This document shows, piece by piece, positions 1 to 64,000 of a DNA stretch of 64,000 nucleotides. How positions within the stretch are numbered: the stretch's first letter is position 1; each line of letters starts with the position of its first letter. The notes beneath the pieces were generated by a model. That model did no database searches, was not told where the DNA came from, and saw only the letters and a list, made by a program, of their open reading frames with translations. Both the position numbers and the translations under genes were made by a program. The DNA is from Boothiomyces macroporosus. Its lineage: Eukaryota > Chytridiomycota > Chytridiomycetes > Rhizophydiales > Terramycetaceae. The stretch lies in assembly GCA_027604185.1 (NCBI GenBank), contig JADGKB010000058.1, positions 1-64,000 of the forward strand, written 5' to 3'.

Positions 1-96
1 ATCTGCTTGCCTCTGGACAAAAAATCCCACTTTAAAAATTTATTATATATATATATAAAAAATAAACAATTTTAAAAGATGATTTATTCGAGTCAT

Positions 97-2287
97 TCAC
101 AATTTGGCAGGAGGTCTGACTTCGTCCAATTTCTTGTACATAGCATCAATGTATTGACGGTATTTGTTTGCAGCTTCTGGTCTCTTCAATTTGAAAGTTG
201 GAGTTAATAAACCATTTTCAGCACTGAATGCTTCACTATCAACATGAATTGCCTTCAAGAATTCGAATCCACGAAGTTTTTCTTTTTTACCAATTGCAGT
301 CAAGTCTTTCAAAATAGCTTCCTTGAATTTATCACTTTGGCATAATTGAACTAAAAGAGGGTGAGGTGGAGCACCAACTGCTGGAGGAGGAGGAGCAACT
401 GTGGAAGATGGCAATAGTCCATTTTGGATTGCATATCCGATGGAATATTCTTGGTCTGGAACTACAATACCGACTAATTCTGATTGTAAAGAATCACCAT
501 GTACATAGATTTGAGCAACAAATCCACTCTTTTGATAAACATTTTCAAGCTGGCTTAGGAATTAATTACCTTTTCTGGGGCAATGTATTCACCTTGGGCG
601 AGCTTAAAGATATTCTTCTTACGATCAACAATGAACAAACGACCATCCTTATCCAAAGTGCAAATATCACCAGTCTTCAACCAGCCATCTGGAGTAATTG
701 TGTCTGCAGTCTTTTCCTTGTCTTTCAAGTATCCCTTGAATACAGTTGGACCTCTAATCCAGACTTCACCCTGACGTTAGAAACGGCAAACCTTCAAATC
801 TTTTGCATGGTAGTTCATTTCTGGAACAGACACCAATTTAATTTCACATGATGGCGATGGTGATCCGACATGTCCCGGCTTCAAATCAAACGGATGCATA
901 AGCGTAGTGTTTGCGGTAGATTCAGTTTGACCATATCCTTCAACACAGTGACAACCAACAGCGATACGAAGGAAGTTTAAGACATTTGGAGAAATTGGTG
1001 CACTTCCAGAAACGATTGCTCTGACACGTCCTCCCAACAAGGTTTTTACCTTGTTGAATACAAGTGGATCCCAAACAGAGTGAGTCAAAGTTCCATCTTG
1101 CTTCAAATAATGCAATTTAGCGTCCAACGCTCTGTTGAATAATGCAGCTTTAAGAGCTGACCCAGAGTTTGCTCCTTGAATAATCTTATCGTGAATTCTG
1201 TTCAACAAACGAGGAACAGATGCAAAAATAGTTGGTCTCAAGACACCAATATCTTCAACCAACAAAGATACATCTCCTCTAAAGAAACCAGCAGATGCAC
1301 CACATGCAATAACAGTGTTGATCAACAACCTTTCGAAAATGTGGGCTAATGGGAGGTAAGATACATGAACATCGGTAGGCTCCATCTTGAAAGAAGCACA
1401 AGAGCCTCTTACACCAGCAACAATGTTCATGTGAGTAAGCATGGCCCCTTTTGGGTTTCCAGTGGTACCTATATCAATAGTAAAATACCTGAAGTGTAGG
1501 AAAGGCAGTACAAGTCATCTTTGGTTGGTAAACGGTATGGCAATGGCTTTTTCTTTCCCAAGTCCAATACCTCACTCCAAGACACGACCTTAATACCAAG
1601 TTGTGCACCCCAGCTCTTGAAGATTGGGATTGGTGATTGTTGATCCTTAAATAGAGACTCCATCACGATAATCACTTTAAGAGTTGGGCATTTAGGAGAA
1701 AGAGCTAATAGCTGAGCAATTTTGTCAACTGAAGCCAGCAAAATTGGAACTTCGGCGTGGTTGATGATGTATTCAGTAGTTTCGGCACCAAGAGTGTCAT
1801 ACAAAGCAACATTTGGGATGGAATAGGCGCCAGCTCCGAGATCAGATACCATCCATTCTTCACGGTTGACTGAAAACACACCCAAAAACCATTGTGGTGC
1901 CTTGTCAACTACATACTGATCATAAAGATGCACCAAACCAGAGCCAAAGTGGGTGCGCTCTTCGTCGATTTGCTTGTAGGTCTTGAATTGATATTCAGAC
2001 CAGGTAACAACTCCATTTTTGACGATTGGATAACGTGTGCCCAAAAATGGACTATTTGGGAAGTGTTTTACAGTGTGATTAAAGATATCTTGTTGAGTCG
2101 ATCTTCCAGGGAAATCTGTTAACAATTCATTTGGTGAAATGGTTGATCTGTAGACAGCAGTTTCGAGTGGGTTTGCTGGTGTAGTTACTGGAACTGCTTT
2201 TACTCTGAGGGTCTTGAATGCCTCTTCTGCGAGGATTGGAACTCCTAGATAAGGATCAACTTGAGTCTTAATTTCTTGCTTTCCCAT
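97..2287 (-). CDS. Long-chain acyl-CoA synthetase, peroxisomal type
   Basis: Activates long-chain fatty acids to acyl-CoA through an acyl-adenylate, probably in peroxisomes. Four exons with introns at 1469-1488 (20 nt), 771-791 (21) and 550-569 (20) give 709 aa, the usual family length. Splicing the first intron restores the ATP/AMP-binding motif YTSGTTGNPKG near residue 264, which the intron interrupts. The fatty-acyl signature DGWLKTGDIC lies near residue 520 and the lysine-bearing GEYIAPEK near 550. The C-terminus is AKL, a type 1 peroxisomal targeting signal, as in yeast Faa2-like enzymes. ATG 2287 is the only start upstream of the conserved N-terminal region. The next gene is on the same strand 226 nt upstream. 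Family certain; peroxisomal location inferred from the tripeptide. Confidence 0.95.
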
Positions 2288-2513
2288 TGTTGGATGAACT
2301 TTTTGTCACTTGATTTTTGATTTGGACTGCAATCACATGATTTAGCCTGGAAATTCACCCACTACCTATTTGCTCACGGATTTAAAAATCCACGCTATAT
2401 CCTAGTATGTTACTAGCAAATACTATTCTTGTATTCGCGTTTGCCATGCCGACGTCGTTCTAGTTTCTGGAATACTGATTGTAATGACAGTTCGGCGGCG
2501 CCTTAAAAACAAT

Positions 2514-3573
2514 TTATTTTCGTTTAAACAGATAGTGCATAACAACCCAGTCGTTGCCGCCGTTGTACCCAAACACCTCCGCGACTCCGAGATAGAACAT
2601 TCTCCATCTTTGGAACCACACATTAGCATCTTTACCATAGGTTTTCGTGAATATATCCATAATTTCAGCCTTGTTCTCGTCCATCAGTCTCAACCATTCA
2701 TTTGAAGTTTTTTCTAGATTAGTGTATTCTTACCATAGTTTGAACCAGATACAGTCCATCTGTCGAGGACCTGCAAATCTTCCTGGAACCACATGAACAA
2801 ATCTTGGCATGGCATAGTACCCCCAGTAAAGAAATATTTCCCCATCCATCCAGAATTTGAGGTAAAGTCGTATGGCATGGATTTATGGGCAAAGACATGA
2901 ACAAACATTCTTCCAGTGTCCGGCTTAACCCACTTTGACACTTTTTCAAACAGTTGGTAGTAATTCTTCATATGCTCAAACATTTCAATAGACATTACGC
3001 GGTCGAATACTCTATCAGTTTGGAATTCATTCATATCAGCAGTGATGATTGTTAGATTCTTTAAACCAAGCTGATCTGCTCTGTCCATAATGAATTCTCT
3101 CTGTGTGGAAGAGTTGGATAAGCCAGTGATCTGACTGTTTGGATACTTTTCCGCCAAATACAAGGATAACGAACCCCATCTTTATAAAAAACAAATTACC
3201 CGCATCCTAAATCCAGAACAGTCAGTCCATCTTCCAATTGCGCTCTTTCGCAGTACAATTCAAGCATGTGCTCCTCTGCTTCATCCAAGTTTTTTGCTCC
3301 TCGCTCAAACAAGGAAGAAGAATACTTTAATCTTTTACCTAAACACAATTGAAAGAATCTAGTAGGCAATTCATAGTGCTGTTCATTCGCTTCTTCGGTG
3401 TTGAGGGCAATTTTAGCGGTTTTGAGGTTCAAAATGTAGTCTCTTTTCGCAGCATCTTGTTCGGCAGAAGTTGGATAAGTGAGATCCTTTGTCTTGAGTC
3501 CAAGCATATAGCGAGCACCCAGGCGAGTAATAAAGTCGGGAACGTAACCAGTTTCTACCAATCCTTCAAGCAT
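2514..3573 (-). CDS. Cyclopropane-fatty-acyl-phospholipid synthase-like SAM methyltransferase
   Basis: A member of the CFA synthase / coclaurine N-methyltransferase-like family: S-adenosylmethionine-dependent transfer of a methyl or methylene group, in eukaryotes of uncertain substrate. Introns at 3180-3199 and 2714-2733 (both 20 nt) give 339 aa. Splicing the first restores the SAM-binding motif LDLGCGWG near residues 120-127. Further family blocks are MSIEMFEHMKNY, GSNYEKTSNEWL (rebuilt across intron 2) and a C-terminus with FGYNGGNDW and HYLFKRK. The start at ATG 3573 matches short family members and no upstream in-frame ATG is needed. No signal peptide or membrane segment. Family secure; substrate (membrane lipid or small amine) not decidable here. 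Confidence 0.9.
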
Positions 3574-4091
3574 TTTTCAGAAATGACGAAGGTGGGCACG
3601 GATTTTAAATACTTGATTTTTTCCGCAGATTACAAATCTAGTCAGCATAATTTATCCTCTGCTTACAAACTCATTTTTGAATTGATACTGGTTAACGCAA
3701 TTTATATGCAGATTAGCTTTATTGCTGGCTAATTGAATCCAGATTTAATTGTGCTGGCAGTGGAGCGTTGGCTAAACTGGTTTCTCAAGAATAGGTCCTA
3801 TTTAGGTATCATTCATACTCTTAGGCTCGTCATCCGGCAGCCCAAATTAGTACATAATTTTGGGAATTTGTGATTAATGGAAGCCCATATTTATCCCCTA
3901 TCTAGAGTTGGCACTGCGCCATGTACGTTTTCACATTTTGAATTCATTCTTACTCCCCATAACAGGACAATATCCTAGAAATTTTGAGTCCCTTTCCGCC
4001 TCCTTTTCAATCCTGTTTGGGCCTCCCCTTTTTCTTTTTCTGTTCACTATGATGTTTTAGTGACCCACAAGAATTCAAGGGGCGTTGTAGC
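3574..4091. other. Intergenic gap between divergent genes
   Basis: About 520 nt between the starts of the methyltransferase (minus) and the Spa2-like gene (plus). I see no coding exon and no repeat. It presumably holds both promoters; no clear TATA box next to either start. Confidence 0.5.
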
Positions 4092-6146
4092 ATGCTTTTG
4101 GAAAGAGCGAAAAGCTTTGAACAATTCAGCGCAATGACGGTTGAAGAAGATTCAAGAATAAAAGAGTACCATGCGATCCTGAAAAACTTTGTGGATTCGG
4201 ATGTGACAGAAGTAAAACCAGTCCCCGTCGCTCTGTTGAACCGATTCAATCAGTTATCTCTGGATGCCTTATTGGACTCATCAAAGGATGTAGCAGATGA
4301 AATATATCGCAGAACGCACGATTCCAAAACAATGCTGCACTTACCAGTAAGAATGGATTTTTCTGCCAAAGTAAGTTGTTCCTAATATCAGCGAAATCAA
4401 GTAAGGCAGAAGCTAGCAACTTTCCAAACGGATAGATTCAAAGAATTTGTGGTACAGTTAATGATGGAAATAGAAAAGAGATATCCAGAAACCAAATCCA
4501 GGATTTCCATGCTTCCTACCAGGACCAGCACAAGACAGTCTACTCTTCGGAAAAAAACAACTGACAGAGATAATACTGTCAGCGAACCAGGAAGAAGAAG
4601 GAGAACAGAGGAAACCCAAAGAACAAACTCTATTCGCCAAAGGTCAGTTTATCAGCAAAATGAAGAAAATTCTATGAGTGCACTGGACAATTTAAGAAAG
4701 GAATACGAGCAAAAACTTTCCAGTTTAGAGACACAACTAACGAGAAAAGATGATACAATCGCCTCATTGAAGGATTCCGTTTCAAAGATGGAAAAGGACC
4801 AATTCCAAACTAAAAATTCTGGTGCTCAATTTGATCAGGAGCGCCAAAAGCTTCAAAAGGAGATTGACAGTCTTCAAGCCAAGAATAGCAAGCTTCAAAG
4901 GGAATTAGAATTATGTAGAAAGGAGTTACAGCAAGAACAAAAGATTGCTCATGAAGCAGAAACCCTTTGCGAGAAACTAGAAGCAAAGTACAATAAGCTC
5001 TACGCTGAGAAAGAGAACATGAGCCAGGAGTTACTAAAGAGGCAAGGCGATAACACAAAAACAATTAAAGAAATTGATCTCATTTCAAAGGAGCTAGCTG
5101 TTTGCCAAGCTGAAAAAAGCGCTGCAATCCTTGCCAGAGATTCTCTCAAAGATGATGTAGCAAAATATAAAGCAGAAATAGAAGATTTAAAATCTCAGAT
5201 AAAGAGAGTTGAAGTAGACCGACTCAATACAATGGTAGGATTAAATTAACCATAGCCAAAAATGACAAAAGCTCTGGATTCTAGAGTTGGGTTGCTTTCA
5301 CCAAATTCAGCAACATCTGGTGACACTGCATTGAACTATTCTACAAACGCTTCTGTATTTGAACAGCATTTCACAAAGTTCAAAGCTTATGCGAATGATT
5401 TAATTTCCTCTTCAAGCAAAGGCAAGAAACACATGACGGTACAACTGGCGAAACCGTTAGTATTGCTTTGCAGAGAAATCACAATTGAATGTGAAAAGAA
5501 GGAAGACGATCCAAAAGTTCGTGAAGACGACAAGGATAATATTATCGACTGCAAAAACAAACTCTCTGACTGTTTAGCAAATTTCATTGCTTGTACAAAG
5601 GTTCATGCCAGCGAAGGATCTTTGGAAGCTGCCAAGAAATTGGAAATTGAAATCATTGCTCTACAAAACTGTGTCTCTGAATTAGTCGATATCATGCGTA
5701 TCATTAACTCTGATGGCAAGAAAGCAGCGCAAGATTTAGAAATGTCCTTACCTGAACTAATCGTAACTATACTCTAACAATAGGATTACACCAAACAGAA
5801 AATCGATTCAATCAGTTCCCACCAAAAGGATTTATTCAGTCTCATAAAGCAAAACTCTGGCAATGGCAAACAAATGTCTGACCTGGTGAATGATATTTAC
5901 ATTTGCGTTGATGATATAATCTATGAAGCACAGGGCACTCTTGATACCACTAATGAACTAAAGAAAGCCGCTATTGAAGATGCTGACCACCAATTAGATG
6001 TGCTGACAGATGTCAGGACTGAGTTATATCGGCTGACTGATAAAGTATTGCAAAACCCTAAAGATCGCGATATCAAGCAGCAGATCACAGATTCAGTATC
6101 AGATGCCCTTCAATTCTCTAAAGATCTCTTGACAATATTAAAGTAA
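4092..6146 (+). CDS. Spa2-like polarity scaffold with Spa2 homology domain
   Basis: Spa2/Sph1-type proteins scaffold the polarisome and MAP-kinase components at sites of polarised growth. Introns at 4371-4391, 5235-5255 and 5763-5783 (each 21 nt, each with an in-frame stop) give 663 aa. Across the first intron the Spa2 homology domain (SHD, shared with animal GIT proteins) reads FSAK-RNQVRQKLATFQ, then RFKEFVVQLMMEIEKRYPE, around residues 85-125. Residues about 125-180 are basic and Ser/Thr-rich; about 185-370 is a long coiled coil. The C-terminal ~280 residues are helical, with an ENC-like composition and no motif I can name. Its stop lies 22 nt from the stop of the convergent NmrA-like gene. 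SHD assignment strong; a true Spa2 orthologue is likely, not proven. Confidence 0.85.
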
Positions 6147-6168
6147 TAAATGCCATATATTTTTTTAT

Positions 6169-7083
6169 TCAGAGCTTTGATGAGGATAATTGGTTGAATT
6201 CCGCCTTGTGTTCTTTAAAGAAGTCTTCAAGTGATATGGCTTTCTTTCCAGTCAATAGTAGCATGTCGTTGGAGACAGAAGTAAAGAATCCTTTTGCAAT
6301 CAAGCTGTACAGCTCCAAGTCCAAAAACTTTGCCCAGCTTGGTCCAGTAGTAGTTGGTGGAGGTTTATTGACAAATTTCACAGGTCTTTCCAGTCCTTCT
6401 GATGCTTTACCAGCAATTCCAACACCAGTCAACAGTTCCGGTCCAGTTAATCGATAAACCTTTCCTGAATGCTTCTTAATGTCCGCCAATACAGCACTGG
6501 CAGCAGTTGCAACATCCCTTGCATGCACTGGTGCGAATCCTCCAGTACTAATTGGGATTTGAATGGTTGCTAATGGTTTATGGAACTGTGCCTTCATATC
6601 CAAAAAGTTTTGTTGTAACGGAGCACAACGCAAGAATGTATACGGAATACCAGTGGCTTCAATATCTACGTTAACAATATCTACATTGTTCAATATATCT
6701 GAATTGGGCAGCCAGCATTCCTGAACGGGTATGGCAATCCAATAGCGATACCAAGCAAATGAACTTGATGTTCCTTTCAACAGCTACAGAAATCAATCGC
6801 TTTGCTTGCAATGCTCTTTCTTCTGACTTTGAAGGAATCAAGAATAAATAATCAATATCATGTTCAAATGCTTTGTTGACAGTGGTAACTGCATCGTAAT
6901 CCAAATTCAATACTGAATGACACTTCTTTGCCAGCGGTTCAGGGATGGTTTCCGTTGGGAATACTCCAGCAATAATTTTAAAGTTGGACTAGATTAGATT
7001 GGCTGTACTTGGGGTAGGGTTTCTAGTAGTGCTTGGCCAATGTTTCCTGAAGCACCGGTGATTAAGACTGTTGGAACACTCAT
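6169..7083 (-). CDS. NmrA-like NAD(P)-binding protein ending in SKL
   Basis: NmrA-like proteins are short-chain-dehydrogenase-fold proteins that bind NAD(P) and act as redox sensors or reductases. Introns at 6989-7008 (20 nt) and 6666-6684 (19 nt) give 291 aa. The N-terminus has the Rossmann dinucleotide loop TGASGNIGQ (residues 9-17). Splicing intron 2 joins FRYIEQ to YIEATGIPYTFLRC, the classic NmrA block. Later come the cofactor/substrate segments FAPVHARDVATAA and YRLTGPELLT. No catalytic YxxxK of classical SDRs is evident, as usual for NmrA-like proteins. The C-terminus is SSSKL, a canonical type 1 peroxisomal signal, unusual for a transcription co-regulator. It suggests a peroxisomal quinone- or lipid-linked reductase; that is inference. 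Confidence 0.9.
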
Positions 7084-7207
7084 AAAAATACTAAATTTTT
7101 CTCCACCTCCCTTGCATTTCATCGCCCTCAAATCACCACCTGATTCTCTTTCCTCACATGAAGAAATTAATACCGCAAGATTAATAGAATATTACTATAA
7201 GAATGAC

Positions 7208-7262
7208 GGATCCAAATAGATGATGGATCCAAATAGATGATGGATCTAAATAGATTATGGAT
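7208..7262. repeat. 17-bp tandem repeat, about 3.3 copies
   Basis: Units at 7208-7224 and 7225-7241 are identical (ggatccaaatagatgat); 7242-7258 differs at two bases and a partial copy follows. It lies about 125 nt upstream of the NmrA-like start and just past the stop of the small ORF at 7283-7546. Confidence 0.9.
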
Positions 7263-7282
7263 CTACTGTATAAATACTTTAT

Positions 7283-7546
7283 TTACAAATATATTGGATA
7301 ATCAGAACGAGTCCTAATATTAGTCAATTTTACTTTAGATGTGGTAGGCGAACCGGAAATCGATGGAGATTTGGCAGACTGCGGGGATTGTTTGTCGCCA
7401 ATCTCCTGAGGTAGTTTGGTAGCAATATTTGGTTGTTTCTTTCTAGAAGACGTAAGAGTTCTTAGCACATCCATTACTGATAGGGAAAGTCTAATTGTGG
7501 AGCGTTTTATTGTTTTTATGATAAGCCCCACAGTGGTGATTTTCAT
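7283..7546 (-). CDS. Small ORF, 87 aa, unknown
   Basis: A single-exon ORF with a true ATG at 7546. The product is basic, with a hydrophobic-basic N-terminus and a Ser/Pro/Lys-rich second half; I recognise no domain. On the minus strand an ATATAAATAG box lies about 46 nt upstream of the ATG (7593-7602), similar to the TATA spacing of the C2H2 gene nearby, which favours a real gene. A 21-nt intron-like stretch overlaps the stop, so the 3' end may differ. No homologue in mind; could be chance. Confidence 0.35.
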   Translation of the reverse strand: MKITTVGLIIKTIKRSTIRLSLSVMDVLRTLTSSRKKQPNIATKLPQEIGDKQSPQSAKSPSISGSPTTSKVKLTNIRTRSDYPIYL

Positions 7547-8780
7547 CTCTAGTTCACGCGAGTATTCATGCAGCCGTGATCAGACAATAATCTACTATTT
7601 ATATCGATAGATCTTGTTCATTCTATGCGGGTAATTTTTTATTTTTTGGCACTTGCGGTGGTTATGGATTAAGCTTATTCACAGAGAATCATTGTGTATG
7701 TCATTCCATTCTGAATAGAATAATACATCTATGAGACTAAATAGATGTAGTTGGGACTAAAAGTACATTTTAAACACCGATGTTTGAAGTCATAGAGATG
7801 TCCTCTTTGAAATGTTGCCAAGTAGAGGCAAACGTGTTGGTAGATAATTCAATTGACAAGAACGGATATGGCTGTAGGTTAACTGCGGTAGAGCCCTATA
7901 AAGTCCTAATATAGACGTGCGCGGCATTATTTGCTGTTTGCCAACTCAATACCGTTAAATGAAAACATATTTCCTAATATAAAATGATTGGTGGGTTTCA
8001 AGTGTCAATGGTATCCCCCACAATGCACTCTATCATGTGTGATTCATTGCCAGGCTGATATTAAATAAGCTAAATCAGGGTACCATGCGAAGGCTGAATG
8101 TAGATATTTATCCTGAACAACTCGAACAACTCTGAAACAACTGAACAAAAATTGAAACATCATCCCCAATTGCTGTACTAGTCCCCTGATCCATGGATTG
8201 GCTCTATCCATCCAATAATCTGCAGTGCAATTGACCCTCACGAGAAACGTTCAGTGAAAAGAATCTATATTTAAGCAGGTACTGTGATTTCGGGCCGAAG
8301 GAAAGCGGGCCAATCACGGTCCGTTATTTACACAAAGCACCGCCATCATGGATTAGCTCAACGAAAAACACAGTAATTGAAAGCAGCTTTTTGAAAAGCA
8401 GCTTTTACCATCGCTTTGCTAAAAAGTAACTTGTGCTGTTTGAACGCCGCTGCTTTTTCGCTTTTGAAAAATCTTTGCAGCGCCACCTGATCATCTTCCA
8501 AAATAGGAAGGGTCAATTGACAAGCTAGAAAAAAGGTGAAAAATTGAAAATAAAGATCCAAATCTCTGGATTTCTTGCTACAAATCGCCCAGATAGATCG
8601 CAGTCTATCAAAGGCATTTGCCCTCTTTGAAAGAATTGTACAACTGCTTTTTTCACTGCTTTTTCGCAGGTGTTTCAGAAAATCAAAAGTGGCAGTTCCG
8701 CTTTTTGATTTTGGTGGCAGGGCTCTCACAATTTGGTTCAATTATAAATAGGCACTTTTTCCCCACCACTTTCCTGTCAA
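7547..8780. other. Long gap upstream of the C2H2 gene
   Basis: About 1.2 kb without a supportable gene. ORFs at 8044-8241 and 8358-8741 (minus) show no family signature, and the longer starts with TTG. At 8378-8404 the 11-mer aaagcagcttt occurs twice, and related ctgcttttt words recur to 8665, giving a weak repetitive character. The right end carries the TATA box of the C2H2 gene. Confidence 0.5.
8743..8750 (+). promoter_or_regulatory. TATA box of the C2H2 factor gene
   Basis: tataaata, 31 nt upstream of the ATG at 8781. This spacing implies a very short 5' leader. Confidence 0.6.
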
Positions 8781-9170
8781 ATGAAAATCACAGACTTGTT
8801 GAATCCTACGCAGGAATCAAGTGAAATTAAACAAGAATACCAATCACATTTACCATCGCCCGCATCTTCAATAATAGGCGATACTCTAGTTAAAAAGTTT
8901 CCATGTACAGAACCAGGCTGCACCAAGTCATTCACAAGAAGATACAATCTATCAGCACATCTAAGATGCCATCGTTCAGAGAAACCCTTTGCATGCACAG
9001 AATGCCCGTTAAAATTCGCTAGAAAGCACGACTTGACTAGACATATACGTTCGCTTCATGAACATAAGAGGAATTATGGCCCTTGCCCGACATGCCATGC
9101 ATATTTCACAAGATCCGATGCACTAGCGAGGCATTTAAAAGTGGAGGAAGAGAGGTTAAAAGTTAATTGA
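8781..9170 (+). CDS. C2H2 zinc-finger transcription factor, 129 aa
   Basis: A small single-exon nuclear DNA-binding protein. Residues 1-38 are Ser/Pro/Gln-rich. Finger 1 uses C42, C47, H60, H64; finger 2 uses C72, C75, H88, H93. The linker between them, HRSEKPF, is near the TGEKPY type. Finger 3 has C102, C105 and H118 but no second histidine before the stop, so it is degenerate or uses another ligand. Finger sequences such as RRYNLSAHLRCH and FARKHDLTRHIR resemble fungal Crz1/Azf1-like factors, but the protein is far shorter and I do not assign orthology. A TATA box sits 31 nt upstream. Confidence 0.85.
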   Translation: MKITDLLNPTQESSEIKQEYQSHLPSPASSIIGDTLVKKFPCTEPGCTKSFTRRYNLSAHLRCHRSEKPFACTECPLKFARKHDLTRHIRSLHEHKRNYGPCPTCHAYFTRSDALARHLKVEEERLKVN

Positions 9171-10161
9171 ATATCGAATAGAATTTTAATATATTATAAT
9201 GGTATTGCACAATAGTAATCTGTTTTTTAAGAATCAAGTTAAATTACAAGAGGCAGTGTGGTAATTTGTGTAACACCAAGCGAAAAAAAGACTGGTTTCA
9301 TATTCAGCTGCTACTAAATAGATTCACGAATTCCAAGCGCATACGGATTATTCACCCGCTGCGTATCAAGTTACTGTAGGGCTCTTAAGATACTCTTTGT
9401 TTTCCTTGGCTAAGCCATCAATTAGCCTCATTTAATTAACCAATCAGGCTATTTTCGCTTCGTGGAAGTGTTTAGCCGAACGAGTGGATAAACGTTGCCT
9501 GTTAAGTTTCCTTTTTGACAACTTAGTGCGACTATGAACCGAGCGTTGCGTAACAGGGACAAAGAAGTTTAAAGGCGCGGTGGAAGGTGGAATTAAAAAT
9601 GAGCCCTCTATTAACTCTTTGATGTATGCTGAAAGGAGGCTTTAGTTTTTACAGTTCTTCGCTCGCACAGACTGCTCCTGTGCATAATTAAATTGCATTG
9701 CCTGTGAATTATTGATTAACAGTGCCTCCTTGCGCCAATTTTCAAATACAGTAGTAACTGGGCTAGGAATGAACGCTGACTATGTTTAGGCATACTCACG
9801 CTCTCTATCCCAATTATATATCCAATACTGATATCACTCAACATTATCTCATAATAGATGAACTGGAGAGAACAACCGGTAAACAGAAAGGTTACATTAA
9901 CTCAGCTAGATCTTCAGACACACCTATGACTTAATTTTTGATTCTGCAGTTCTATAGAGATTGTCCGAATCACTTTGATGGGATTGAAAAATGAAACCGT
10001 ACAATCTGCTTATCTAGTCGATGTTGATTTATAACAACCCTAGATATTGAGTACTTGTAGATGGAATTGTTACCTACCTGTCAATGTTGCTTTAATAGTG
10101 AATAAAAAACCTTTACATTTAAAAGTCTACGACCCATTATTGCAATATGTTTATTCATTAG
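9171..10161. other. Gap between convergent genes
   Basis: About 990 nt between the stops of the C2H2 and CCDC25 genes, unusually long for this compact window. I see no exon with family similarity and no tRNA or snRNA consensus. A 7-bp inverted repeat (cctgtta / taacagg, near 9499 and 9553) could form a hairpin. An unannotated non-coding RNA is possible but unsupported. Confidence 0.4.
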
Positions 10162-10886
10162 TTACATGAAATCTTCCTCCAATTCTTGCGCGGATTTTGT
10201 CATATCCAAACCTTTGTTTGAATACATGTACTCCTCCTTCAAAAAGGACGAATAATTCTTGTTTTCCTTTTCCTTGCGCTTCTGTTTAATATATTCCTCC
10301 TGGTGTTTTTTCAAGGTTAATTCATAGTTACCATTTCTTCTTCTTCCAAACGTTTGGCTTTGCGCTGCACTTTCTCGTATTGAATCTGGTTAGTTTCTGG
10401 TTACTTTAAGCTCCAGCAAGTCCGGATATTCTTCCTTTTTGGTCTTGTTCAGCCGATTGACAGTTGCATTTTGCCTTGTCTCCACATGCACCTTCTTGAC
10501 CATCTTGTTCTTGTGGAATGCTACCTGGCCCGTTTCCATGTCCGCAGTCTTTTTCAAATTAGTAGAAGGTGTATAAATTATAGTGAGATTGTCCTTCTTG
10601 TTCCCCTCAATGGAATTAGCTTTCGTCAGCTGAGCCAAATCATCCAATAGTACCTGAGGAATACTATCCCACGTCTGCCCTTGTTGCAGTCTTAAATAGA
10701 CATGCGCTGAAGATAATTTATCCACATGAAACCTGTATTCAATAACCGACTACCTATGGTCAATACTACTTGCCACACATCACAATCCCAAGCATGCTTG
10801 ATTAATTCTTCGTTTTCAAACTTGTCTTTTCCAACATAAATCAGTGCTGGCGGGTCCACTACTGTGCTGGTAAAATAGTACACCAT
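10162..10886 (-). CDS. CCDC25: CCDC25 homologue (NFACT-R domain)
   Basis: A widely conserved eukaryotic protein with an NFACT-R (DUF814) domain; in animals it is reported as a DNA sensor, elsewhere poorly known. The start ATG 10886 ([10 protein letters not shown]) matches the family N-terminus. A 41-nt interval (10733-10773) must go to join DCDVW to [15 protein letters not shown]; it consists of two abutting mini-introns. Intron 2 is 10386-10404 (19 nt). The third is 10300-10331 (32 nt, GT-AG) or, with a TG acceptor, 10312-10331 (20 nt); both keep frame. With the 32-nt choice the protein is 210 aa, near the human 208. Conserved blocks include [22 protein letters not shown] and an acidic-basic coiled C-terminus ending DFM. 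Confidence 0.92.
10733..10773 (-). other. Twin intron: GC-AG 20 nt + GT-AG 21 nt, no exon between
   Basis: On the minus strand, 10773-10754 reads GCAAGTAGTATTGACCATAG (20 nt) and is followed directly by a 21-nt GT...ACAG unit (10753-10733) with TATTGA before its acceptor. Only removal of all 41 nt gives the conserved W-FHVDKL junction. Each unit has the length and 3' motif of a normal intron in this genome. Confidence 0.75.
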
Positions 10887-11544
10887 GCGAAAAAAAGTAA
10901 AGGATGGAGAGCAGGAACGGCGCAAGAGACTCTTCTCTGTCTACCTTTACCTGCGCAACCGATCCCTACTAGAGGGAATGATCCTTACAAGAGGGATTGA
11001 TCCCTACATGTGGGGACATGTGTAAACCATGCGAAAGGATAAACCAAAAAAACAACTGAATAATTTATTAGCTAACTACATGAGGACACTGGCTGGTTAT
11101 ATAAGGAAAGGAACTACTGGTCTCTTATAACTATGCCTTGTAGACAGTTTAGGAGCCTCTACCATGTCAGATTTGACCAAGGGTGAGATTTTGTTGACTT
11201 TCTTTGCAGGAGATCTTGTGCGCTGAGAAGTAGAGAGATATCGCAGGACGTCCATTTTAATTTGGTTGAAATGAGGTTAAAGATTTTTGATTTTAAATCT
11301 CCATCACCAGTCAAGGGACCTTCTAGCACCATCATTGACCAGCCACAATTTGAAGCCAAAACCTCACAATTAAAAATGCTAGTGTAAAGATGAATAGAAA
11401 AGTGAGTTGTGAACTGAAAGGCTCGCGGCTAGAGGGACATCGTAATGGTGCGGTCTTGAGTGTATCCCGCAGTTTGAGAATATGAAACATTCGGATTACA
11501 AAACAGTTTAGCCAGAGGTACCAGAATTTATTCAACGCAATGAA
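10887..11544. other. Gap upstream of CCDC25; small ORF of doubtful status
   Basis: About 660 nt. Near CCDC25 it holds a 19-bp tandem repeat. On the minus strand an ATG-initiated 52-aa ORF (11097-11255) encodes a basic, Ser/Lys-rich peptide; no domain is recognised and its start context is weak. Two longer minus ORFs nearby begin with TTG and overlap the promoter-free space behind the first 7TM gene; I see no reason to call them genes. Confidence 0.4.
10961..11010. repeat. 19-bp tandem repeat, about 2.6 copies
   Basis: Copies at 10961-10979 and 10980-10998 (gatccctactagagggaat, 4 differences) plus a partial copy starting at 10999. It lies 75 nt upstream of the CCDC25 start. Confidence 0.8.
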
Positions 11545-12668
11545 CTACTCTTGGACAGAAACACTTATAGCAGTAGATGGTGTACCTTTCTGAGTTGTAG
11601 ATTTATTCAAGCTCTTTTCCGCACTAGATCCTTTGCTGTAGAATGGATTCCAAGCTTCTTCCTTTGAAGATTTTTCATAAATTGCACCTGTATAAGTATT
11701 CATTTACCCAAAAAGCCTCCAAATAACGGCACCAAAGGATAGATATTCTTGTGGCTCCCATTATTAATGAAAACCAACAGAGGAGTAATTGAGCTTAAAA
11801 CCAATCCATATGTACCTAACATCAATTGATTATTACCATAATACACGTTTATAACTGAAGGGAATATCCAGATCAACAGTTCAAACCCTTTTACAAACCC
11901 CACTATTGGCATAGTGTATCCAATTTGGAGAACTTGGAACACTACATACCCGGAAACACCACTTTTTTGGGCAGTTTCAATCATTCGTTGAAAATTGACT
12001 TTTAAATTCTTGTAAGTGCGCAATGTACAATACAACCCATACAAAGTTGTAAAAATGGCCAAGATATACGCAATAATAACTTTTGTTAATATCCCCTTAC
12101 CGACATACGACGTGTTGTAGCATGTAATCATTGCTCCATTGACCGAGTATGGCGTAGAAATACCGCGCACGTTCATTTCGATCCAGTACAAAACGAGCAT
12201 TACAATCCCTGGAACCATTCCAACCGAGTAAAACAATGTCGGTCTTTCCCTAACCCAGTCACGAACTACTGATGCCTTATCAACCAAGAGAGAGTCCAAA
12301 GCAGCAATTTGGCAAACACCGGCTACATAGATGGGTAGCATACACAAAATAGCCAAGGAAGCGTTTGCATAATGTATCCAACTAGAAAAGGTAGCATTCA
12401 CGTCCGAGTGATCGAAATACAATGATTTGGCAGACCAGTTGTAGTACAACAAATCGTGCTTGGAAAAGATACAAATAACACAGAACCCAAGACTGCAAAA
12501 CAATTGAAAAATACAACTGTACTGCATAGGAGTAAACGTTTGACGCAGGTAAGCTCGGATCAAGCCTATTATTAAGCAAATTGAAAGAAACAGTCCCCAA
12601 TAGTCAATAATCAACAGGATCAACACGAAATAGTTGGACAGGGCTTGTTGAGGGTCGTGATAGATCAT
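11545..12668 (-). CDS. Seven-helix membrane protein 1 (tandem 7TM family, subgroup A)
   Basis: First of six tandem paralogues. Introns at 12080-12100 (21 nt), 11816-11836 (21) and 11688-11707 (20). The two 21-nt introns carry no in-frame stop; they appear only as 7-residue inserts against paralogue 4, which has introns at exactly those codons and phases. Spliced length is 353 aa. Seven hydrophobic helices: roughly 12-36, 44-66, 94-118, 140-163, 185-208, 225-253 and 260-288. Family landmarks: MQYS after helix 1, SKHDLLYYNW, PIYVAGVCQI in helix 3, GMVPGIV and YWIEM in helix 4, FELLIWIFPSVINVYYG between helices 6 and 7, FINNGSHKNIYPLVPLF at the end of helix 7. The tail has EEAWNPFY. Not a family I can name; receptor-like topology. 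Confidence 0.85.
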
Positions 12669-13188
12669 TTCTTAATATTTAGGCAAACTATTAGGGGTTT
12701 TTCCAAAGGTGACATTTCCAATCTTGACGTCATACCATTTATAGAGTTATTCGCAAGACGATAATATGATCGGACAGTGTCTTGATAGTACTCTATTACC
12801 TTTGGATTTTCGATTTCTTAGTGTTTTGCTTTTTAAATCCGCTGCAAGATGAATTAACATTTCAAGACAATGTGCCAGATGTAAAAAGAAATTGTAACGC
12901 GACTACAATATTCGTATGAATAGTTTTGAATATTATATCCTACTATTCTAATACAGTTTAATATGATAATCTACCTATTAGCCGTTTCATACTGTTAAGA
13001 ATTAAGGTATTGATTCCTATGAGTCTTTCATTTTGAGTCTAGTATTTAAAACTTTCTAAAAGAAATCCATTGATGATTACAGATCAAAATTCATGGGGCT
13101 TTCTTTCTTTGGATATTGATTGGCAAAGAAAATTCAGATTCTTCAACTGTAAAAACTATAGTATTTATTACTTCTGAAAGGCTTGGAA
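12669..13188. other. Gap between 7TM genes 1 and 2
   Basis: About 520 nt, no exon. Near 12825-12840 the word tttgctttttaaatcc recurs almost unchanged at 14214-14229, next to the start of 7TM gene 2. In coding orientation it reads TTTAAAAAGCAAA and may be a shared promoter element or the relic of a duplication. Confidence 0.4.
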
Positions 13189-14196
13189 TTAAGCGTTTCC
13201 ATAGTAGCTATCAATCGTATAGGTTTCGCTGATATCTTTTTTGTTGTAGAACGGATCCCAGTTCTTTTCATCTGATGCCATCAGATGTACTTTTTCCAGG
13301 ATGGAACTGAATAGTGGTACAAGCGAATAGACAGCTTTGTGCGAGCCATTGTTGAAAAACGTAAGGAATGGAACAATCATTAGTATTAATAAGCCAAACG
13401 TTCCTAGATATACATTCAAGAATGACGGGAATATCCATATAAGCAGTTCAAACGCTTTTATGAATCCAACGAAAGGGAGCAAGTAACCCAATTGAAACAC
13501 TTGGAAGACTACATAAGCTGGAATACCTGATTGAGATGTATTCCCCAAACTTTTGTTTCTGTTTTCTTTGAGATGTTGGTATGAAGTGACTGATCCATAG
13601 CACGCATAGATGGTTATAAACAAGGATATGGAGTACATGAAAGCAACAGTGAAGCTGGTATTGTTGGCAGCAATCACAGCTCCATTCACAGAGTAAATTT
13701 GTACATCTGTAATCAACATTTCGGTCCAGTACATCCAAAAACAAATTACTCCAGGGACAAATGCCAATGAAAAGTATAATGCTGGCCGTTCTAAAACCAA
13801 ACTTCTAATTGTTGATGGTCTATTCCGTAGTATCGCATCCACACATAGAATCTGCAGCAAGCCCGCTAAATATACAGGTACACAAAAGAATATCAAGAGT
13901 GATGGGCATATAAATTGAATTGTTGAACTGGCAGTTTTTGCAAGGTTTGGTTTATCAAATGGAAGGTAACCTATGGATGAATTCTGGGCAATCAATTCAT
14001 GTTTCGACAGTAATGAATATATAATGAATCCTACGGTGCAAATTATCTGCGACACTCCAGAGTACTGCATAATATGATATTTTCCGCTATTGAATGCTCG
14101 GTATAGTCCTATTGACAGGCAAATCATAAGCACCAGGCCAATGTAATCAACTACTAGTGAACCCGCAACAGCCCAAATCGGAATATTCTGTCCCAT
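13189..14196 (-). CDS. Seven-helix membrane protein 2 (tandem 7TM family, subgroup A)
   Basis: Intronless, 335 aa, ATG 14196. Seven hydrophobic segments in the same order as its neighbours. Landmarks: HIMQYSGVSQI, SKHELIAQN, VPVYLAGLLQILCVD, FVPGVICFWMYWTEM, YSVNGAVIAANNTS before helix 5, VVFQVFQLGYLLPFVG in helix 6, FELLIWIFPSFLNVYLG, FFNNGSHKAVYSLVPLF, and the tail motif DPFYNKKD. The NTS sites could be glycosylated if that loop is extracellular. The corresponding introns of paralogues 1 and 4 are absent. Function unknown; a chemoreceptor-like role is a hypothesis from topology and tandem amplification. Confidence 0.85.
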   Translation of the reverse strand: MGQNIPIWAVAGSLVVDYIGLVLMICLSIGLYRAFNSGKYHIMQYSGVSQIICTVGFIIYSLLSKHELIAQNSSIGYLPFDKPNLAKTASSTIQFICPSLLIFFCVPVYLAGLLQILCVDAILRNRPSTIRSLVLERPALYFSLAFVPGVICFWMYWTEMLITDVQIYSVNGAVIAANNTSFTVAFMYSISLFITIYACYGSVTSYQHLKENRNKSLGNTSQSGIPAYVVFQVFQLGYLLPFVGFIKAFELLIWIFPSFLNVYLGTFGLLILMIVPFLTFFNNGSHKAVYSLVPLFSSILEKVHLMASDEKNWDPFYNKKDISETYTIDSYYGNA

Positions 14197-14590
14197 ATTT
14201 ATTTCTAATATTTTTTGCTTTTTAAACCCAGGAAAGTTGGCTGGTCCGTGAATCTAATTGGGAAAATTTTTGGTGGTACAAGCGTACGAGTGTTTCAAAC
14301 AAGTAAAAATCAATAGGGAAACTATCGCATTCATAAGTGTTTGTGTAACGTATGATTACATCAGTACCGTAGTTTGCAAAACTCTGAATACAGTATAGGA
14401 AGCTATCTTAGCGAACAAGATAACTGGCTTTTCGTTTGAGAATTGATGAGCAATTGGAATAAATAGCAGATTGATAGTCAGCAGCACCTTTTCGAATTAA
14501 TATCAACCATTAAGAACTTCTAATCTAAATGGGGAAACAATCAAATGACAGTGAAATTAATATAATTTCTAAACAAATCTGCATTATTTA
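14197..14590. other. Gap between 7TM genes 2 and 3
   Basis: About 390 nt. Next to the gene 2 start, in coding orientation, is TTTAAAAAGCAAA (14214-14229), shared with the 12.8-kb gap. Nothing else recognised. Confidence 0.4.
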
Positions 14591-15673
14591 TTAAAAGTCA
14601 ATTTGAGAGGTTTCTAGTTTGGCAAACACATTTGGTGTTTCTGATTTAAAAGTGCTCGAGAGGTTGGACATTGGGGTAGCACCAACTGGTGTACTGTTGG
14701 AATTATAGAATGGATTCCAAGCTGCTTCTTCTGAAGCCTTTACATACACCTTCTGTAAGATTCCTCTGAATAGTGGAACGTAAGGATAGATGCCTTTGTG
14801 CGAGCCATTGTTCATAAAGTTCAAGAAAGGAATGGTCGCTAAAATGATAATACCAAAGATTCCATAGTAAATATTGACTGCGGAAGGAAATATCCAGATA
14901 GCCAATTCAAGACCTTTCACTAGCCCCACGATAGGAAGTGTATAGCCAAGCTGAAGCACTTGAAAAACAACATATCCAGGTATCCCAGAAGTAGAAGCTG
15001 AAGCCAACATTCGTCTATGATTAAGTTCTAAACTCTTGTAGCAACTGAATGAACCATAACAAGCCCAGATAGTTAGCAGAATAGAAATGAGGTAATTGGC
15101 AATCAGCACTACCGATGTGTTGTGTGGTGCAATAATACATCCATTTATAGAGTAAACCGGCATATCTGGACGTAGATATGATTCAATGTAGAAGCAAATC
15201 ACTGATATAATTCCAGGGATAAAGCCCAACGAAAAGAAGGAGACTGGGTTTTCAAACAAAGCTTTGCGAACAAACGAGTTTCTGTCTTTGAGAATAGCAT
15301 CAACCACAAGCACTTGTAACAGCCCAGCTGCGTATACAGGCATGCAGATTAATATAAGGATCGTAGCACAGATATAGTGCACAGCAGCATTTCTAGAATT
15401 TGCCAAATCAGCTTGATCAAAATACAAGAAACTTCCATTCGAAGCAATCAGCTCATGTTTTCCAATGATTGAATAGATACTGAATCCAACCGTGCACAGA
15501 ACCTGAAGAATTGAAGAGTACTGCATGATTTGAAATCGTCCTGCGTAGTATGCTCGCACCAGCCCTGTTATCAAACAGATATTGAGAAGCATCCCAACGT
15601 AATCTACAACTAGAGTCACTTCTACAAATATCATTGGCACTTTTTGGTACATGGTCGCTGAAAAATCTTTCAT
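14591..15673 (-). CDS. Seven-helix membrane protein 3 (tandem 7TM family, subgroup A)
   Basis: Intronless, 360 aa, ATG 15673. Same seven-helix plan: MQYSSILQVLC, GKHELIASNGSFLYFDQ, MPVYAAGLLQVLVVDAIL, FIPGIISVICFYIE, YSINGCIIAPHNTS, VVFQVLQLGYTLPIVG, LELAIWIFPSAVNIYYG, FMNNGSHKGIYPYVPLF and the tail EEAAWNPFY. It has the longest cytoplasmic-type tail of the array (about 60 residues, Ser/Thr-rich). A GGATAAAAGG box lies about 15 nt before the ATG and a 12-bp inverted repeat lies upstream (15704-15746). Closest to genes 1, 2 and 4 by the NNGSHK and WNPFY motifs. Unknown function. Confidence 0.85.
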   Translation of the reverse strand: MKDFSATMYQKVPMIFVEVTLVVDYVGMLLNICLITGLVRAYYAGRFQIMQYSSILQVLCTVGFSIYSIIGKHELIASNGSFLYFDQADLANSRNAAVHYICATILILICMPVYAAGLLQVLVVDAILKDRNSFVRKALFENPVSFFSLGFIPGIISVICFYIESYLRPDMPVYSINGCIIAPHNTSVVLIANYLISILLTIWACYGSFSCYKSLELNHRRMLASASTSGIPGYVVFQVLQLGYTLPIVGLVKGLELAIWIFPSAVNIYYGIFGIIILATIPFLNFMNNGSHKGIYPYVPLFRGILQKVYVKASEEAAWNPFYNSNSTPVGATPMSNLSSTFKSETPNVFAKLETSQIDF

Positions 15674-16088
15674 ATGCCTCTCCTTTTATCCTTTTTTTTG
15701 ATTTCTATATTTGGTGAGCCGAGATCAGGATGAAACCAAATATAGATTTCAATCAATTAGAAAAAAAGGAGATGATATACGAGAGCAGCAATCAATTGAC
15801 GACTTGTTTGATTGACTGGCGGCGGGTTTGGTTTGTTGTTTATCCCTGAGGACGGATGGAATGCCGATACCCATTGGCACCGTTGAAACAAAGCACAGAC
15901 CTTTTTCATAACGGGACCGCCTCGTATCCTAATTGGTCATGGGTGGGACACCAAAAGGAATGATTCTTTGATATAGTTAAACTATATCGTACGTGGCATG
16001 GTCCAATTGTTTGAATATCAGTTGGCTGCTATAAAATTTGATCTGTCATACAGTTAATCTCAGTAAAACTGCCAACGATTATGATTTA
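15674..16088. other. Gap between 7TM genes 3 and 4 with two inverted repeats
   Basis: About 415 nt. Holds the 12-bp inverted repeat near gene 3 and, at 15970-15988, a near-perfect palindrome (gatatagtt-a-aactatatc) of operator type. No exon seen. Confidence 0.5.
15704..15746. repeat. 12-bp inverted repeat, 19-nt loop
   Basis: tctatatttggt (15704-15715) and accaaatataga (15735-15746) are exact reverse complements, 30 nt upstream of the 7TM gene 3 start. Could be a paired regulatory site or an mRNA leader hairpin. Confidence 0.7.
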
Positions 16089-17142
16089 TTAATTATTGCT
16101 GCGTATTGATGACCTATAGAATGGATTCCAGGCCTTCTCTTCAGACGATCGCTTATAAACATTTTCTTGTTAGATTGGAGTTACCTAATAGAGTACTGAA
16201 CATGGGCATCAATGGGTAGATATTCTTGTTACTCCCAACATTCATGAAAAGCAGTATTGGTGTGATAAATGCGAGTATCATACAGTAGGTTGCTGCATTA
16301 GAAATAAAGCACCGTAGTATATGTTGATTACTGACGGGAATATCCATATTAGCAATTCAAAGGACTTTACACCGCCAACAATTGGCATAGCGTAGCCAAT
16401 ATGAAGCACTTGGAATACAACATGGCCGGCAATTCCCTGTTCCTTTGCACACGAAATCATTTGCAAGAAATTCATCTTGATTCTCTCATAAGACTTCATT
16501 GAACGGTACAAACCATAGAGCGTAATGAGAATATTTACAATATAGCTCGCCATTTCTAAGTTAACAATGGTTACGTGTAAAAGACAAGTTGTAAGGGACA
16601 ATCATTGCACCATTTACCGAGAATGGCCTTGGTATTTCCCGCAGGTACATTTCTAGCCAATATAACAGAACAAACACAACACCCGGTATTAGTCCATGGG
16701 AGTATATAAATATGGGGTGTCTTATCAATACTCCCACCCAAGTCGATTCTTCATCTCTCCCTGATAATAGTGCATCCAACATTGCTATTTGGAATAGCCC
16801 TGATATAAATATTGGTGTTATAAGCAACATGAATACTGTTGGACAAAGATAGTGTATCCACGTTACATTCGTAGTTTGGATATCAGGGTAATCAAAATAT
16901 AGCCCACCATTCGCCCAATTTGATATTACCAACTCTTGTTTAGCAAATATTGTCATTATTGAAATACCCCCAGCACAAGTCAGCTGTAAAAGTGCGTTGT
17001 ACTGCATTTGCTGCAAGCTGTTGCTCATAATCGCGCGTGCAAGTGCAACAGACAATAGAAATAAAAGAAATACTCCAATATAGTCCATTGCGAGTGTAAA
17101 GAGCACAAAATACATGTCCAATTTTTGTTGTGGATCTTGCAT
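16089..17142 (-). CDS. Seven-helix membrane protein 4 (tandem 7TM family, subgroup A)
   Basis: Four exons; introns at 16556-16574 (19 nt), 16293-16312 (20) and 16166-16184 (19) give 331 aa. The start ATG 17142 (MQDPQQKLDMYF) matches gene 1 (HDPQQALSNYF); the longer ORF upstream begins with TTG. Landmarks: QMQYNALLQLTC, AKQELVISNW, TPIFISGLFQIAMLDALL, GLIPGVVFVLLYWLEMYLR, FSVNGAMIVPYN, VVFQVLHIGYAMPIVG, FELLIWIFPSVINIYYA, FMNVGSNKNIYPLMPMF, tail EEKAWNPFY. All three introns coincide in codon and phase with those of gene 1, so these two are sister copies or both keep the ancestral structure. Confidence 0.87.
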
Positions 17143-17196
17143 TTCACGTTTGTTTATGAAAAAGTACAAAGAAAATCTTGGGCAATAAAAGCAAGT

Positions 17197-18186
17197 TTAT
17201 TCATGGAGCACAGTTACATGGCTCGTCGTTGAGGAAGATTCCTTTTTCGATTTCTCCTCGGTCACAATCAATTTTTCATTAAAGTATCTTAGCACTGGGC
17301 TAAATACTGGAACTAGTGGATATACGTTGGTGTTGCTACCGCAATTGATAAAATTAATGATCGGAGCACTCGCCTGAAATACGATTGCAAAGACGGAAAA
17401 GTAAACATTGATTGCTGAGGGAAACACCCATATCAAGACTTCAAACGCTTTGATAAACCCAACAGCTGGTAGCGATATGCCAATCATCAGTACTTGGGTA
17501 ATCAATGCCTTGGGGACTATTGTTTGGTTTGCTTTCTTTGCTCGTTTCTCGTATTTCTGGATTTTTTGTGCAGTGCTTAGGGATTTGAATCCAGCATAAA
17601 ATGTAATTAGCAGTGAACTAACAAAAGTAATCCACAAGGTATATGAAATTAGTGAAGGGAGGAAAATGAAACCTGCTGTAGTGTAGCCCTGAATGCCCCG
17701 GCAGTATATTTCAATCCAGTAGATTATACAGAGAATAATACCAGGTATCATCCCACTTGTAAAAAAGATGAATGGCCTCGCTAATAAAAACGCTTTTATC
17801 CAAGTATGTTTGGGCGAAATGATAAAGTCCAAAGCCAGAACTTGCATCATTCCTGCAGCGTATATCGGCACGCATATCAAGTGAAAGAGTGTAATGACTG
17901 TATAGTGAATCCAAACTGTATTGGTAACAGCAATATTGATGCCATCAAAGTACAAGTACCCAATTGACCAATTTTGTGAAATCAATTCATGCTTTGAAAA
18001 TATATCCTGAATACACAAGAGCAGTGTACATATAGTTTGGGTACATGCGCTATACTGCATGACATGAAAAGTCTCCCGCTTTGCTGCTCGCAACAACCCA
18101 GTAATTACACAGATATTAATGAATACAGATATATAGTCTATTATAAGGATCACCAATGCAAAAGAAAGCGGTAAGGCTTGCTTCAT
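17197..18186 (-). CDS. Seven-helix membrane protein 5 (tandem 7TM family, subgroup B)
   Basis: Intronless, 329 aa from ATG 18186. I chose this start because MKQALP is shared with gene 6; an in-frame ATG at 18264 would add 26 basic residues with no counterpart. Landmarks: HVMQYSACTQTIC, SKHELISQNWSIGYLYFD, VPIYAAGMMQVLALDFI, GMIPGIILCIIYWIEIYCRGI, YTTAGFIFLP (replacing the YSVNGA motif of subgroup A), ALITQVLMIGISLPAVG, FEVLIWVFPSAINVYF, FINCGSNTNVYPLVPVF. The Ser/Thr-rich tail lacks WNPFY. Lies 54 nt behind the start of gene 4. Confidence 0.85.
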   Translation of the reverse strand: MKQALPLSFALVILIIDYISVFINICVITGLLRAAKRETFHVMQYSACTQTICTLLLCIQDIFSKHELISQNWSIGYLYFDGINIAVTNTVWIHYTVITLFHLICVPIYAAGMMQVLALDFIISPKHTWIKAFLLARPFIFFTSGMIPGIILCIIYWIEIYCRGIQGYTTAGFIFLPSLISYTLWITFVSSLLITFYAGFKSLSTAQKIQKYEKRAKKANQTIVPKALITQVLMIGISLPAVGFIKAFEVLIWVFPSAINVYFSVFAIVFQASAPIINFINCGSNTNVYPLVPVFSPVLRYFNEKLIVTEEKSKKESSSTTSHVTVLHE

Positions 18187-18281
18187 GAAGATAAAAATCA
18201 AATGACGTTTCAATTTTGAATTGTCTTTTACGCGCTCTTTAATTCCCGCAATTGAAAAAACCATTCAATTGCAAAGTGTGT

Positions 18282-19286
18282 TTAATTAATACGGCTGGGT
18301 TCATTGTTTGCAGAAAATAGGGTAGATGCTTTATCTCCTTGCGTTCCAAACTCCATATCATCCACTGCTAATTTGCTATTCAAAAACTTGAGAATAGGGC
18401 TGAATATTGGCACTAAAGGGTAAATATTTGTTGTGCTTCCACAGCTGATAAAAGTGAGAATCGGGGTGCTAATTTGGAATATTATTCCAAATACGCACAA
18501 GTAGACATTGATGACTGATGGAAACACCCATATGAGATATTCCGATGCTTTGATTAAGCCAACTGCTGGAAGGGCAATCCCAATCATTAGCGCTTGAGAT
18601 ACAAACACTTTTGGGACTATTTGCTGGTTTATTATCTTTGACTTTTTCTGAATTTCTTGTATCCGCCTTCCAATCCGGATTGATCTATATCCAGCATAGA
18701 ATGTAATAATAATAGATGCACCAAAAGTAAACCATAAAGTGTAAGAATTAATTGCAGGTAGAATTATATATCCGGCAGTAGTGTAGCCCTGAATATTTGT
18801 CAGTTTTACTTCACACCAATAGATTCCACACAAGACAATCCCTGGAACGATTCCGCTAGAAAAGAATACGAATGGTCGCACAAATATAAATCTCTTTAGC
18901 CAAGTGTTCTTTGTGGAGAGGATATAATCTAACGCTAAAACCTGAAGCAATCCTGCCAAGTAAATCGGGACACAGATTAAATGAAAAAGAGAAGCTGTGG
19001 CTACTTGTATCCAAACTGTTGTTGTGATGGCTACATTTGGTTGATCAAAGTACAACTCCCCAGCCTGCCAATTCTTGCTTATCAGCTCGTGTTTTGATAG
19101 GATATCATATACTACTAGTAAAACTACACAAATGATTTGAAATCCTGCGCTGTATTGCATTACATGAAATGCTTCTCTTTTGGCTGCGCGATATAACCCA
19201 ATTGCAACACAGATCATCATCAATAGGCTGATATAGTCCACAACAAGAATCGCTATTGCCAAAGATATTGGCAATGCTTGTTTCAT
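18282..19286 (-). CDS. Seven-helix membrane protein 6 (tandem 7TM family, subgroup B)
   Basis: Intronless, 334 aa from ATG 19286 (MKQALPISLAIAILVVDYIS). Landmarks parallel gene 5: HVMQYSAGFQIIC, SKHELISKNWQAGELYFDQ, VPIYLAGLLQVLALDYIL, GIVPGIVLCGIYWCEV, YTTAGYIILP, FVSQALMIGIALPAVG, SEYLIWVFPSVINVYL, FISCGSTTNIYPLVPIF. Only 95 nt separate its stop from the start of gene 5, and its own start lies 77 nt before the stop of the MFS gene, so promoters are minimal. No retinal-type lysine in helix 7, so not a rhodopsin. Confidence 0.85.
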   Translation of the reverse strand: MKQALPISLAIAILVVDYISLLMMICVAIGLYRAAKREAFHVMQYSAGFQIICVVLLVVYDILSKHELISKNWQAGELYFDQPNVAITTTVWIQVATASLFHLICVPIYLAGLLQVLALDYILSTKNTWLKRFIFVRPFVFFSSGIVPGIVLCGIYWCEVKLTNIQGYTTAGYIILPAINSYTLWFTFGASIIITFYAGYRSIRIGRRIQEIQKKSKIINQQIVPKVFVSQALMIGIALPAVGLIKASEYLIWVFPSVINVYLCVFGIIFQISTPILTFISCGSTTNIYPLVPIFSPILKFLNSKLAVDDMEFGTQGDKASTLFSANNEPSRIN

Positions 19287-19363
19287 AGTCGAGAGTAAAA
19301 AATGACGTGTACAAGAATGGAATGTCAAATTTGCGCCAATGGACAATATTGGGGCTCTATTAT

Positions 19364-20814
19364 TTATTCAATACACTCTTCCAACGATTTGCCTCTACCT
19401 TCAATTCCATAGATAGCCCATGGAATTGAAGCTATGCAAACAGAAAAGAAAAAGAAGGCACAGAGCAACAGAGCTGCAATAGCATTTTCACCATTACCAG
19501 TATCGAAATAAATCCAGTTCAAAACAAGTGGGGCACAGAACCCCCCAATTCTTCCAACAGCTACAGCAAACCCTATACCTGTAGTCCTGTATTTGGTGGG
19601 GAATATTTCGGAATACATTGGGTATGAAGTATTCCAAGCCATAGTATACGAGAATTGATAAAACATATTTCCTAAATAGAAGTAAGTGATATTTTGCGAA
19701 ACTGCGCAAGGATAAATCACCAGAACAGAGATACCTGCTAGTGCGAAATTGACAGGCAACAAAACCTTTCTGCCAACCTTTTCATACAACAGCGCAGTCA
19801 ATAGTGTACCAGGAATAGTGCTAAGAGCCCCCAGAAACAACATGAATGCATATTGATCTTGTGGGAAATTTGCCAATTTCAAGAGAGAGATTGAAGTAAA
19901 TGAAGACAATCCATACGCACCAAATGCTTGTGACAAGTCTAAAATGCATGCAAACAGAGTTCTGAAAGGATAATGGTACAGCAATGAGAAGGTCAATGAG
20001 AAAATGTCATTGGTAGAGTATTTTTCATATGGTCCTTCCTTGATGCCCTCCCTGTTGTTTGGCTGTTTCGCTTCTTCTTCTATATGCGAGACCACTTGCT
20101 CCGCTTCTTCATCTCTGCCTTTCGTGAGTAACCATCTAGGGCTTTCAGGCATCTTTCTCCTTGCAAACAAGGCAAACACTGCGGAAATTGCACCAATTGA
20201 AAACGCAACTCTCCATCCCATGTGTAGACTGAATTTTGGAATAACAAGTACGTTGACAATAGATGCTAACAACGCGCCAACTGTCCAAGCACCGAGAATA
20301 AGAGCTGATACCTTTCCACGATAAGATGTAGGAAGGAATTCGGCTACAGAGGAAGTAACAGCACTATATTCGGCAGCAACACCAGCACCAGTCAAAGTTC
20401 GGAATATCAAAAAGAAGATCAAACTCTGAGAAAAGGAGGTGCACACAGTAAAGAGCGAGTACAACACAAGAGATGCCAAGAATGTAACTTTTCGTCCATA
20501 GTTATCTGCTATATATCCAAAGACGAACGCCCCAACGATACCCCCAGCAGTCCACATGCTGGTAATAAGTGCTTGGGAACTAGTATCAGTTACTCCGAGA
20601 TCTTTAGATATCAAATTGATGTTTGCTCCAACAATAGACTAGAATTAACCCAAATTACTGTTTCGAATGCATCCAAAGCCCAACCAGTTCCCAGTATCAG
20701 TGCGACTCGAGTATGCCATGTCGACCATTTCAAATTATCTAGTCTTTTGAATAGTGTAGTTGAAGGTCCTTGATCTTCAATAGCTAAGCTCTCTCTTTTT
20801 TTTTCTTCCTGCAT
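19364..20814 (-). CDS. MFS transporter, SV2/SVOP or NiaP-like
   Basis: A plasma-membrane or vesicle carrier of the major facilitator superfamily, 476 aa with twelve predicted helices and a long central loop (about 225-260). One intron, 20639-20658 (20 nt), joins DAFET to SIVGANINLISKDLG. Start ATG 20814; the upstream ORF part begins with TTG. MFS signatures: GYIADNYGRK after helix 2, RTLTGAGVAAEY in helix 4, PESPRWLLTKGRDEEAEQ after helix 6, EKVGRKVLLP after helix 8 and SYPMYSEIFPTKYRTTGIG, typical of the SVOP/niacin-type branch. Substrate (organic acid, vitamin or sugar) cannot be told from sequence. Confidence 0.9.
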
Positions 20815-21270
20815 CCTTATTTCCACAAGCAACCACTAGCTTTTATAGTGGTGCGCGGCCACTCCCAAATAGGAAAGCCAGCCCACAAGAGAAAAAATCT
20901 TGCTTGGAACAAGATCGCCTTTGCGAATCCAAAGAAATTTCTAGTTGGATGAAATGATAAGCGAGACCCGTTGGTCTGAGTAACTAATGATTTCTTTACG
21001 ATATTTAATTTAATTTGTGCGACTACAAAGAAAATCACAAGCCAATTCCAAATTGGGGAACTCAAAGATCATCTGCGATAAGGAATATTAGGCACTTTGT
21101 TGAATTGCCCGCAAACATGGAAGAGGTGCATGGAAGAGGTGCCTAATTAGTTGCTGTGTCCAAAGAACAAACCACATGCAACCCATACTGAAATTATGAC
21201 CACTAGAGTACTATTTCTTATAGACAAGCCCAAGTGCATAGCCTTCAACTCTTAAAATAAGGGTGATTTA
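20815..21270. other. Gap between MFS and ABCC genes
   Basis: About 455 nt. A minus-strand ORF at 20817-21065 lacks family features. The repeated word ggaagaggtgc (near 21120 and 21130) is the only pattern noted. Confidence 0.4.
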
Positions 21271-24200
21271 TTACATTCCAAGTTGCTTCTTAAATAGTTC
21301 CATATTTTGCTCTCCGGTTTCTTGAACCATCGAATAGAATTTTCCATCCGGATTCTTCAGCAGGTTTGAAGGAGTGTCAAATTCAACGAGCTTTCCTGCA
21401 TCTAGAACCATGATTCTGTCATAATCGATTACAGTATTCTAAGTTACTAATTGATTACCAATCTATGGGCAATAGTTAAAATTGTAGCGTGAGAAAAGTC
21501 TTTTCTGATACAAGCTTGAATGATGGAATCAGACTCAAAGTCCACATTTGCTGTTGCTTCGTCCAAAATCAATATTTTTGGTTTCTTTAGCATTGCTCTA
21601 GCCAGACAGAGCAACTGTCTCTGTCCAACAGATAAATTGTCTCCGCCAGCTAAAACTGTTCCATCTAATCCACCAGATTCAACGACTTTGTTTTTAATAT
21701 TTGCACGTTCCAATGCATCCCAGATCTCTGCGTCTTCATGTTCATTGAACGGATCCATATTCCTTCTGAATGTGCCAGAGAATAAGATAGGATCTTGAGG
21801 AATTATTCCAAGAACAGAACGTAAATCTTTTAATCCTATTTCTTGAATTACTTTTCCATCAATTAATACTCTTCCATTGGCAGCTTCTGTCATTCTAAAG
21901 AGAACTTGAAGGATGGACGACTTTCCAGATCCTGTTCTTCCAACCAATCCAACCTTCTCTTGGTGTCTGATTGAAAAGTTCAAGTTTTGTAAGACCAATG
22001 GCAATTCAGGAGCATACTTCATATCAACATTCTCAAACTGAATAGTTCCCTCCACTGGCCATTCCTTTTCAGGTCTATTGTTTTCAATCAATGCTGGTGC
22101 TTCTTGTTCAACTTTGTCTCCATAGTATGCCACTCTTTCCACTGAATTCATTGCAATTTCTGTTTGCGTAAATTGGTTGACGCAAAAGTTGATACTCTGT
22201 GTTACTTGAAGCGAATAAGTCAATGATAGACCCAAAAGTGCACCAGAAAATCTATCATCTGTTCTAGAAAAGATACCAAGCATTGCAGCAAAGAATACCA
22301 AAACAGCACCCAGAGATTCGTATCTAATACCTAACCAACGAGAAGCAGAAAACAACAAGAATGAAGGGGAAATGTTTCTAGAAATATAGTTTTCACTCAC
22401 CGCAATGAACCGTTCTTGTTCTCCAAATGCCCTGATTGTTGGTAGGCCATTAAGGGTTTCACCCAAGAATGCATACAGAGGAGACCTAGTCAGCGAGTCC
22501 AATCTCTTTAATTCTCTGGAGGTTGCTCTATAAACTTTTTGAACAAAATAGTATACTACTAATACAGGAAGCAGAGGAAGGATAAATAAAGGGGTGGCAT
22601 AAACAATTGTCACAAATGTAATAAGTGCTCCTGAAAATGTTGTCATGAATATTCTGAAGGAATCCATTAACCCGTTATCGATACTATCTTGATCTTTTGA
22701 GAATCTATTGATAATTCTCCCTAGTGGAGTAGAGTCAAAGAAAGATATCGGCGCCAACATAACTCGATCCAACGCATTTTTGTGAAGTAATTTTGCAGCT
22801 CTAACACCAGCAAACGCCATCCAAGCACTGTACGAGTATGTGAATAATGAGTTTGCCACACCAAATGCAATGTATACCGCAATGTATTGCTTCTAGAATT
22901 AACAAAACTTACTTGTTCCCAACTAGAAATTTCCTGATTAGTCCAGACGACCAACCACAAACTGTTTCCAAAGTTACAAGCCTGAAGCATAGCAATAAGG
23001 GTGAATAATCCAATTCCAAAGAACCATCCTCCAGCAGAATTCATATAAGTAAGCCAAATGTTTGCTTTGACTGATCCAGTAGCTCTGTCTTCTTTTTGCA
23101 TCAATTCTCTAGCATCCCCACCGGCTTTTACCTGGAGCATATTCCCAATTCTCTTTGCATCCGCGGCATCCATCTGCTTAACTTTGTCTTCTATGACTTC
23201 ATCCTTTACTTCATTCACTCCTCCATACTCAGACATCAAGGCTGAGAATGCTCCTTTAGAATTCATCAACTCTTCAAATGTGCCCTGTTCGGCTACTTGG
23301 CCTTCATTCATCACTAAGATGTAGTCAACTTGGGGTAAAAAGTGGAGCTGATGCGTCACTAAAATTCTAGTCTTTTTCTTCAAAGCATTTTGGAGACATT
23401 CTTCAAACAAGTATCTTCCGACATGAGAATCCACAGCAGAGAGTGGATCGTCAAGCAACACGATATCAGGATCAAAGTATACCAATCTAGCTATATTGAT
23501 TCTTTGTTTTTGACCTCCAGACAAGTTAATACCTAAATAAGAAACCAAACACCTCTTTCACCAATCTGTGTTGCATCCCCATTGCTCAGCATTTGCAAAT
23601 CTTTTTCTAAAGCACATACTCTGATGGTGTTGATATAACGTTCTTCTTCGTACAGATGTCCAAACAGAATGTTATCCTTGACCGAAGCATTTTGAATCCA
23701 AGCCTGTTGTGGAGCATATCCAATTGAGCCGGAAAACTTTACCTCACCCGAAACCTTCCTTGTTTCTCCAATTAAACTATTCAACAAAGTCGATTTTCCA
23801 GACCCTACCGCACCTACAATAGCAACGAGCTTTCCTTTTGGAATTTTGATATTAATGTTCTTGATCCCCACAGATTTAAGCTCTTCAGGATTCAAAGTCT
23901 CGGCTTCTGACTTTACCTTTGCAGGAACAGGCGGTTTCTTTCCTTTTCCACCAGGCTTAACACTGTCTTCTTGTTTCTTTGGTGGTTCAGAGTCCCAGAC
24001 AAATTCTCCGTTGGTAATATCAACAGCAAATTCACTGTCAACATTTTCATATTTTTCTCCCAATTCTTCAGCCAGCAAAAGCCCTTCAGAACGTTCAATG
24101 GCAATTTGAAAATCAGCGTATGACGCCAAGATCATGGGTAAAACCATTAGAGGGAATCTGAGCTGGCCAAACAGTGCCAAAGAAGCAAAATACGTCCTGC

Positions 24201-25304
24201 ATCCAGTTCATGGTACAGCGAAAAGATTACAAAGGAGATTGAAGAAGCAAATACCGGCACAGCAAAAGCAATTGTTGATACGAATGCTTGGATCAAACTT
24301 CTTTTAAGGGCAAGTTTGACTTCTTGGTCACGCAGTTTTTCAACTTCTTTCTTGAAGGGCAGTTCCCACGTAAAGTATTTGATCACTCGAATACCTTCCA
24401 ATATTTCTTGGGTCAACTTTACTCTAGAGTCGGTAATTGGGGCACTAGTTTTTCTGATAGTTCTCAACTTTTGCATCAAAGTCTTTTGAAGTGGCCCAAG
24501 GATCACCAATAAGCCAATACCAGCCAAAGCAGCGGGACTATAGTTAATATAGAGTTACCCCAACAAAGTCAATAGGAAAGAAGATATGAATATAATTTGG
24601 ATAGGTGCAGTCCAAGATGAATTAATCATCAAAAAGAAGTTTTCAATTCTTCCAACATCAGTAGAAATGATATTGGTAACTTTACCAGAGTTGTAGTTCT
24701 GCCTTGCCAATGCGGATATCCTGGTTGATTTTTTAAAGATCACACTGTATAGCGAAGCCCTAATTGCCAATGTTTGAGTGTAAGCAAGCTGGAAAAACTG
24801 GTGAGATAGCAGTGAACTCCCAATGGAAATCAAGAACATACCACCAGCAAAGTAAAATCCATTGATAAGCGGTGGTAGATCTTGGCCATGTTGGTGCTTT
24901 AGCTTTGACAGAGAGACAAAGTTTACAAGGCCCTGCAATAATAATGGTGAACAAGTGTTGGATACATCAGCAATAAGACGCATAACACCCAAGGCAAACA
25001 GTTCTTTCCATAGCAGTACCCGAAGAATACGGAATAGTGACGGTTTTACTCCTGATTCCACCTCCTGCTTCCAAGCCGCTTCCAATTTATCGCTGGTTGC
25101 CAGTCCTTTTGACATGTCCATTTTCCACATATCTGTTTCCTCCAGAGGTCTACTGTAGCCCAGTCTGAATATAATATCCATCCAAGTAAACGTCAGCCTT
25201 GAGAATATATTTGCTTGATTGATAGGACATTCCAAATCAGAGAGGTTGACTTTCTTTTCGTCAATCGTCTGATCCTGATCCTGATCCTTTTCTTTCTCTC
25301 CCAT
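21271..25304 (-). CDS. ABCC-type (MRP-like) ABC transporter, short form
   Basis: Full transporter TMD1-NBD1-TMD2-NBD2 without an N-terminal TMD0, comparable to short MRPs; probably exports conjugated organic anions or drugs. Introns: 24538-24558 (21 nt), 23533-23552 (20), 22893-22912 (20), 21439-21458 (20). NBD1: Walker A GAVGSGKST, Q-loop YAPQQAW, signature LSGGQKQR (rebuilt across an intron), Walker B IVLLDDPLSAVD. NBD2: Walker A GRTGSGKSS, signature LSVGQRQL, Walker B ILILDEATANVD. A reading-frame problem lies at 24180-24215: conserved LDAGRI and FASLALFGQLRFP are in different frames. Either one base is missing in the A4 run at 24187-24190 (1317 aa) or a poor 20-nt intron removes conserved residues (1310 aa). 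Start ATG 25304; TTG upstream rejected. Confidence 0.92.
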
Positions 25305-26126
25305 TCTAGCAATTCCCAATACCCCACTGCTTTTTATAAGCTAAAGTTAACCGAGGTTTTTCCTTGAAATGTGAGGTGGGGAAAAATTGAAGGGGCGCGG
25401 ATGAACGATTATTCAAGATTATGCAAGTTAATTATGGTTCAACACCCGGATATTCTAATGCGTATGAGTAATATGGTTGCGAGTAGGATCAAATAGTCTC
25501 AGCAGCTTGGAAGATGAAGCATTTTAATTTTGTGTTTTCATGGCGCTTGATCTGGGTCACGTCAGCGGGATAACATCGGAATTGTAAGCATTTTGAAAAT
25601 TGCCATTCATGTTAGTTTTTGTGAGTGTTGGTTTGGCAAATTGGAGAAATGAGCAGCTGCAACTATTTGCCTTTCAAATAATGGGTTCTTTTGGCCAGTA
25701 AGGAAAATTGACTGGGTACCAATGACAGTCAGGTCTTATTACAACACTAGTTTGATAAAATGTCACCCACCACTCAAATATAAGCATCTATCGAGACTAT
25801 TCTGCCTACATATTGATACCATACCGCAATGAAATATCTCGCTTGAATGATATTCATCATTCAGGGAGTTGTTCACCCCTCATTGCTTGAGGTAACGTGT
25901 CACCCGAAAATTGATACAATAGACTTGACATTGGTTTTGAAATAGCATGGGTAGATTTATTCAAATGTTCATCATTTATCGTGGTAGGCAGAGAATATAG
26001 ATACCACAATGTTCGTATCGCAAGGTGCATTGTGTGCAACACCACAACTGCTTCTTATCTTGATAGAGTGTCTTCAGGAACTAGTTCGGTGATGCCATGT
26101 TACAGTTTGAACCAATCTTGTTTGGA
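25305..26126. other. Gap, no gene seen
   Basis: About 820 nt between the ABCC start and the stop of the small membrane-protein gene. A minus ORF at 25857-26045 has no family features. No repeat or RNA recognised. Confidence 0.4.
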
Positions 26127-26496
26127 CTAATTCTCAATTACATTTGCAGACTTTTTGACTGCAGTTTCTACCACTGATGGAGCATCTCCTGCAGAACTAA
26201 TATTAAGTCCAAGATACCATTCAAATAGAGAAGAGTATGGTTGAGCATTTTCGTACAAGCGTCTCCCTGCATTCAGTGAGTATACCAGTGATCTGTTCAG
26301 TGGCGACAGTTTTTATTGACTCGATGGTGCTAAAAACTCCCAAAGAAATCAAGAAGCCAAGTGACAAGAAACAATCTTTGCCGTAATGACCATCAAAGGC
26401 ACGAAATTGGACATACGCCAGAAGAATATCCACAAGTAACTGCACTTGACAATGAAAAAGCACACGCCCCAACCATTCCAACAAATGACACACCAT
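26127..26496 (-). CDS. Small membrane protein, unknown (5' end uncertain)
   Basis: Two exons are visible: a 19-nt intron at 26267-26285 joins VATEQITG to RRLYENAQPYSSLFEWYLGL and the protein ends KKSANVIEN. From ATG 26496 this gives 116 aa with two hydrophobic stretches (about 18-32 and 43-58) and the polar block FRAFDGHYGKDC between them, reminiscent of fungal MARVEL-like tetraspan proteins. A different frame upstream (RYGVSFVGMVGAC) also looks like a helix, so there may be another exon and the true start may lie further upstream. Divergent from the P2X gene, 252 nt apart. Existence likely, identity unknown. Confidence 0.5.
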
Positions 26497-26748
26497 ATCT
26501 TAATAAAAGACTTTGGATTTAATGCCTGTGCAATATGAAAGCACGAAAATTAATCGCGAAGCTGGTGTACTATCAAAAATACAATAAATAGATATAAATG
26601 CTCTTTTAAAATCCGTAATTTGTCTTTGCTCTGGTCATTTTCCGAGATGCTCTTCGTGTTCTTGAATCACGCCAACCTAAAAAGGAGGGCCCTGATTCGG
26701 GAGGACTTGAAAGAGATTTAAACACTGAGCATTTTTCAAAATATTTGA

Positions 26749-28009
26749 ATGGGCTGTCTGGATTTCATTGCGTACCAATCAGTAAAAGTAGTAGTTGTAC
26801 GAGACTACAGATTAGCGTTGCTGTACTACCTCAGTTTAATTGGTATCGCCGCCTACATTATATGGAATTCAGTTACAACAGGGTCGTATTTGGATAAAGC
26901 TCCTCCAGTTGCAGGGTCAGTTAGAGCAACTGTTCAGTTTGATTCAAGATTTAAAGTTCCAAAACCTTCATACTGTCACGACAGCGACCCAAACCCAAAG
27001 AATTTCCAGTACGGCTGCTTGTACTGGTCCGAAAATCAAATAGTATATCCATACCAAGGTGAATTAAACACCATTTTCATCACTACGAGAGTTTCAATTT
27101 CGGATGTTCCGACAGTATCTGGCTGTAACTTTATGGTAAATGCTTTTAATGGTAGGAAGCGAATTCCACAGGGTGCCAAGTTCCTGCTCCTGGTCCAAAG
27201 CGTACATACTATGTTGCGAATGTTGAAGCTTTGTCTTTTAGGGTAGACCATTCTGTCAGAGTCCAAGCTTCTTTCTCTTTTGGCCAGACACAACTGTTTT
27301 CAATGGCACCACAAAACATGAATGGCACCATGACTCAACAATGTGGTAAAAACCAATATGACGTGATTACTTTCAACGGAGCTTACCGTTCTAACGAACT
27401 TGCCACAAATGGCACACGATTGGACACCTTTTTGCTAGGAGACCTTTTGAATTCTGCACAAGGCCAAAAAGATGATGGCAGCTGTCCTGATACCACAATT
27501 CCCTATGATTTCAATACGGTTTCTACTGCCGATGGCGCTAAACCAGGTGAGCCGGTAAGATCAGCTGGGGGAATCATTTCTACTCCCATCTTTTACACAA
27601 ACAAAGCACAGCCATTCTCCTTGAATGGAGAAATCGCTTCCCTAGATTACAAATACCTACCGTCATTCAGTACCTATCGTTAATTCTAGTCAAAGGATCT
27701 GAATTCAAAGTAGTAGAAACTGTTACAAACCAAGACGGCTCATTAACATACGTTGACAGACACGGCTTCAGAGTAGTATTCGCCCAAACCGGTTCTATCG
27801 GTATATTCAACATGATCAATGCCTTGCTGAACGTTGTAGCTGGGTTTGCGCTGTTCAGTGTCGCTGCAGTAATCGTTGATTCGATTATGCTTTACATACT
27901 ACCAAAAAGAAAAGAGTACCAGAGTGCAAAGTTCCAGGAAACTGCGGTTTTACATCCTACTAATGAGAATAATCAAGCGCTGCCACCTCTCCATTTCAGC
28001 TACAAATAG
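26749..28009 (+). CDS. P2X-type ATP-gated cation channel
   Basis: P2X subunits form trimeric cation channels opened by ATP; homologues occur in animals, amoebae, green algae and some early-diverging fungi. Introns at 27136-27155 and 27670-27689 (20 nt each) give 406 aa. TM1 is about 21-43, preceded by the N-terminal YQSVKVVVVRD block. The large cysteine-containing loop begins with GSVRATVQFDSRFKV. After intron 2 the pre-TM2 block reads VDRHGFRVVFAQTGSIG, the family hallmark. TM2 is about 344-369, followed by LPKRKEYQSAKF, containing the YxxxK trafficking motif. ATP-contacting lysines cannot be fixed by eye in this divergent loop. It may sit on contractile vacuoles as in Dictyostelium; inference. 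Stop lies 35 nt from the TSR1 stop. Confidence 0.9.
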
Positions 28010-28044
28010 AAATAAAATCCATAGATTTCATCTTTGGAAATAGT

Positions 28045-30319
28045 TTATTGCATTTCGAAATCTTCTTCATGTTCGTCTTCATTCTTGAACAGTCTGGTGT
28101 TCCATTTTGGAAAGACTCTCTTGTACAGATTCATACAGATAGTGTCATGGGCTTTGATACCTGCATCAAAGATGCACTTCATGTATCCATGAGTACCCAA
28201 ACTTTCTTTAATATGACCAGTACGACCGAGCTTGGTTACCAATTGGACTGGCTTAAAGTAATCCACATCTTGAGGGTTAAAGAACATGAATCTAATAACT
28301 GCACCTCTCTTGTGGATCTTGTATGGATGCCCAGTTAGTACGACCCTCTTTGCAATAACACGAAGTGGCTGTGGATCAAGTAATGTCCCAGATCCTACTA
28401 GAGGCAGACAGGAATCTAAATTAGTTGGTTATTACGTTCATCCCATGCTGGTGTAGGAGAGTATTTAAACATCAAAACTGGAGCAGGCCCGTACTGGATA
28501 GGAGCATAAATGGTTCCCATGGTCATTTTGTCTAATAAATACCTATTGAATTTAAATACATTATTTGGGCCGCCTCTGGTAAATGTGGAATAAATTGGAG
28601 AAACAATGAGTGTTCTGAACCCGCACATTAAAATCATTGGATCCTTTGACTTTACTGGATCAGTATAATCATTCTGTCTTTGAATACAAAAGTTCATTAC
28701 TGAAATCTTTTGCTCATAAGGTAATAGTCCAAACAAGGTCAATAATTCATGCTTCTTTTGAGCAAATGATTCTGGGACATTGAGTATTTCTATGACAACT
28801 TTGGTTCCAACCGAAATACCATCTTCAACAGAATCAAGAGCCTTCTTTTTACTTCTTTTAAAGTTTTGGAATTGAAAGATTCTTGAATAATCAATAGGCA
28901 AGTTTTCATAAGGGTCCCATGGTGAATTTCGGAATGATTTCAACCCTCTATATTTGGAGAATCTTTGCGAAGCAGGCATAAACTGGGGAGTATCTACTTC
29001 ATCAGGGAACTCCATTTCATCTCTAGATTCTTTTTGTCTTTCAAGATATTCTTTTAATCTGCATTAGCTATAAATACTGTTTTTGATTTTCTTCATCATC
29101 TAATAAATCATACTTTTCAGACTTGTTGTCCATTTCAATAGTTTCAAACTCTTCAGGTTCTTCTTCTTCGTCATCGCTAGGAGGTTCAATTTCAATATCA
29201 TCATCTGCTTCTTCGCCATCTTGATCGTCTTCCAAAATCCAAGAGGCTTGATAAGATGAAGTTCCTTTTGGCACTCTTTTCAGTTGCTTTTGCTGTTGGA
29301 CCAATTCTTCTGCTTGTTGGATTTCTTCGTCAGTGGGCCAAGTTTGCTCTTGATCCAACAAATCTGGTTCATTCTGGTCAACCAAATCTTGTCTTTCTTC
29401 ATTTGGTTCGTCTAAAACCTCTCCTTTATCATTGTAAATCTTTCCAACTTGGAAATCACCATATTCAGGAATATGAATCAAATGATTAGCTTTCAAATTG
29501 TTTCCTCTGACATAGCCAGTTACTTTTAAAGTGTTGTTTTCAAATTGAAAATCTTCAGCTAACAAATAAGGACGTCTTTCCCTCCATTGGATTCCTTTTG
29601 GCAGTTGAGTAGTCAAGAATCTTGAATAAATCAATAAATTACCTGAGCAAATTCAAGGCTTCGTTACTCTCATCAGAGTATAATTTGTAGTCCCCAGGAA
29701 AATGATGGTTCATGTAGTAAGATAAACTCTTTCTGATTTCCAGCTGTTTCTTTTGCGGGTAGCCAGTCAAATACTGTACCGCGGTAGTGACATTAGGAAT
29801 CCCTTGTATCTTCATTACAGACATTATTTTTTCCCCAAATTCATCCACTTCTTCGGTACTGGAGAGAACAAAGACAACCAAGTCACTGATTTTCAAAGCA
29901 TTCAAAATTGCCAAGATATTTCTACTTGGAGTAAGAATATTTAATCTTTGCTTGAATCTTTCACAGTTTAAAATATTTTGAAAGTCGTTTGAATATTCTT
30001 GCTCCATACAGTTGAATATTGATTTCAGGAATAAATCCTTGTCATAGTCAGGACAGAGACCAACGACAAGGACGTTCTTTGGAATCGCATTCATTCCACT
30101 AAACATTCTCTGGTTCATTGAATGCTCCATTCGCTTTCTTTGTTGAAGTAATTTCTGTTGGTTCCTCCTATCTTGCTTCAAGAGAGTATTTGAATTTTGC
30201 TTGATGGAATTTCTATTAACCTTGCCCTTATTCTTTGTCTTGAGGGCGCCCTTTGAGGCATGCTTTGACTTGAAGGGTTTATTTTGTTGCTTTAATGAAG
30301 ACCTGTGGGAATGCTCCAT
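28045..30319 (-). CDS. TSR1: Ribosome biogenesis factor TSR1
   Basis: TSR1 is a Bms1-like, GTPase-inactive factor needed for late 40S maturation (20S pre-rRNA processing). Introns at 29621-29642 (22 nt), 29059-29077 (19) and 28416-28435 (20) give 737 aa, close to the yeast protein. N-terminus: [22 protein letters not shown], diagnostic of Tsr1. Residues about 80-210 form the G-like domain without a usable P-loop. Intron 1 joins LNLLR to [23 protein letters not shown] long acidic stretch follows (about 335-415). C-terminal blocks [18 protein letters not shown] and [19 protein letters not shown] are nearly invariant in the family. Start ATG 30319. Confidence 0.96.
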
Positions 30320-30395
30320 AAAATTTTTGAAAAAAAAATAAAAAAAATCACAACCGTGATAACTCAGTCTAGATAGATGGTGGACTTACTATGTA

Positions 30396-30459
30396 GACTT
30401 ACTCTCTGTAGTAAAAGTTACTGTGGAGACTTACTCTCTGTAGTAAAAGTTACTGTAGA
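30396..30459. repeat. 32-bp tandem repeat, two copies
   Basis: 30396-30427 and 30428-30459 differ at one base; the unit starts gacttactctctgtagtaaa. A degenerate partial copy precedes it. Confidence 0.9.
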
Positions 30460-30589
30460 TTGGATTCACATCTTTGAACCAAAGAATTCCAATCAATTTA
30501 AATAAATGATGAAAAGATAAGAATGAATATAATGATGTTCTTAATCTTCTCTCTGATATTTAAATATCATTATTGGTGCCTTCACTATT

Positions 30590-30672
30590 TAACCCTAACC
30601 TTAACTCTATTGATTACTTACTCTACTTAACCCTAACTCTATCGATTACTTACTCCATTCAACCTTAACTCC
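30590..30672. repeat. Degenerate 30-38-bp repeat with aaccctaac words
   Basis: Three degenerate copies of a unit containing aaccctaac, tctat(t/c)gattacttactc. Blocks aaccctaaccttaac and aaccctaac resemble telomeric arrays (ccctaa), but only one or two hexamers each. Confidence 0.7.
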
Positions 30673-30722
30673 AAAAGTTAACTCTAAATGAAAACTCTAA
30701 AAAGTTATTTCTGATCTAAAAA

Positions 30723-31910
30723 ATGAGAGAAGATGATGATGAATTCTTTTACAAGCAAGCAAAACTAAGAGCAGAAATAAGACTAAAGGAAAACAGACCC
30801 CAGCCAATCGATTTGATTGTAATTAATCTGACCATAAAGAATATTGATATTTTGGAGATATTGGATAACTTGAAGGGGCCAGAATTAACTCAATTACTCT
30901 CAGATTTGCAATTATTCATTCAGTTTGACGAACAGGACGAGTATTACAAATCTATCAAAGAAATTGTCGAATTTCGATTACAGAATACCAGAACTGGAAT
31001 CAGTGATAAAATCAAAAAAGACATTACTGAACTCTATGCTACAAAATCTATAGGTTGATGCTAATTGACATAGCTGAGCTTATTGAACTGGAGCATCAGG
31101 TAAAAGAAAAGATGAAGCAAGATTTCATTGATTTGGATTACTGGGAGAATATCTTGAAAATTTTGAATGTTTACAAAGCAAGAGCCAAACTGCAGAAATA
31201 TATCAAGACTGTGATATTAGAAAAAAAAGAATTCAAAAGACAAGAATTTAAACCGTACATGGAACCAACCGTATCAAGTATAGTGCAAGAAGATGATTTG
31301 ATTTTCACTCAATCTCAAAACCAACAATATATTCAAGAATCTAGGAATGAAATTTTGCAGAAATACCAAATCCAGCAAACTACTGAGTCATTATTCCAAG
31401 AGACTATTGAACAGCGACAAGCACTATACCAACAAATGGTAAGAGATGCATCAGTAGATATAGAAGATGAAGAAATAATGAAATCCAATTTTGATTTTGG
31501 AGAAAAATACAAACCCAGAAAGCCAGATTATTATAATAGGATAAAGTGCTCTATCTTAATGTAGGTATGGAATAGAATGGAACAAGTACAATACTGCGCA
31601 TTACAACCAAGATAACCCACCTCCAAAATCTATTCTGGGATACAGGTATTCTTTAATAACAAGAGATTCAATATTTTTTACCCAGACTTGATTGATAAAA
31701 TCCCACCAACATACAAAGTACTCGAAAAGCCAGATTGTTTTGTTGTTGTGTTTACTGCTGGACCGCCTTACGAAGACATTGCTTTTAAAATCATTAAAAG
31801 AGAATGGGAGCATAACCACAAGAAGGGTTTCAAAAGCTGTTTCGATGGACGAATGTAATATTTACTAATACAGGTTACAATTATGGTTTGATTTCAGAAA
31901 GCCAAAATAA
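30723..31910 (+). CDS. CACTIN: Cactin, splicing-associated protein (short form)
   Basis: Cactin is a conserved nuclear protein linked to pre-mRNA splicing fidelity. Introns at 31054-31073 (20 nt), 31546-31564 (19), 31646-31665 (20) and 31855-31873 (19) give 369 aa. It starts directly in the conserved middle domain (EDDEFFYKQAKLRAEIR, RPQPIDLI); the several-hundred-residue N-terminal coiled-coil/RS region of animal cactins is absent. The C-terminal cactin domain is intact: KPRKPDYYNRIKYGIEWNKYN, NPPPKSILGYRFNIFYPDLID, GPPYEDIAFKIIKREWEHNHKKGF and the end LQLWFDFRKPK. ATG 30723 is the first start; an additional upstream exon cannot be excluded. Stop is 10 nt from the gag-like ORF. Confidence 0.93.
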
Positions 31911-31920
31911 ACTCGTTTTA

Positions 31921-32181
31921 TTAGTATTCCATTTCGCTAGACCTCGTGGAATACATTCTCTCCAATTTTTCCAACATTACTTGTGGTGAATCATCACCTT
32001 TGATTCCAATTGTGCATTTGGTATCAATGGATTCTAGAATCATTTGCTGGGCTTCCATTATCAAATGAGGGTTGTCTGACCAAACTAGCATTCCATCATC
32101 GTACTTGCAGTATTTCTTTTGCTGCATGCGGTGCTTGATTTGCTTTGCCCAACTTGAATAGTTTGATGGGCCTTTCAACAT
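31921..32181 (-). CDS. Copia gag / UBN2-like ORF, 86 aa
   Basis: A single ORF with ATG 32181. It begins MLKGPSNYSSWAKQIKHRM, the (K)L-x-G-x-NYxxW-xxxM/K pattern at the N-terminus of Ty1/copia-type Gag (UBN2/DUF4219 group). Later text ILESIDTKCTIGI and MLEKLERMYSTRS also fits Gag. No protease, integrase or reverse transcriptase follows; it stops 10 nt short of the cactin stop. A related 58-bp stretch at 34054-34112 shares the leader and first codons, so both derive from one element. Either a truncated retroelement remnant or a tiny domesticated Gag gene; the open frame at a compact position favours neither strongly. Confidence 0.6.
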   Translation of the reverse strand: MLKGPSNYSSWAKQIKHRMQQKKYCKYDDGMLVWSDNPHLIMEAQQMILESIDTKCTIGIKGDDSPQVMLEKLERMYSTRSSEMEY

Positions 32182-32290
32182 TTTTGGTAGGGTGGATTTA
32201 GTTCAACGTGGTAATTTACAGCTGAAAACAATTGACTTTTATTGACTGGCTAATTTATCTTTTTGACTATATTCCTGTCCATAGATATCC

Positions 32291-32368
32291 GTCAAGAGAT
32301 GCTGTTCAATACCTGTCAAGAGATGCTGTTCAATACCTGTCAAGAGATGCTGTTCAATGCCTGTCAAG
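32291..32368. repeat. 24-bp tandem repeat, 3.25 copies
   Basis: Copies 32291-32314, 32315-32338 and 32339-32362 of gtcaagagatgctgttcaat plus four bases, almost identical, then gtcaag. It lies 150-230 nt upstream of the ferroportin start, inside the 340-nt gap 32182-32521, which otherwise shows nothing. Confidence 0.95.
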
Positions 32369-32521
32369 TTATAGATTATTTGATACCCTAACACCCATTT
32401 ATTGGTAGACTCTGGCTAGGCATAATTAAAGCGCATCTGGGATGATTATCTAATTGGTGATTAATCGTGCATCAGCGTACTGGCAAGTGACCCAAAAATA
32501 ATTTTTAAACACAACTTGGTG

Positions 32522-33787
32522 ATGGAATGGTTCCTTGTTATTAGTTACTTTTTCACTTCATGGAATACAAGAGCGGATGCATGGTCAATATCCCTGTTCA
32601 TCTCCTTACTGTTTCCGGACACACTCCTTCCAATATCTATATACTCATTTGCAAGCAGCTTCTCCTGCCTCTTATTTGCTCCTACAATAGGCTCACTCGT
32701 CGATCGATATCCCAGACTCGTCGTAGCCTCCCTCGCAATAATATTTCAAAAAGTGTTCATCGCTATCTCTGCTGTGCTCTTGTTTCTCAAATCAGTGAAA
32801 TCAAACAACTCCGAAATGGATTTCTACTTTTATACGCTTGTAGCAAACGGATCGTTGTTGCAAATTGCTAATCTGGTATCACGAATATCGATACTTCGTG
32901 ATTGGACATTGTGTATTGCAAAAGATCCAACAAATGATATTTCACTAACGACATTAAATGCGAGGCTTCGCTTTGTTGATCTTGCTTCAGATTTAGCTGC
33001 TCCAGTAGTTATATCAGCCATATCTTCTTTCTCCACAATTCAAATCGCCATGATCTTTGTAATTGGCGTATCAACACTCTCTATTCCTATAGAGTGGATA
33101 CTGATCAGGATAGTTTATTTCAAATTCCCATGTTTAGCCGTAAAGATTCCGAAAGAAAGTACTTTATTTCAATGGAGCTTGCTGGTAGAGATTTGGAAAC
33201 TGCCTGTTATTACAACGTGCTTTTCAATTTCTATTCTATACATGACTGTATTCACAATCAACACTGTTTCTGTTGGGTATCTTCTTTCCAAGAATGCTGG
33301 GATGGTGTATATATCATTAGCTAGAGGGGTGTCTGTGTTTTCAGGGCTATCATCCACTTTTACACTTGAAATACTCGTAAAAAAGATTGGATTAAATTAC
33401 ACTGGGATAGTAGCAATATGGTTTCAATTCACTTGCATATTGATAGCGCTTGCTTCATTCTATCTCCCAAAAGAGAGTAACTGGGACCAAATAGGAATAT
33501 GGTTGTTTCTTTCAGGTATCTGCTTATCCAGATGGGGCTTATGGACATTTGATCTTGTTCAACAGCAATTATTACAAGAACATGTTCCAGAGGAGCAATT
33601 AGGGCTTGTATCTGGTGCTGAAATATCCCTTCAAAACTTTTTCCAAATGCTGTCCTACGTGTTTACTATAATTTGGTCTTTACCCAGTGAGTTTTGGATA
33701 CCGTCTCATATTTCAAGTGGGGCAGTGTTCCTTGGGGCAGCTTCATTTTCATGCTATGTATTCAAGAGCAAAGAAAATAAAACGTGA
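32522..33787 (+). CDS. Ferroportin-like (SLC40A) metal exporter
   Basis: Ferroportins export Fe2+ (and some other divalent metals) across plasma or vacuolar membranes. Intronless, 421 aa, ten or more helices. Family blocks: SYFFTSWNTRADAWS at the N-terminus with the conserved Asp of the first helix, FAPTIGSLVDRYPRL after helix 2, ANLVSRISILRDW in helix 4, LNARLRFVDLASDLAAPV (equivalent to the NATIRRIDQLTNILAP segment of the human protein), and RWGLWTFDLVQQQLLQEHVPEEQLGLVSG in helices 9-10, the most diagnostic stretch. The start ATG 32522 is preceded by a TTG-initiated extension that I reject. The large extracellular loop of vertebrate ferroportin is absent, as expected without hepcidin. Confidence 0.9.
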   Translation: MEWFLVISYFFTSWNTRADAWSISLFISLLFPDTLLPISIYSFASSFSCLLFAPTIGSLVDRYPRLVVASLAIIFQKVFIAISAVLLFLKSVKSNNSEMDFYFYTLVANGSLLQIANLVSRISILRDWTLCIAKDPTNDISLTTLNARLRFVDLASDLAAPVVISAISSFSTIQIAMIFVIGVSTLSIPIEWILIRIVYFKFPCLAVKIPKESTLFQWSLLVEIWKLPVITTCFSISILYMTVFTINTVSVGYLLSKNAGMVYISLARGVSVFSGLSSTFTLEILVKKIGLNYTGIVAIWFQFTCILIALASFYLPKESNWDQIGIWLFLSGICLSRWGLWTFDLVQQQLLQEHVPEEQLGLVSGAEISLQNFFQMLSYVFTIIWSLPSEFWIPSHISSGAVFLGAASFSCYVFKSKENKT

Positions 33788-34601
33788 TCTCGCAGAATGT
33801 TAGAGATATCAGTGTAAGAATTGATTTTATCCACAGTATTTCATAGTCAATCTGTTCTCGTATATCACTTGGAAGCATGTCAGTAATATTACACTGGAAA
33901 CCAGTCAAATCTTGTGTTTACACTCAAGATTCTGTAGGAAAAATAGAGTTATCTAGGATTTGTCACAAGCTGCAAACTACCCAACAGGATCTCTATCTCA
34001 TTGTTTCCACATGCGTTCTGTTACACACGTACCATAAGTCGGCTCCTACTCAATTATTTGATGGACCCATCAACATTTTTGTTAGGGTGGAATATTCAAC
34101 GTGGTGATGTAATCGCAAAGAATTACAATAATATACGTAAACAAAATTGCTAATTGAAGTATATCGGAAAGATCTACAGTTCTTTTTTCGTGGGTATTTC
34201 ATCGGTTTTTTTGGTGAGAACGCCAAGAATATTCTTTGGCCATGCACCTAACCACGCACTTTCTGTGGTATTATGTACATATAATGCACAAGTAATAAAA
34301 CTGCTTCCTAAAGTTCTGGAAATCTCTTTGGAATTGTAAAGTGTCAAACCTGTCAAATTGGACCTGGTTCCGTATAAACAGAACCGCGTAATCTATACAC
34401 AAATATTAAATATAAATAAATCTGATTTTGATTTCGCGATAATTAATAACTGGGGTGGAGATTGGTGTGTATTGTCTTTCTGTGCTTTGTTGGTCACATC
34501 AACACATCTCATTATTTTCTCGAGCACAAAGACACAGAGTCCAAATATTTATATTGTTTCAAAAGCCCTCAAAAATCTCTACTTCATTAATCCTTTCTAA
34601 A
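33788..34601. other. Gap with a retroelement scrap
   Basis: About 810 nt between ferroportin and the forkhead gene. Contains the gag-leader fragment at 34054-34112. A 76-aa plus ORF (33877-34107) runs into that fragment and shows no family features; small ORFs on both strands at 34150-34360 overlap each other. No supported gene. Confidence 0.5.
34054..34112 (-). mobile_element. Copia-gag leader fragment
   Basis: About 80% identical over 58 bp to 32158-32216. In minus orientation it carries the same leader (CCACCCTAACAAAAATG) and first Gag codons (MLMGPSNN) and then stops. A relic of the same element family. Confidence 0.6.
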
Positions 34602-35703
34602 ATGTCTACTGAATCAGCCAACAGATACAAGCTAGCAGGAAATCAAATCACATCAAAATATATTGCAGATCAGCTTGCCTGGGAACCTGTACAGCAGACT
34701 AAAATAAAAGACACTAATCAAGAATATAAGAATTGCGGAAGACCTCCTATTCCATATGCGCAATTGATATCGCAAGCGATCGAAAATGCACCATCGAGAA
34801 AAGTAACTCTGTCGGGCATTTACCAATATGTAATGACATATTACCCTTACTTTAAAACTGCTGGATCTGGATGGAAGGTATCTATAGATTAACCGCAAGA
34901 ATTCTGTCAGACACAATCTCTCACTAAACAAAAGCTTTGTACGTGTACCTCGACCTCCATTGGAAAAGGGAAAGGGTGCCTACTGGACAAAATCAGATGA
35001 AGCTACTGATACAAAAAAGTCGCAACGACGATCGCATCGCGACTCTCCATACTTTTCAGATTCATTCCACGAACCAAAATCTTCCCATAGTGAGCTCCTG
35101 GATGCCTTCTCCTACACAAAGGATGTCTTTGACTGCAAGCCAGCAAACTACGGACAGCCATATGCAGATGCTAGACAACAGCTCTCCTCCACATCCATGG
35201 CCACACTGTTAGATGGTGAAAATGAACAAAATCTTGGTAAATATACGTTCGATGAGAAACAAGGCAATCAGCTTTACTTTGAGCCAACTAGTTACTTCCA
35301 GCATCAAACTTCCATGGAGGACCTGGGCGTATCCCAACAAATTTCCGAGTCCAACTTGTCAAATGCTTCATTCATGACTGTAAACCAAAATATTGACCAA
35401 AATAACTTTATCAATAATTCAGCTTTTCAATCCATGGAATTCCCTAGCTCAAGTTCAGTAGAGAATTCTGAACAATATGAAAGAGGAATGTACCCAATCT
35501 TCAATCATGACCAATTCTCTTTCCAAGACTTTTCGAGTTCATTCAATTGCCCACAGTCCTACATGTCAGACTATAACAGCCAGTATCCTAGCTCCTTGGA
35601 TGATCCTAATCACTCGATGCTGCTAAGTGAAAATTGGCCAGAAGGTAGCGAAGCAGCTATTGAATGGGAGGGTTTAAACGAAGAATCGCAAACAAACCAA
35701 TAA
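34602..35703 (+). CDS. Forkhead transcription factor
   Basis: A nuclear winged-helix DNA-binding protein of 359 aa; intron 34878-34899 (22 nt) falls inside the recognition helix, joining GSGWK to [13 protein letters not shown]. The forkhead domain spans about 46-124: [51 protein letters not shown] and [10 protein letters not shown]. The rest is Ser/Asn/Gln-rich and acidic (residues 125-359), a likely activation region. Fungal forkhead factors control cell-cycle and developmental genes (Fkh1/2, Sep1, Hcm1), but with no FHA domain in this protein orthology is open. Start ATG 34602 lies just after a short leader; the longer frame upstream lacks similarity. Confidence 0.93.
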
Positions 35704-35738
35704 AACATCATTAAAAGAGCTATTAAATTTATTTCTTA

Positions 35739-36575
35739 TTATACTAAAAACCGTGGCTAGATTAGTGCCGAATACCTTTTCTATAATCTTCTTTAGTCGA
35801 CGTGGTTTGTTTTGTTCCATCTTCAATTTATTGGAATATTCACTCATTCTATTCCTTTTTTGTTTCTAAATTAGCTTATCATTACCTCGATATGCCATTG
35901 TTCATCTTCGGAATGACCAAGCCCTCTGGGTAATCGCATTTGCATATCTCGCGATTTTAATTTGCGATACTCTGCCTGGGAGTAAGGCTCATACTCTACT
36001 GACACCTGCGAGTTGGAGCGATGTAAATGGTATCGCTCGTTAGTTGTCATCGTTGGTCTGATTATCACTGGAGTAGATGGTCTTGACGATATTGTCCAGT
36101 TTCTAGAATGCTGAGATATTTCAGATGGTGCAGGCGATGTTGACCTTTGATGAAATGGGTGATTCATTGGATTCGCAGAGGGCTGGCGGTATATGTGCGG
36201 AAATTCTTGGGGTTGAGTTGCATAATTGACGGGCCGCTGTCCCATGCTGTATCCGTTTGGTCCATACATTTGCCCATTTGTTGGGCCAAGCTGTCCGATA
36301 GGCGGGATAACAAGTCTAGCGTTTGGCATTCCCCTCTTTCCCATATCTGGTGGATATTGCTGCGAAAATGTATTAGGTGGAAAAGAATATCCAAGTTGCA
36401 TCATTTGGGGATATCCCATGTTTGCATTTGGTCTAATTGGATATCCCGGTGGTCTAACATGCTGTGGAAGAGGAAATGGTTGAACAGGCTGCTTCGCGAT
36501 GACGTATCCATATTGATTACCTTGCATAGTAGGTGGTGGCATTCCTTGCGGATAGATGGGATATCTGCCATACAT
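35739..36575 (-). CDS. Pro/Gln/Tyr-rich protein with conserved-looking C-terminal module
   Basis: Two terminal introns, 35866-35885 (20 nt) and 35757-35775 (19 nt), extend the open frame, giving 265 aa. Residues 1-150 are low complexity (Pro, Gln, Met, Tyr, Gly), typical of disordered or condensate-forming proteins. The C-terminus is different: YEPYSQAEYRKLKSRDMQMR, LPRGLG, then EDEQWHIEKQKRNRMSEYSNK and a basic end. The pattern PYxxxxYRKL...L..GLG...W...K..RM.EYS recalls a short module I associate with some cilium- and microtubule-related proteins, but I cannot name the family. Stop is 35 nt from the forkhead stop. Confidence 0.7.
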
Positions 36576-36677
36576 TTTACTATCAACTAAGATTCAAAAT
36601 TAAAAAATCCTTTGTTTGGGTCATATTTGTTTATTTTTTGTATATGAATTAACTATCAGCATAGAAACATGGAATGA

Positions 36678-39600
36678 CTATTCTGAAGGTACGGCTGAAG
36701 AAGCAGCCTTCTTCTTCTTCTTTTTCTTCTTGCTTGCAGTTTCTTCAGTTGAGATCAACGATAGGCTAGACACGGTAACTGGGATACCTTGGAAAGCAGA
36801 AGTTGCAGGATTCTGCTCTACAGTAGTAGGCTTGACAGATTTTTTACCTGGATTCACTGTTTGCCATTCATCTACTACAGGCTCTGGCTGTATGTATTCT
36901 GGTGCCTTTGGAAGTGGGACAACTGGTTTCTCCACATGGCCATTAGCTTGTGGGGCAGCGGCCTTCTTTTTCTTTTCAACATGTACTCCATTTGAGCCAA
37001 TAACTCCATTGACCTCAGGTTCCGGTTTGGAAATAGGAGCATCTACATTCTTTTTGTTACGGACAGGTACAGACTCCCATTCTTGCTTTGCTGGGGTATC
37101 CGCCTTGACATTTGTAAAAGTAGGTTCATTAACAGTTACCATCGAGGAAATCTTATTTCCTTGTTTAGACTTTCCATGATATCCGCTTGGAACACCCTTA
37201 GGAACACCAGTCTTTCCAATAACAACATCGTCGTCCACCCTAGCAGGAACTTGGGCCGCCTTTTGAGATTCTTGCAAAGCTCGTTGAGTTTCCAAAATAT
37301 CGTTGACAGATTTAAGAGCGATTTCCAGTGATGTTTCATTGGCTGCTCTAATCGTCAGATTTCTGGTTTTTGTGTTCTTGTTCACATGCTGGTCCAAATC
37401 TAAATGGGCACCAGATTCGTCGCGAATTCTGTTGATTGTGATACCTTTGCGTCCAATGATATGCGCTCCAAATTCTTCAGGGATTGCAATGAGAGAAACA
37501 TATTTAAATAATTCCTATAATTAGCATTATTTACCAATTGCTTCAATTGGGCTGTTAATGATTTAACAACTTCAGCTACCTTGCCTTTTTCTCCTTTGAC
37601 AAGGACATGGCCATCCTTTTCTCCTTTGATTGCCCCTGCAGATAAGTTAACAGAGGTGCTTCCACTATTAATCTTCTTTACAACATCTTGCAAGCCTTGC
37701 AATACAAGTTGATTGCCCCTGATCGAGTCCAAAATGCTAGCTGGGACAGGCACAGTTTGAGTAACACGAATTTTAGAAGAAATGTGTGCTTTACAGGCTT
37801 GCATTTCTTTTTCGTCATCTCCTAAAATGGTATAAGTGACAGTATCTGCACTTTCGGACGGCCAAATGCTTACAGAAAACCTTCTCATCAGATCACACAA
37901 GCCGTCTTTGCTTCGGCCAAATGCAACATTTGCATCAGATTTAGGCATGGCGACTGTTTGCTTTGGGGTATGATTCAAATCCAAAAACTTGACAAATTTC
38001 GATTTTTCATAGCCCTTGTTAACAACTTGCACCAATAACGCATTGAATTTCTCTTCAATTTCTGCAAAAAGATCAGCATTAGCAGTCACAACGATAATAT
38101 TTGGATCATTTCCATCATTTGGTTTCGGGAAATTGATTCTTACTCTATCACTGCCTCCAAGAGTTTCAATAAACTCGCGGATGACGCTTCCACCAGAGCC
38201 AATTACCAACTTGTGAAGAAAAGTTGGAACATGTAGATTTAACGTGGTGGTGTTTGCCTAACATAAAGTCATTATTACGATATCATTTCCAATATTCTCT
38301 AAAATTTCCTTTACTTGCTCACATCCAGCTTGATTCCCTTCAACAGTACATTCAATCATATCATCGTCCAACTCCAATCCAAAATCGATTCTGACTTTAT
38401 GTTCTTCTGAAAGTTTAGCCATGTTTGATCCACCTCTGCCAACGATCACAGACATTGAGGCTTTAGGCAAAACAAGCTTGACAGAGTAGGAATTCAAAAT
38501 CTACGATTAAAATACAAAAACCTTTTCTTCAACAGTTTCAATGAATGCTTTTTTAGCTTGAACTACACCGGCTTTGTTACCATGAATGTGAACAAAGCCT
38601 AATCCGTTTTCATCCTCTTCTTCCTCTTTTGAAAAATGAGCTTGCACGTTGCAGGACTCCAAAATTTTCTTTAGTGCCTTTCCTTCTTTGCCAATGAGGA
38701 ACTTGATCATTTGTTTCTTCATTTCGTCATCATCCCCGAGGATTGCTTTTGCAGGCTTGCTGATTGAATCAAAAATATTAAATTTAACTTCATCGGTATC
38801 CAGTAAAACAACCAACTTTTCCTGTAAGATGGATTTTGCAGCGACGACAAAGGACTTTGGCCCCTTAATTGTGATGATTTCTTCATTGTTTGCAGAAGCA
38901 ACATCAAAAGACAAGTACAACCCGCCAGTTCCTGTCAAATCCTTTTCAAATGATTTTTCATTCGACCCTAATTTGAACTTTTTGTTGGCAAATTGCTCTT
39001 TGACAGTCTTTGAAATCCAGTTAATATCTTTGCCTCCAGTGCCTCCAGTGCCAACTAATTGTTTAGCATATCCATTTGGCACTTTGAGTGTCTCAGTGAA
39101 ACTGGCCATAACCTCAATATGCTTCCATTCACCAACGAGCTCATTGATTCGACTGGCAACTTTGGCAACATCATTTTGAGGACCCTTGATGGTGATAGAA
39201 TTGGCAGTGTTCTTTTCAGCACTTCCAAATCTTACAATAACTGCATTTCCATAAGGGACTAGCATTTCCTTCAATGCAGCACCGCCGCTACCAATCAACC
39301 GTCCATGATATTTCTGATCAATTTGCAAAACAGTTGTAGTCAAGTCGGCAGAGGCGTTGGCTTCATCTACAACATACTTTTTAATCTGGGTAGCAAAGTC
39401 AAGAGCCTCCTTGTCTGACGCAGCATTTGGTGCCTTCTTTTTAACAATAACGACAATTTCATTTATATCTTCATCTTCAGCTGGTACCATGATATCAACC
39501 AAACGGCCGTCCCATTCTTCTTTTCCTTTCAATTTTTGAATATTTTGACCACCTTTCCCAACAATAAAACGATGCAAATCATTAGGAACTGCACAAACTG

Positions 39601-40967
39601 CCAAATACAAAGATTGAGATGTTTGCTTGATAAACTTTCCAAGTTTGTCTTTAATACTGTTCAAATCAGCCAAAGATTTTGCTTGAACCTCCACCGACAG
39701 TGCAGATAAATGGAATTGAATTGTAGAGTTGTGTTCAGTTTCCAAGTTCTTGATAAAGGCTCGTTCTTTTTGCAAGAGATACTTGACAAACAACGCAGCA
39801 TCTACAGTTGGAGGTAAAATAGCCTTCAATTCAAACTCTCCAATTGAAACAGAATTTGCACGTTCCAACACAAGGGCTAAAGCTGCGCTAAGGCTACCTT
39901 GAGGGCCACGAATAAGAACGTCGTCCACAGGGTTATTGATAGAAGGCACTTCAACTACACAGCCGCTTTTTTGCATAATTTCTTGTAAGCCTGAACCTTT
40001 TGGGCCAATAATAAAACGATGTTGCTTCTTTGGAATAGCAATATTTAGGGTTTTTGTCGTTTGTTTCTTTGTGTTAGTTAAAAATTACAAATTCCTCATA
40101 AAGGGATAATAATTTAGCCTCGCATTTCAAAGTTTCTGCTCTCTCTCCAACCAGGAGAATCTCGTCTGCCTTTTTGTCAGTGCTTTCGGCATCATATGGC
40201 GGGATATGTATTTTGATTCCAAACTCTTCCTCTAGCTGAGCAACATTGCTCTTGTTTGCACCAGCTAAAAATGGATGGAAGGATCGTTCAATAGTGACTC
40301 TTTGGTAGTGATTGCTAGTCTACATTAATATAAAGTACTCTTTGAGCAACCAATGCATCGATTTCCTTTTTGGCATCTTGAATTGCTTCGAAATGGCCAG
40401 TGATGGAGATTTGTATGTCTTCATCGGTTTCGTTATTCTTGTCAAACTTTGGGATTTGAATATTGGTGAGGGTGCGGCTAGTCAGTTCCTTCAACGCAGA
40501 GCCTCCTTTTCCCAATAAGAACGGACGAACCATTACAGGGATAGTGATCGTTTCCGTAATCTGGGTGAAATCTATCTTACCTTTACTGCCAAGATATTTA
40601 AGAGTTGTTTGCGGGCAAGTTTGACATTCTCCGGTAATCCGGTAATGATAAAGGTCAGAGACTGAGTGTTCTTGTTTGTAGAAAATTCAATTGATGTCTT
40701 GTGTTTCTGCATCAAATCTTTGCAGACTTGGCTAGCACTTGTTTGCTTTCCAAGCTGTTGCCTTACTTGCATATTCAATGGGATTTCCAAACGTTCTGTA
40801 GTCGTTTTAACAGCAGATTTGGGAGGTTTCCAAGAATTTACTACTTTTGGCTGGCTTTTTGGTAAACTGGGAAACGAATCCGTAGAATTAAAATCAACGT
40901 TCTTTTCAGGGACTTTAATTGTATGTTGATTTTGCAATTGCTCTATAAACTCTGCTTCTTCAGTCAT
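36678..40967 (-). CDS. Vigilin / Scp160 multi-KH RNA-binding protein
   Basis: Vigilin-type proteins bind mRNAs and polysomes at the ER through many KH domains. Introns: 40561-40580 (20 nt), 40320-40338 (19), 40067-40088 (22), 38501-38521 (21), 38258-38278 (21) and 37515-37534 (20) give 1388 aa. At least nine canonical GxxG loops are visible: LLGKGG, IIGPKG, IVGKGG, LIGSGG, LVGTGG, LIGKEG, IVGRGG, VIGSGG, IIGRKG, with several degenerate KH copies between. Residues about 1150-1388 are a Lys/Pro/Ala-rich tail that ends in a run of lysines. ATG 40967 (MTEEAEFIEQ) is the start; the upstream TTG frame is rejected. It may be called SCP160 or HDLBP by homology. Confidence 0.93.
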
Positions 40968-41242
40968 TTTTTGAAAACGATTTTGGATCGAAGGCAAGAA
41001 AAAAAGCAGTCGAGTTACACAAGAAAATATTCAAGTGAAGGCGAAATCTAAGGATTTATCCACAACAGAGCCCGGCTAATTAAGATTCTGGGGATTCTAG
41101 AAGCGTCTAATAACGAGCGATGACTAATTGATTTACGGATCAAATTCAAATAGATTATCTGGATAGATATGCTATTTTAATTGTATTTTAAATCTATAAA
41201 ACGGAATTTCGTGTTGATATTTTTCCCAAACAAAAAGCAACC

Positions 41243-42466
41243 ATGCCGCCCCAAATGAGCAAATTCCAAGAAATGATTGAAGCAGCAAAAAAGAATTTGC
41301 CAAAGCCAGCTCCAGAACCAGAATTAAAACCCAAAGATACCAGCAAAATTGAGGAACTGAAAAAGAAACTGGCTCAGTTACCTTCAGAAATCACTACAAA
41401 GTCTGGAAAGAAGATTGATGAATTGGTTACAGTAAAGCGAGTCGAAAAAGAGAAGCGGAAATCAAGTGATTCCAGGAAAAGAGTCCAAGGACGGAAAGAA
41501 TCCGCAAGACAAGATTCACCGCCAAGGAAACCAAAGTCACTTTCATACGAACAATTAATGAAACTTGCGAAAACTACTACCGTCGAAGGATTGATTAAAC
41601 CAGTGGAAAAAAAAGAAGAGACAAGGGATAAATCAAAAGAAAGAAAGGATCGTTCATCAGAAAGGGAAACATCAGTTGACAGAGATAAAGATCGATACGT
41701 CCAACGACCACTGGATAAATACACTGATAGACCAGTTGAAAAGTATAGATCTCACAGTGATCGCCCTTCTTCCAATTTAATAGTTCCGTCTTCAAGAATT
41801 TCGCAAAAGTCAAACCCAGTTAGTAGGAAAAAAGGAGTTAAAACCCCGCCTCCAGACTTGATTAGACTGCAGAAACAAAAAAGAGACTTGGCGACTATTG
41901 AAGAAGTACAAGCGGAACTTGCTAAAAGAAAGGGAAAGGATGATGGAAGAGACCGCAGGGATGACCGTTTGAAATCAGATATACGCAGGATGGATCCTAG
42001 GGATAGATACGATTCAAGAGACAGAGTAGGAATAAAGACTTCAAAAGAATCGTTGAAAAAGTCTGGCTCAAAGGAATCACTAAACCGAAAAGTAGTTATT
42101 TCTAATTCTAGAAGCCTGTGTATTCTGATGAAGAGTCGGATTATGATTACAAGAGAAAGAAACATTACTATTCTGATGATGATGATTACAACCATCGAAA
42201 AAAGAGGAAGCACGACCTGACTGATGAATCATACGTTGAAACCAATGTATCATCTATCATTGGAGACATGTTTGGATACAATCGCAACAAATACCGTGAC
42301 GATTATTCAGACGATAGTAGTGATATGGAGGCTGGTTATGATGATGTATTAAGAGAAGAAAAACGGAGGTAATTGACATTAATCTAGTTTGAAAATTGGA
42401 AAGAAGGAGGATTTGGAAGAAGAATTGAGACAGGAAAGGGAAAAAGCAAGAAAATATAAGCGCTAG
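41243..42466 (+). CDS. SPT2: SPT2 histone chaperone
   Basis: SPT2 binds H3-H4 and acts in transcription-coupled nucleosome reassembly. Introns 42092-42111 (20 nt) and 42369-42387 (19 nt) give 394 aa. Most of the protein is Lys/Arg/Ser/Asp-rich with arginine-aspartate repeats (about 120-270) and is probably disordered. The C-terminal SPT2 domain is clear: VSSIIGDMFGYNRNKYRDDYSDD, SDMEAGYDDVLREEKRSLKIGKKEDLEEE, ending REKARKYKR. Intron 2 splits this domain (REEKR-SLK), and splicing restores it. Stop is 57 nt from the stop of the convergent hydrolase gene. Confidence 0.92.
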
Positions 42467-42523
42467 CATTGTAATAATATATATCATAGGAATAGGTTTA
42501 TAAATGTTTTATATTACAATTGA

Positions 42524-43778
42524 CTATTGAGCAGCTGATTGGAATATAAATCTCGCCATTTCAAATAAGGCACGATTTGCTTTACCATGAGCACTAGATG
42601 GTACATTATGTAATGCAAGAGGGAAATCGTGCGGCATATCGATTCCTAGTATAATCTGGTTTGTTTAAACTTACCTTTAACTTGGCTCTAACATCCTTTT
42701 GTTTTCGAATTGATTTTACCCAGTCATCAATCTCGGGTGCAAAAATCTCTGTGCTTCCATATATAAGTAACATTCCATCTTCTGGCATCACAATAGGCGA
42801 CAAATCAAAAAATGGAGACATTCTTGGATCTCTTGGGTGCATACTACTATTAGAGAAGGTTACCTATGAGGTATAGTGTTATCTCTCCATACTTCAAGCA
42901 TTTTGTATGGCAAATAGTCGGAAGTAGCACTGAGCGAATCTAGAATATGAGGTGGTGTGTGAGAAAGCGATAGATCTAACCATGGCGAAATAATAATTAG
43001 GCTTTTGGGCAAGATCAGATGCGGATTAGCAGACTGTTGTTTAACCAACATCTGATGAAGAGAAAGCATCAGGTTTGCTCCAGCAGAATCACTTCATTAG
43101 CAATAAAATACCCACCGATTACAATATTTCTTACTCCTACATGCTGAACTAGCCACAAATAAGCAACATAAACCGAATCTAGCTGCTGAGAGTATTTCAC
43201 TTCAGGTGCGAGTGGGTATTGAGAACAGAAATACAGCAGAGGTTTGGTTGTGGCGGATTTCAATCGATTGTACTGATTAATTATTTGCGCATGACCAGTA
43301 ATAAACGAATATGCGCTTCCAGATCCAAATCCCCCTCCATGTGCCCAGAACACCACGACTCGCTCTTCCCATTCTTCCGAACTTACCGAGGGGAGTATAT
43401 CCCTATTACTAATGATCCTGAATTAAGGGATATTACCAAGCGCCGTTGACAATTCTCTCATCAAACTTTCTTACAATGCGCTCCACTTGGCAACCAGTAA
43501 ACCACAATCGAATCCTTTCAATCAAGTCATACAGCTCGGTCAGCCTTCTAATTCTTATCCAGTCTCCATTTGCCATGGCAAATCTAATCATATGGGCATA
43601 TATCAACAGTAATACATTCCAACTTGGCGGTGCGTTTGGAGAGCCAAACACCCTTTGAAATATTGCCTGGGGAACAGCAATAAACACTACATTAGATATA
43701 GGTACAAGTGTACAATGTAATTGCTAGCAGCCCTCTTGGAAACAAGTAAAATTCAAACCACTCCAAGAATGATGACAT
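42524..43778 (-). CDS. HSL-type alpha/beta hydrolase with N-terminal membrane anchor
   Basis: Alpha/beta-hydrolase fold-3 family, like yeast sterol deacetylase Say1 and arylacetamide deacetylases, usually ER-anchored esterases. Introns 43687-43705, 43418-43436 (19 nt each), 43092-43111, 42844-42863 (20 each) and 42656-42674 (19) give 385 aa. Exon 1 (MSSFLEWFEFYLFPRG) plus LLAITLYTLFIAV supplies a signal anchor. HGGGFGSGS is the oxyanion-hole motif. Splicing intron 3 creates the nucleophile elbow GDSAGANLM, otherwise broken. The catalytic acid is probably in LLIYGSTEIFAPEIDDW; the histidine is in DMPHDFPLAL. The start is my exon inference; it puts the ATG 21 nt from the divergent TyrRS ATG. 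Confidence 0.85.
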
Positions 43779-43799
43779 TGGATTTTCAATTTTTTAAAA
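43779..43799. promoter_or_regulatory. 21-bp divergent intergenic space
   Basis: All sequence between the start codons of the hydrolase (minus, 43778) and TyrRS (plus, 43800). It is A/T-rich with no motif; promoter elements or start sites must overlap coding sequence on one or both sides. Confidence 0.6.
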
Positions 43800-45229
43800 A
43801 TGAGAATATCAGTGCTAAAATTCCAAACCAGATTTCATTCCCAAGTGATAAAGAATTTAGAATCCAGATTCCAGATTACTTGTACCAGAGAAATCAATTT
43901 ATCCCGCCCGACTACTATTTACACTGGATTCGATCCAACAGCAAAATCACTCCATGTTGGGAATTTATTGACCATAATGGCCCTGTTACAATTCCAAACT
44001 ACTGGACACCAAGTTATAGCACTGATTGGTGGAGCCACTGGTTCAATTGGTGATCCATCTGGCAAAAAGACTGAACGGGCAGCATTGGACAAGGAAGCGG
44101 TGAAAGCCAACACAGAATCAATTATTAGTCAACTGGAGTTACTCTTTTCAAATGCAAAGCATTATTGCCATGATAGAGGCATGGATATTGAAAAGCCGGT
44201 TAGAATATTGAATAATCTGGACTGGTTTCAACAAATGTCAATGCTAGAGTTTATCGGTGATGTCGGCCGTAAAGCCAGAGTTACGCAGATGGTAATTCTT
44301 TCTGATTTAGTTGGCTAGAGATAGCGTAAAGGGACGAATGGATGGGGAAGGCATATCGTTTACTGAATTCGCATACCAACTTCTGCAGGGTTATGATTTT
44401 TGGCATTTATATTCTCAGCATCAATGCAGAATTCAAGTAACTGCTATTAATAGTAGTTGGGCGGTTCAGACCAATGGGGTAATATAACTACTGGCTTGGA
44501 TCTTATTCGAAGATATAATTTGGAGAATGAACAGGATAATGAGCCCGCATATGGTATTACTATTCCCCTAGTTACTACACCGACAGGAGAAAAGTTTGGA
44601 AAAAGCGAAGGAAATGCCATTTGGCTGGATAAGAGCCTTTTATCAGTTTTTGATTTCTATCAGGCATGTATACCTAACAATAGTTTTTCAGAAAATCACC
44701 AGATGCAAATATCCAACAGCTGCTAGAATATTTCACGTTGTTACCAATTGAAGAAATCAACGTAATAATGGAAAAGCATTTGGTAATTGTTTCTAACTTG
44801 GAAATCCCCTGAAAGTCATCTTGCGCAAAAAATATTGGCAAAAGAGGTTACTGAATTGGTGCATGGAAAGCACGAAGCTAGAAAAGCCATAGTCATGTCA
44901 ACTGTACTTTACGAAAGCAGTTTTGAAGAGCTGAAATATGATGATATACATTTAGCATTTTCAAATTCTTCGCGACTGGCTGCAATCAAGCTACAAGAGA
45001 TGCCAATAGCTGATTTTATCATTCAAGTTGGATCCCTTCCTTCCAAATGTAAAGTTTTCTAACCATAGCTGCTGTTCGTAAAATGATTGCAAGCGGTGGT
45101 TTGTACATCAACAAACAAAAAGCTACGATGGATCAAATTATTACTCGCAAAGATTTCATTATAGACAACAGGTTTTTGCTGGTTAGTGTCGGCAAGAGCA
45201 AGTACAAGCTAGTCGAATATATTATTTAA
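43800..45229 (+). CDS. MSY1: Mitochondrial tyrosyl-tRNA synthetase
   Basis: Bacterial-type TyrRS that charges mitochondrial tRNA-Tyr. The basic N-terminus ([15 protein letters not shown]) is a presequence. Introns: 44292-44310 (19 nt), 44437-44456 (20), 44664-44683 (20, GC-AG), 44783-44801 (19, with a GG instead of AG end) and 45049-45068 (20), giving 443 aa. HIGH-type motif HVGN follows [11 protein letters not shown] near residue 45; the tyrosine pocket block is [13 protein letters not shown] (rebuilt across intron 2); the KMSKS-type loop is [10 protein letters not shown]. The C-terminus has an S4-like RNA-binding segment ([13 protein letters not shown]). Frame demands the odd fourth intron: without it the reading stops at once. 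Confidence 0.93.
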
Positions 45230-45278
45230 TCGTTTCAATAATGCCTCCAGCCTTTAAAAGCATAGTAGTATATTTTCA

Positions 45279-46661
45279 TTAGCATGTTTTTGGTTCTCCA
45301 TTTACAAAGTTGTGAATTGATAGTATGGTAGAAAGAACCATAATGATAATACCAAATCCAACCAATAATACACACTGAATTTTTTTGGAATCAAAAGGAC
45401 CTTTTTCAAGCTTTAAATAGCAAGATGCGGGTAAAATAAATGCCAGCATGGTAGCAGCAAACCCTCCCTACATCAGTATTAATTACTGTTAGCTCAAGGA
45501 CAAAGCCCAAGTCACAAGTAGATAGAGCAATAAACATGGCAGACAAGACTAGTGCTAAAGTAGTACCATAATGTACCTTATCACTAGTTACCTGGTTTAT
45601 ATCAGTATTGGAACCATACTGATCTGCCCACAAGTAGTGGAATAACACTTCCCTGCATACAAAAGCTTCCATTGGAAAAGTAAGGAACATGTTCATTCCA
45701 AAGAATAGTCTAGTCATATTAATCAAGAATGAAGTGTTGGGGAAATTTGTCAAAATATTTGCTCATTAGCAAACAATTACCAGCAGTTTTTTCTCCAAAT
45801 TCTAGATATCCAGATAACGCCATCACGATACAAAATGAAAAAGAGGCACTGGTTAGCAAAGTAGTACAATATCGATAGGTGAGTAACCGTGCCAAATCGT
45901 TCAATAGATTTGTTTTTTAAAGATCCGTAAATCATAAAAGTATTGTGATGACAAACAAACGCAAATGAAATCACCCCAATAGCTTGAAACACTTGTCCGT
46001 TAATTAGAGTGAATTGATTGTCTCCTCTTTCATCTTGTGTAAGCTGCGTACTTTCAAACATCACGGATAGCACTATAAAGAGAATCATTCCAAGTGAAAC
46101 CATTGAAGTTTTTGATAAAGAAGAGATATCCCTGTAACTTGAAAGTGGAAGTGAAATGAATAGAGTGCAAAATATGATAATAAATGACCTAGAGTTGAAT
46201 AAAGGAGAAAGAAATGATTCTGGCAATAGAGATAAAACAGCGGGTATGGTATCTCCTAATATAACAGTATAAGCACACATTGCGCCATAAGCAAATACAA
46301 ACTGAAATATTGAAATCACCAAGAATCCTTTTTCGCCATAGCAATGTTTGATTAAGCCTAATATTAGCATATTTAACCTTTGTTAGTAGAATGAACCTTG
46401 ATAAGTATATTGGCCAGACATTTTCCCGTTCAAAACGAGTAACAATACAGTCTGATCCACTAGGTAAGCCAAGAGTCCCAGCAACACTATTCCAGTGAAT
46501 AATCCAGCCTGTTTGAAGGCGTAGGGCAATCCAATTATCCCTGCACCTACAATAGAATTTGTAAAATTAAAAGAAGCATCCAGGATTCCAGATTTATTCT
46601 GCTCCTGTAAATCATCAAACTCCAGCATCTCTATTTCCTCGTCTTCAACTGGAGCATACAT
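45279..46661 (-). CDS. Amino-acid transporter, AVT / SLC38 type
   Basis: Amino acid/auxin permease family carrier, like yeast vacuolar exporters Avt5-7 and animal SLC38; about eleven helices, 428 aa. Interruptions at 46358-46396 (39 nt, a twin of 19 + 20 nt), 45849-45867, 45762-45780 and 45468-45486 (19 nt each). The N-terminal family block is DASFNFTNSIVGAGIIGLPYAFKQAG. Splicing joins QYTYQ to GLIKHCYGEKGF. HNTFMIYGSLKNKSIERFGTVTHLSI is the SLC38-type block in helix 5-6, and FCIVMALSGYLEFGEKTA follows. ATG 46661 lies 22 nt from the divergent CHCHD5 ATG. Confidence 0.92.
46358..46396 (-). other. Twin intron: 19 nt + 20 nt, both GT-AG, no exon between
   Basis: On the minus strand GTTCATTCTACTAACAAAG (46396-46378) is followed directly by GTTAAATATGCTAATATTAG (46377-46358). 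Each is a perfect mini-intron with CTAAC/CTAAT. Removing only the first gives a stop at once (GGT TAA); removing both gives the conserved YQ-GLIKHCYG junction. Confidence 0.85.
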
Positions 46662-46683
46662 TTCGAAAAAACTTTAAAAAATT
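46662..46683. promoter_or_regulatory. 22-bp divergent intergenic space
   Basis: All sequence between the AVT-type transporter start (minus) and the CHCHD5 start (plus): a TTCGAA palindrome followed by A/T. No TATA box of either orientation with room for a leader. Confidence 0.6.
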
Positions 46684-46999
46684 ATGGACGACACTTTGGA
46701 AAGGGTTCAAAAATACTGCTCACTCCAACTGCATTTATACGGGTAATTATTAGTAATAAAGGCAATGCATTGACAGCAATCCAACTGACTGGAACATCAA
46801 ATGCGTGAATGAAAGAAAGGAGCTGACAAAGTGCGCAGAAGATAACAACCCAAAGCTACTGCAAGTAAAGAAGCACTGTAACCAATTTATCCAAATGTAC
46901 AAGTTCTGTGTTGACCATCATAACAATGAAAAGTGCCAGGACCAGCTGGATAAAGTGCTGCAGTGCCACGAGCAATATAGCATCATGAATAGCCAATAA
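46684..46999 (+). CDS. CHCHD5: CHCHD5 / Mix14-like protein with four CX9C motifs
   Basis: A small mitochondrial intermembrane-space protein imported by Mia40-type disulfide relay. A 19-nt intron at 46743-46761 follows the first 20 codons; total 98 aa. Eight cysteines form four exact CX9C motifs: C12-C22, C34-C44, C59-C69 and C78-C88. The segment YCSLQLHLYGQC, then DW...KC, aligns with human CHCHD5. ATG 46684 is the only start giving the first motif; the longer-looking frame at 46805 begins with GTG and is just exon 2. Structural role only; no catalytic residues. Confidence 0.92.
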
Positions 47000-47060
47000 T
47001 TCAATTAAACTGTATTTGTCATGAATAAAACGCTTTTATAAAAGAAAATATTTACTCTAG

Positions 47061-47160
47061 TTGTATCTCTTGGTGAATCTATTAGATGTTCGGCTCTTGT
47101 ATCTGCTGGTGAATCTATTAGATATTTGACTCTTGTATCTGCTGGTGAATCTATTTACAC
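47061..47160. repeat. 36-bp tandem repeat, about 2.7 copies
   Basis: Copies at 47061-47096, 47097-47132 and a partial from 47133, unit starting ttgtatctgctggtgaatct. It occupies most of the 212-nt gap between CHCHD5 and PRP8, 50-150 nt before the PRP8 ATG. Confidence 0.95.
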
Positions 47161-47211
47161 TCTGTTGAAAAATTTCTTTTTTGCAATTGATCTAAAAACT
47201 CCTTGTTCAAA

Positions 47212-54326
<7,115 letters not shown>

Positions 54327-54420
54327 TACATTCTAGTTCTAATATTTGCCTTCTATCAAGCGTGGCGCAGTTTGACAAATTGTTACATTTTTGAGTCATC
54401 TTTTTTTTGAAATTCGTAAA

Positions 54421-54923
54421 ATGTTGGTCAAGCGAATCAGTTCAAATTTCTTAAAATGCCGTCAGTTCTCAGCCATCAGTTTCCTTCGCAACGCAGCACA
54501 CACTCCAACCACCGGAAAATCAAATGTTAAATTGGAAGAAACCATTCCAGGTTTTAGAGCTCCAGGAGCCGTTGCTACAGATTACGAAATCGCAACTGGT
54601 CTTGAACGTTACGAATTACTCAAAGGTTTGAAGGGAGAAGATCCATGGGAAGATTTACACCCAATTGAAATTACTGCATTGGGTACCACCAAAAAGCCAA
54701 TTGAGGTTAAAGGAACTGATGTAGAACGTTATATTGGATGCACTGGTAATTTTTTGTAACTGTAGGTTTCCCAGCTGATTCCCATCCACCAATTTTCCTT
54801 ACCCTCAGAGATTATGGTGGCAAGCACTTTGACCGATGTCCAGATTGCGGAAATGTATTCAAGGTAACTCGTCTTTAATTCTAGTATACTCAAGAGCATG
54901 ATCACCACGACGCTCATCATTAA
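54421..54923 (+). CDS. COX4: Cytochrome c oxidase subunit 4 (COX4; COX5B of animals)
   Basis: Zinc-binding nuclear-encoded subunit of respiratory complex IV. Introns 54746-54765 (20 nt) and 54864-54884 (21) give 153 aa. The first 30 residues (MLVKRISSNFLKCRQFS) form a mitochondrial presequence. Core blocks: ATGLERYELLKGLKGEDPWED, ERYIGCTGFPADSHPP (rebuilt across intron 1), and the zinc site FDRCPDCGNVFK. The tail after intron 2 is His-rich (EHDHHDAHH). The start at 54421 is the first ATG; the longer frame begins with TTG. Confidence 0.95.
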
Positions 54924-54967
54924 ATAAAAAGGAAGATGCTTTTTTATTCGATACTACTCATAATGAC

Positions 54968-56215
54968 TCATTTAGAAGGAAAATTCTCCAACCACGACTC
55001 AATTGTTGCTTTTACAACCAAGTGTCTAGACAGATTGTTGTGACCTGCATGAGTAACACGGAGTAGCCAAACAGGGTTTTCGTCCGAATTTAGAGACCAC
55101 AGTTCGCCCTCATGGTCTAGGTGTGTGATTGACAGCCCTTGAACATCTTTATGTTCGAATTTAGCTTTCTGCGGTCTGTTTCTAATTTCCCAGTATCCAT
55201 CATCAACTACTTTGTTCCCAGTTCTTCCGCTAATCGCCTCAAGGAAATTAGCTTCTGCTTGCCAAGGTTTAATTTCAAAATCTTTAAGACCATGCATAAT
55301 TAATATTGGTGTTGTGATTGAAGACATTTTAAGATGAGATGACCATTTATCAACAATCTTGGACTTTATCCACTTTTCGAGTTGTGGGAATCCATGGAAT
55401 GGCAACAGCACTGGAACCATAGGATATCCTATAGCAGCGTCAGCTATACTAGCGTATCCTAATATTAATTAATGCTTGCCGGAAAGTAATACTAAACCGC
55501 CACAAGGAGGAGTTCCCAACTGCGTTTGTTTTAAATCCAAAGTGTAAGCCAAATCAGTTGCTATTCCAGAACCTTGTTACTATGCAATTACCTAATGAGT
55601 GCCCGACGATAATAATCTTTCTAGGATTAACTCCTTGATCGACAATCCAGTCGTATGCTGAAATAGCGTCAATTCGTACAGTTTTTTCGGTAGGGATAGC
55701 AAATGAAGAGTCGCCAAATCCTCTATAGTCTATAGCAATTACATGTGAGTTTATATTTAATGAAGTCATCATCTTGTAGAAATCGGTTCTGTGAAATGTA
55801 GCTCGATTTCCTGCGTTTCCATGGAAATACTATATTAAACGCTGCATACCAAAAATACAATGTCCGCTTTATCCAGATCAGATGACTCGTCAATTTCCTG
55901 TTGGTATTGCTGTGGGTTGGGTTTGGGAATGAATCGATGGGGAAATATATGCCAAGCGCCGAGCAGTAAATTGTCTTTGGTTTTAATTTTGAATGACTTT
56001 ACACTTCCACCTATATGAGCATTATTTACTCCTGAATCCGAATTCTTCTGCTCTGTTGAAATCGACAAAGAACGGAAACTTTGCGAAATTGAGATACATT
56101 GCCCAATGCTGAAAGGGAAACGGAAAGAGAATCAATATCCCTAGTATGAGCTGTGTTAAATTGTATGTACGAGGTAGAAAATGAGGCCAAAAAATACCAG
56201 CGACAAGATTGACAT
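54968..56215 (-). CDS. ABHD12-like lysophospholipase
   Basis: ABHD12-type serine hydrolase; the animal enzyme hydrolyses lysophosphatidylserine at the ER. Introns 56151-56170 (20 nt), 56011-56029 (19), 55830-55849 (20), 55573-55591 (19) and 55459-55479 (21, GC donor) give 382 aa (human 398). TM anchor about 4-24. FPFFVDFNRAEEFGF precedes the hydrolase fold; YFHGNAGNRATFHR is the oxyanion strand; VIAIDYRGFGDSS follows; intron 4 removal gives the nucleophile elbow GHSLGSG near residue 186; acid in MHGLKDFEIKPW and histidine in THAGHNNL. The start is the first ATG upstream that joins the conserved exon in frame. Confidence 0.88.
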
Positions 56216-56358
56216 TAGAATTTGAAAACGAAAGATTGCGAAAATCCTAAAAGTGGTTGGGCTGCAGAAACAGATACATGGTTGGAATTGCAATGACAAA
56301 TACCCGGTAACGCAGCGATTACTATGGATTATTTTTTATTTTTATAAATTGCAAGAAC

Positions 56359-57033
56359 CTACAGGTTTCTAGCTTTCAAGTCATCAACTTGCTGAGAGAA
56401 TATCTTCATCAATTCGGACGGTTTTGTTTTGCCTGGGAACTGCTTTGCAAGATATACATCGAATACGTCGGAAAAGATGGCATTCGCGACTTGAGTCTCT
56501 TTGAATAGAGTTCCTTCCTCTGGACTAGAGTTAATGATATTTACTTTAAAAGATTTACAAGAGTGAAGAGGAACCTAAACTGACCTGCTTTTCTTACTGC
56601 TAAATCTGGGAAGACAAAGAAGCAGCCAAGTGCTCCAGCAGCATCGAAAAGGAATCTACCTTCTGAAATCAAGTTTCCAGCAAGGTGCGCTTGTTCTTGC
56701 TTTACGGGACGGTTGCTTTCGTCTATTGACCATAGGGTGGCACATAATACCCAGTTAAACTCTCTATTTGGCCTAGATTAGTGATATTCTGACTTTATAT
56801 ATTTCGTAGGGTCTTCAGGATCCTGTGCCCACAATTGAATAACAGGAGGCTGATATTAATCAGATATTACTGGGTCTACTGATCTGAAGTCCTTTGTTCC
56901 ATTACCACAACTTCTTGCCCGGTTCGGTTGTTGAACCATCACCAGCTTATACGGCATATTCTGCTGGCTTTCTTCGTTTATTATCGTTTCTGAGCTACTT
57001 GTTAGCTGGGGAATACCCTTCTCTCGAAAACAT
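56359..57033 (-). CDS. Velvet-domain regulator, minimal form
   Basis: Velvet proteins (VeA, VelB, VosA, VelC) are fungal regulators with an NF-kB-like DNA-binding fold, coordinating development and secondary metabolism. Introns 56998-57016 (19 nt), 56850-56870 (21), 56773-56793 (21) and 56525-56544 (20) give 197 aa, little more than the domain. Blocks: YKLVMVQQPNRARSCGNG then KDFRSVDPPPVIQL; WVLCATLW; GRFLFDAAGALGCFFVFPDLAVRKAGQFRF; and the C-terminal VYLAKQFPGKTKPSELMKIFSQQ. Exon 1 encodes only seven residues (MFSREG plus a split codon), so the start is less certain than the domain. Closest by brevity to VelB/VosA; not resolved. Confidence 0.88.
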
Positions 57034-57459
57034 GATTTCTTTTTGGGAAACGGTTCAAGAATTTTCGTTTCTTTTTTGGTTCTAGTGGACGGAAATAGAG
57101 ACAATCGTCCCCCAAAAATCTGAGGAAATAAATTAAAATTACAATCAGGAACCGATATCCATTTACCAGATATCCGTTGATTATTGTTTTTCTGAGGATC
57201 AGCTTTTCAACTCACGCTCGGGGAGAATGAGAGCGGTTTTTTTTCCGTTGAACCCGCTTTCACCAGCAAATCTTGGAATATCACTAGATACACCCGCTAT
57301 CGAGAGCGGATAATATAACCTGTTTACCAAAGGATTCTGCCTAAATTTCCCCCTTACTGGTTCTAATCTCGATTCTGGGACGATATAAATTTATGTGAAA
57401 TTCTCACTATTTCAATGTAAATCGCTTATACTTTTTTTTCTAAAGGACACGTCACGACA
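57034..57459. other. Divergent promoter region, velvet / CYB5D1
   Basis: About 425 nt without an exon. The word gagagcgg occurs twice (near 57227 and 57303). Presumably both promoters. Confidence 0.4.
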
Positions 57460-58185
57460 ATGGCAACCACCACCTTGACAACTGGAGGAACGATATCTGC
57501 CGTAGGGGCTCAAAAAAAGCAATATCCATATTTTACGCCAGAGCAAGTACTCGCACATGACTCGCCTGATGACTGTTGGTTATCCTGGTTAGGTTGCGTG
57601 TATAACCTGACAGAGCTCTGTCAAAAATACGCGGGAGACCCTCTGTTGACGCCAATTTTAGCGAATGCAGGACAGGATATCTCGCATTGGTTTGATCCTG
57701 AAACTGGAAATGTGTTCTTTATCTAATAGTAGCTCAAAACCCAAATTAATCTACTAACAGACTGCAAGGCTTATGCCAAGCCATATGGTAAGATGATTCA
57801 CGTTTCTCCCCACATTCCTCAGCACAATTGGGATGTTGAGGAAGCGACAAAGCCATGGTGGATTGATCAATCGAATTGCTTGGGCTACTTGTCAAAGAAA
57901 ACAAGGAAAATTCGTATCGTCAACACTCTTACTAAGGATGAGCATATACTAGAAGTATGTACGGAAGATTCTCTTTCCGCAATTCAAGATAGATATTCTT
58001 TGATCAATGCGCATGCAAAGGGGTATATGTGGAAGAGGCTCAGCGTGCTTTTGGATATGAATTTGACGTTACAGGAAAATGGGATCCCTGACGAAGAGGA
58101 ATTGTTTAACGACCTCGGTATCAACAGCGATCAATGGCTGCCGGTGATCCACTTGTATTTCAGCGATGATTTGACTGTCGCTTAG
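57460..58185 (+). CDS. CYB5D1: CYB5D1, cytochrome b5 domain protein of cilia
   Basis: CYB5D1 is a cytochrome-b5-fold protein associated with the ciliary axoneme and found mainly in ciliated organisms. One intron, 57712-57732 (21 nt, with in-frame stop), gives 234 aa (human 228). Co-linear blocks: YPYFTPEQVLAHDSPDDCWLS, GCVYNLTELCQKYAGD, LTPILANAGQDISHWFDPETGN, HVSPHIPQ, KPWWIDQS, GYLSKKTRKIRIVNTLTKDEH, LTLQENGIPDEEELF and the end IHLYFSDDLT. The intron junction TGN-LKTQINLLTDCKAY agrees with the human order. Its presence is the best evidence in the window that the organism builds a flagellum. Confidence 0.93.
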
Positions 58186-58231
58186 ATTAATTGCTAATAA
58201 ATTGATTTTCAGAGTAAAATTGTTGCCTCAA

Positions 58232-60643
58232 ATGAGCAATCGAAATCTTGTTGCGGTGCTCCAGTCATGCTCAAATGTTTCATTCAAAAGCAATCAGGAG
58301 ATGGATGGGATATTAGCGCTGGTGACTGACAAAGTAAATATCACTCTTGGTTGGATTGCGGTGGAATCTTTAAATAGGGAACAATTGAACTTATTTCACA
58401 TTCCAAAACAGCCAGGATTAGTAGATTTAAACCTGATTGAATGTTTCACAACTTCTGTTGATTCAATTATATGTGTCTCGTTGGAGCCAGAACTTTCCGT
58501 GTATAATAACAAAGCCTGTTGTCTGGTTTCAATGACAGTAATATTCACAACAGAATCGGGAGAAGAATCGCAATGGCCTGCGCTTCTCTTTAATCCTACT
58601 TCCTTTGGGATACAATCAGTCGCTGATGTTCATTCAATGCTGCGAAAGTGGCTACGCCCCTTCAAAAGGGATTTGATTTATCTGGATGATGGGAAGAACC
58701 GCTATTATCTCACAGACAAATTACAGAATATTGTTACGGAAAAATGGCCAGCTGGTATTCCTCAGCCGCCGGAAGATTCTAGTGTATATAAAATTGGAGC
58801 ATTTGGATTTGGCGTGGTGTCCTCTCTTCTAGGCTCTCCTACTGCGCATGTAGATTATTATTAAAAGTAGAAATTGGAAGACGTTGGCTGGGATGTATTG
58901 GAAAGATTCGCGCAAGTAACTATATTTGCAAAAGATAAGACTAGTACTTTGACAACTAAATATAGCACAAGCGTTGGAGCATCCTTTAGCGAGGCCATTG
59001 CTGCCATTAATTCCAGATAAAATTAGGTCAAACTTTTTGACTTCTGCGGAAGCTGAAGCTCTTATACAGGACTATGATTCAGCGCATCGTTACCTGGCCC
59101 AATTTGCTGATGAAATACAGAGAAAAATAGGTATTAAAAAGGATATCGAAGAACTCAAGGAAGAGCCTGATACCACCTGCGATTTTGAAAATTTAAAGGG
59201 TCATTACATATCACACTTTACAGGCACACCAGTCACCACCGAGAAATGGTCTTCATGGCTGAATGAACATGGAAGCCTGACTATTTCGTCTTATAAAGTA
59301 GCGTGCCATGTATTCTGTGGAGTAAACAAATACTAATTTAGGGAATTGAACCTGCGCTTCGCCCAACAGCTTGGAAGTATATTTTGGGTGCTACACTCGT
59401 AAATATTCGCTAAATGTAGTGGACGGAAGATGAAAAGACCAACGAGAATCTCCTGCAACAGAAAAAGGACACCTACTATAAAATGAAGAGCTCGTGGATG
59501 GCTATTTTACAAGAAGCTGGAAACAAGTCACCAACGAAAATTAAGGAGCCGCATAATGGGCCGGTTGGAGATGAAGACGAAAACTCTGACGTTATATCCA
59601 AGCTAACTGAGCGCAAGTATAGAATTGGTATTAATTCCATTAACAATAGACAAGGACGTAATTCGAACAGATCAAACAATTCCATTCTTTACTGCAGGCG
59701 AGATTAACCCAAAGAATACATTGCACCAGACTATCGAAACCCAACCTAATCTGGTAACTCTTCGAAATATCTTGATGACATATACCATCTTGAACTTTGA
59801 GCTTGGATATGTTCAGGGTATGAGTGATCTCGCTGCTCCAATATTGGAAATAGTGAAAGATGAAGCCGAAGCTTTCTGGTGTTATGTGGGACTGATGGAA
59901 AAGATGAAGCAAAACTTTCAAAGAGATCAAAGTGGGATGCAAAATCAGCTGAGAAAGCTGGAATTACTGCTTAAGGTGCTTGATCCGCCATTGTATCGTC
60001 ACTTTGGTAAGACTCAATTGATATTAGAAAATTGTGATGCGGTGAATATGTTCTGTTGTTTCAGGTGGCTTTTGATTGCCTTCAAACGGGAGTTCTACTT
60101 TGAAGATATAAAAACTTTATGGGAAATTATTTGGATGTCTCCTCTAACGGCTCATTTCAATCTATTTGTAGCAGTGGCAATTTTGAATCAGCATAGGAAA
60201 GCTTTACTGGAAACACAAGCATTTGACGAAGTCTTAAAGGTATAGTGATTTCTAACAAGTATATAAATAACCTGTCCCAAAACATTAATGTACCGGAAGC
60301 AGTTCAAAGAGCTGAAGTGCTGTACTATATCCTTAGGGACAAGCTCGCAACAAGCGGTCCTGAAGGTCTTGGTGAAAGTATTGGGAAAACTGTCAGCTCA
60401 ATCGTGACAGATGCAGATTTGAATGTTATTTCTGGACGAGAAAACAAAATACTTGTTCTTGACCAAACAGAGTACAAGAAGGAATCAAATCTAAGTTCTG
60501 AAGAATGGTATGAGCTGGTACAAGTGTTTGAAATTGATCATGCTATTGCAAATAAGGAAAGAATGAGTACTAGGGTGGAGGTAGAAGATGGCGCTGATGT
60601 ACAAATGTCTGGCATGGAATCTGTAACAAATATTGCTGAATAA
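58232..60643 (+). CDS. Rab GTPase-activating protein, TBC1D15 / Gyp7 type
   Basis: Stimulates GTP hydrolysis by Ypt7/Rab7-like GTPases on late endosomes and vacuoles. Introns: 58850-58870 (21 nt), 58944-58965 (22), 59322-59341 (20), 59399-59419 (21), 59628-59649 (22) and 60240-60259 (20), total 761 aa. The N-terminal PH-like part contains LRKWLRPFKRDL; then WDVLERFAQVTIFAKDKTTQALEHPLARPLLP, typical of Gyp7. The TBC domain (about 340-680) has GGIEPALRPTAWKYILG, the arginine finger in IDKDVIRTD (rebuilt across intron 5) and the glutamine finger in GYVQGMSDL, so it should be active. Start ATG 58232; the upstream TTG frame is rejected. Stop is 5 nt from the TMEM214 stop. Confidence 0.93.
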
Positions 60644-60648
60644 ATCCT

Positions 60649-62954
60649 TTATTTTAAATATTTGAGTAGGTTCGCCATTAAAAGAGCAAATTCATGGCGA
60701 AATGTTGCAATCATTGATAGTAAAGGTTGTTGATCTCCTTCCATGAATATCAAAATTGCTTCCCCAAGATGTATCGAGTTTTGCAAGAATTTCACAAGGA
60801 TATCCGTCAACGCAACATAATAACCTTTCAAGTAAAGCTCAAATAAATCTTGTGCTTTCAGGTAGTATTCATTTTGGGTGATTAGAATCCAATATCCGTT
60901 CGCTGCCAAAGAGTTCATATACCTTGCCTTGATTTCATTCAGCACTTCAAAATGAACAGCCATCGAGTTGATCAAATATCGGAAAACAGACGCTAGCACT
61001 TTGAGCATCTTCAATACAGTTTGATACAATTGTGGAAGGAAGATGTCCACCATATTCTCTGCTTGGAAGTGTACAAATCTGAACAAATCCTCCTGAACCT
61101 GACTAACAAAGACCTTCATTTCGTGCCAGTCTAAACCGTCGTACGTATATGATGCTGTAACTTTATACCCAATCAACTCAAGAATGAAAATCCCTTTTTC
61201 AGTTAAATTCACAATGAAAGGGGTAACGTATTGATGGAATATACCGACGAAATACTGGACTATAGGATTCCTACTATAAAATTCTAAAATTGAATGATAA
61301 ACTTGCAAGGCTTGAATTCGGTATTCGTCTCTATAAAATTCTTTCCACTTTGTGAATACCACACTAGAAACGTTTAGCAAATATTGATGAGCCATTTGGA
61401 TATAAGGGATCAAAAATGCAGAAACTGTATCATACACCTGTTTCACAACTGATTGAGGTTCGAACGGCAACGGACAAGTTCTACCAGACATGGGATCACA
61501 TTGTACATATACCAATGCATAAAAGAAGAAGGAGAATATCGATAGTTGAATAGCGATATGAAACAAAGATAAGGATGACTCTGGCTGGGTAAAGTTCATA
61601 AGATGCTGATTTAAATAGGTGTTACCTTTAATGAAGCCTTGATCTCTGGTGTTGGGGATTTTTCAATATGTTTTAGAACGGAAAAGAGCTTTGATTTTGC
61701 AATCTGAATTAGTGATAGATACTCTTTGCCACAAGTTACTGCTGTTTCCAAATAGAGATGTTTCAGAAGAACGAAGATTCAAGAGAAAGACAATCAGCAG
61801 CAAAGATTCGGTTTTGAAATTCTCGTACTGTGACCTCCAGTAATCCAAACTTTGATCGGAAATCTCTTTGGATTTTGAGCCAATGAGCCAAGACAGATTT
61901 GAAAGCAACTGATTTAATCATCAACCTACCTCGTACTTTAAATTGCCATTCAAGTTTTGATTCAAGGGACTGAAAAATGCAGAAAAGGCAGTTGCAGGGC
62001 TATTTGTAAGTATCAATGGAGGCTCTGTTTCGAACATCAACAGCTAGGTTAATAAATATAACCTTTGTTGAGTAGTAAATTTTCTTGATAGATTCATCCT
62101 GTGAATCTGATTTGAACGTGAGATTCATCAGGGAAGTGTATGTTGCAATTGGTAACAATGGAAGCTGATATTTTGGTAGACTAAAGATTCCTGCTATATC
62201 CACTAGGCTACTGTTATTAAGGAACTACCATCTTAAAGATTCGCGAGCGTAAAATGTTGCAATTGAGCTATTCCACTTTTCATTCTTGTACAAAGTAAAA
62301 AAGTACTCAAACCACATTTCAATGCATTTTGGATGTGCAAGTTTCTTTCCATTGCTCAACGTAATAAATTGCTGACTGCAGATCCAAAGAAGCGAGTTGC
62401 CAACTCCTTCATTAAGAATTTCTCCCTTGAACTCTTTAAATAGCATGGTCGCAACTGACAATTTTTCTCCTTTTAGAATGCAAAAGAACAAATCAGGGTA
62501 AGCAGTTGCGATTGCTTGGATAATCAACAAGTACCCTGCTACATCCAGTTTACCCTTTGGTTTTGATTTTTGAGTAATAATCAACTCCTTTCCGATTGCA
62601 AATAAACCATCGGCGACCAATTTCGGCTCCAATTTGAGTAGGTATTTCAAAATTTCCTTCACCACTTCTTCCCGTACATATCTCAATGGTCCTGAGGTAA
62701 AAGGATGCTTACCACTAAATTCATCGAGTTTCTGTGAATATGAAAATCGTAATTCAAAATCGTTCACAAATGAAGGAGCGTGTACATCAAGGCTGTTCAG
62801 AGTAATCTGTATTAGTGAATATAGACCTGCAATTTTGCCGCTAAATCCTTAATAGGGAGTTTGGAAGATTGCTTATTCATAGTCTCTATGAATTGAATCA
62901 TCGTTTCCTTTTGGAGCTGAGTTAGCACTACAATACTTTTCCAAGATTCTCCAT
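60649..62954 (-). CDS. TMEM214: TMEM214-like ER membrane protein
   Basis: TMEM214 is an ER-anchored protein linked in animals to stress-induced caspase activation; its general role is unclear. Seven introns, 62917-62936 (20 nt), 62807-62826 (20), 62208-62228 (21), 62044-62062 (19), 61909-61929 (21), 61704-61722 (19) and 61606-61625 (20), link four apparent ORFs into 721 aa (human 689). Order of blocks fits: LPIKDLAAKLQITLNSLD, FTSGPLRYVREEVVKEIL, a helical repeat region, LNGNLKYELLSNLSWLIGSKS, then a membrane helix LSLFHIAIQLSIFSFFFYALV (about 413-435) and a long amphipathic C-terminus. The 316-aa single ORF at 60649-61599 looks independent but is its last exon. Sequence similarity is modest. 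Confidence 0.78.
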
Positions 62955-64000
62955 TTTCTGATTTGAAAATTCAAGCAAAATTTAGTGGCATTTGGAAATA
63001 TCCCCAACACATTAATTTCAATTTCAAATAAACGTGATATTTCGTTTTTAATTTATTCTTAGTGAAGGAAGTAAATTTATTTTCTATCCAGTTATCCCTT
63101 CAAGTGTGGATGGCGGTTGATTATTTTCCTATCAGATGGTTATTCTGTAATAAGAATGAAGTTCTTCATCATTTGAGATAGGTATTCTTTCCAAAGCATA
63201 TCATTTCACTTCGCTATAATTGAACAAGATACTAACCTCACGGATATGTACTTGCTACAAAGCTGATTACTACTTTTGATACACGACAGAATTGCACTTA
63301 ATTCAATAATTAGGATGTTTATCAATATTGAATACATCAACCATTTTGTTCATCTGTAGGGTTCATTACGAAGAATTAATAGATTCTAATTTCAAGACTT
63401 ACATGTGATCTTATTCCAGAGACTTTGCACAACATTATACCCAACTATAGACTTAATGCTATTAACCATTGCCAATTAAGTAATCCGCTCCAGATATTCA
63501 AACCTCTTGTTCCAAAACAAGTCAAAAGTAAAATTGAATTTAATGGTTGGAACTCCTTTTTGATGTCCCCAATTGATTCTTCTGTTACATTACTTGAAAA
63601 AATTGGAAAAGTGAATATCAATTATAGCGCATTCTTAATTTATTTCAATAAAGACTACTAGAGCTGAATTATTTCAATTAATATCTAGTCTGATTAGATT
63701 TATATACCGATTAAAGTCTCGTTCGGGTTGATTATATTCATAAAAATAGCTGATTTGTCCAATCACAGATACCCTACTGTCAGTTTTACTAATTTGCGCT
63801 CCAAGATATTATTACTCTACGTAATTTATCAAAAGGCTGTATTCTGTTATCCACTTACACCCTGAATTTTTATTTCTCTTTTGGAACCACAGCTTTGGAT
63901 TATCTCATTCCGAATATTCAATTTGGGAAATGTCAAATATAAAGAGAAATTCAAATAATCATTTCGCTTTTCCAATAGTCTAACTCTTCGAAGTGAGCGC
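62955..64000. other. Right end, fragmentary
   Basis: About 1 kb A/T-rich. On the plus strand a possible first exon begins at ATG 63109 (MAVDYFPIRW) and a second open stretch lies at 63425-63661, but I cannot connect them with mini-introns convincingly. No other feature. Confidence 0.4.
63425..63661 (+). CDS. Possible terminal exon of an unknown gene
   Basis: A 78-codon open frame without an ATG (first codon TTG), reading HNIIPNYRLNAINHCQLSNPL and ending YFNKDY. Composition is protein-like (Asn/Ile/Lys-rich, balanced hydrophobicity) and the frame just upstream (VHYEELIDSNFKTYM, 63361-63407) also looks coding, so this may be the end of a multi-exon gene that starts near 63109. No family recognised. 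Confidence 0.3.
   Translation: MHNIIPNYRLNAINHCQLSNPLQIFKPLVPKQVKSKIEFNGWNSFLMSPIDSSVTLLEKIGKVNINYSAFLIYFNKDY

Follow-up and report, generated by a model that had tools for sequence, protein, structure and literature searches.

In the soil chytrid Boothiomyces macroporosus, a fungus, U2-type spliceosomal introns have very probably shrunk throughout the nuclear genome until they reached a lower limit near 19 nt, as judged from the DNA sequence. In the window, the whole 64,000-nt stretch of DNA analysed here, a trained gene finder that allowed lengths of 12-150 nt called 105 introns, and 96 of them measure 19-22 nt (23, 41, 24 and 8 introns of 19, 20, 21 and 22 nt). When only 17-25 nt were allowed, all 94 introns called were of 19-22 nt (23, 39, 24 and 8). 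These counts confirm an earlier note on this DNA, which had put 88 of 88 introns at these lengths (26, 35, 20 and 7). Nearly all introns thus lie within a few nucleotides of one length and below about 25 nt, as in an ultrashort-intron lineage.

The first gene finder gave every length from 12 to 150 nt an equal prior and set GT-AG against 13 control dinucleotide pairs; once this step was complete, the finder's own output served to train it. With equal priors GT-AG peaked at 19-22 nt and the control pairs had no such peak, and calls of 18-24 nt numbered 78 for GT-AG versus 4-23 for the 13 controls. Above 24 nt and up to 150 nt, GT-AG showed no excess over the control pairs, with 64 calls of 25-150 nt versus 111-125 for the 13 decoys, that is, below every decoy. 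This lower count is partly expected, because short introns already mend the frame whereas decoys must mend it otherwise. Called introns of 25-150 nt were rejected, since their rate is at or below that of the decoys and several are bridges joining separate genes. An in-frame stop is absent in 36 of 112 called 21-nt introns; such introns are easily missed because of a bias in the method.

The short class extends beyond the window. Across 327 kb of the genome, 464 of 524 introns called by the trained model are of 19-22 nt. It might be supposed that only a single region or a minor share of the genes has tiny introns and that the bulk are of usual fungal length, since full reading covered about 2% of the genome and the longest intron modelled was 150-200 nt. 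However, the length spectrum of 25 more 10-kb stretches, from 25 contigs, matches that of the window, spliceosome genes on other contigs likewise have ultrashort introns, and the GT-AG calls of 25-150 nt fall under all decoys, so this supposition is very improbable. A motif pattern searched through the whole genome (15.2 Mb) gave 1417 forward matches and 47 with the pattern reversed, a 30-fold excess; an exact 15-mer pattern, tried first, gave 0 matches. The earlier note's reading, that a fungus carries such spliceosomal introns throughout its genome, is supported; the sequence fits the chytrid B. macroporosus, and the total may be roughly 22,000 ultrashort introns by extrapolation.

The genes of the window and their introns are as follows (lengths in nt in brackets).
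97..2287, minus strand, acyl-CoA synthetase-like gene: 550-569 (20), 771-791 (21), 1469-1488 (20); against a solved relative two of three junctions are gapless and the third is at a 3-residue gap, with an in-frame stop if retained.
2514..3573, minus strand, CFA-synthase/coclaurine N-methyltransferase-like gene: 2714-2733 (20), 3180-3199 (20); both junctions gapless.
4092..6146, plus strand, coiled-coil protein gene (by inspection): 4371-4391, 5235-5255, 5763-5783 (21 each); gene model.
11545..12341, minus strand, tandem-family paralogue: 11688-11707 (20), 11816-11836 (21), 12080-12100 (21).
16089..17142, minus strand, tandem-family paralogue: 16166-16184 (19), 16293-16312 (20), 16556-16574 (19).
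21271..25304, minus strand, ABC-transporter-like gene (by inspection): 21439-21458, 22893-22912, 23533-23552, 24197-24216 (20 each), 24538-24558 (21); gene model.
26749..28009, plus strand, P2X-receptor-like gene: 27136-27155, 27670-27689 (20 each); gene model, Pfam P2X_receptor.
28045..30319, minus strand, TSR1: 28416-28435 (20), 29059-29077 (19), 29621-29642 (22); against solved TSR1 6g18 two of three junctions are gapless and the third is flanked by two small gaps.
30723..31910, plus strand, Cactin gene: 31054-31073 (20), 31546-31564 (19), 31646-31665 (20), 31855-31873 (19); the spliced protein matches Pfam cactin domains.
34602..35703, plus strand, forkhead gene: 34878-34899 (22); the spliced protein matches the forkhead domain.
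36678..40967, minus strand, vigilin-like KH gene (by inspection): 37515-37534 (20), 38258-38278 (21), 38501-38521 (21), 40067-40088 (22), 40320-40338 (19), 40561-40580 (20); gene model.
42524..43778, minus strand, esterase-like gene (GDSAG, by inspection): 42656-42674 (19), 42844-42863 (20), 43092-43111 (20), 43418-43436 (19), 43687-43705 (19); gene model.
43800..45229, plus strand, tyrosyl-tRNA synthetase: 44292-44310 (19), 44437-44456 (20), 44664-44683 (GC-AG, 20), 44783-44801 (GG end, 19), 45049-45068 (20); the three GT-AG junctions are gapless against bacterial TyrRS, and the GC-AG and GG units fit Terramyces TyrRS.
46358..46396, minus strand, two abutting introns of 19 + 20 nt that meet at AG|GT without an intervening exon; the gene encodes an amino acid transporter.
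47212..54326, plus strand, PRP8 (core spliceosome protein, 2329 aa), six ultrashort introns, all six confirmed: 47349-47368 (20), 47505-47523 (19), 51750-51770 (21), 52008-52028 (21), 52389-52410 (22), 54185-54206 (22).
54421..54923, plus strand, cytochrome c oxidase subunit 4/5b-like gene: 54746-54765 (20), 54864-54884 (21); both gapless, the second at the alignment edge.
55459..55479, minus strand, a 21-nt GC-AG intron whose branch reads TTAAT; the gene that contains it carries a GHSLG motif.
56359..57033, minus strand, velvet-factor gene: 56525-56544 (20), 56773-56793 (21), 56850-56870 (21), 56995-57016 (22); Pfam Velvet in the spliced protein.
58301..60643, plus strand, Rab-GAP/TBC gene: 58850-58870, 58944-58965, 59322-59341 (donor uncertain), 59399-59419, 59628-59649, 60007-60027, 60240-60259.
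60649..62954, minus strand, gene without assigned function: ultrashort introns called at ten places, the outermost being 61255-61274 and 62917-62936; gene model only.

Prp8, taken in two pieces that span all six junctions, aligns to solved Prp8 chains with no junction gap, and it is identical to the Prp8 of Boothiomyces sp. JEL0866 at 2303 of 2336 positions. In the Rab-GAP/TBC gene, six of eight called introns agree exactly with the JEL0866 protein. In the two intron-bearing tandem paralogues all three introns agree in alignment column and phase, and four paralogues that lack these introns show no gap there. Altogether 23 of 28 junctions proved exact on comparison with solved structures or with a protein from Boothiomyces; 3 were inconclusive or shifted and 2 wrong, one of the latter being a GC-AG intron of equal length. 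Where compared, the public protein models of Boothiomyces sp. JEL0866 and Terramyces sp. JEL0728 point to many of these short introns too. The public models are inconsistent: that of JEL0866 Prp8 retains one intron as a 7-residue insert, and a conserved 42-residue exon present in Terramyces TyrRS is missing from the TyrRS models for B. macroporosus and JEL0866.

Nine calls in the window exceed 22 nt (116, 136, 90, 101, 133, 66, 64, 43 and 32 nt). Those of 116, 136, 90 and 101 nt look like bridges from gene to gene. The 133-nt call breaks down into two introns, GT-AG of 19 nt and GC-AG of 21 nt, with an exon between them; the 66-nt call contains two abutting units of 19 + 20 nt, and in the 64-nt call a 19-nt unit with a GG end is joined by coding DNA. 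The 43- and 32-nt calls sit at gene ends. Four of the 96 short calls fail or probably fail closer inspection: 58518-58538 in the Rab-GAP/TBC gene is probably not an intron, being coding in two relatives; 44683-44702 in tyrosyl-tRNA synthetase is superseded by the GC-AG intron 44664-44683; 47205-47224 overlaps the Prp8 start codon and is missing from the 17-25 nt run; and 19357-19376 is probably a bridge between two genes. The unit 28799-28819, added by the 17-25 nt run, is wrong, as it is coding in TSR1.

The introns have a characteristic layout: a donor GTAAT(T), 13-14 nt before the branch A, a branch YTRAY and 5-6 nt to the last G. Their ends are GT-AG (or GC-AG), those of U2-type introns, and in the equal-prior finder GT-AG was favoured over 13 decoys. 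The branch position is A in 469 of 475 introns, with YTRAY in 327. From the branch A to the last G there are 5-6 nt in 348 of 475, so the earlier note was right to place the acceptor about 5-8 nt behind a YTRAY-like branch. Its claim that donor and branch leave no room between them comes close: 343 of 475 introns have 13-14 nt ahead of the branch A, which would leave just a few nucleotides between the U6-pairing and U2-pairing stretches. A branch motif score above 5 was found in 59% of introns and in 7.6% of 5000 GT..AG 19-22-mers from the same DNA, the motif having been learned from these introns. Some introns depart from the model: 62 of the 475 have their best motif too early, 7-11 nt after the intron start, and in 51 the motif is only weak. 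G at donor +5, a usual though not defining feature of U2-type introns, shows no preference (80 of 475 GT introns, 17%, versus a background of 19%), and no compensation between G at exon -1 and G at donor +5 was seen (p = 0.18).

Five well-formed GC-AG introns all have G at +5. The 15 GC-AG calls show no excess over other donors tried (11-20); by reading the list, YTRAY with A at nt 14-15 was found in 5 of the 15. Abutting tandem units (AG|GT, no exon between) number three in all. When both halves of 46358-46396 are removed, the amino acid transporter aligns without a gap to SLC38A9 across the junction, with a weak score. The count of abutting pairs alone proves nothing, because AG|GT gives 2 and 14 control tetramers give 0-2; one pair, found separately, stands outside that count.

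U1, U2 and U6 snRNAs were found with canonical recognition sequences, U1 at 68.8 bits, slightly below the gathering score of 69.5, and the U2 branch-pairing GUAGUA is canonical in both copies. It could be argued that ribosomes skip the units (translational bypassing) or that they are frame errors of the assembly, since removal from RNA is inferred from sequence and the GG-ending unit could be an assembly error. Yet the GT-AG ends, donor consensus, branch motif and 30-fold genome-wide excess are marks of introns, the snRNAs are present, and assembly errors would yield neither motifs nor identical positions in paralogues; such an explanation is hardly tenable.

All seven protein factors sought were present (Slu7, Prp18, SF1, U2AF65, Yju2, Cwc25 and Isy1), U2AF65 at 230.7 bits versus a whole-protein cut-off of 310.3, with sub-threshold matches also in 2 of 14 control genomes. 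Yeast needs Slu7 and Prp18 less if branch and acceptor are close. The expected loss of Slu7 and Prp18 proved wrong, as did that of SF1 or U2AF65. The splicing machinery thus looks ordinary. A spliceosome remodelled as proposed for Stentor (Cwc25 plug lost, Isy1 N-terminus altered), and not a simple physical floor, might instead set the length: solved Isy1 chains align with the Isy1 fragment except over its first 21-30 residues, and the Stentor Isy1 N-terminus is given as non-conserved in excerpts of PMC9505925. This divergence may, however, be a fault of the gene model, because the Pfam Isy1 profile matches weakly from position 4 (30.8 bits) and the gene start is uncertain. Moreover, Cwc25 begins MGGGDLNLKKSWHP, as in the solved homologue 6zym, so that its active-site GGG plug is intact, the Yju2 N-terminus is complete, and Prp8 shares 82% of 1408 residues with the Prp8 of a bird. 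We consider such remodelling unlikely.

We prefer a floor that would arise from two minimum spacings added together: 13-14 nt ahead of the branch adenosine and 5-6 nt from there to the final G. U1 or U6 would grip little beyond the donor GTA, U2 would pair with YTRAY almost adjoining the donor contact, and a branched loop of about 14-15 nt would form; the second step could proceed without scanning because AG comes at once. Deletion pressure may have brought the introns down to this floor, and the missing +5 G may result from the tight packing of U1/U6 and U2 on such a short strand. A bolder version, which we offer tentatively and hold to be doubtful, is that some twenty thousand introns of a fungus are as short as a nearly unaltered spliceosome can physically handle, that the +5 contact was given up because U1/U6 adjoin U2 (GUAAUU in Stentor suggests the same by analogy), and that the tolerated length is so narrow that longer introns exist only as abutting 19-20-nt tandems removed successively (recursive splicing of minimal introns).

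No report of genome-wide introns this short in a fungus was found by literature search. According to excerpts of PMC9505925, the heterotrich ciliate Stentor coeruleus has introns of 15-16 nt and shares with the chytrid a genome-wide narrow class, GT-AG ends, a nearly fixed branch A, U1 ACUUACCU, U2 GUAGUA and U6 ACAGAGA; its commonest intron start, GUAAUU, is the chytrid consensus. Its introns are shorter, however, with the branch A at nt 10 and no strong branch consensus, they occur in 18% of genes, and the Cwc25 plug is reported lost in Stentor but is intact in the chytrid. The nucleomorph of the chlorarachniophyte Bigelowiella natans, with introns of 18-21 nt (extracts of PMC10245619, PMC2222250), has a nearly identical length range and a high intron density; its genome is an endosymbiont relic for which a branch-point signature is reported to be missing and 5' sites to be mostly GT(A) (also PMC2483917, in part), whereas the chytrid introns lie in a fungal nuclear genome and have a clear branch motif. 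Mikrocytids, as described in parts of PMC10245619, have a narrow class of 16-17 nt with conserved motifs, but they are intracellular parasites with 224 introns in one species and 17-19 spliceosomal proteins found; the chytrid is intron-rich and has all seven factors sought. Paramecium introns are about 25 nt (PMC5014332) or 20-35 nt (PMC2222250), and those of Dicyema, an opisthokont like the chytrid, average 26.2 nt (PMC2222250), in the passages available. Both are about 4-6 nt longer than the chytrid's and lack a branch-point signature in the account excerpted from PMC2483917.

Introns of 19-22 nt are close to the smallest on record; in the part seen of a 2025 paper, 23 nt still counted among the shortest introns known (PMC12316389), and a minor-intron survey of >3000 eukaryotic genomes excluded, by its available text, all introns <30 bp (PMC10639083). 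Several of the public gene models checked are faulty at ultrashort introns. The excerpted PMC2483917 states that three short-intron lineages have no branch-point signature, a rule that the chytrid breaks with a clear YTRAY at a preferred distance. The finding suggests that tiny introns require neither a reduced nor a visibly rebuilt spliceosome core, because the extrapolated introns coexist with a Prp8 so close to that of a bird, canonical U1, U2 and U6 and an intact Cwc25 plug. This chytrid therefore is a fungus for asking how small introns can get, and what sets the minimum intron length becomes testable in an opisthokont.

The predicted GT-AG introns of Boothiomyces macroporosus (Terramycetaceae, Rhizophydiales, Chytridiomycota) form a single clear length peak at 19-22 nt. 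This peak was found with a purpose-built gene finder that used codon usage and GT-AG jumps and weighted all lengths of 12-150 nt alike; it was applied to the window, which is the initial 64 kb of contig C58, and to 20 stretches of 10 kb, one each from 20 other contigs of the assembly (15.2 Mb, 216 contigs). In this run 78 of 148 GT-AG introns were 18-24 nt long, against 4-23 among 127-157 for the 13 control dinucleotide pairs. There was no signal of longer introns at 25-150 nt (64 for GT-AG, 111-125 for the controls), a count in which short introns had already repaired frames that the decoys must repair otherwise. A later run, trained on donor, acceptor and length and allowing lengths to 200 nt, called 524 introns in 327 kb (the window, 25 stretches and four snRNA loci, about 2% of the genome in full). 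Of these, 475 were 18-24 nt long, 464 of them 19-22 nt; among the remaining 49, one was 17 nt and the others were 31-144 nt. At this density of 1.45 introns per kb, the whole genome would hold about 22,000 by extrapolation. The combined donor, branch and acceptor pattern at ultrashort spacing had 1417 matches genome-wide and the reversed pattern 47. Thus the claim of the earlier note that introns of 19-22 nt occur genome-wide holds beyond the window.

Protein alignments to solved structures or to proteins of relatives showed that 23 of 28 checked junctions were exact; on this sample, roughly a tenth of the calls may contain some error of detail. For all six Prp8 introns, the alignment to solved Prp8 chains, including hPrp8, has no gap at the junction, and the encoded protein is identical to Prp8 of Boothiomyces sp. 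JEL0866 at 2303 of 2336 positions. Both junctions were exact in the cytochrome oxidase subunit and in the methyltransferase, as were two of three in acyl-CoA synthetase (the third falls at an alignment gap) and in TSR1 (the third sits between small gaps). In the TBC protein, six of eight introns were exact against JEL0866 and one donor was off by 12 nt; the call at 58518-58538 is coding in both relatives. Three of four short introns called in TyrRS were correct. The TyrRS call at 44683-44702 was ruled out because FYQFFRKAPDANIQQ of Terramyces sp. JEL0728 shows use of a GC-AG intron of equal length at 44664-44683. The same gene holds a 19-nt intron-like unit (44783-44801) with consensus donor and branch that ends in GG instead of AG; it is an allele, an assembly error or a true non-AG intron.

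Two members of the tandem family at 11.5-20.8 kb, genes 11545 and 16089, have three introns at the same columns and in the same phase, with lengths of 21/19, 21/20 and 20/19 nt, and the four paralogues that lack these introns align without gaps at the three sites. This array (11545-20814) comprises at least six membrane-protein-like paralogues; a Pfam scan of one of them gave no match. A fungal homologue of the P2X-type ATP receptor is encoded at 26749-28009.

Public protein models of JEL0866 already imply ultrashort introns, which annotation software met inconsistently. Its Prp8 model agrees at five introns and retains the first as seven added residues, LSFTNCR, absent from solved Prp8 chains; most simply, these would be an in-frame 21-nt intron (20 nt in B. 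macroporosus) retained by annotation. The TyrRS exons match the public B. macroporosus model (P0125) letter for letter except where that model deviates. A conserved 42-residue TyrRS exon between two ultrashort introns (44311-44436) is missing from P0125 and from the JEL0866 model (P0127), and is retained in the Terramyces model.

The 475 introns of 18-24 nt, 70% A+T, share a compact anatomy. The donor is GTA, with A at +3 in 89%, followed by A (56%), T (44%) and T (55%); G at +5 (17%) is not above background. The branch site is YTAAY in 281 and YTRAY in 327, and 469 have A at the branch position. The branch A is preceded by 13 or 14 nt in 343 introns, and 12 nt is rare (8 introns) where 13 nt is common (155). 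Speaking against a perfectly sharp floor, the best motif lies at 7-11 nt in 62 introns and is weak in 51; some of these branch placements may therefore be wrong. From branch A to the last G there are 5 or 6 nt in 348, in line with the short YTRAY-to-acceptor spacing noted earlier, which leaves no space for a pyrimidine tract.

Three pairs of ultrashort introns abut as AG/GT with no exon between:
window 46358-46396, 19+20 nt
L008 (a stretch elsewhere in the genome) 7913-7952, 20+20 nt
L021 (likewise) 8930-8969, 20+20 nt
Visual inspection shows YTAAY in five halves and ATAAC in the sixth, and all have the branch A at nt 14-15. Such pairs were not in excess over controls. Removal of both halves of the window pair restores an amino acid transporter whose alignment, of weak score, has no gap across the joint. 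Each pair is either one 39-40-nt intron or two introns taken out successively.

Two splicing-linked genes, Cactin (30723-31910) and PRP8 (47212-54326), lie within the window. U1 starts with AUACUUACCUG, U6 contains ACAGAGA and both U2 copies contain GUAGUA. The two U2 genes (L028, L029) are diverged, each with the canonical branch-recognition sequence, and U6 (L026, 1501-1606), compared with the Rfam consensus, carries one extra base after AUGGC. Slu7, Prp18, SF1/BBP, U2AF65, Yju2, Cwc25 and Isy1 are encoded outside the window, and ultrashort introns were called in all these genes but Yju2. In Stentor, loss of the Cwc25 plug is reported and proposed to help make room for the tiny lariat (PMC9505925), whereas the B. 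macroporosus Cwc25 N-terminus, MGGGDLNLKKSWHP, is the same as in the solved homologue. Judged from this sequence, introns of 19-22 nt do not require plug loss. The Isy1 N-terminus, from a tentative gene start, may be divergent, as it looks when set against solved structures and as is reported for Stentor, but the Pfam Isy1 profile still gives a weak match that begins at position 4. It is hard to recognise (L036, 1225-1520), and the start of the gene has two plausible short introns separated by 1 nt. Cwc25 matched with equal scores on contigs C49 (3194-3481) and C100 (4789-5076), an apparent duplicate, and identical intron pairs recur on C2 (near 269.6 and 312.2 kb) and C3 (near 209.0 and 230.6 kb); these are perhaps uncollapsed haplotypes or recent duplications.

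The pieces of the ultrashort intron and their spacing can be read directly from the sequence. Because U1 and U6 are canonical yet +5 is free, the grip on the donor would come chiefly from GTA and exon bases. The branch follows after 13-14 nt, which would leave no more than a few nt between the U6-paired and U2-paired parts, so that U1/U6 and U2 would almost touch on the intron. Among 15 GC-AG calls, judged by eye, five contain a YTRAY motif whose A falls at nt 14-15; their donors are GCAAGT (three), GCAAGC and GCATGT. All five have +5 G, against one of the other ten, and the +5 contact thus seems still to work where the weaker GC donor needs it, although five is a small number.

No report of ultrashort introns in a chytrid or any fungus was found in the open-licence PMC literature; a 644-genome fungal study mentions intron lengths and, in the parts consulted, no ultrashort class (PMC8476143). 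Elsewhere, published lengths are 15-16 nt for Stentor (PMC9505925), 16-17 nt for mikrocytids (PMC10245619), 18-21 nt for the chlorarachniophyte nucleomorph of Bigelowiella natans (PMC10245619, PMC2222250, PMC2483917), a minimum of 23 nt for Trichomonas (PMC12316389), around 25 nt for Paramecium (PMC5014332) and 26.2 nt for Dicyema (PMC2222250). The commonest Stentor intron, GUAAUUUUUAUAUAG, has U at +5 (PMC9505925), as in B. macroporosus, and 5' sites of Paramecium and Bigelowiella are described as mostly limited to GT(A) (PMC2483917). By this analogy, loss of the +5 G may be a common consequence of extreme shortness.
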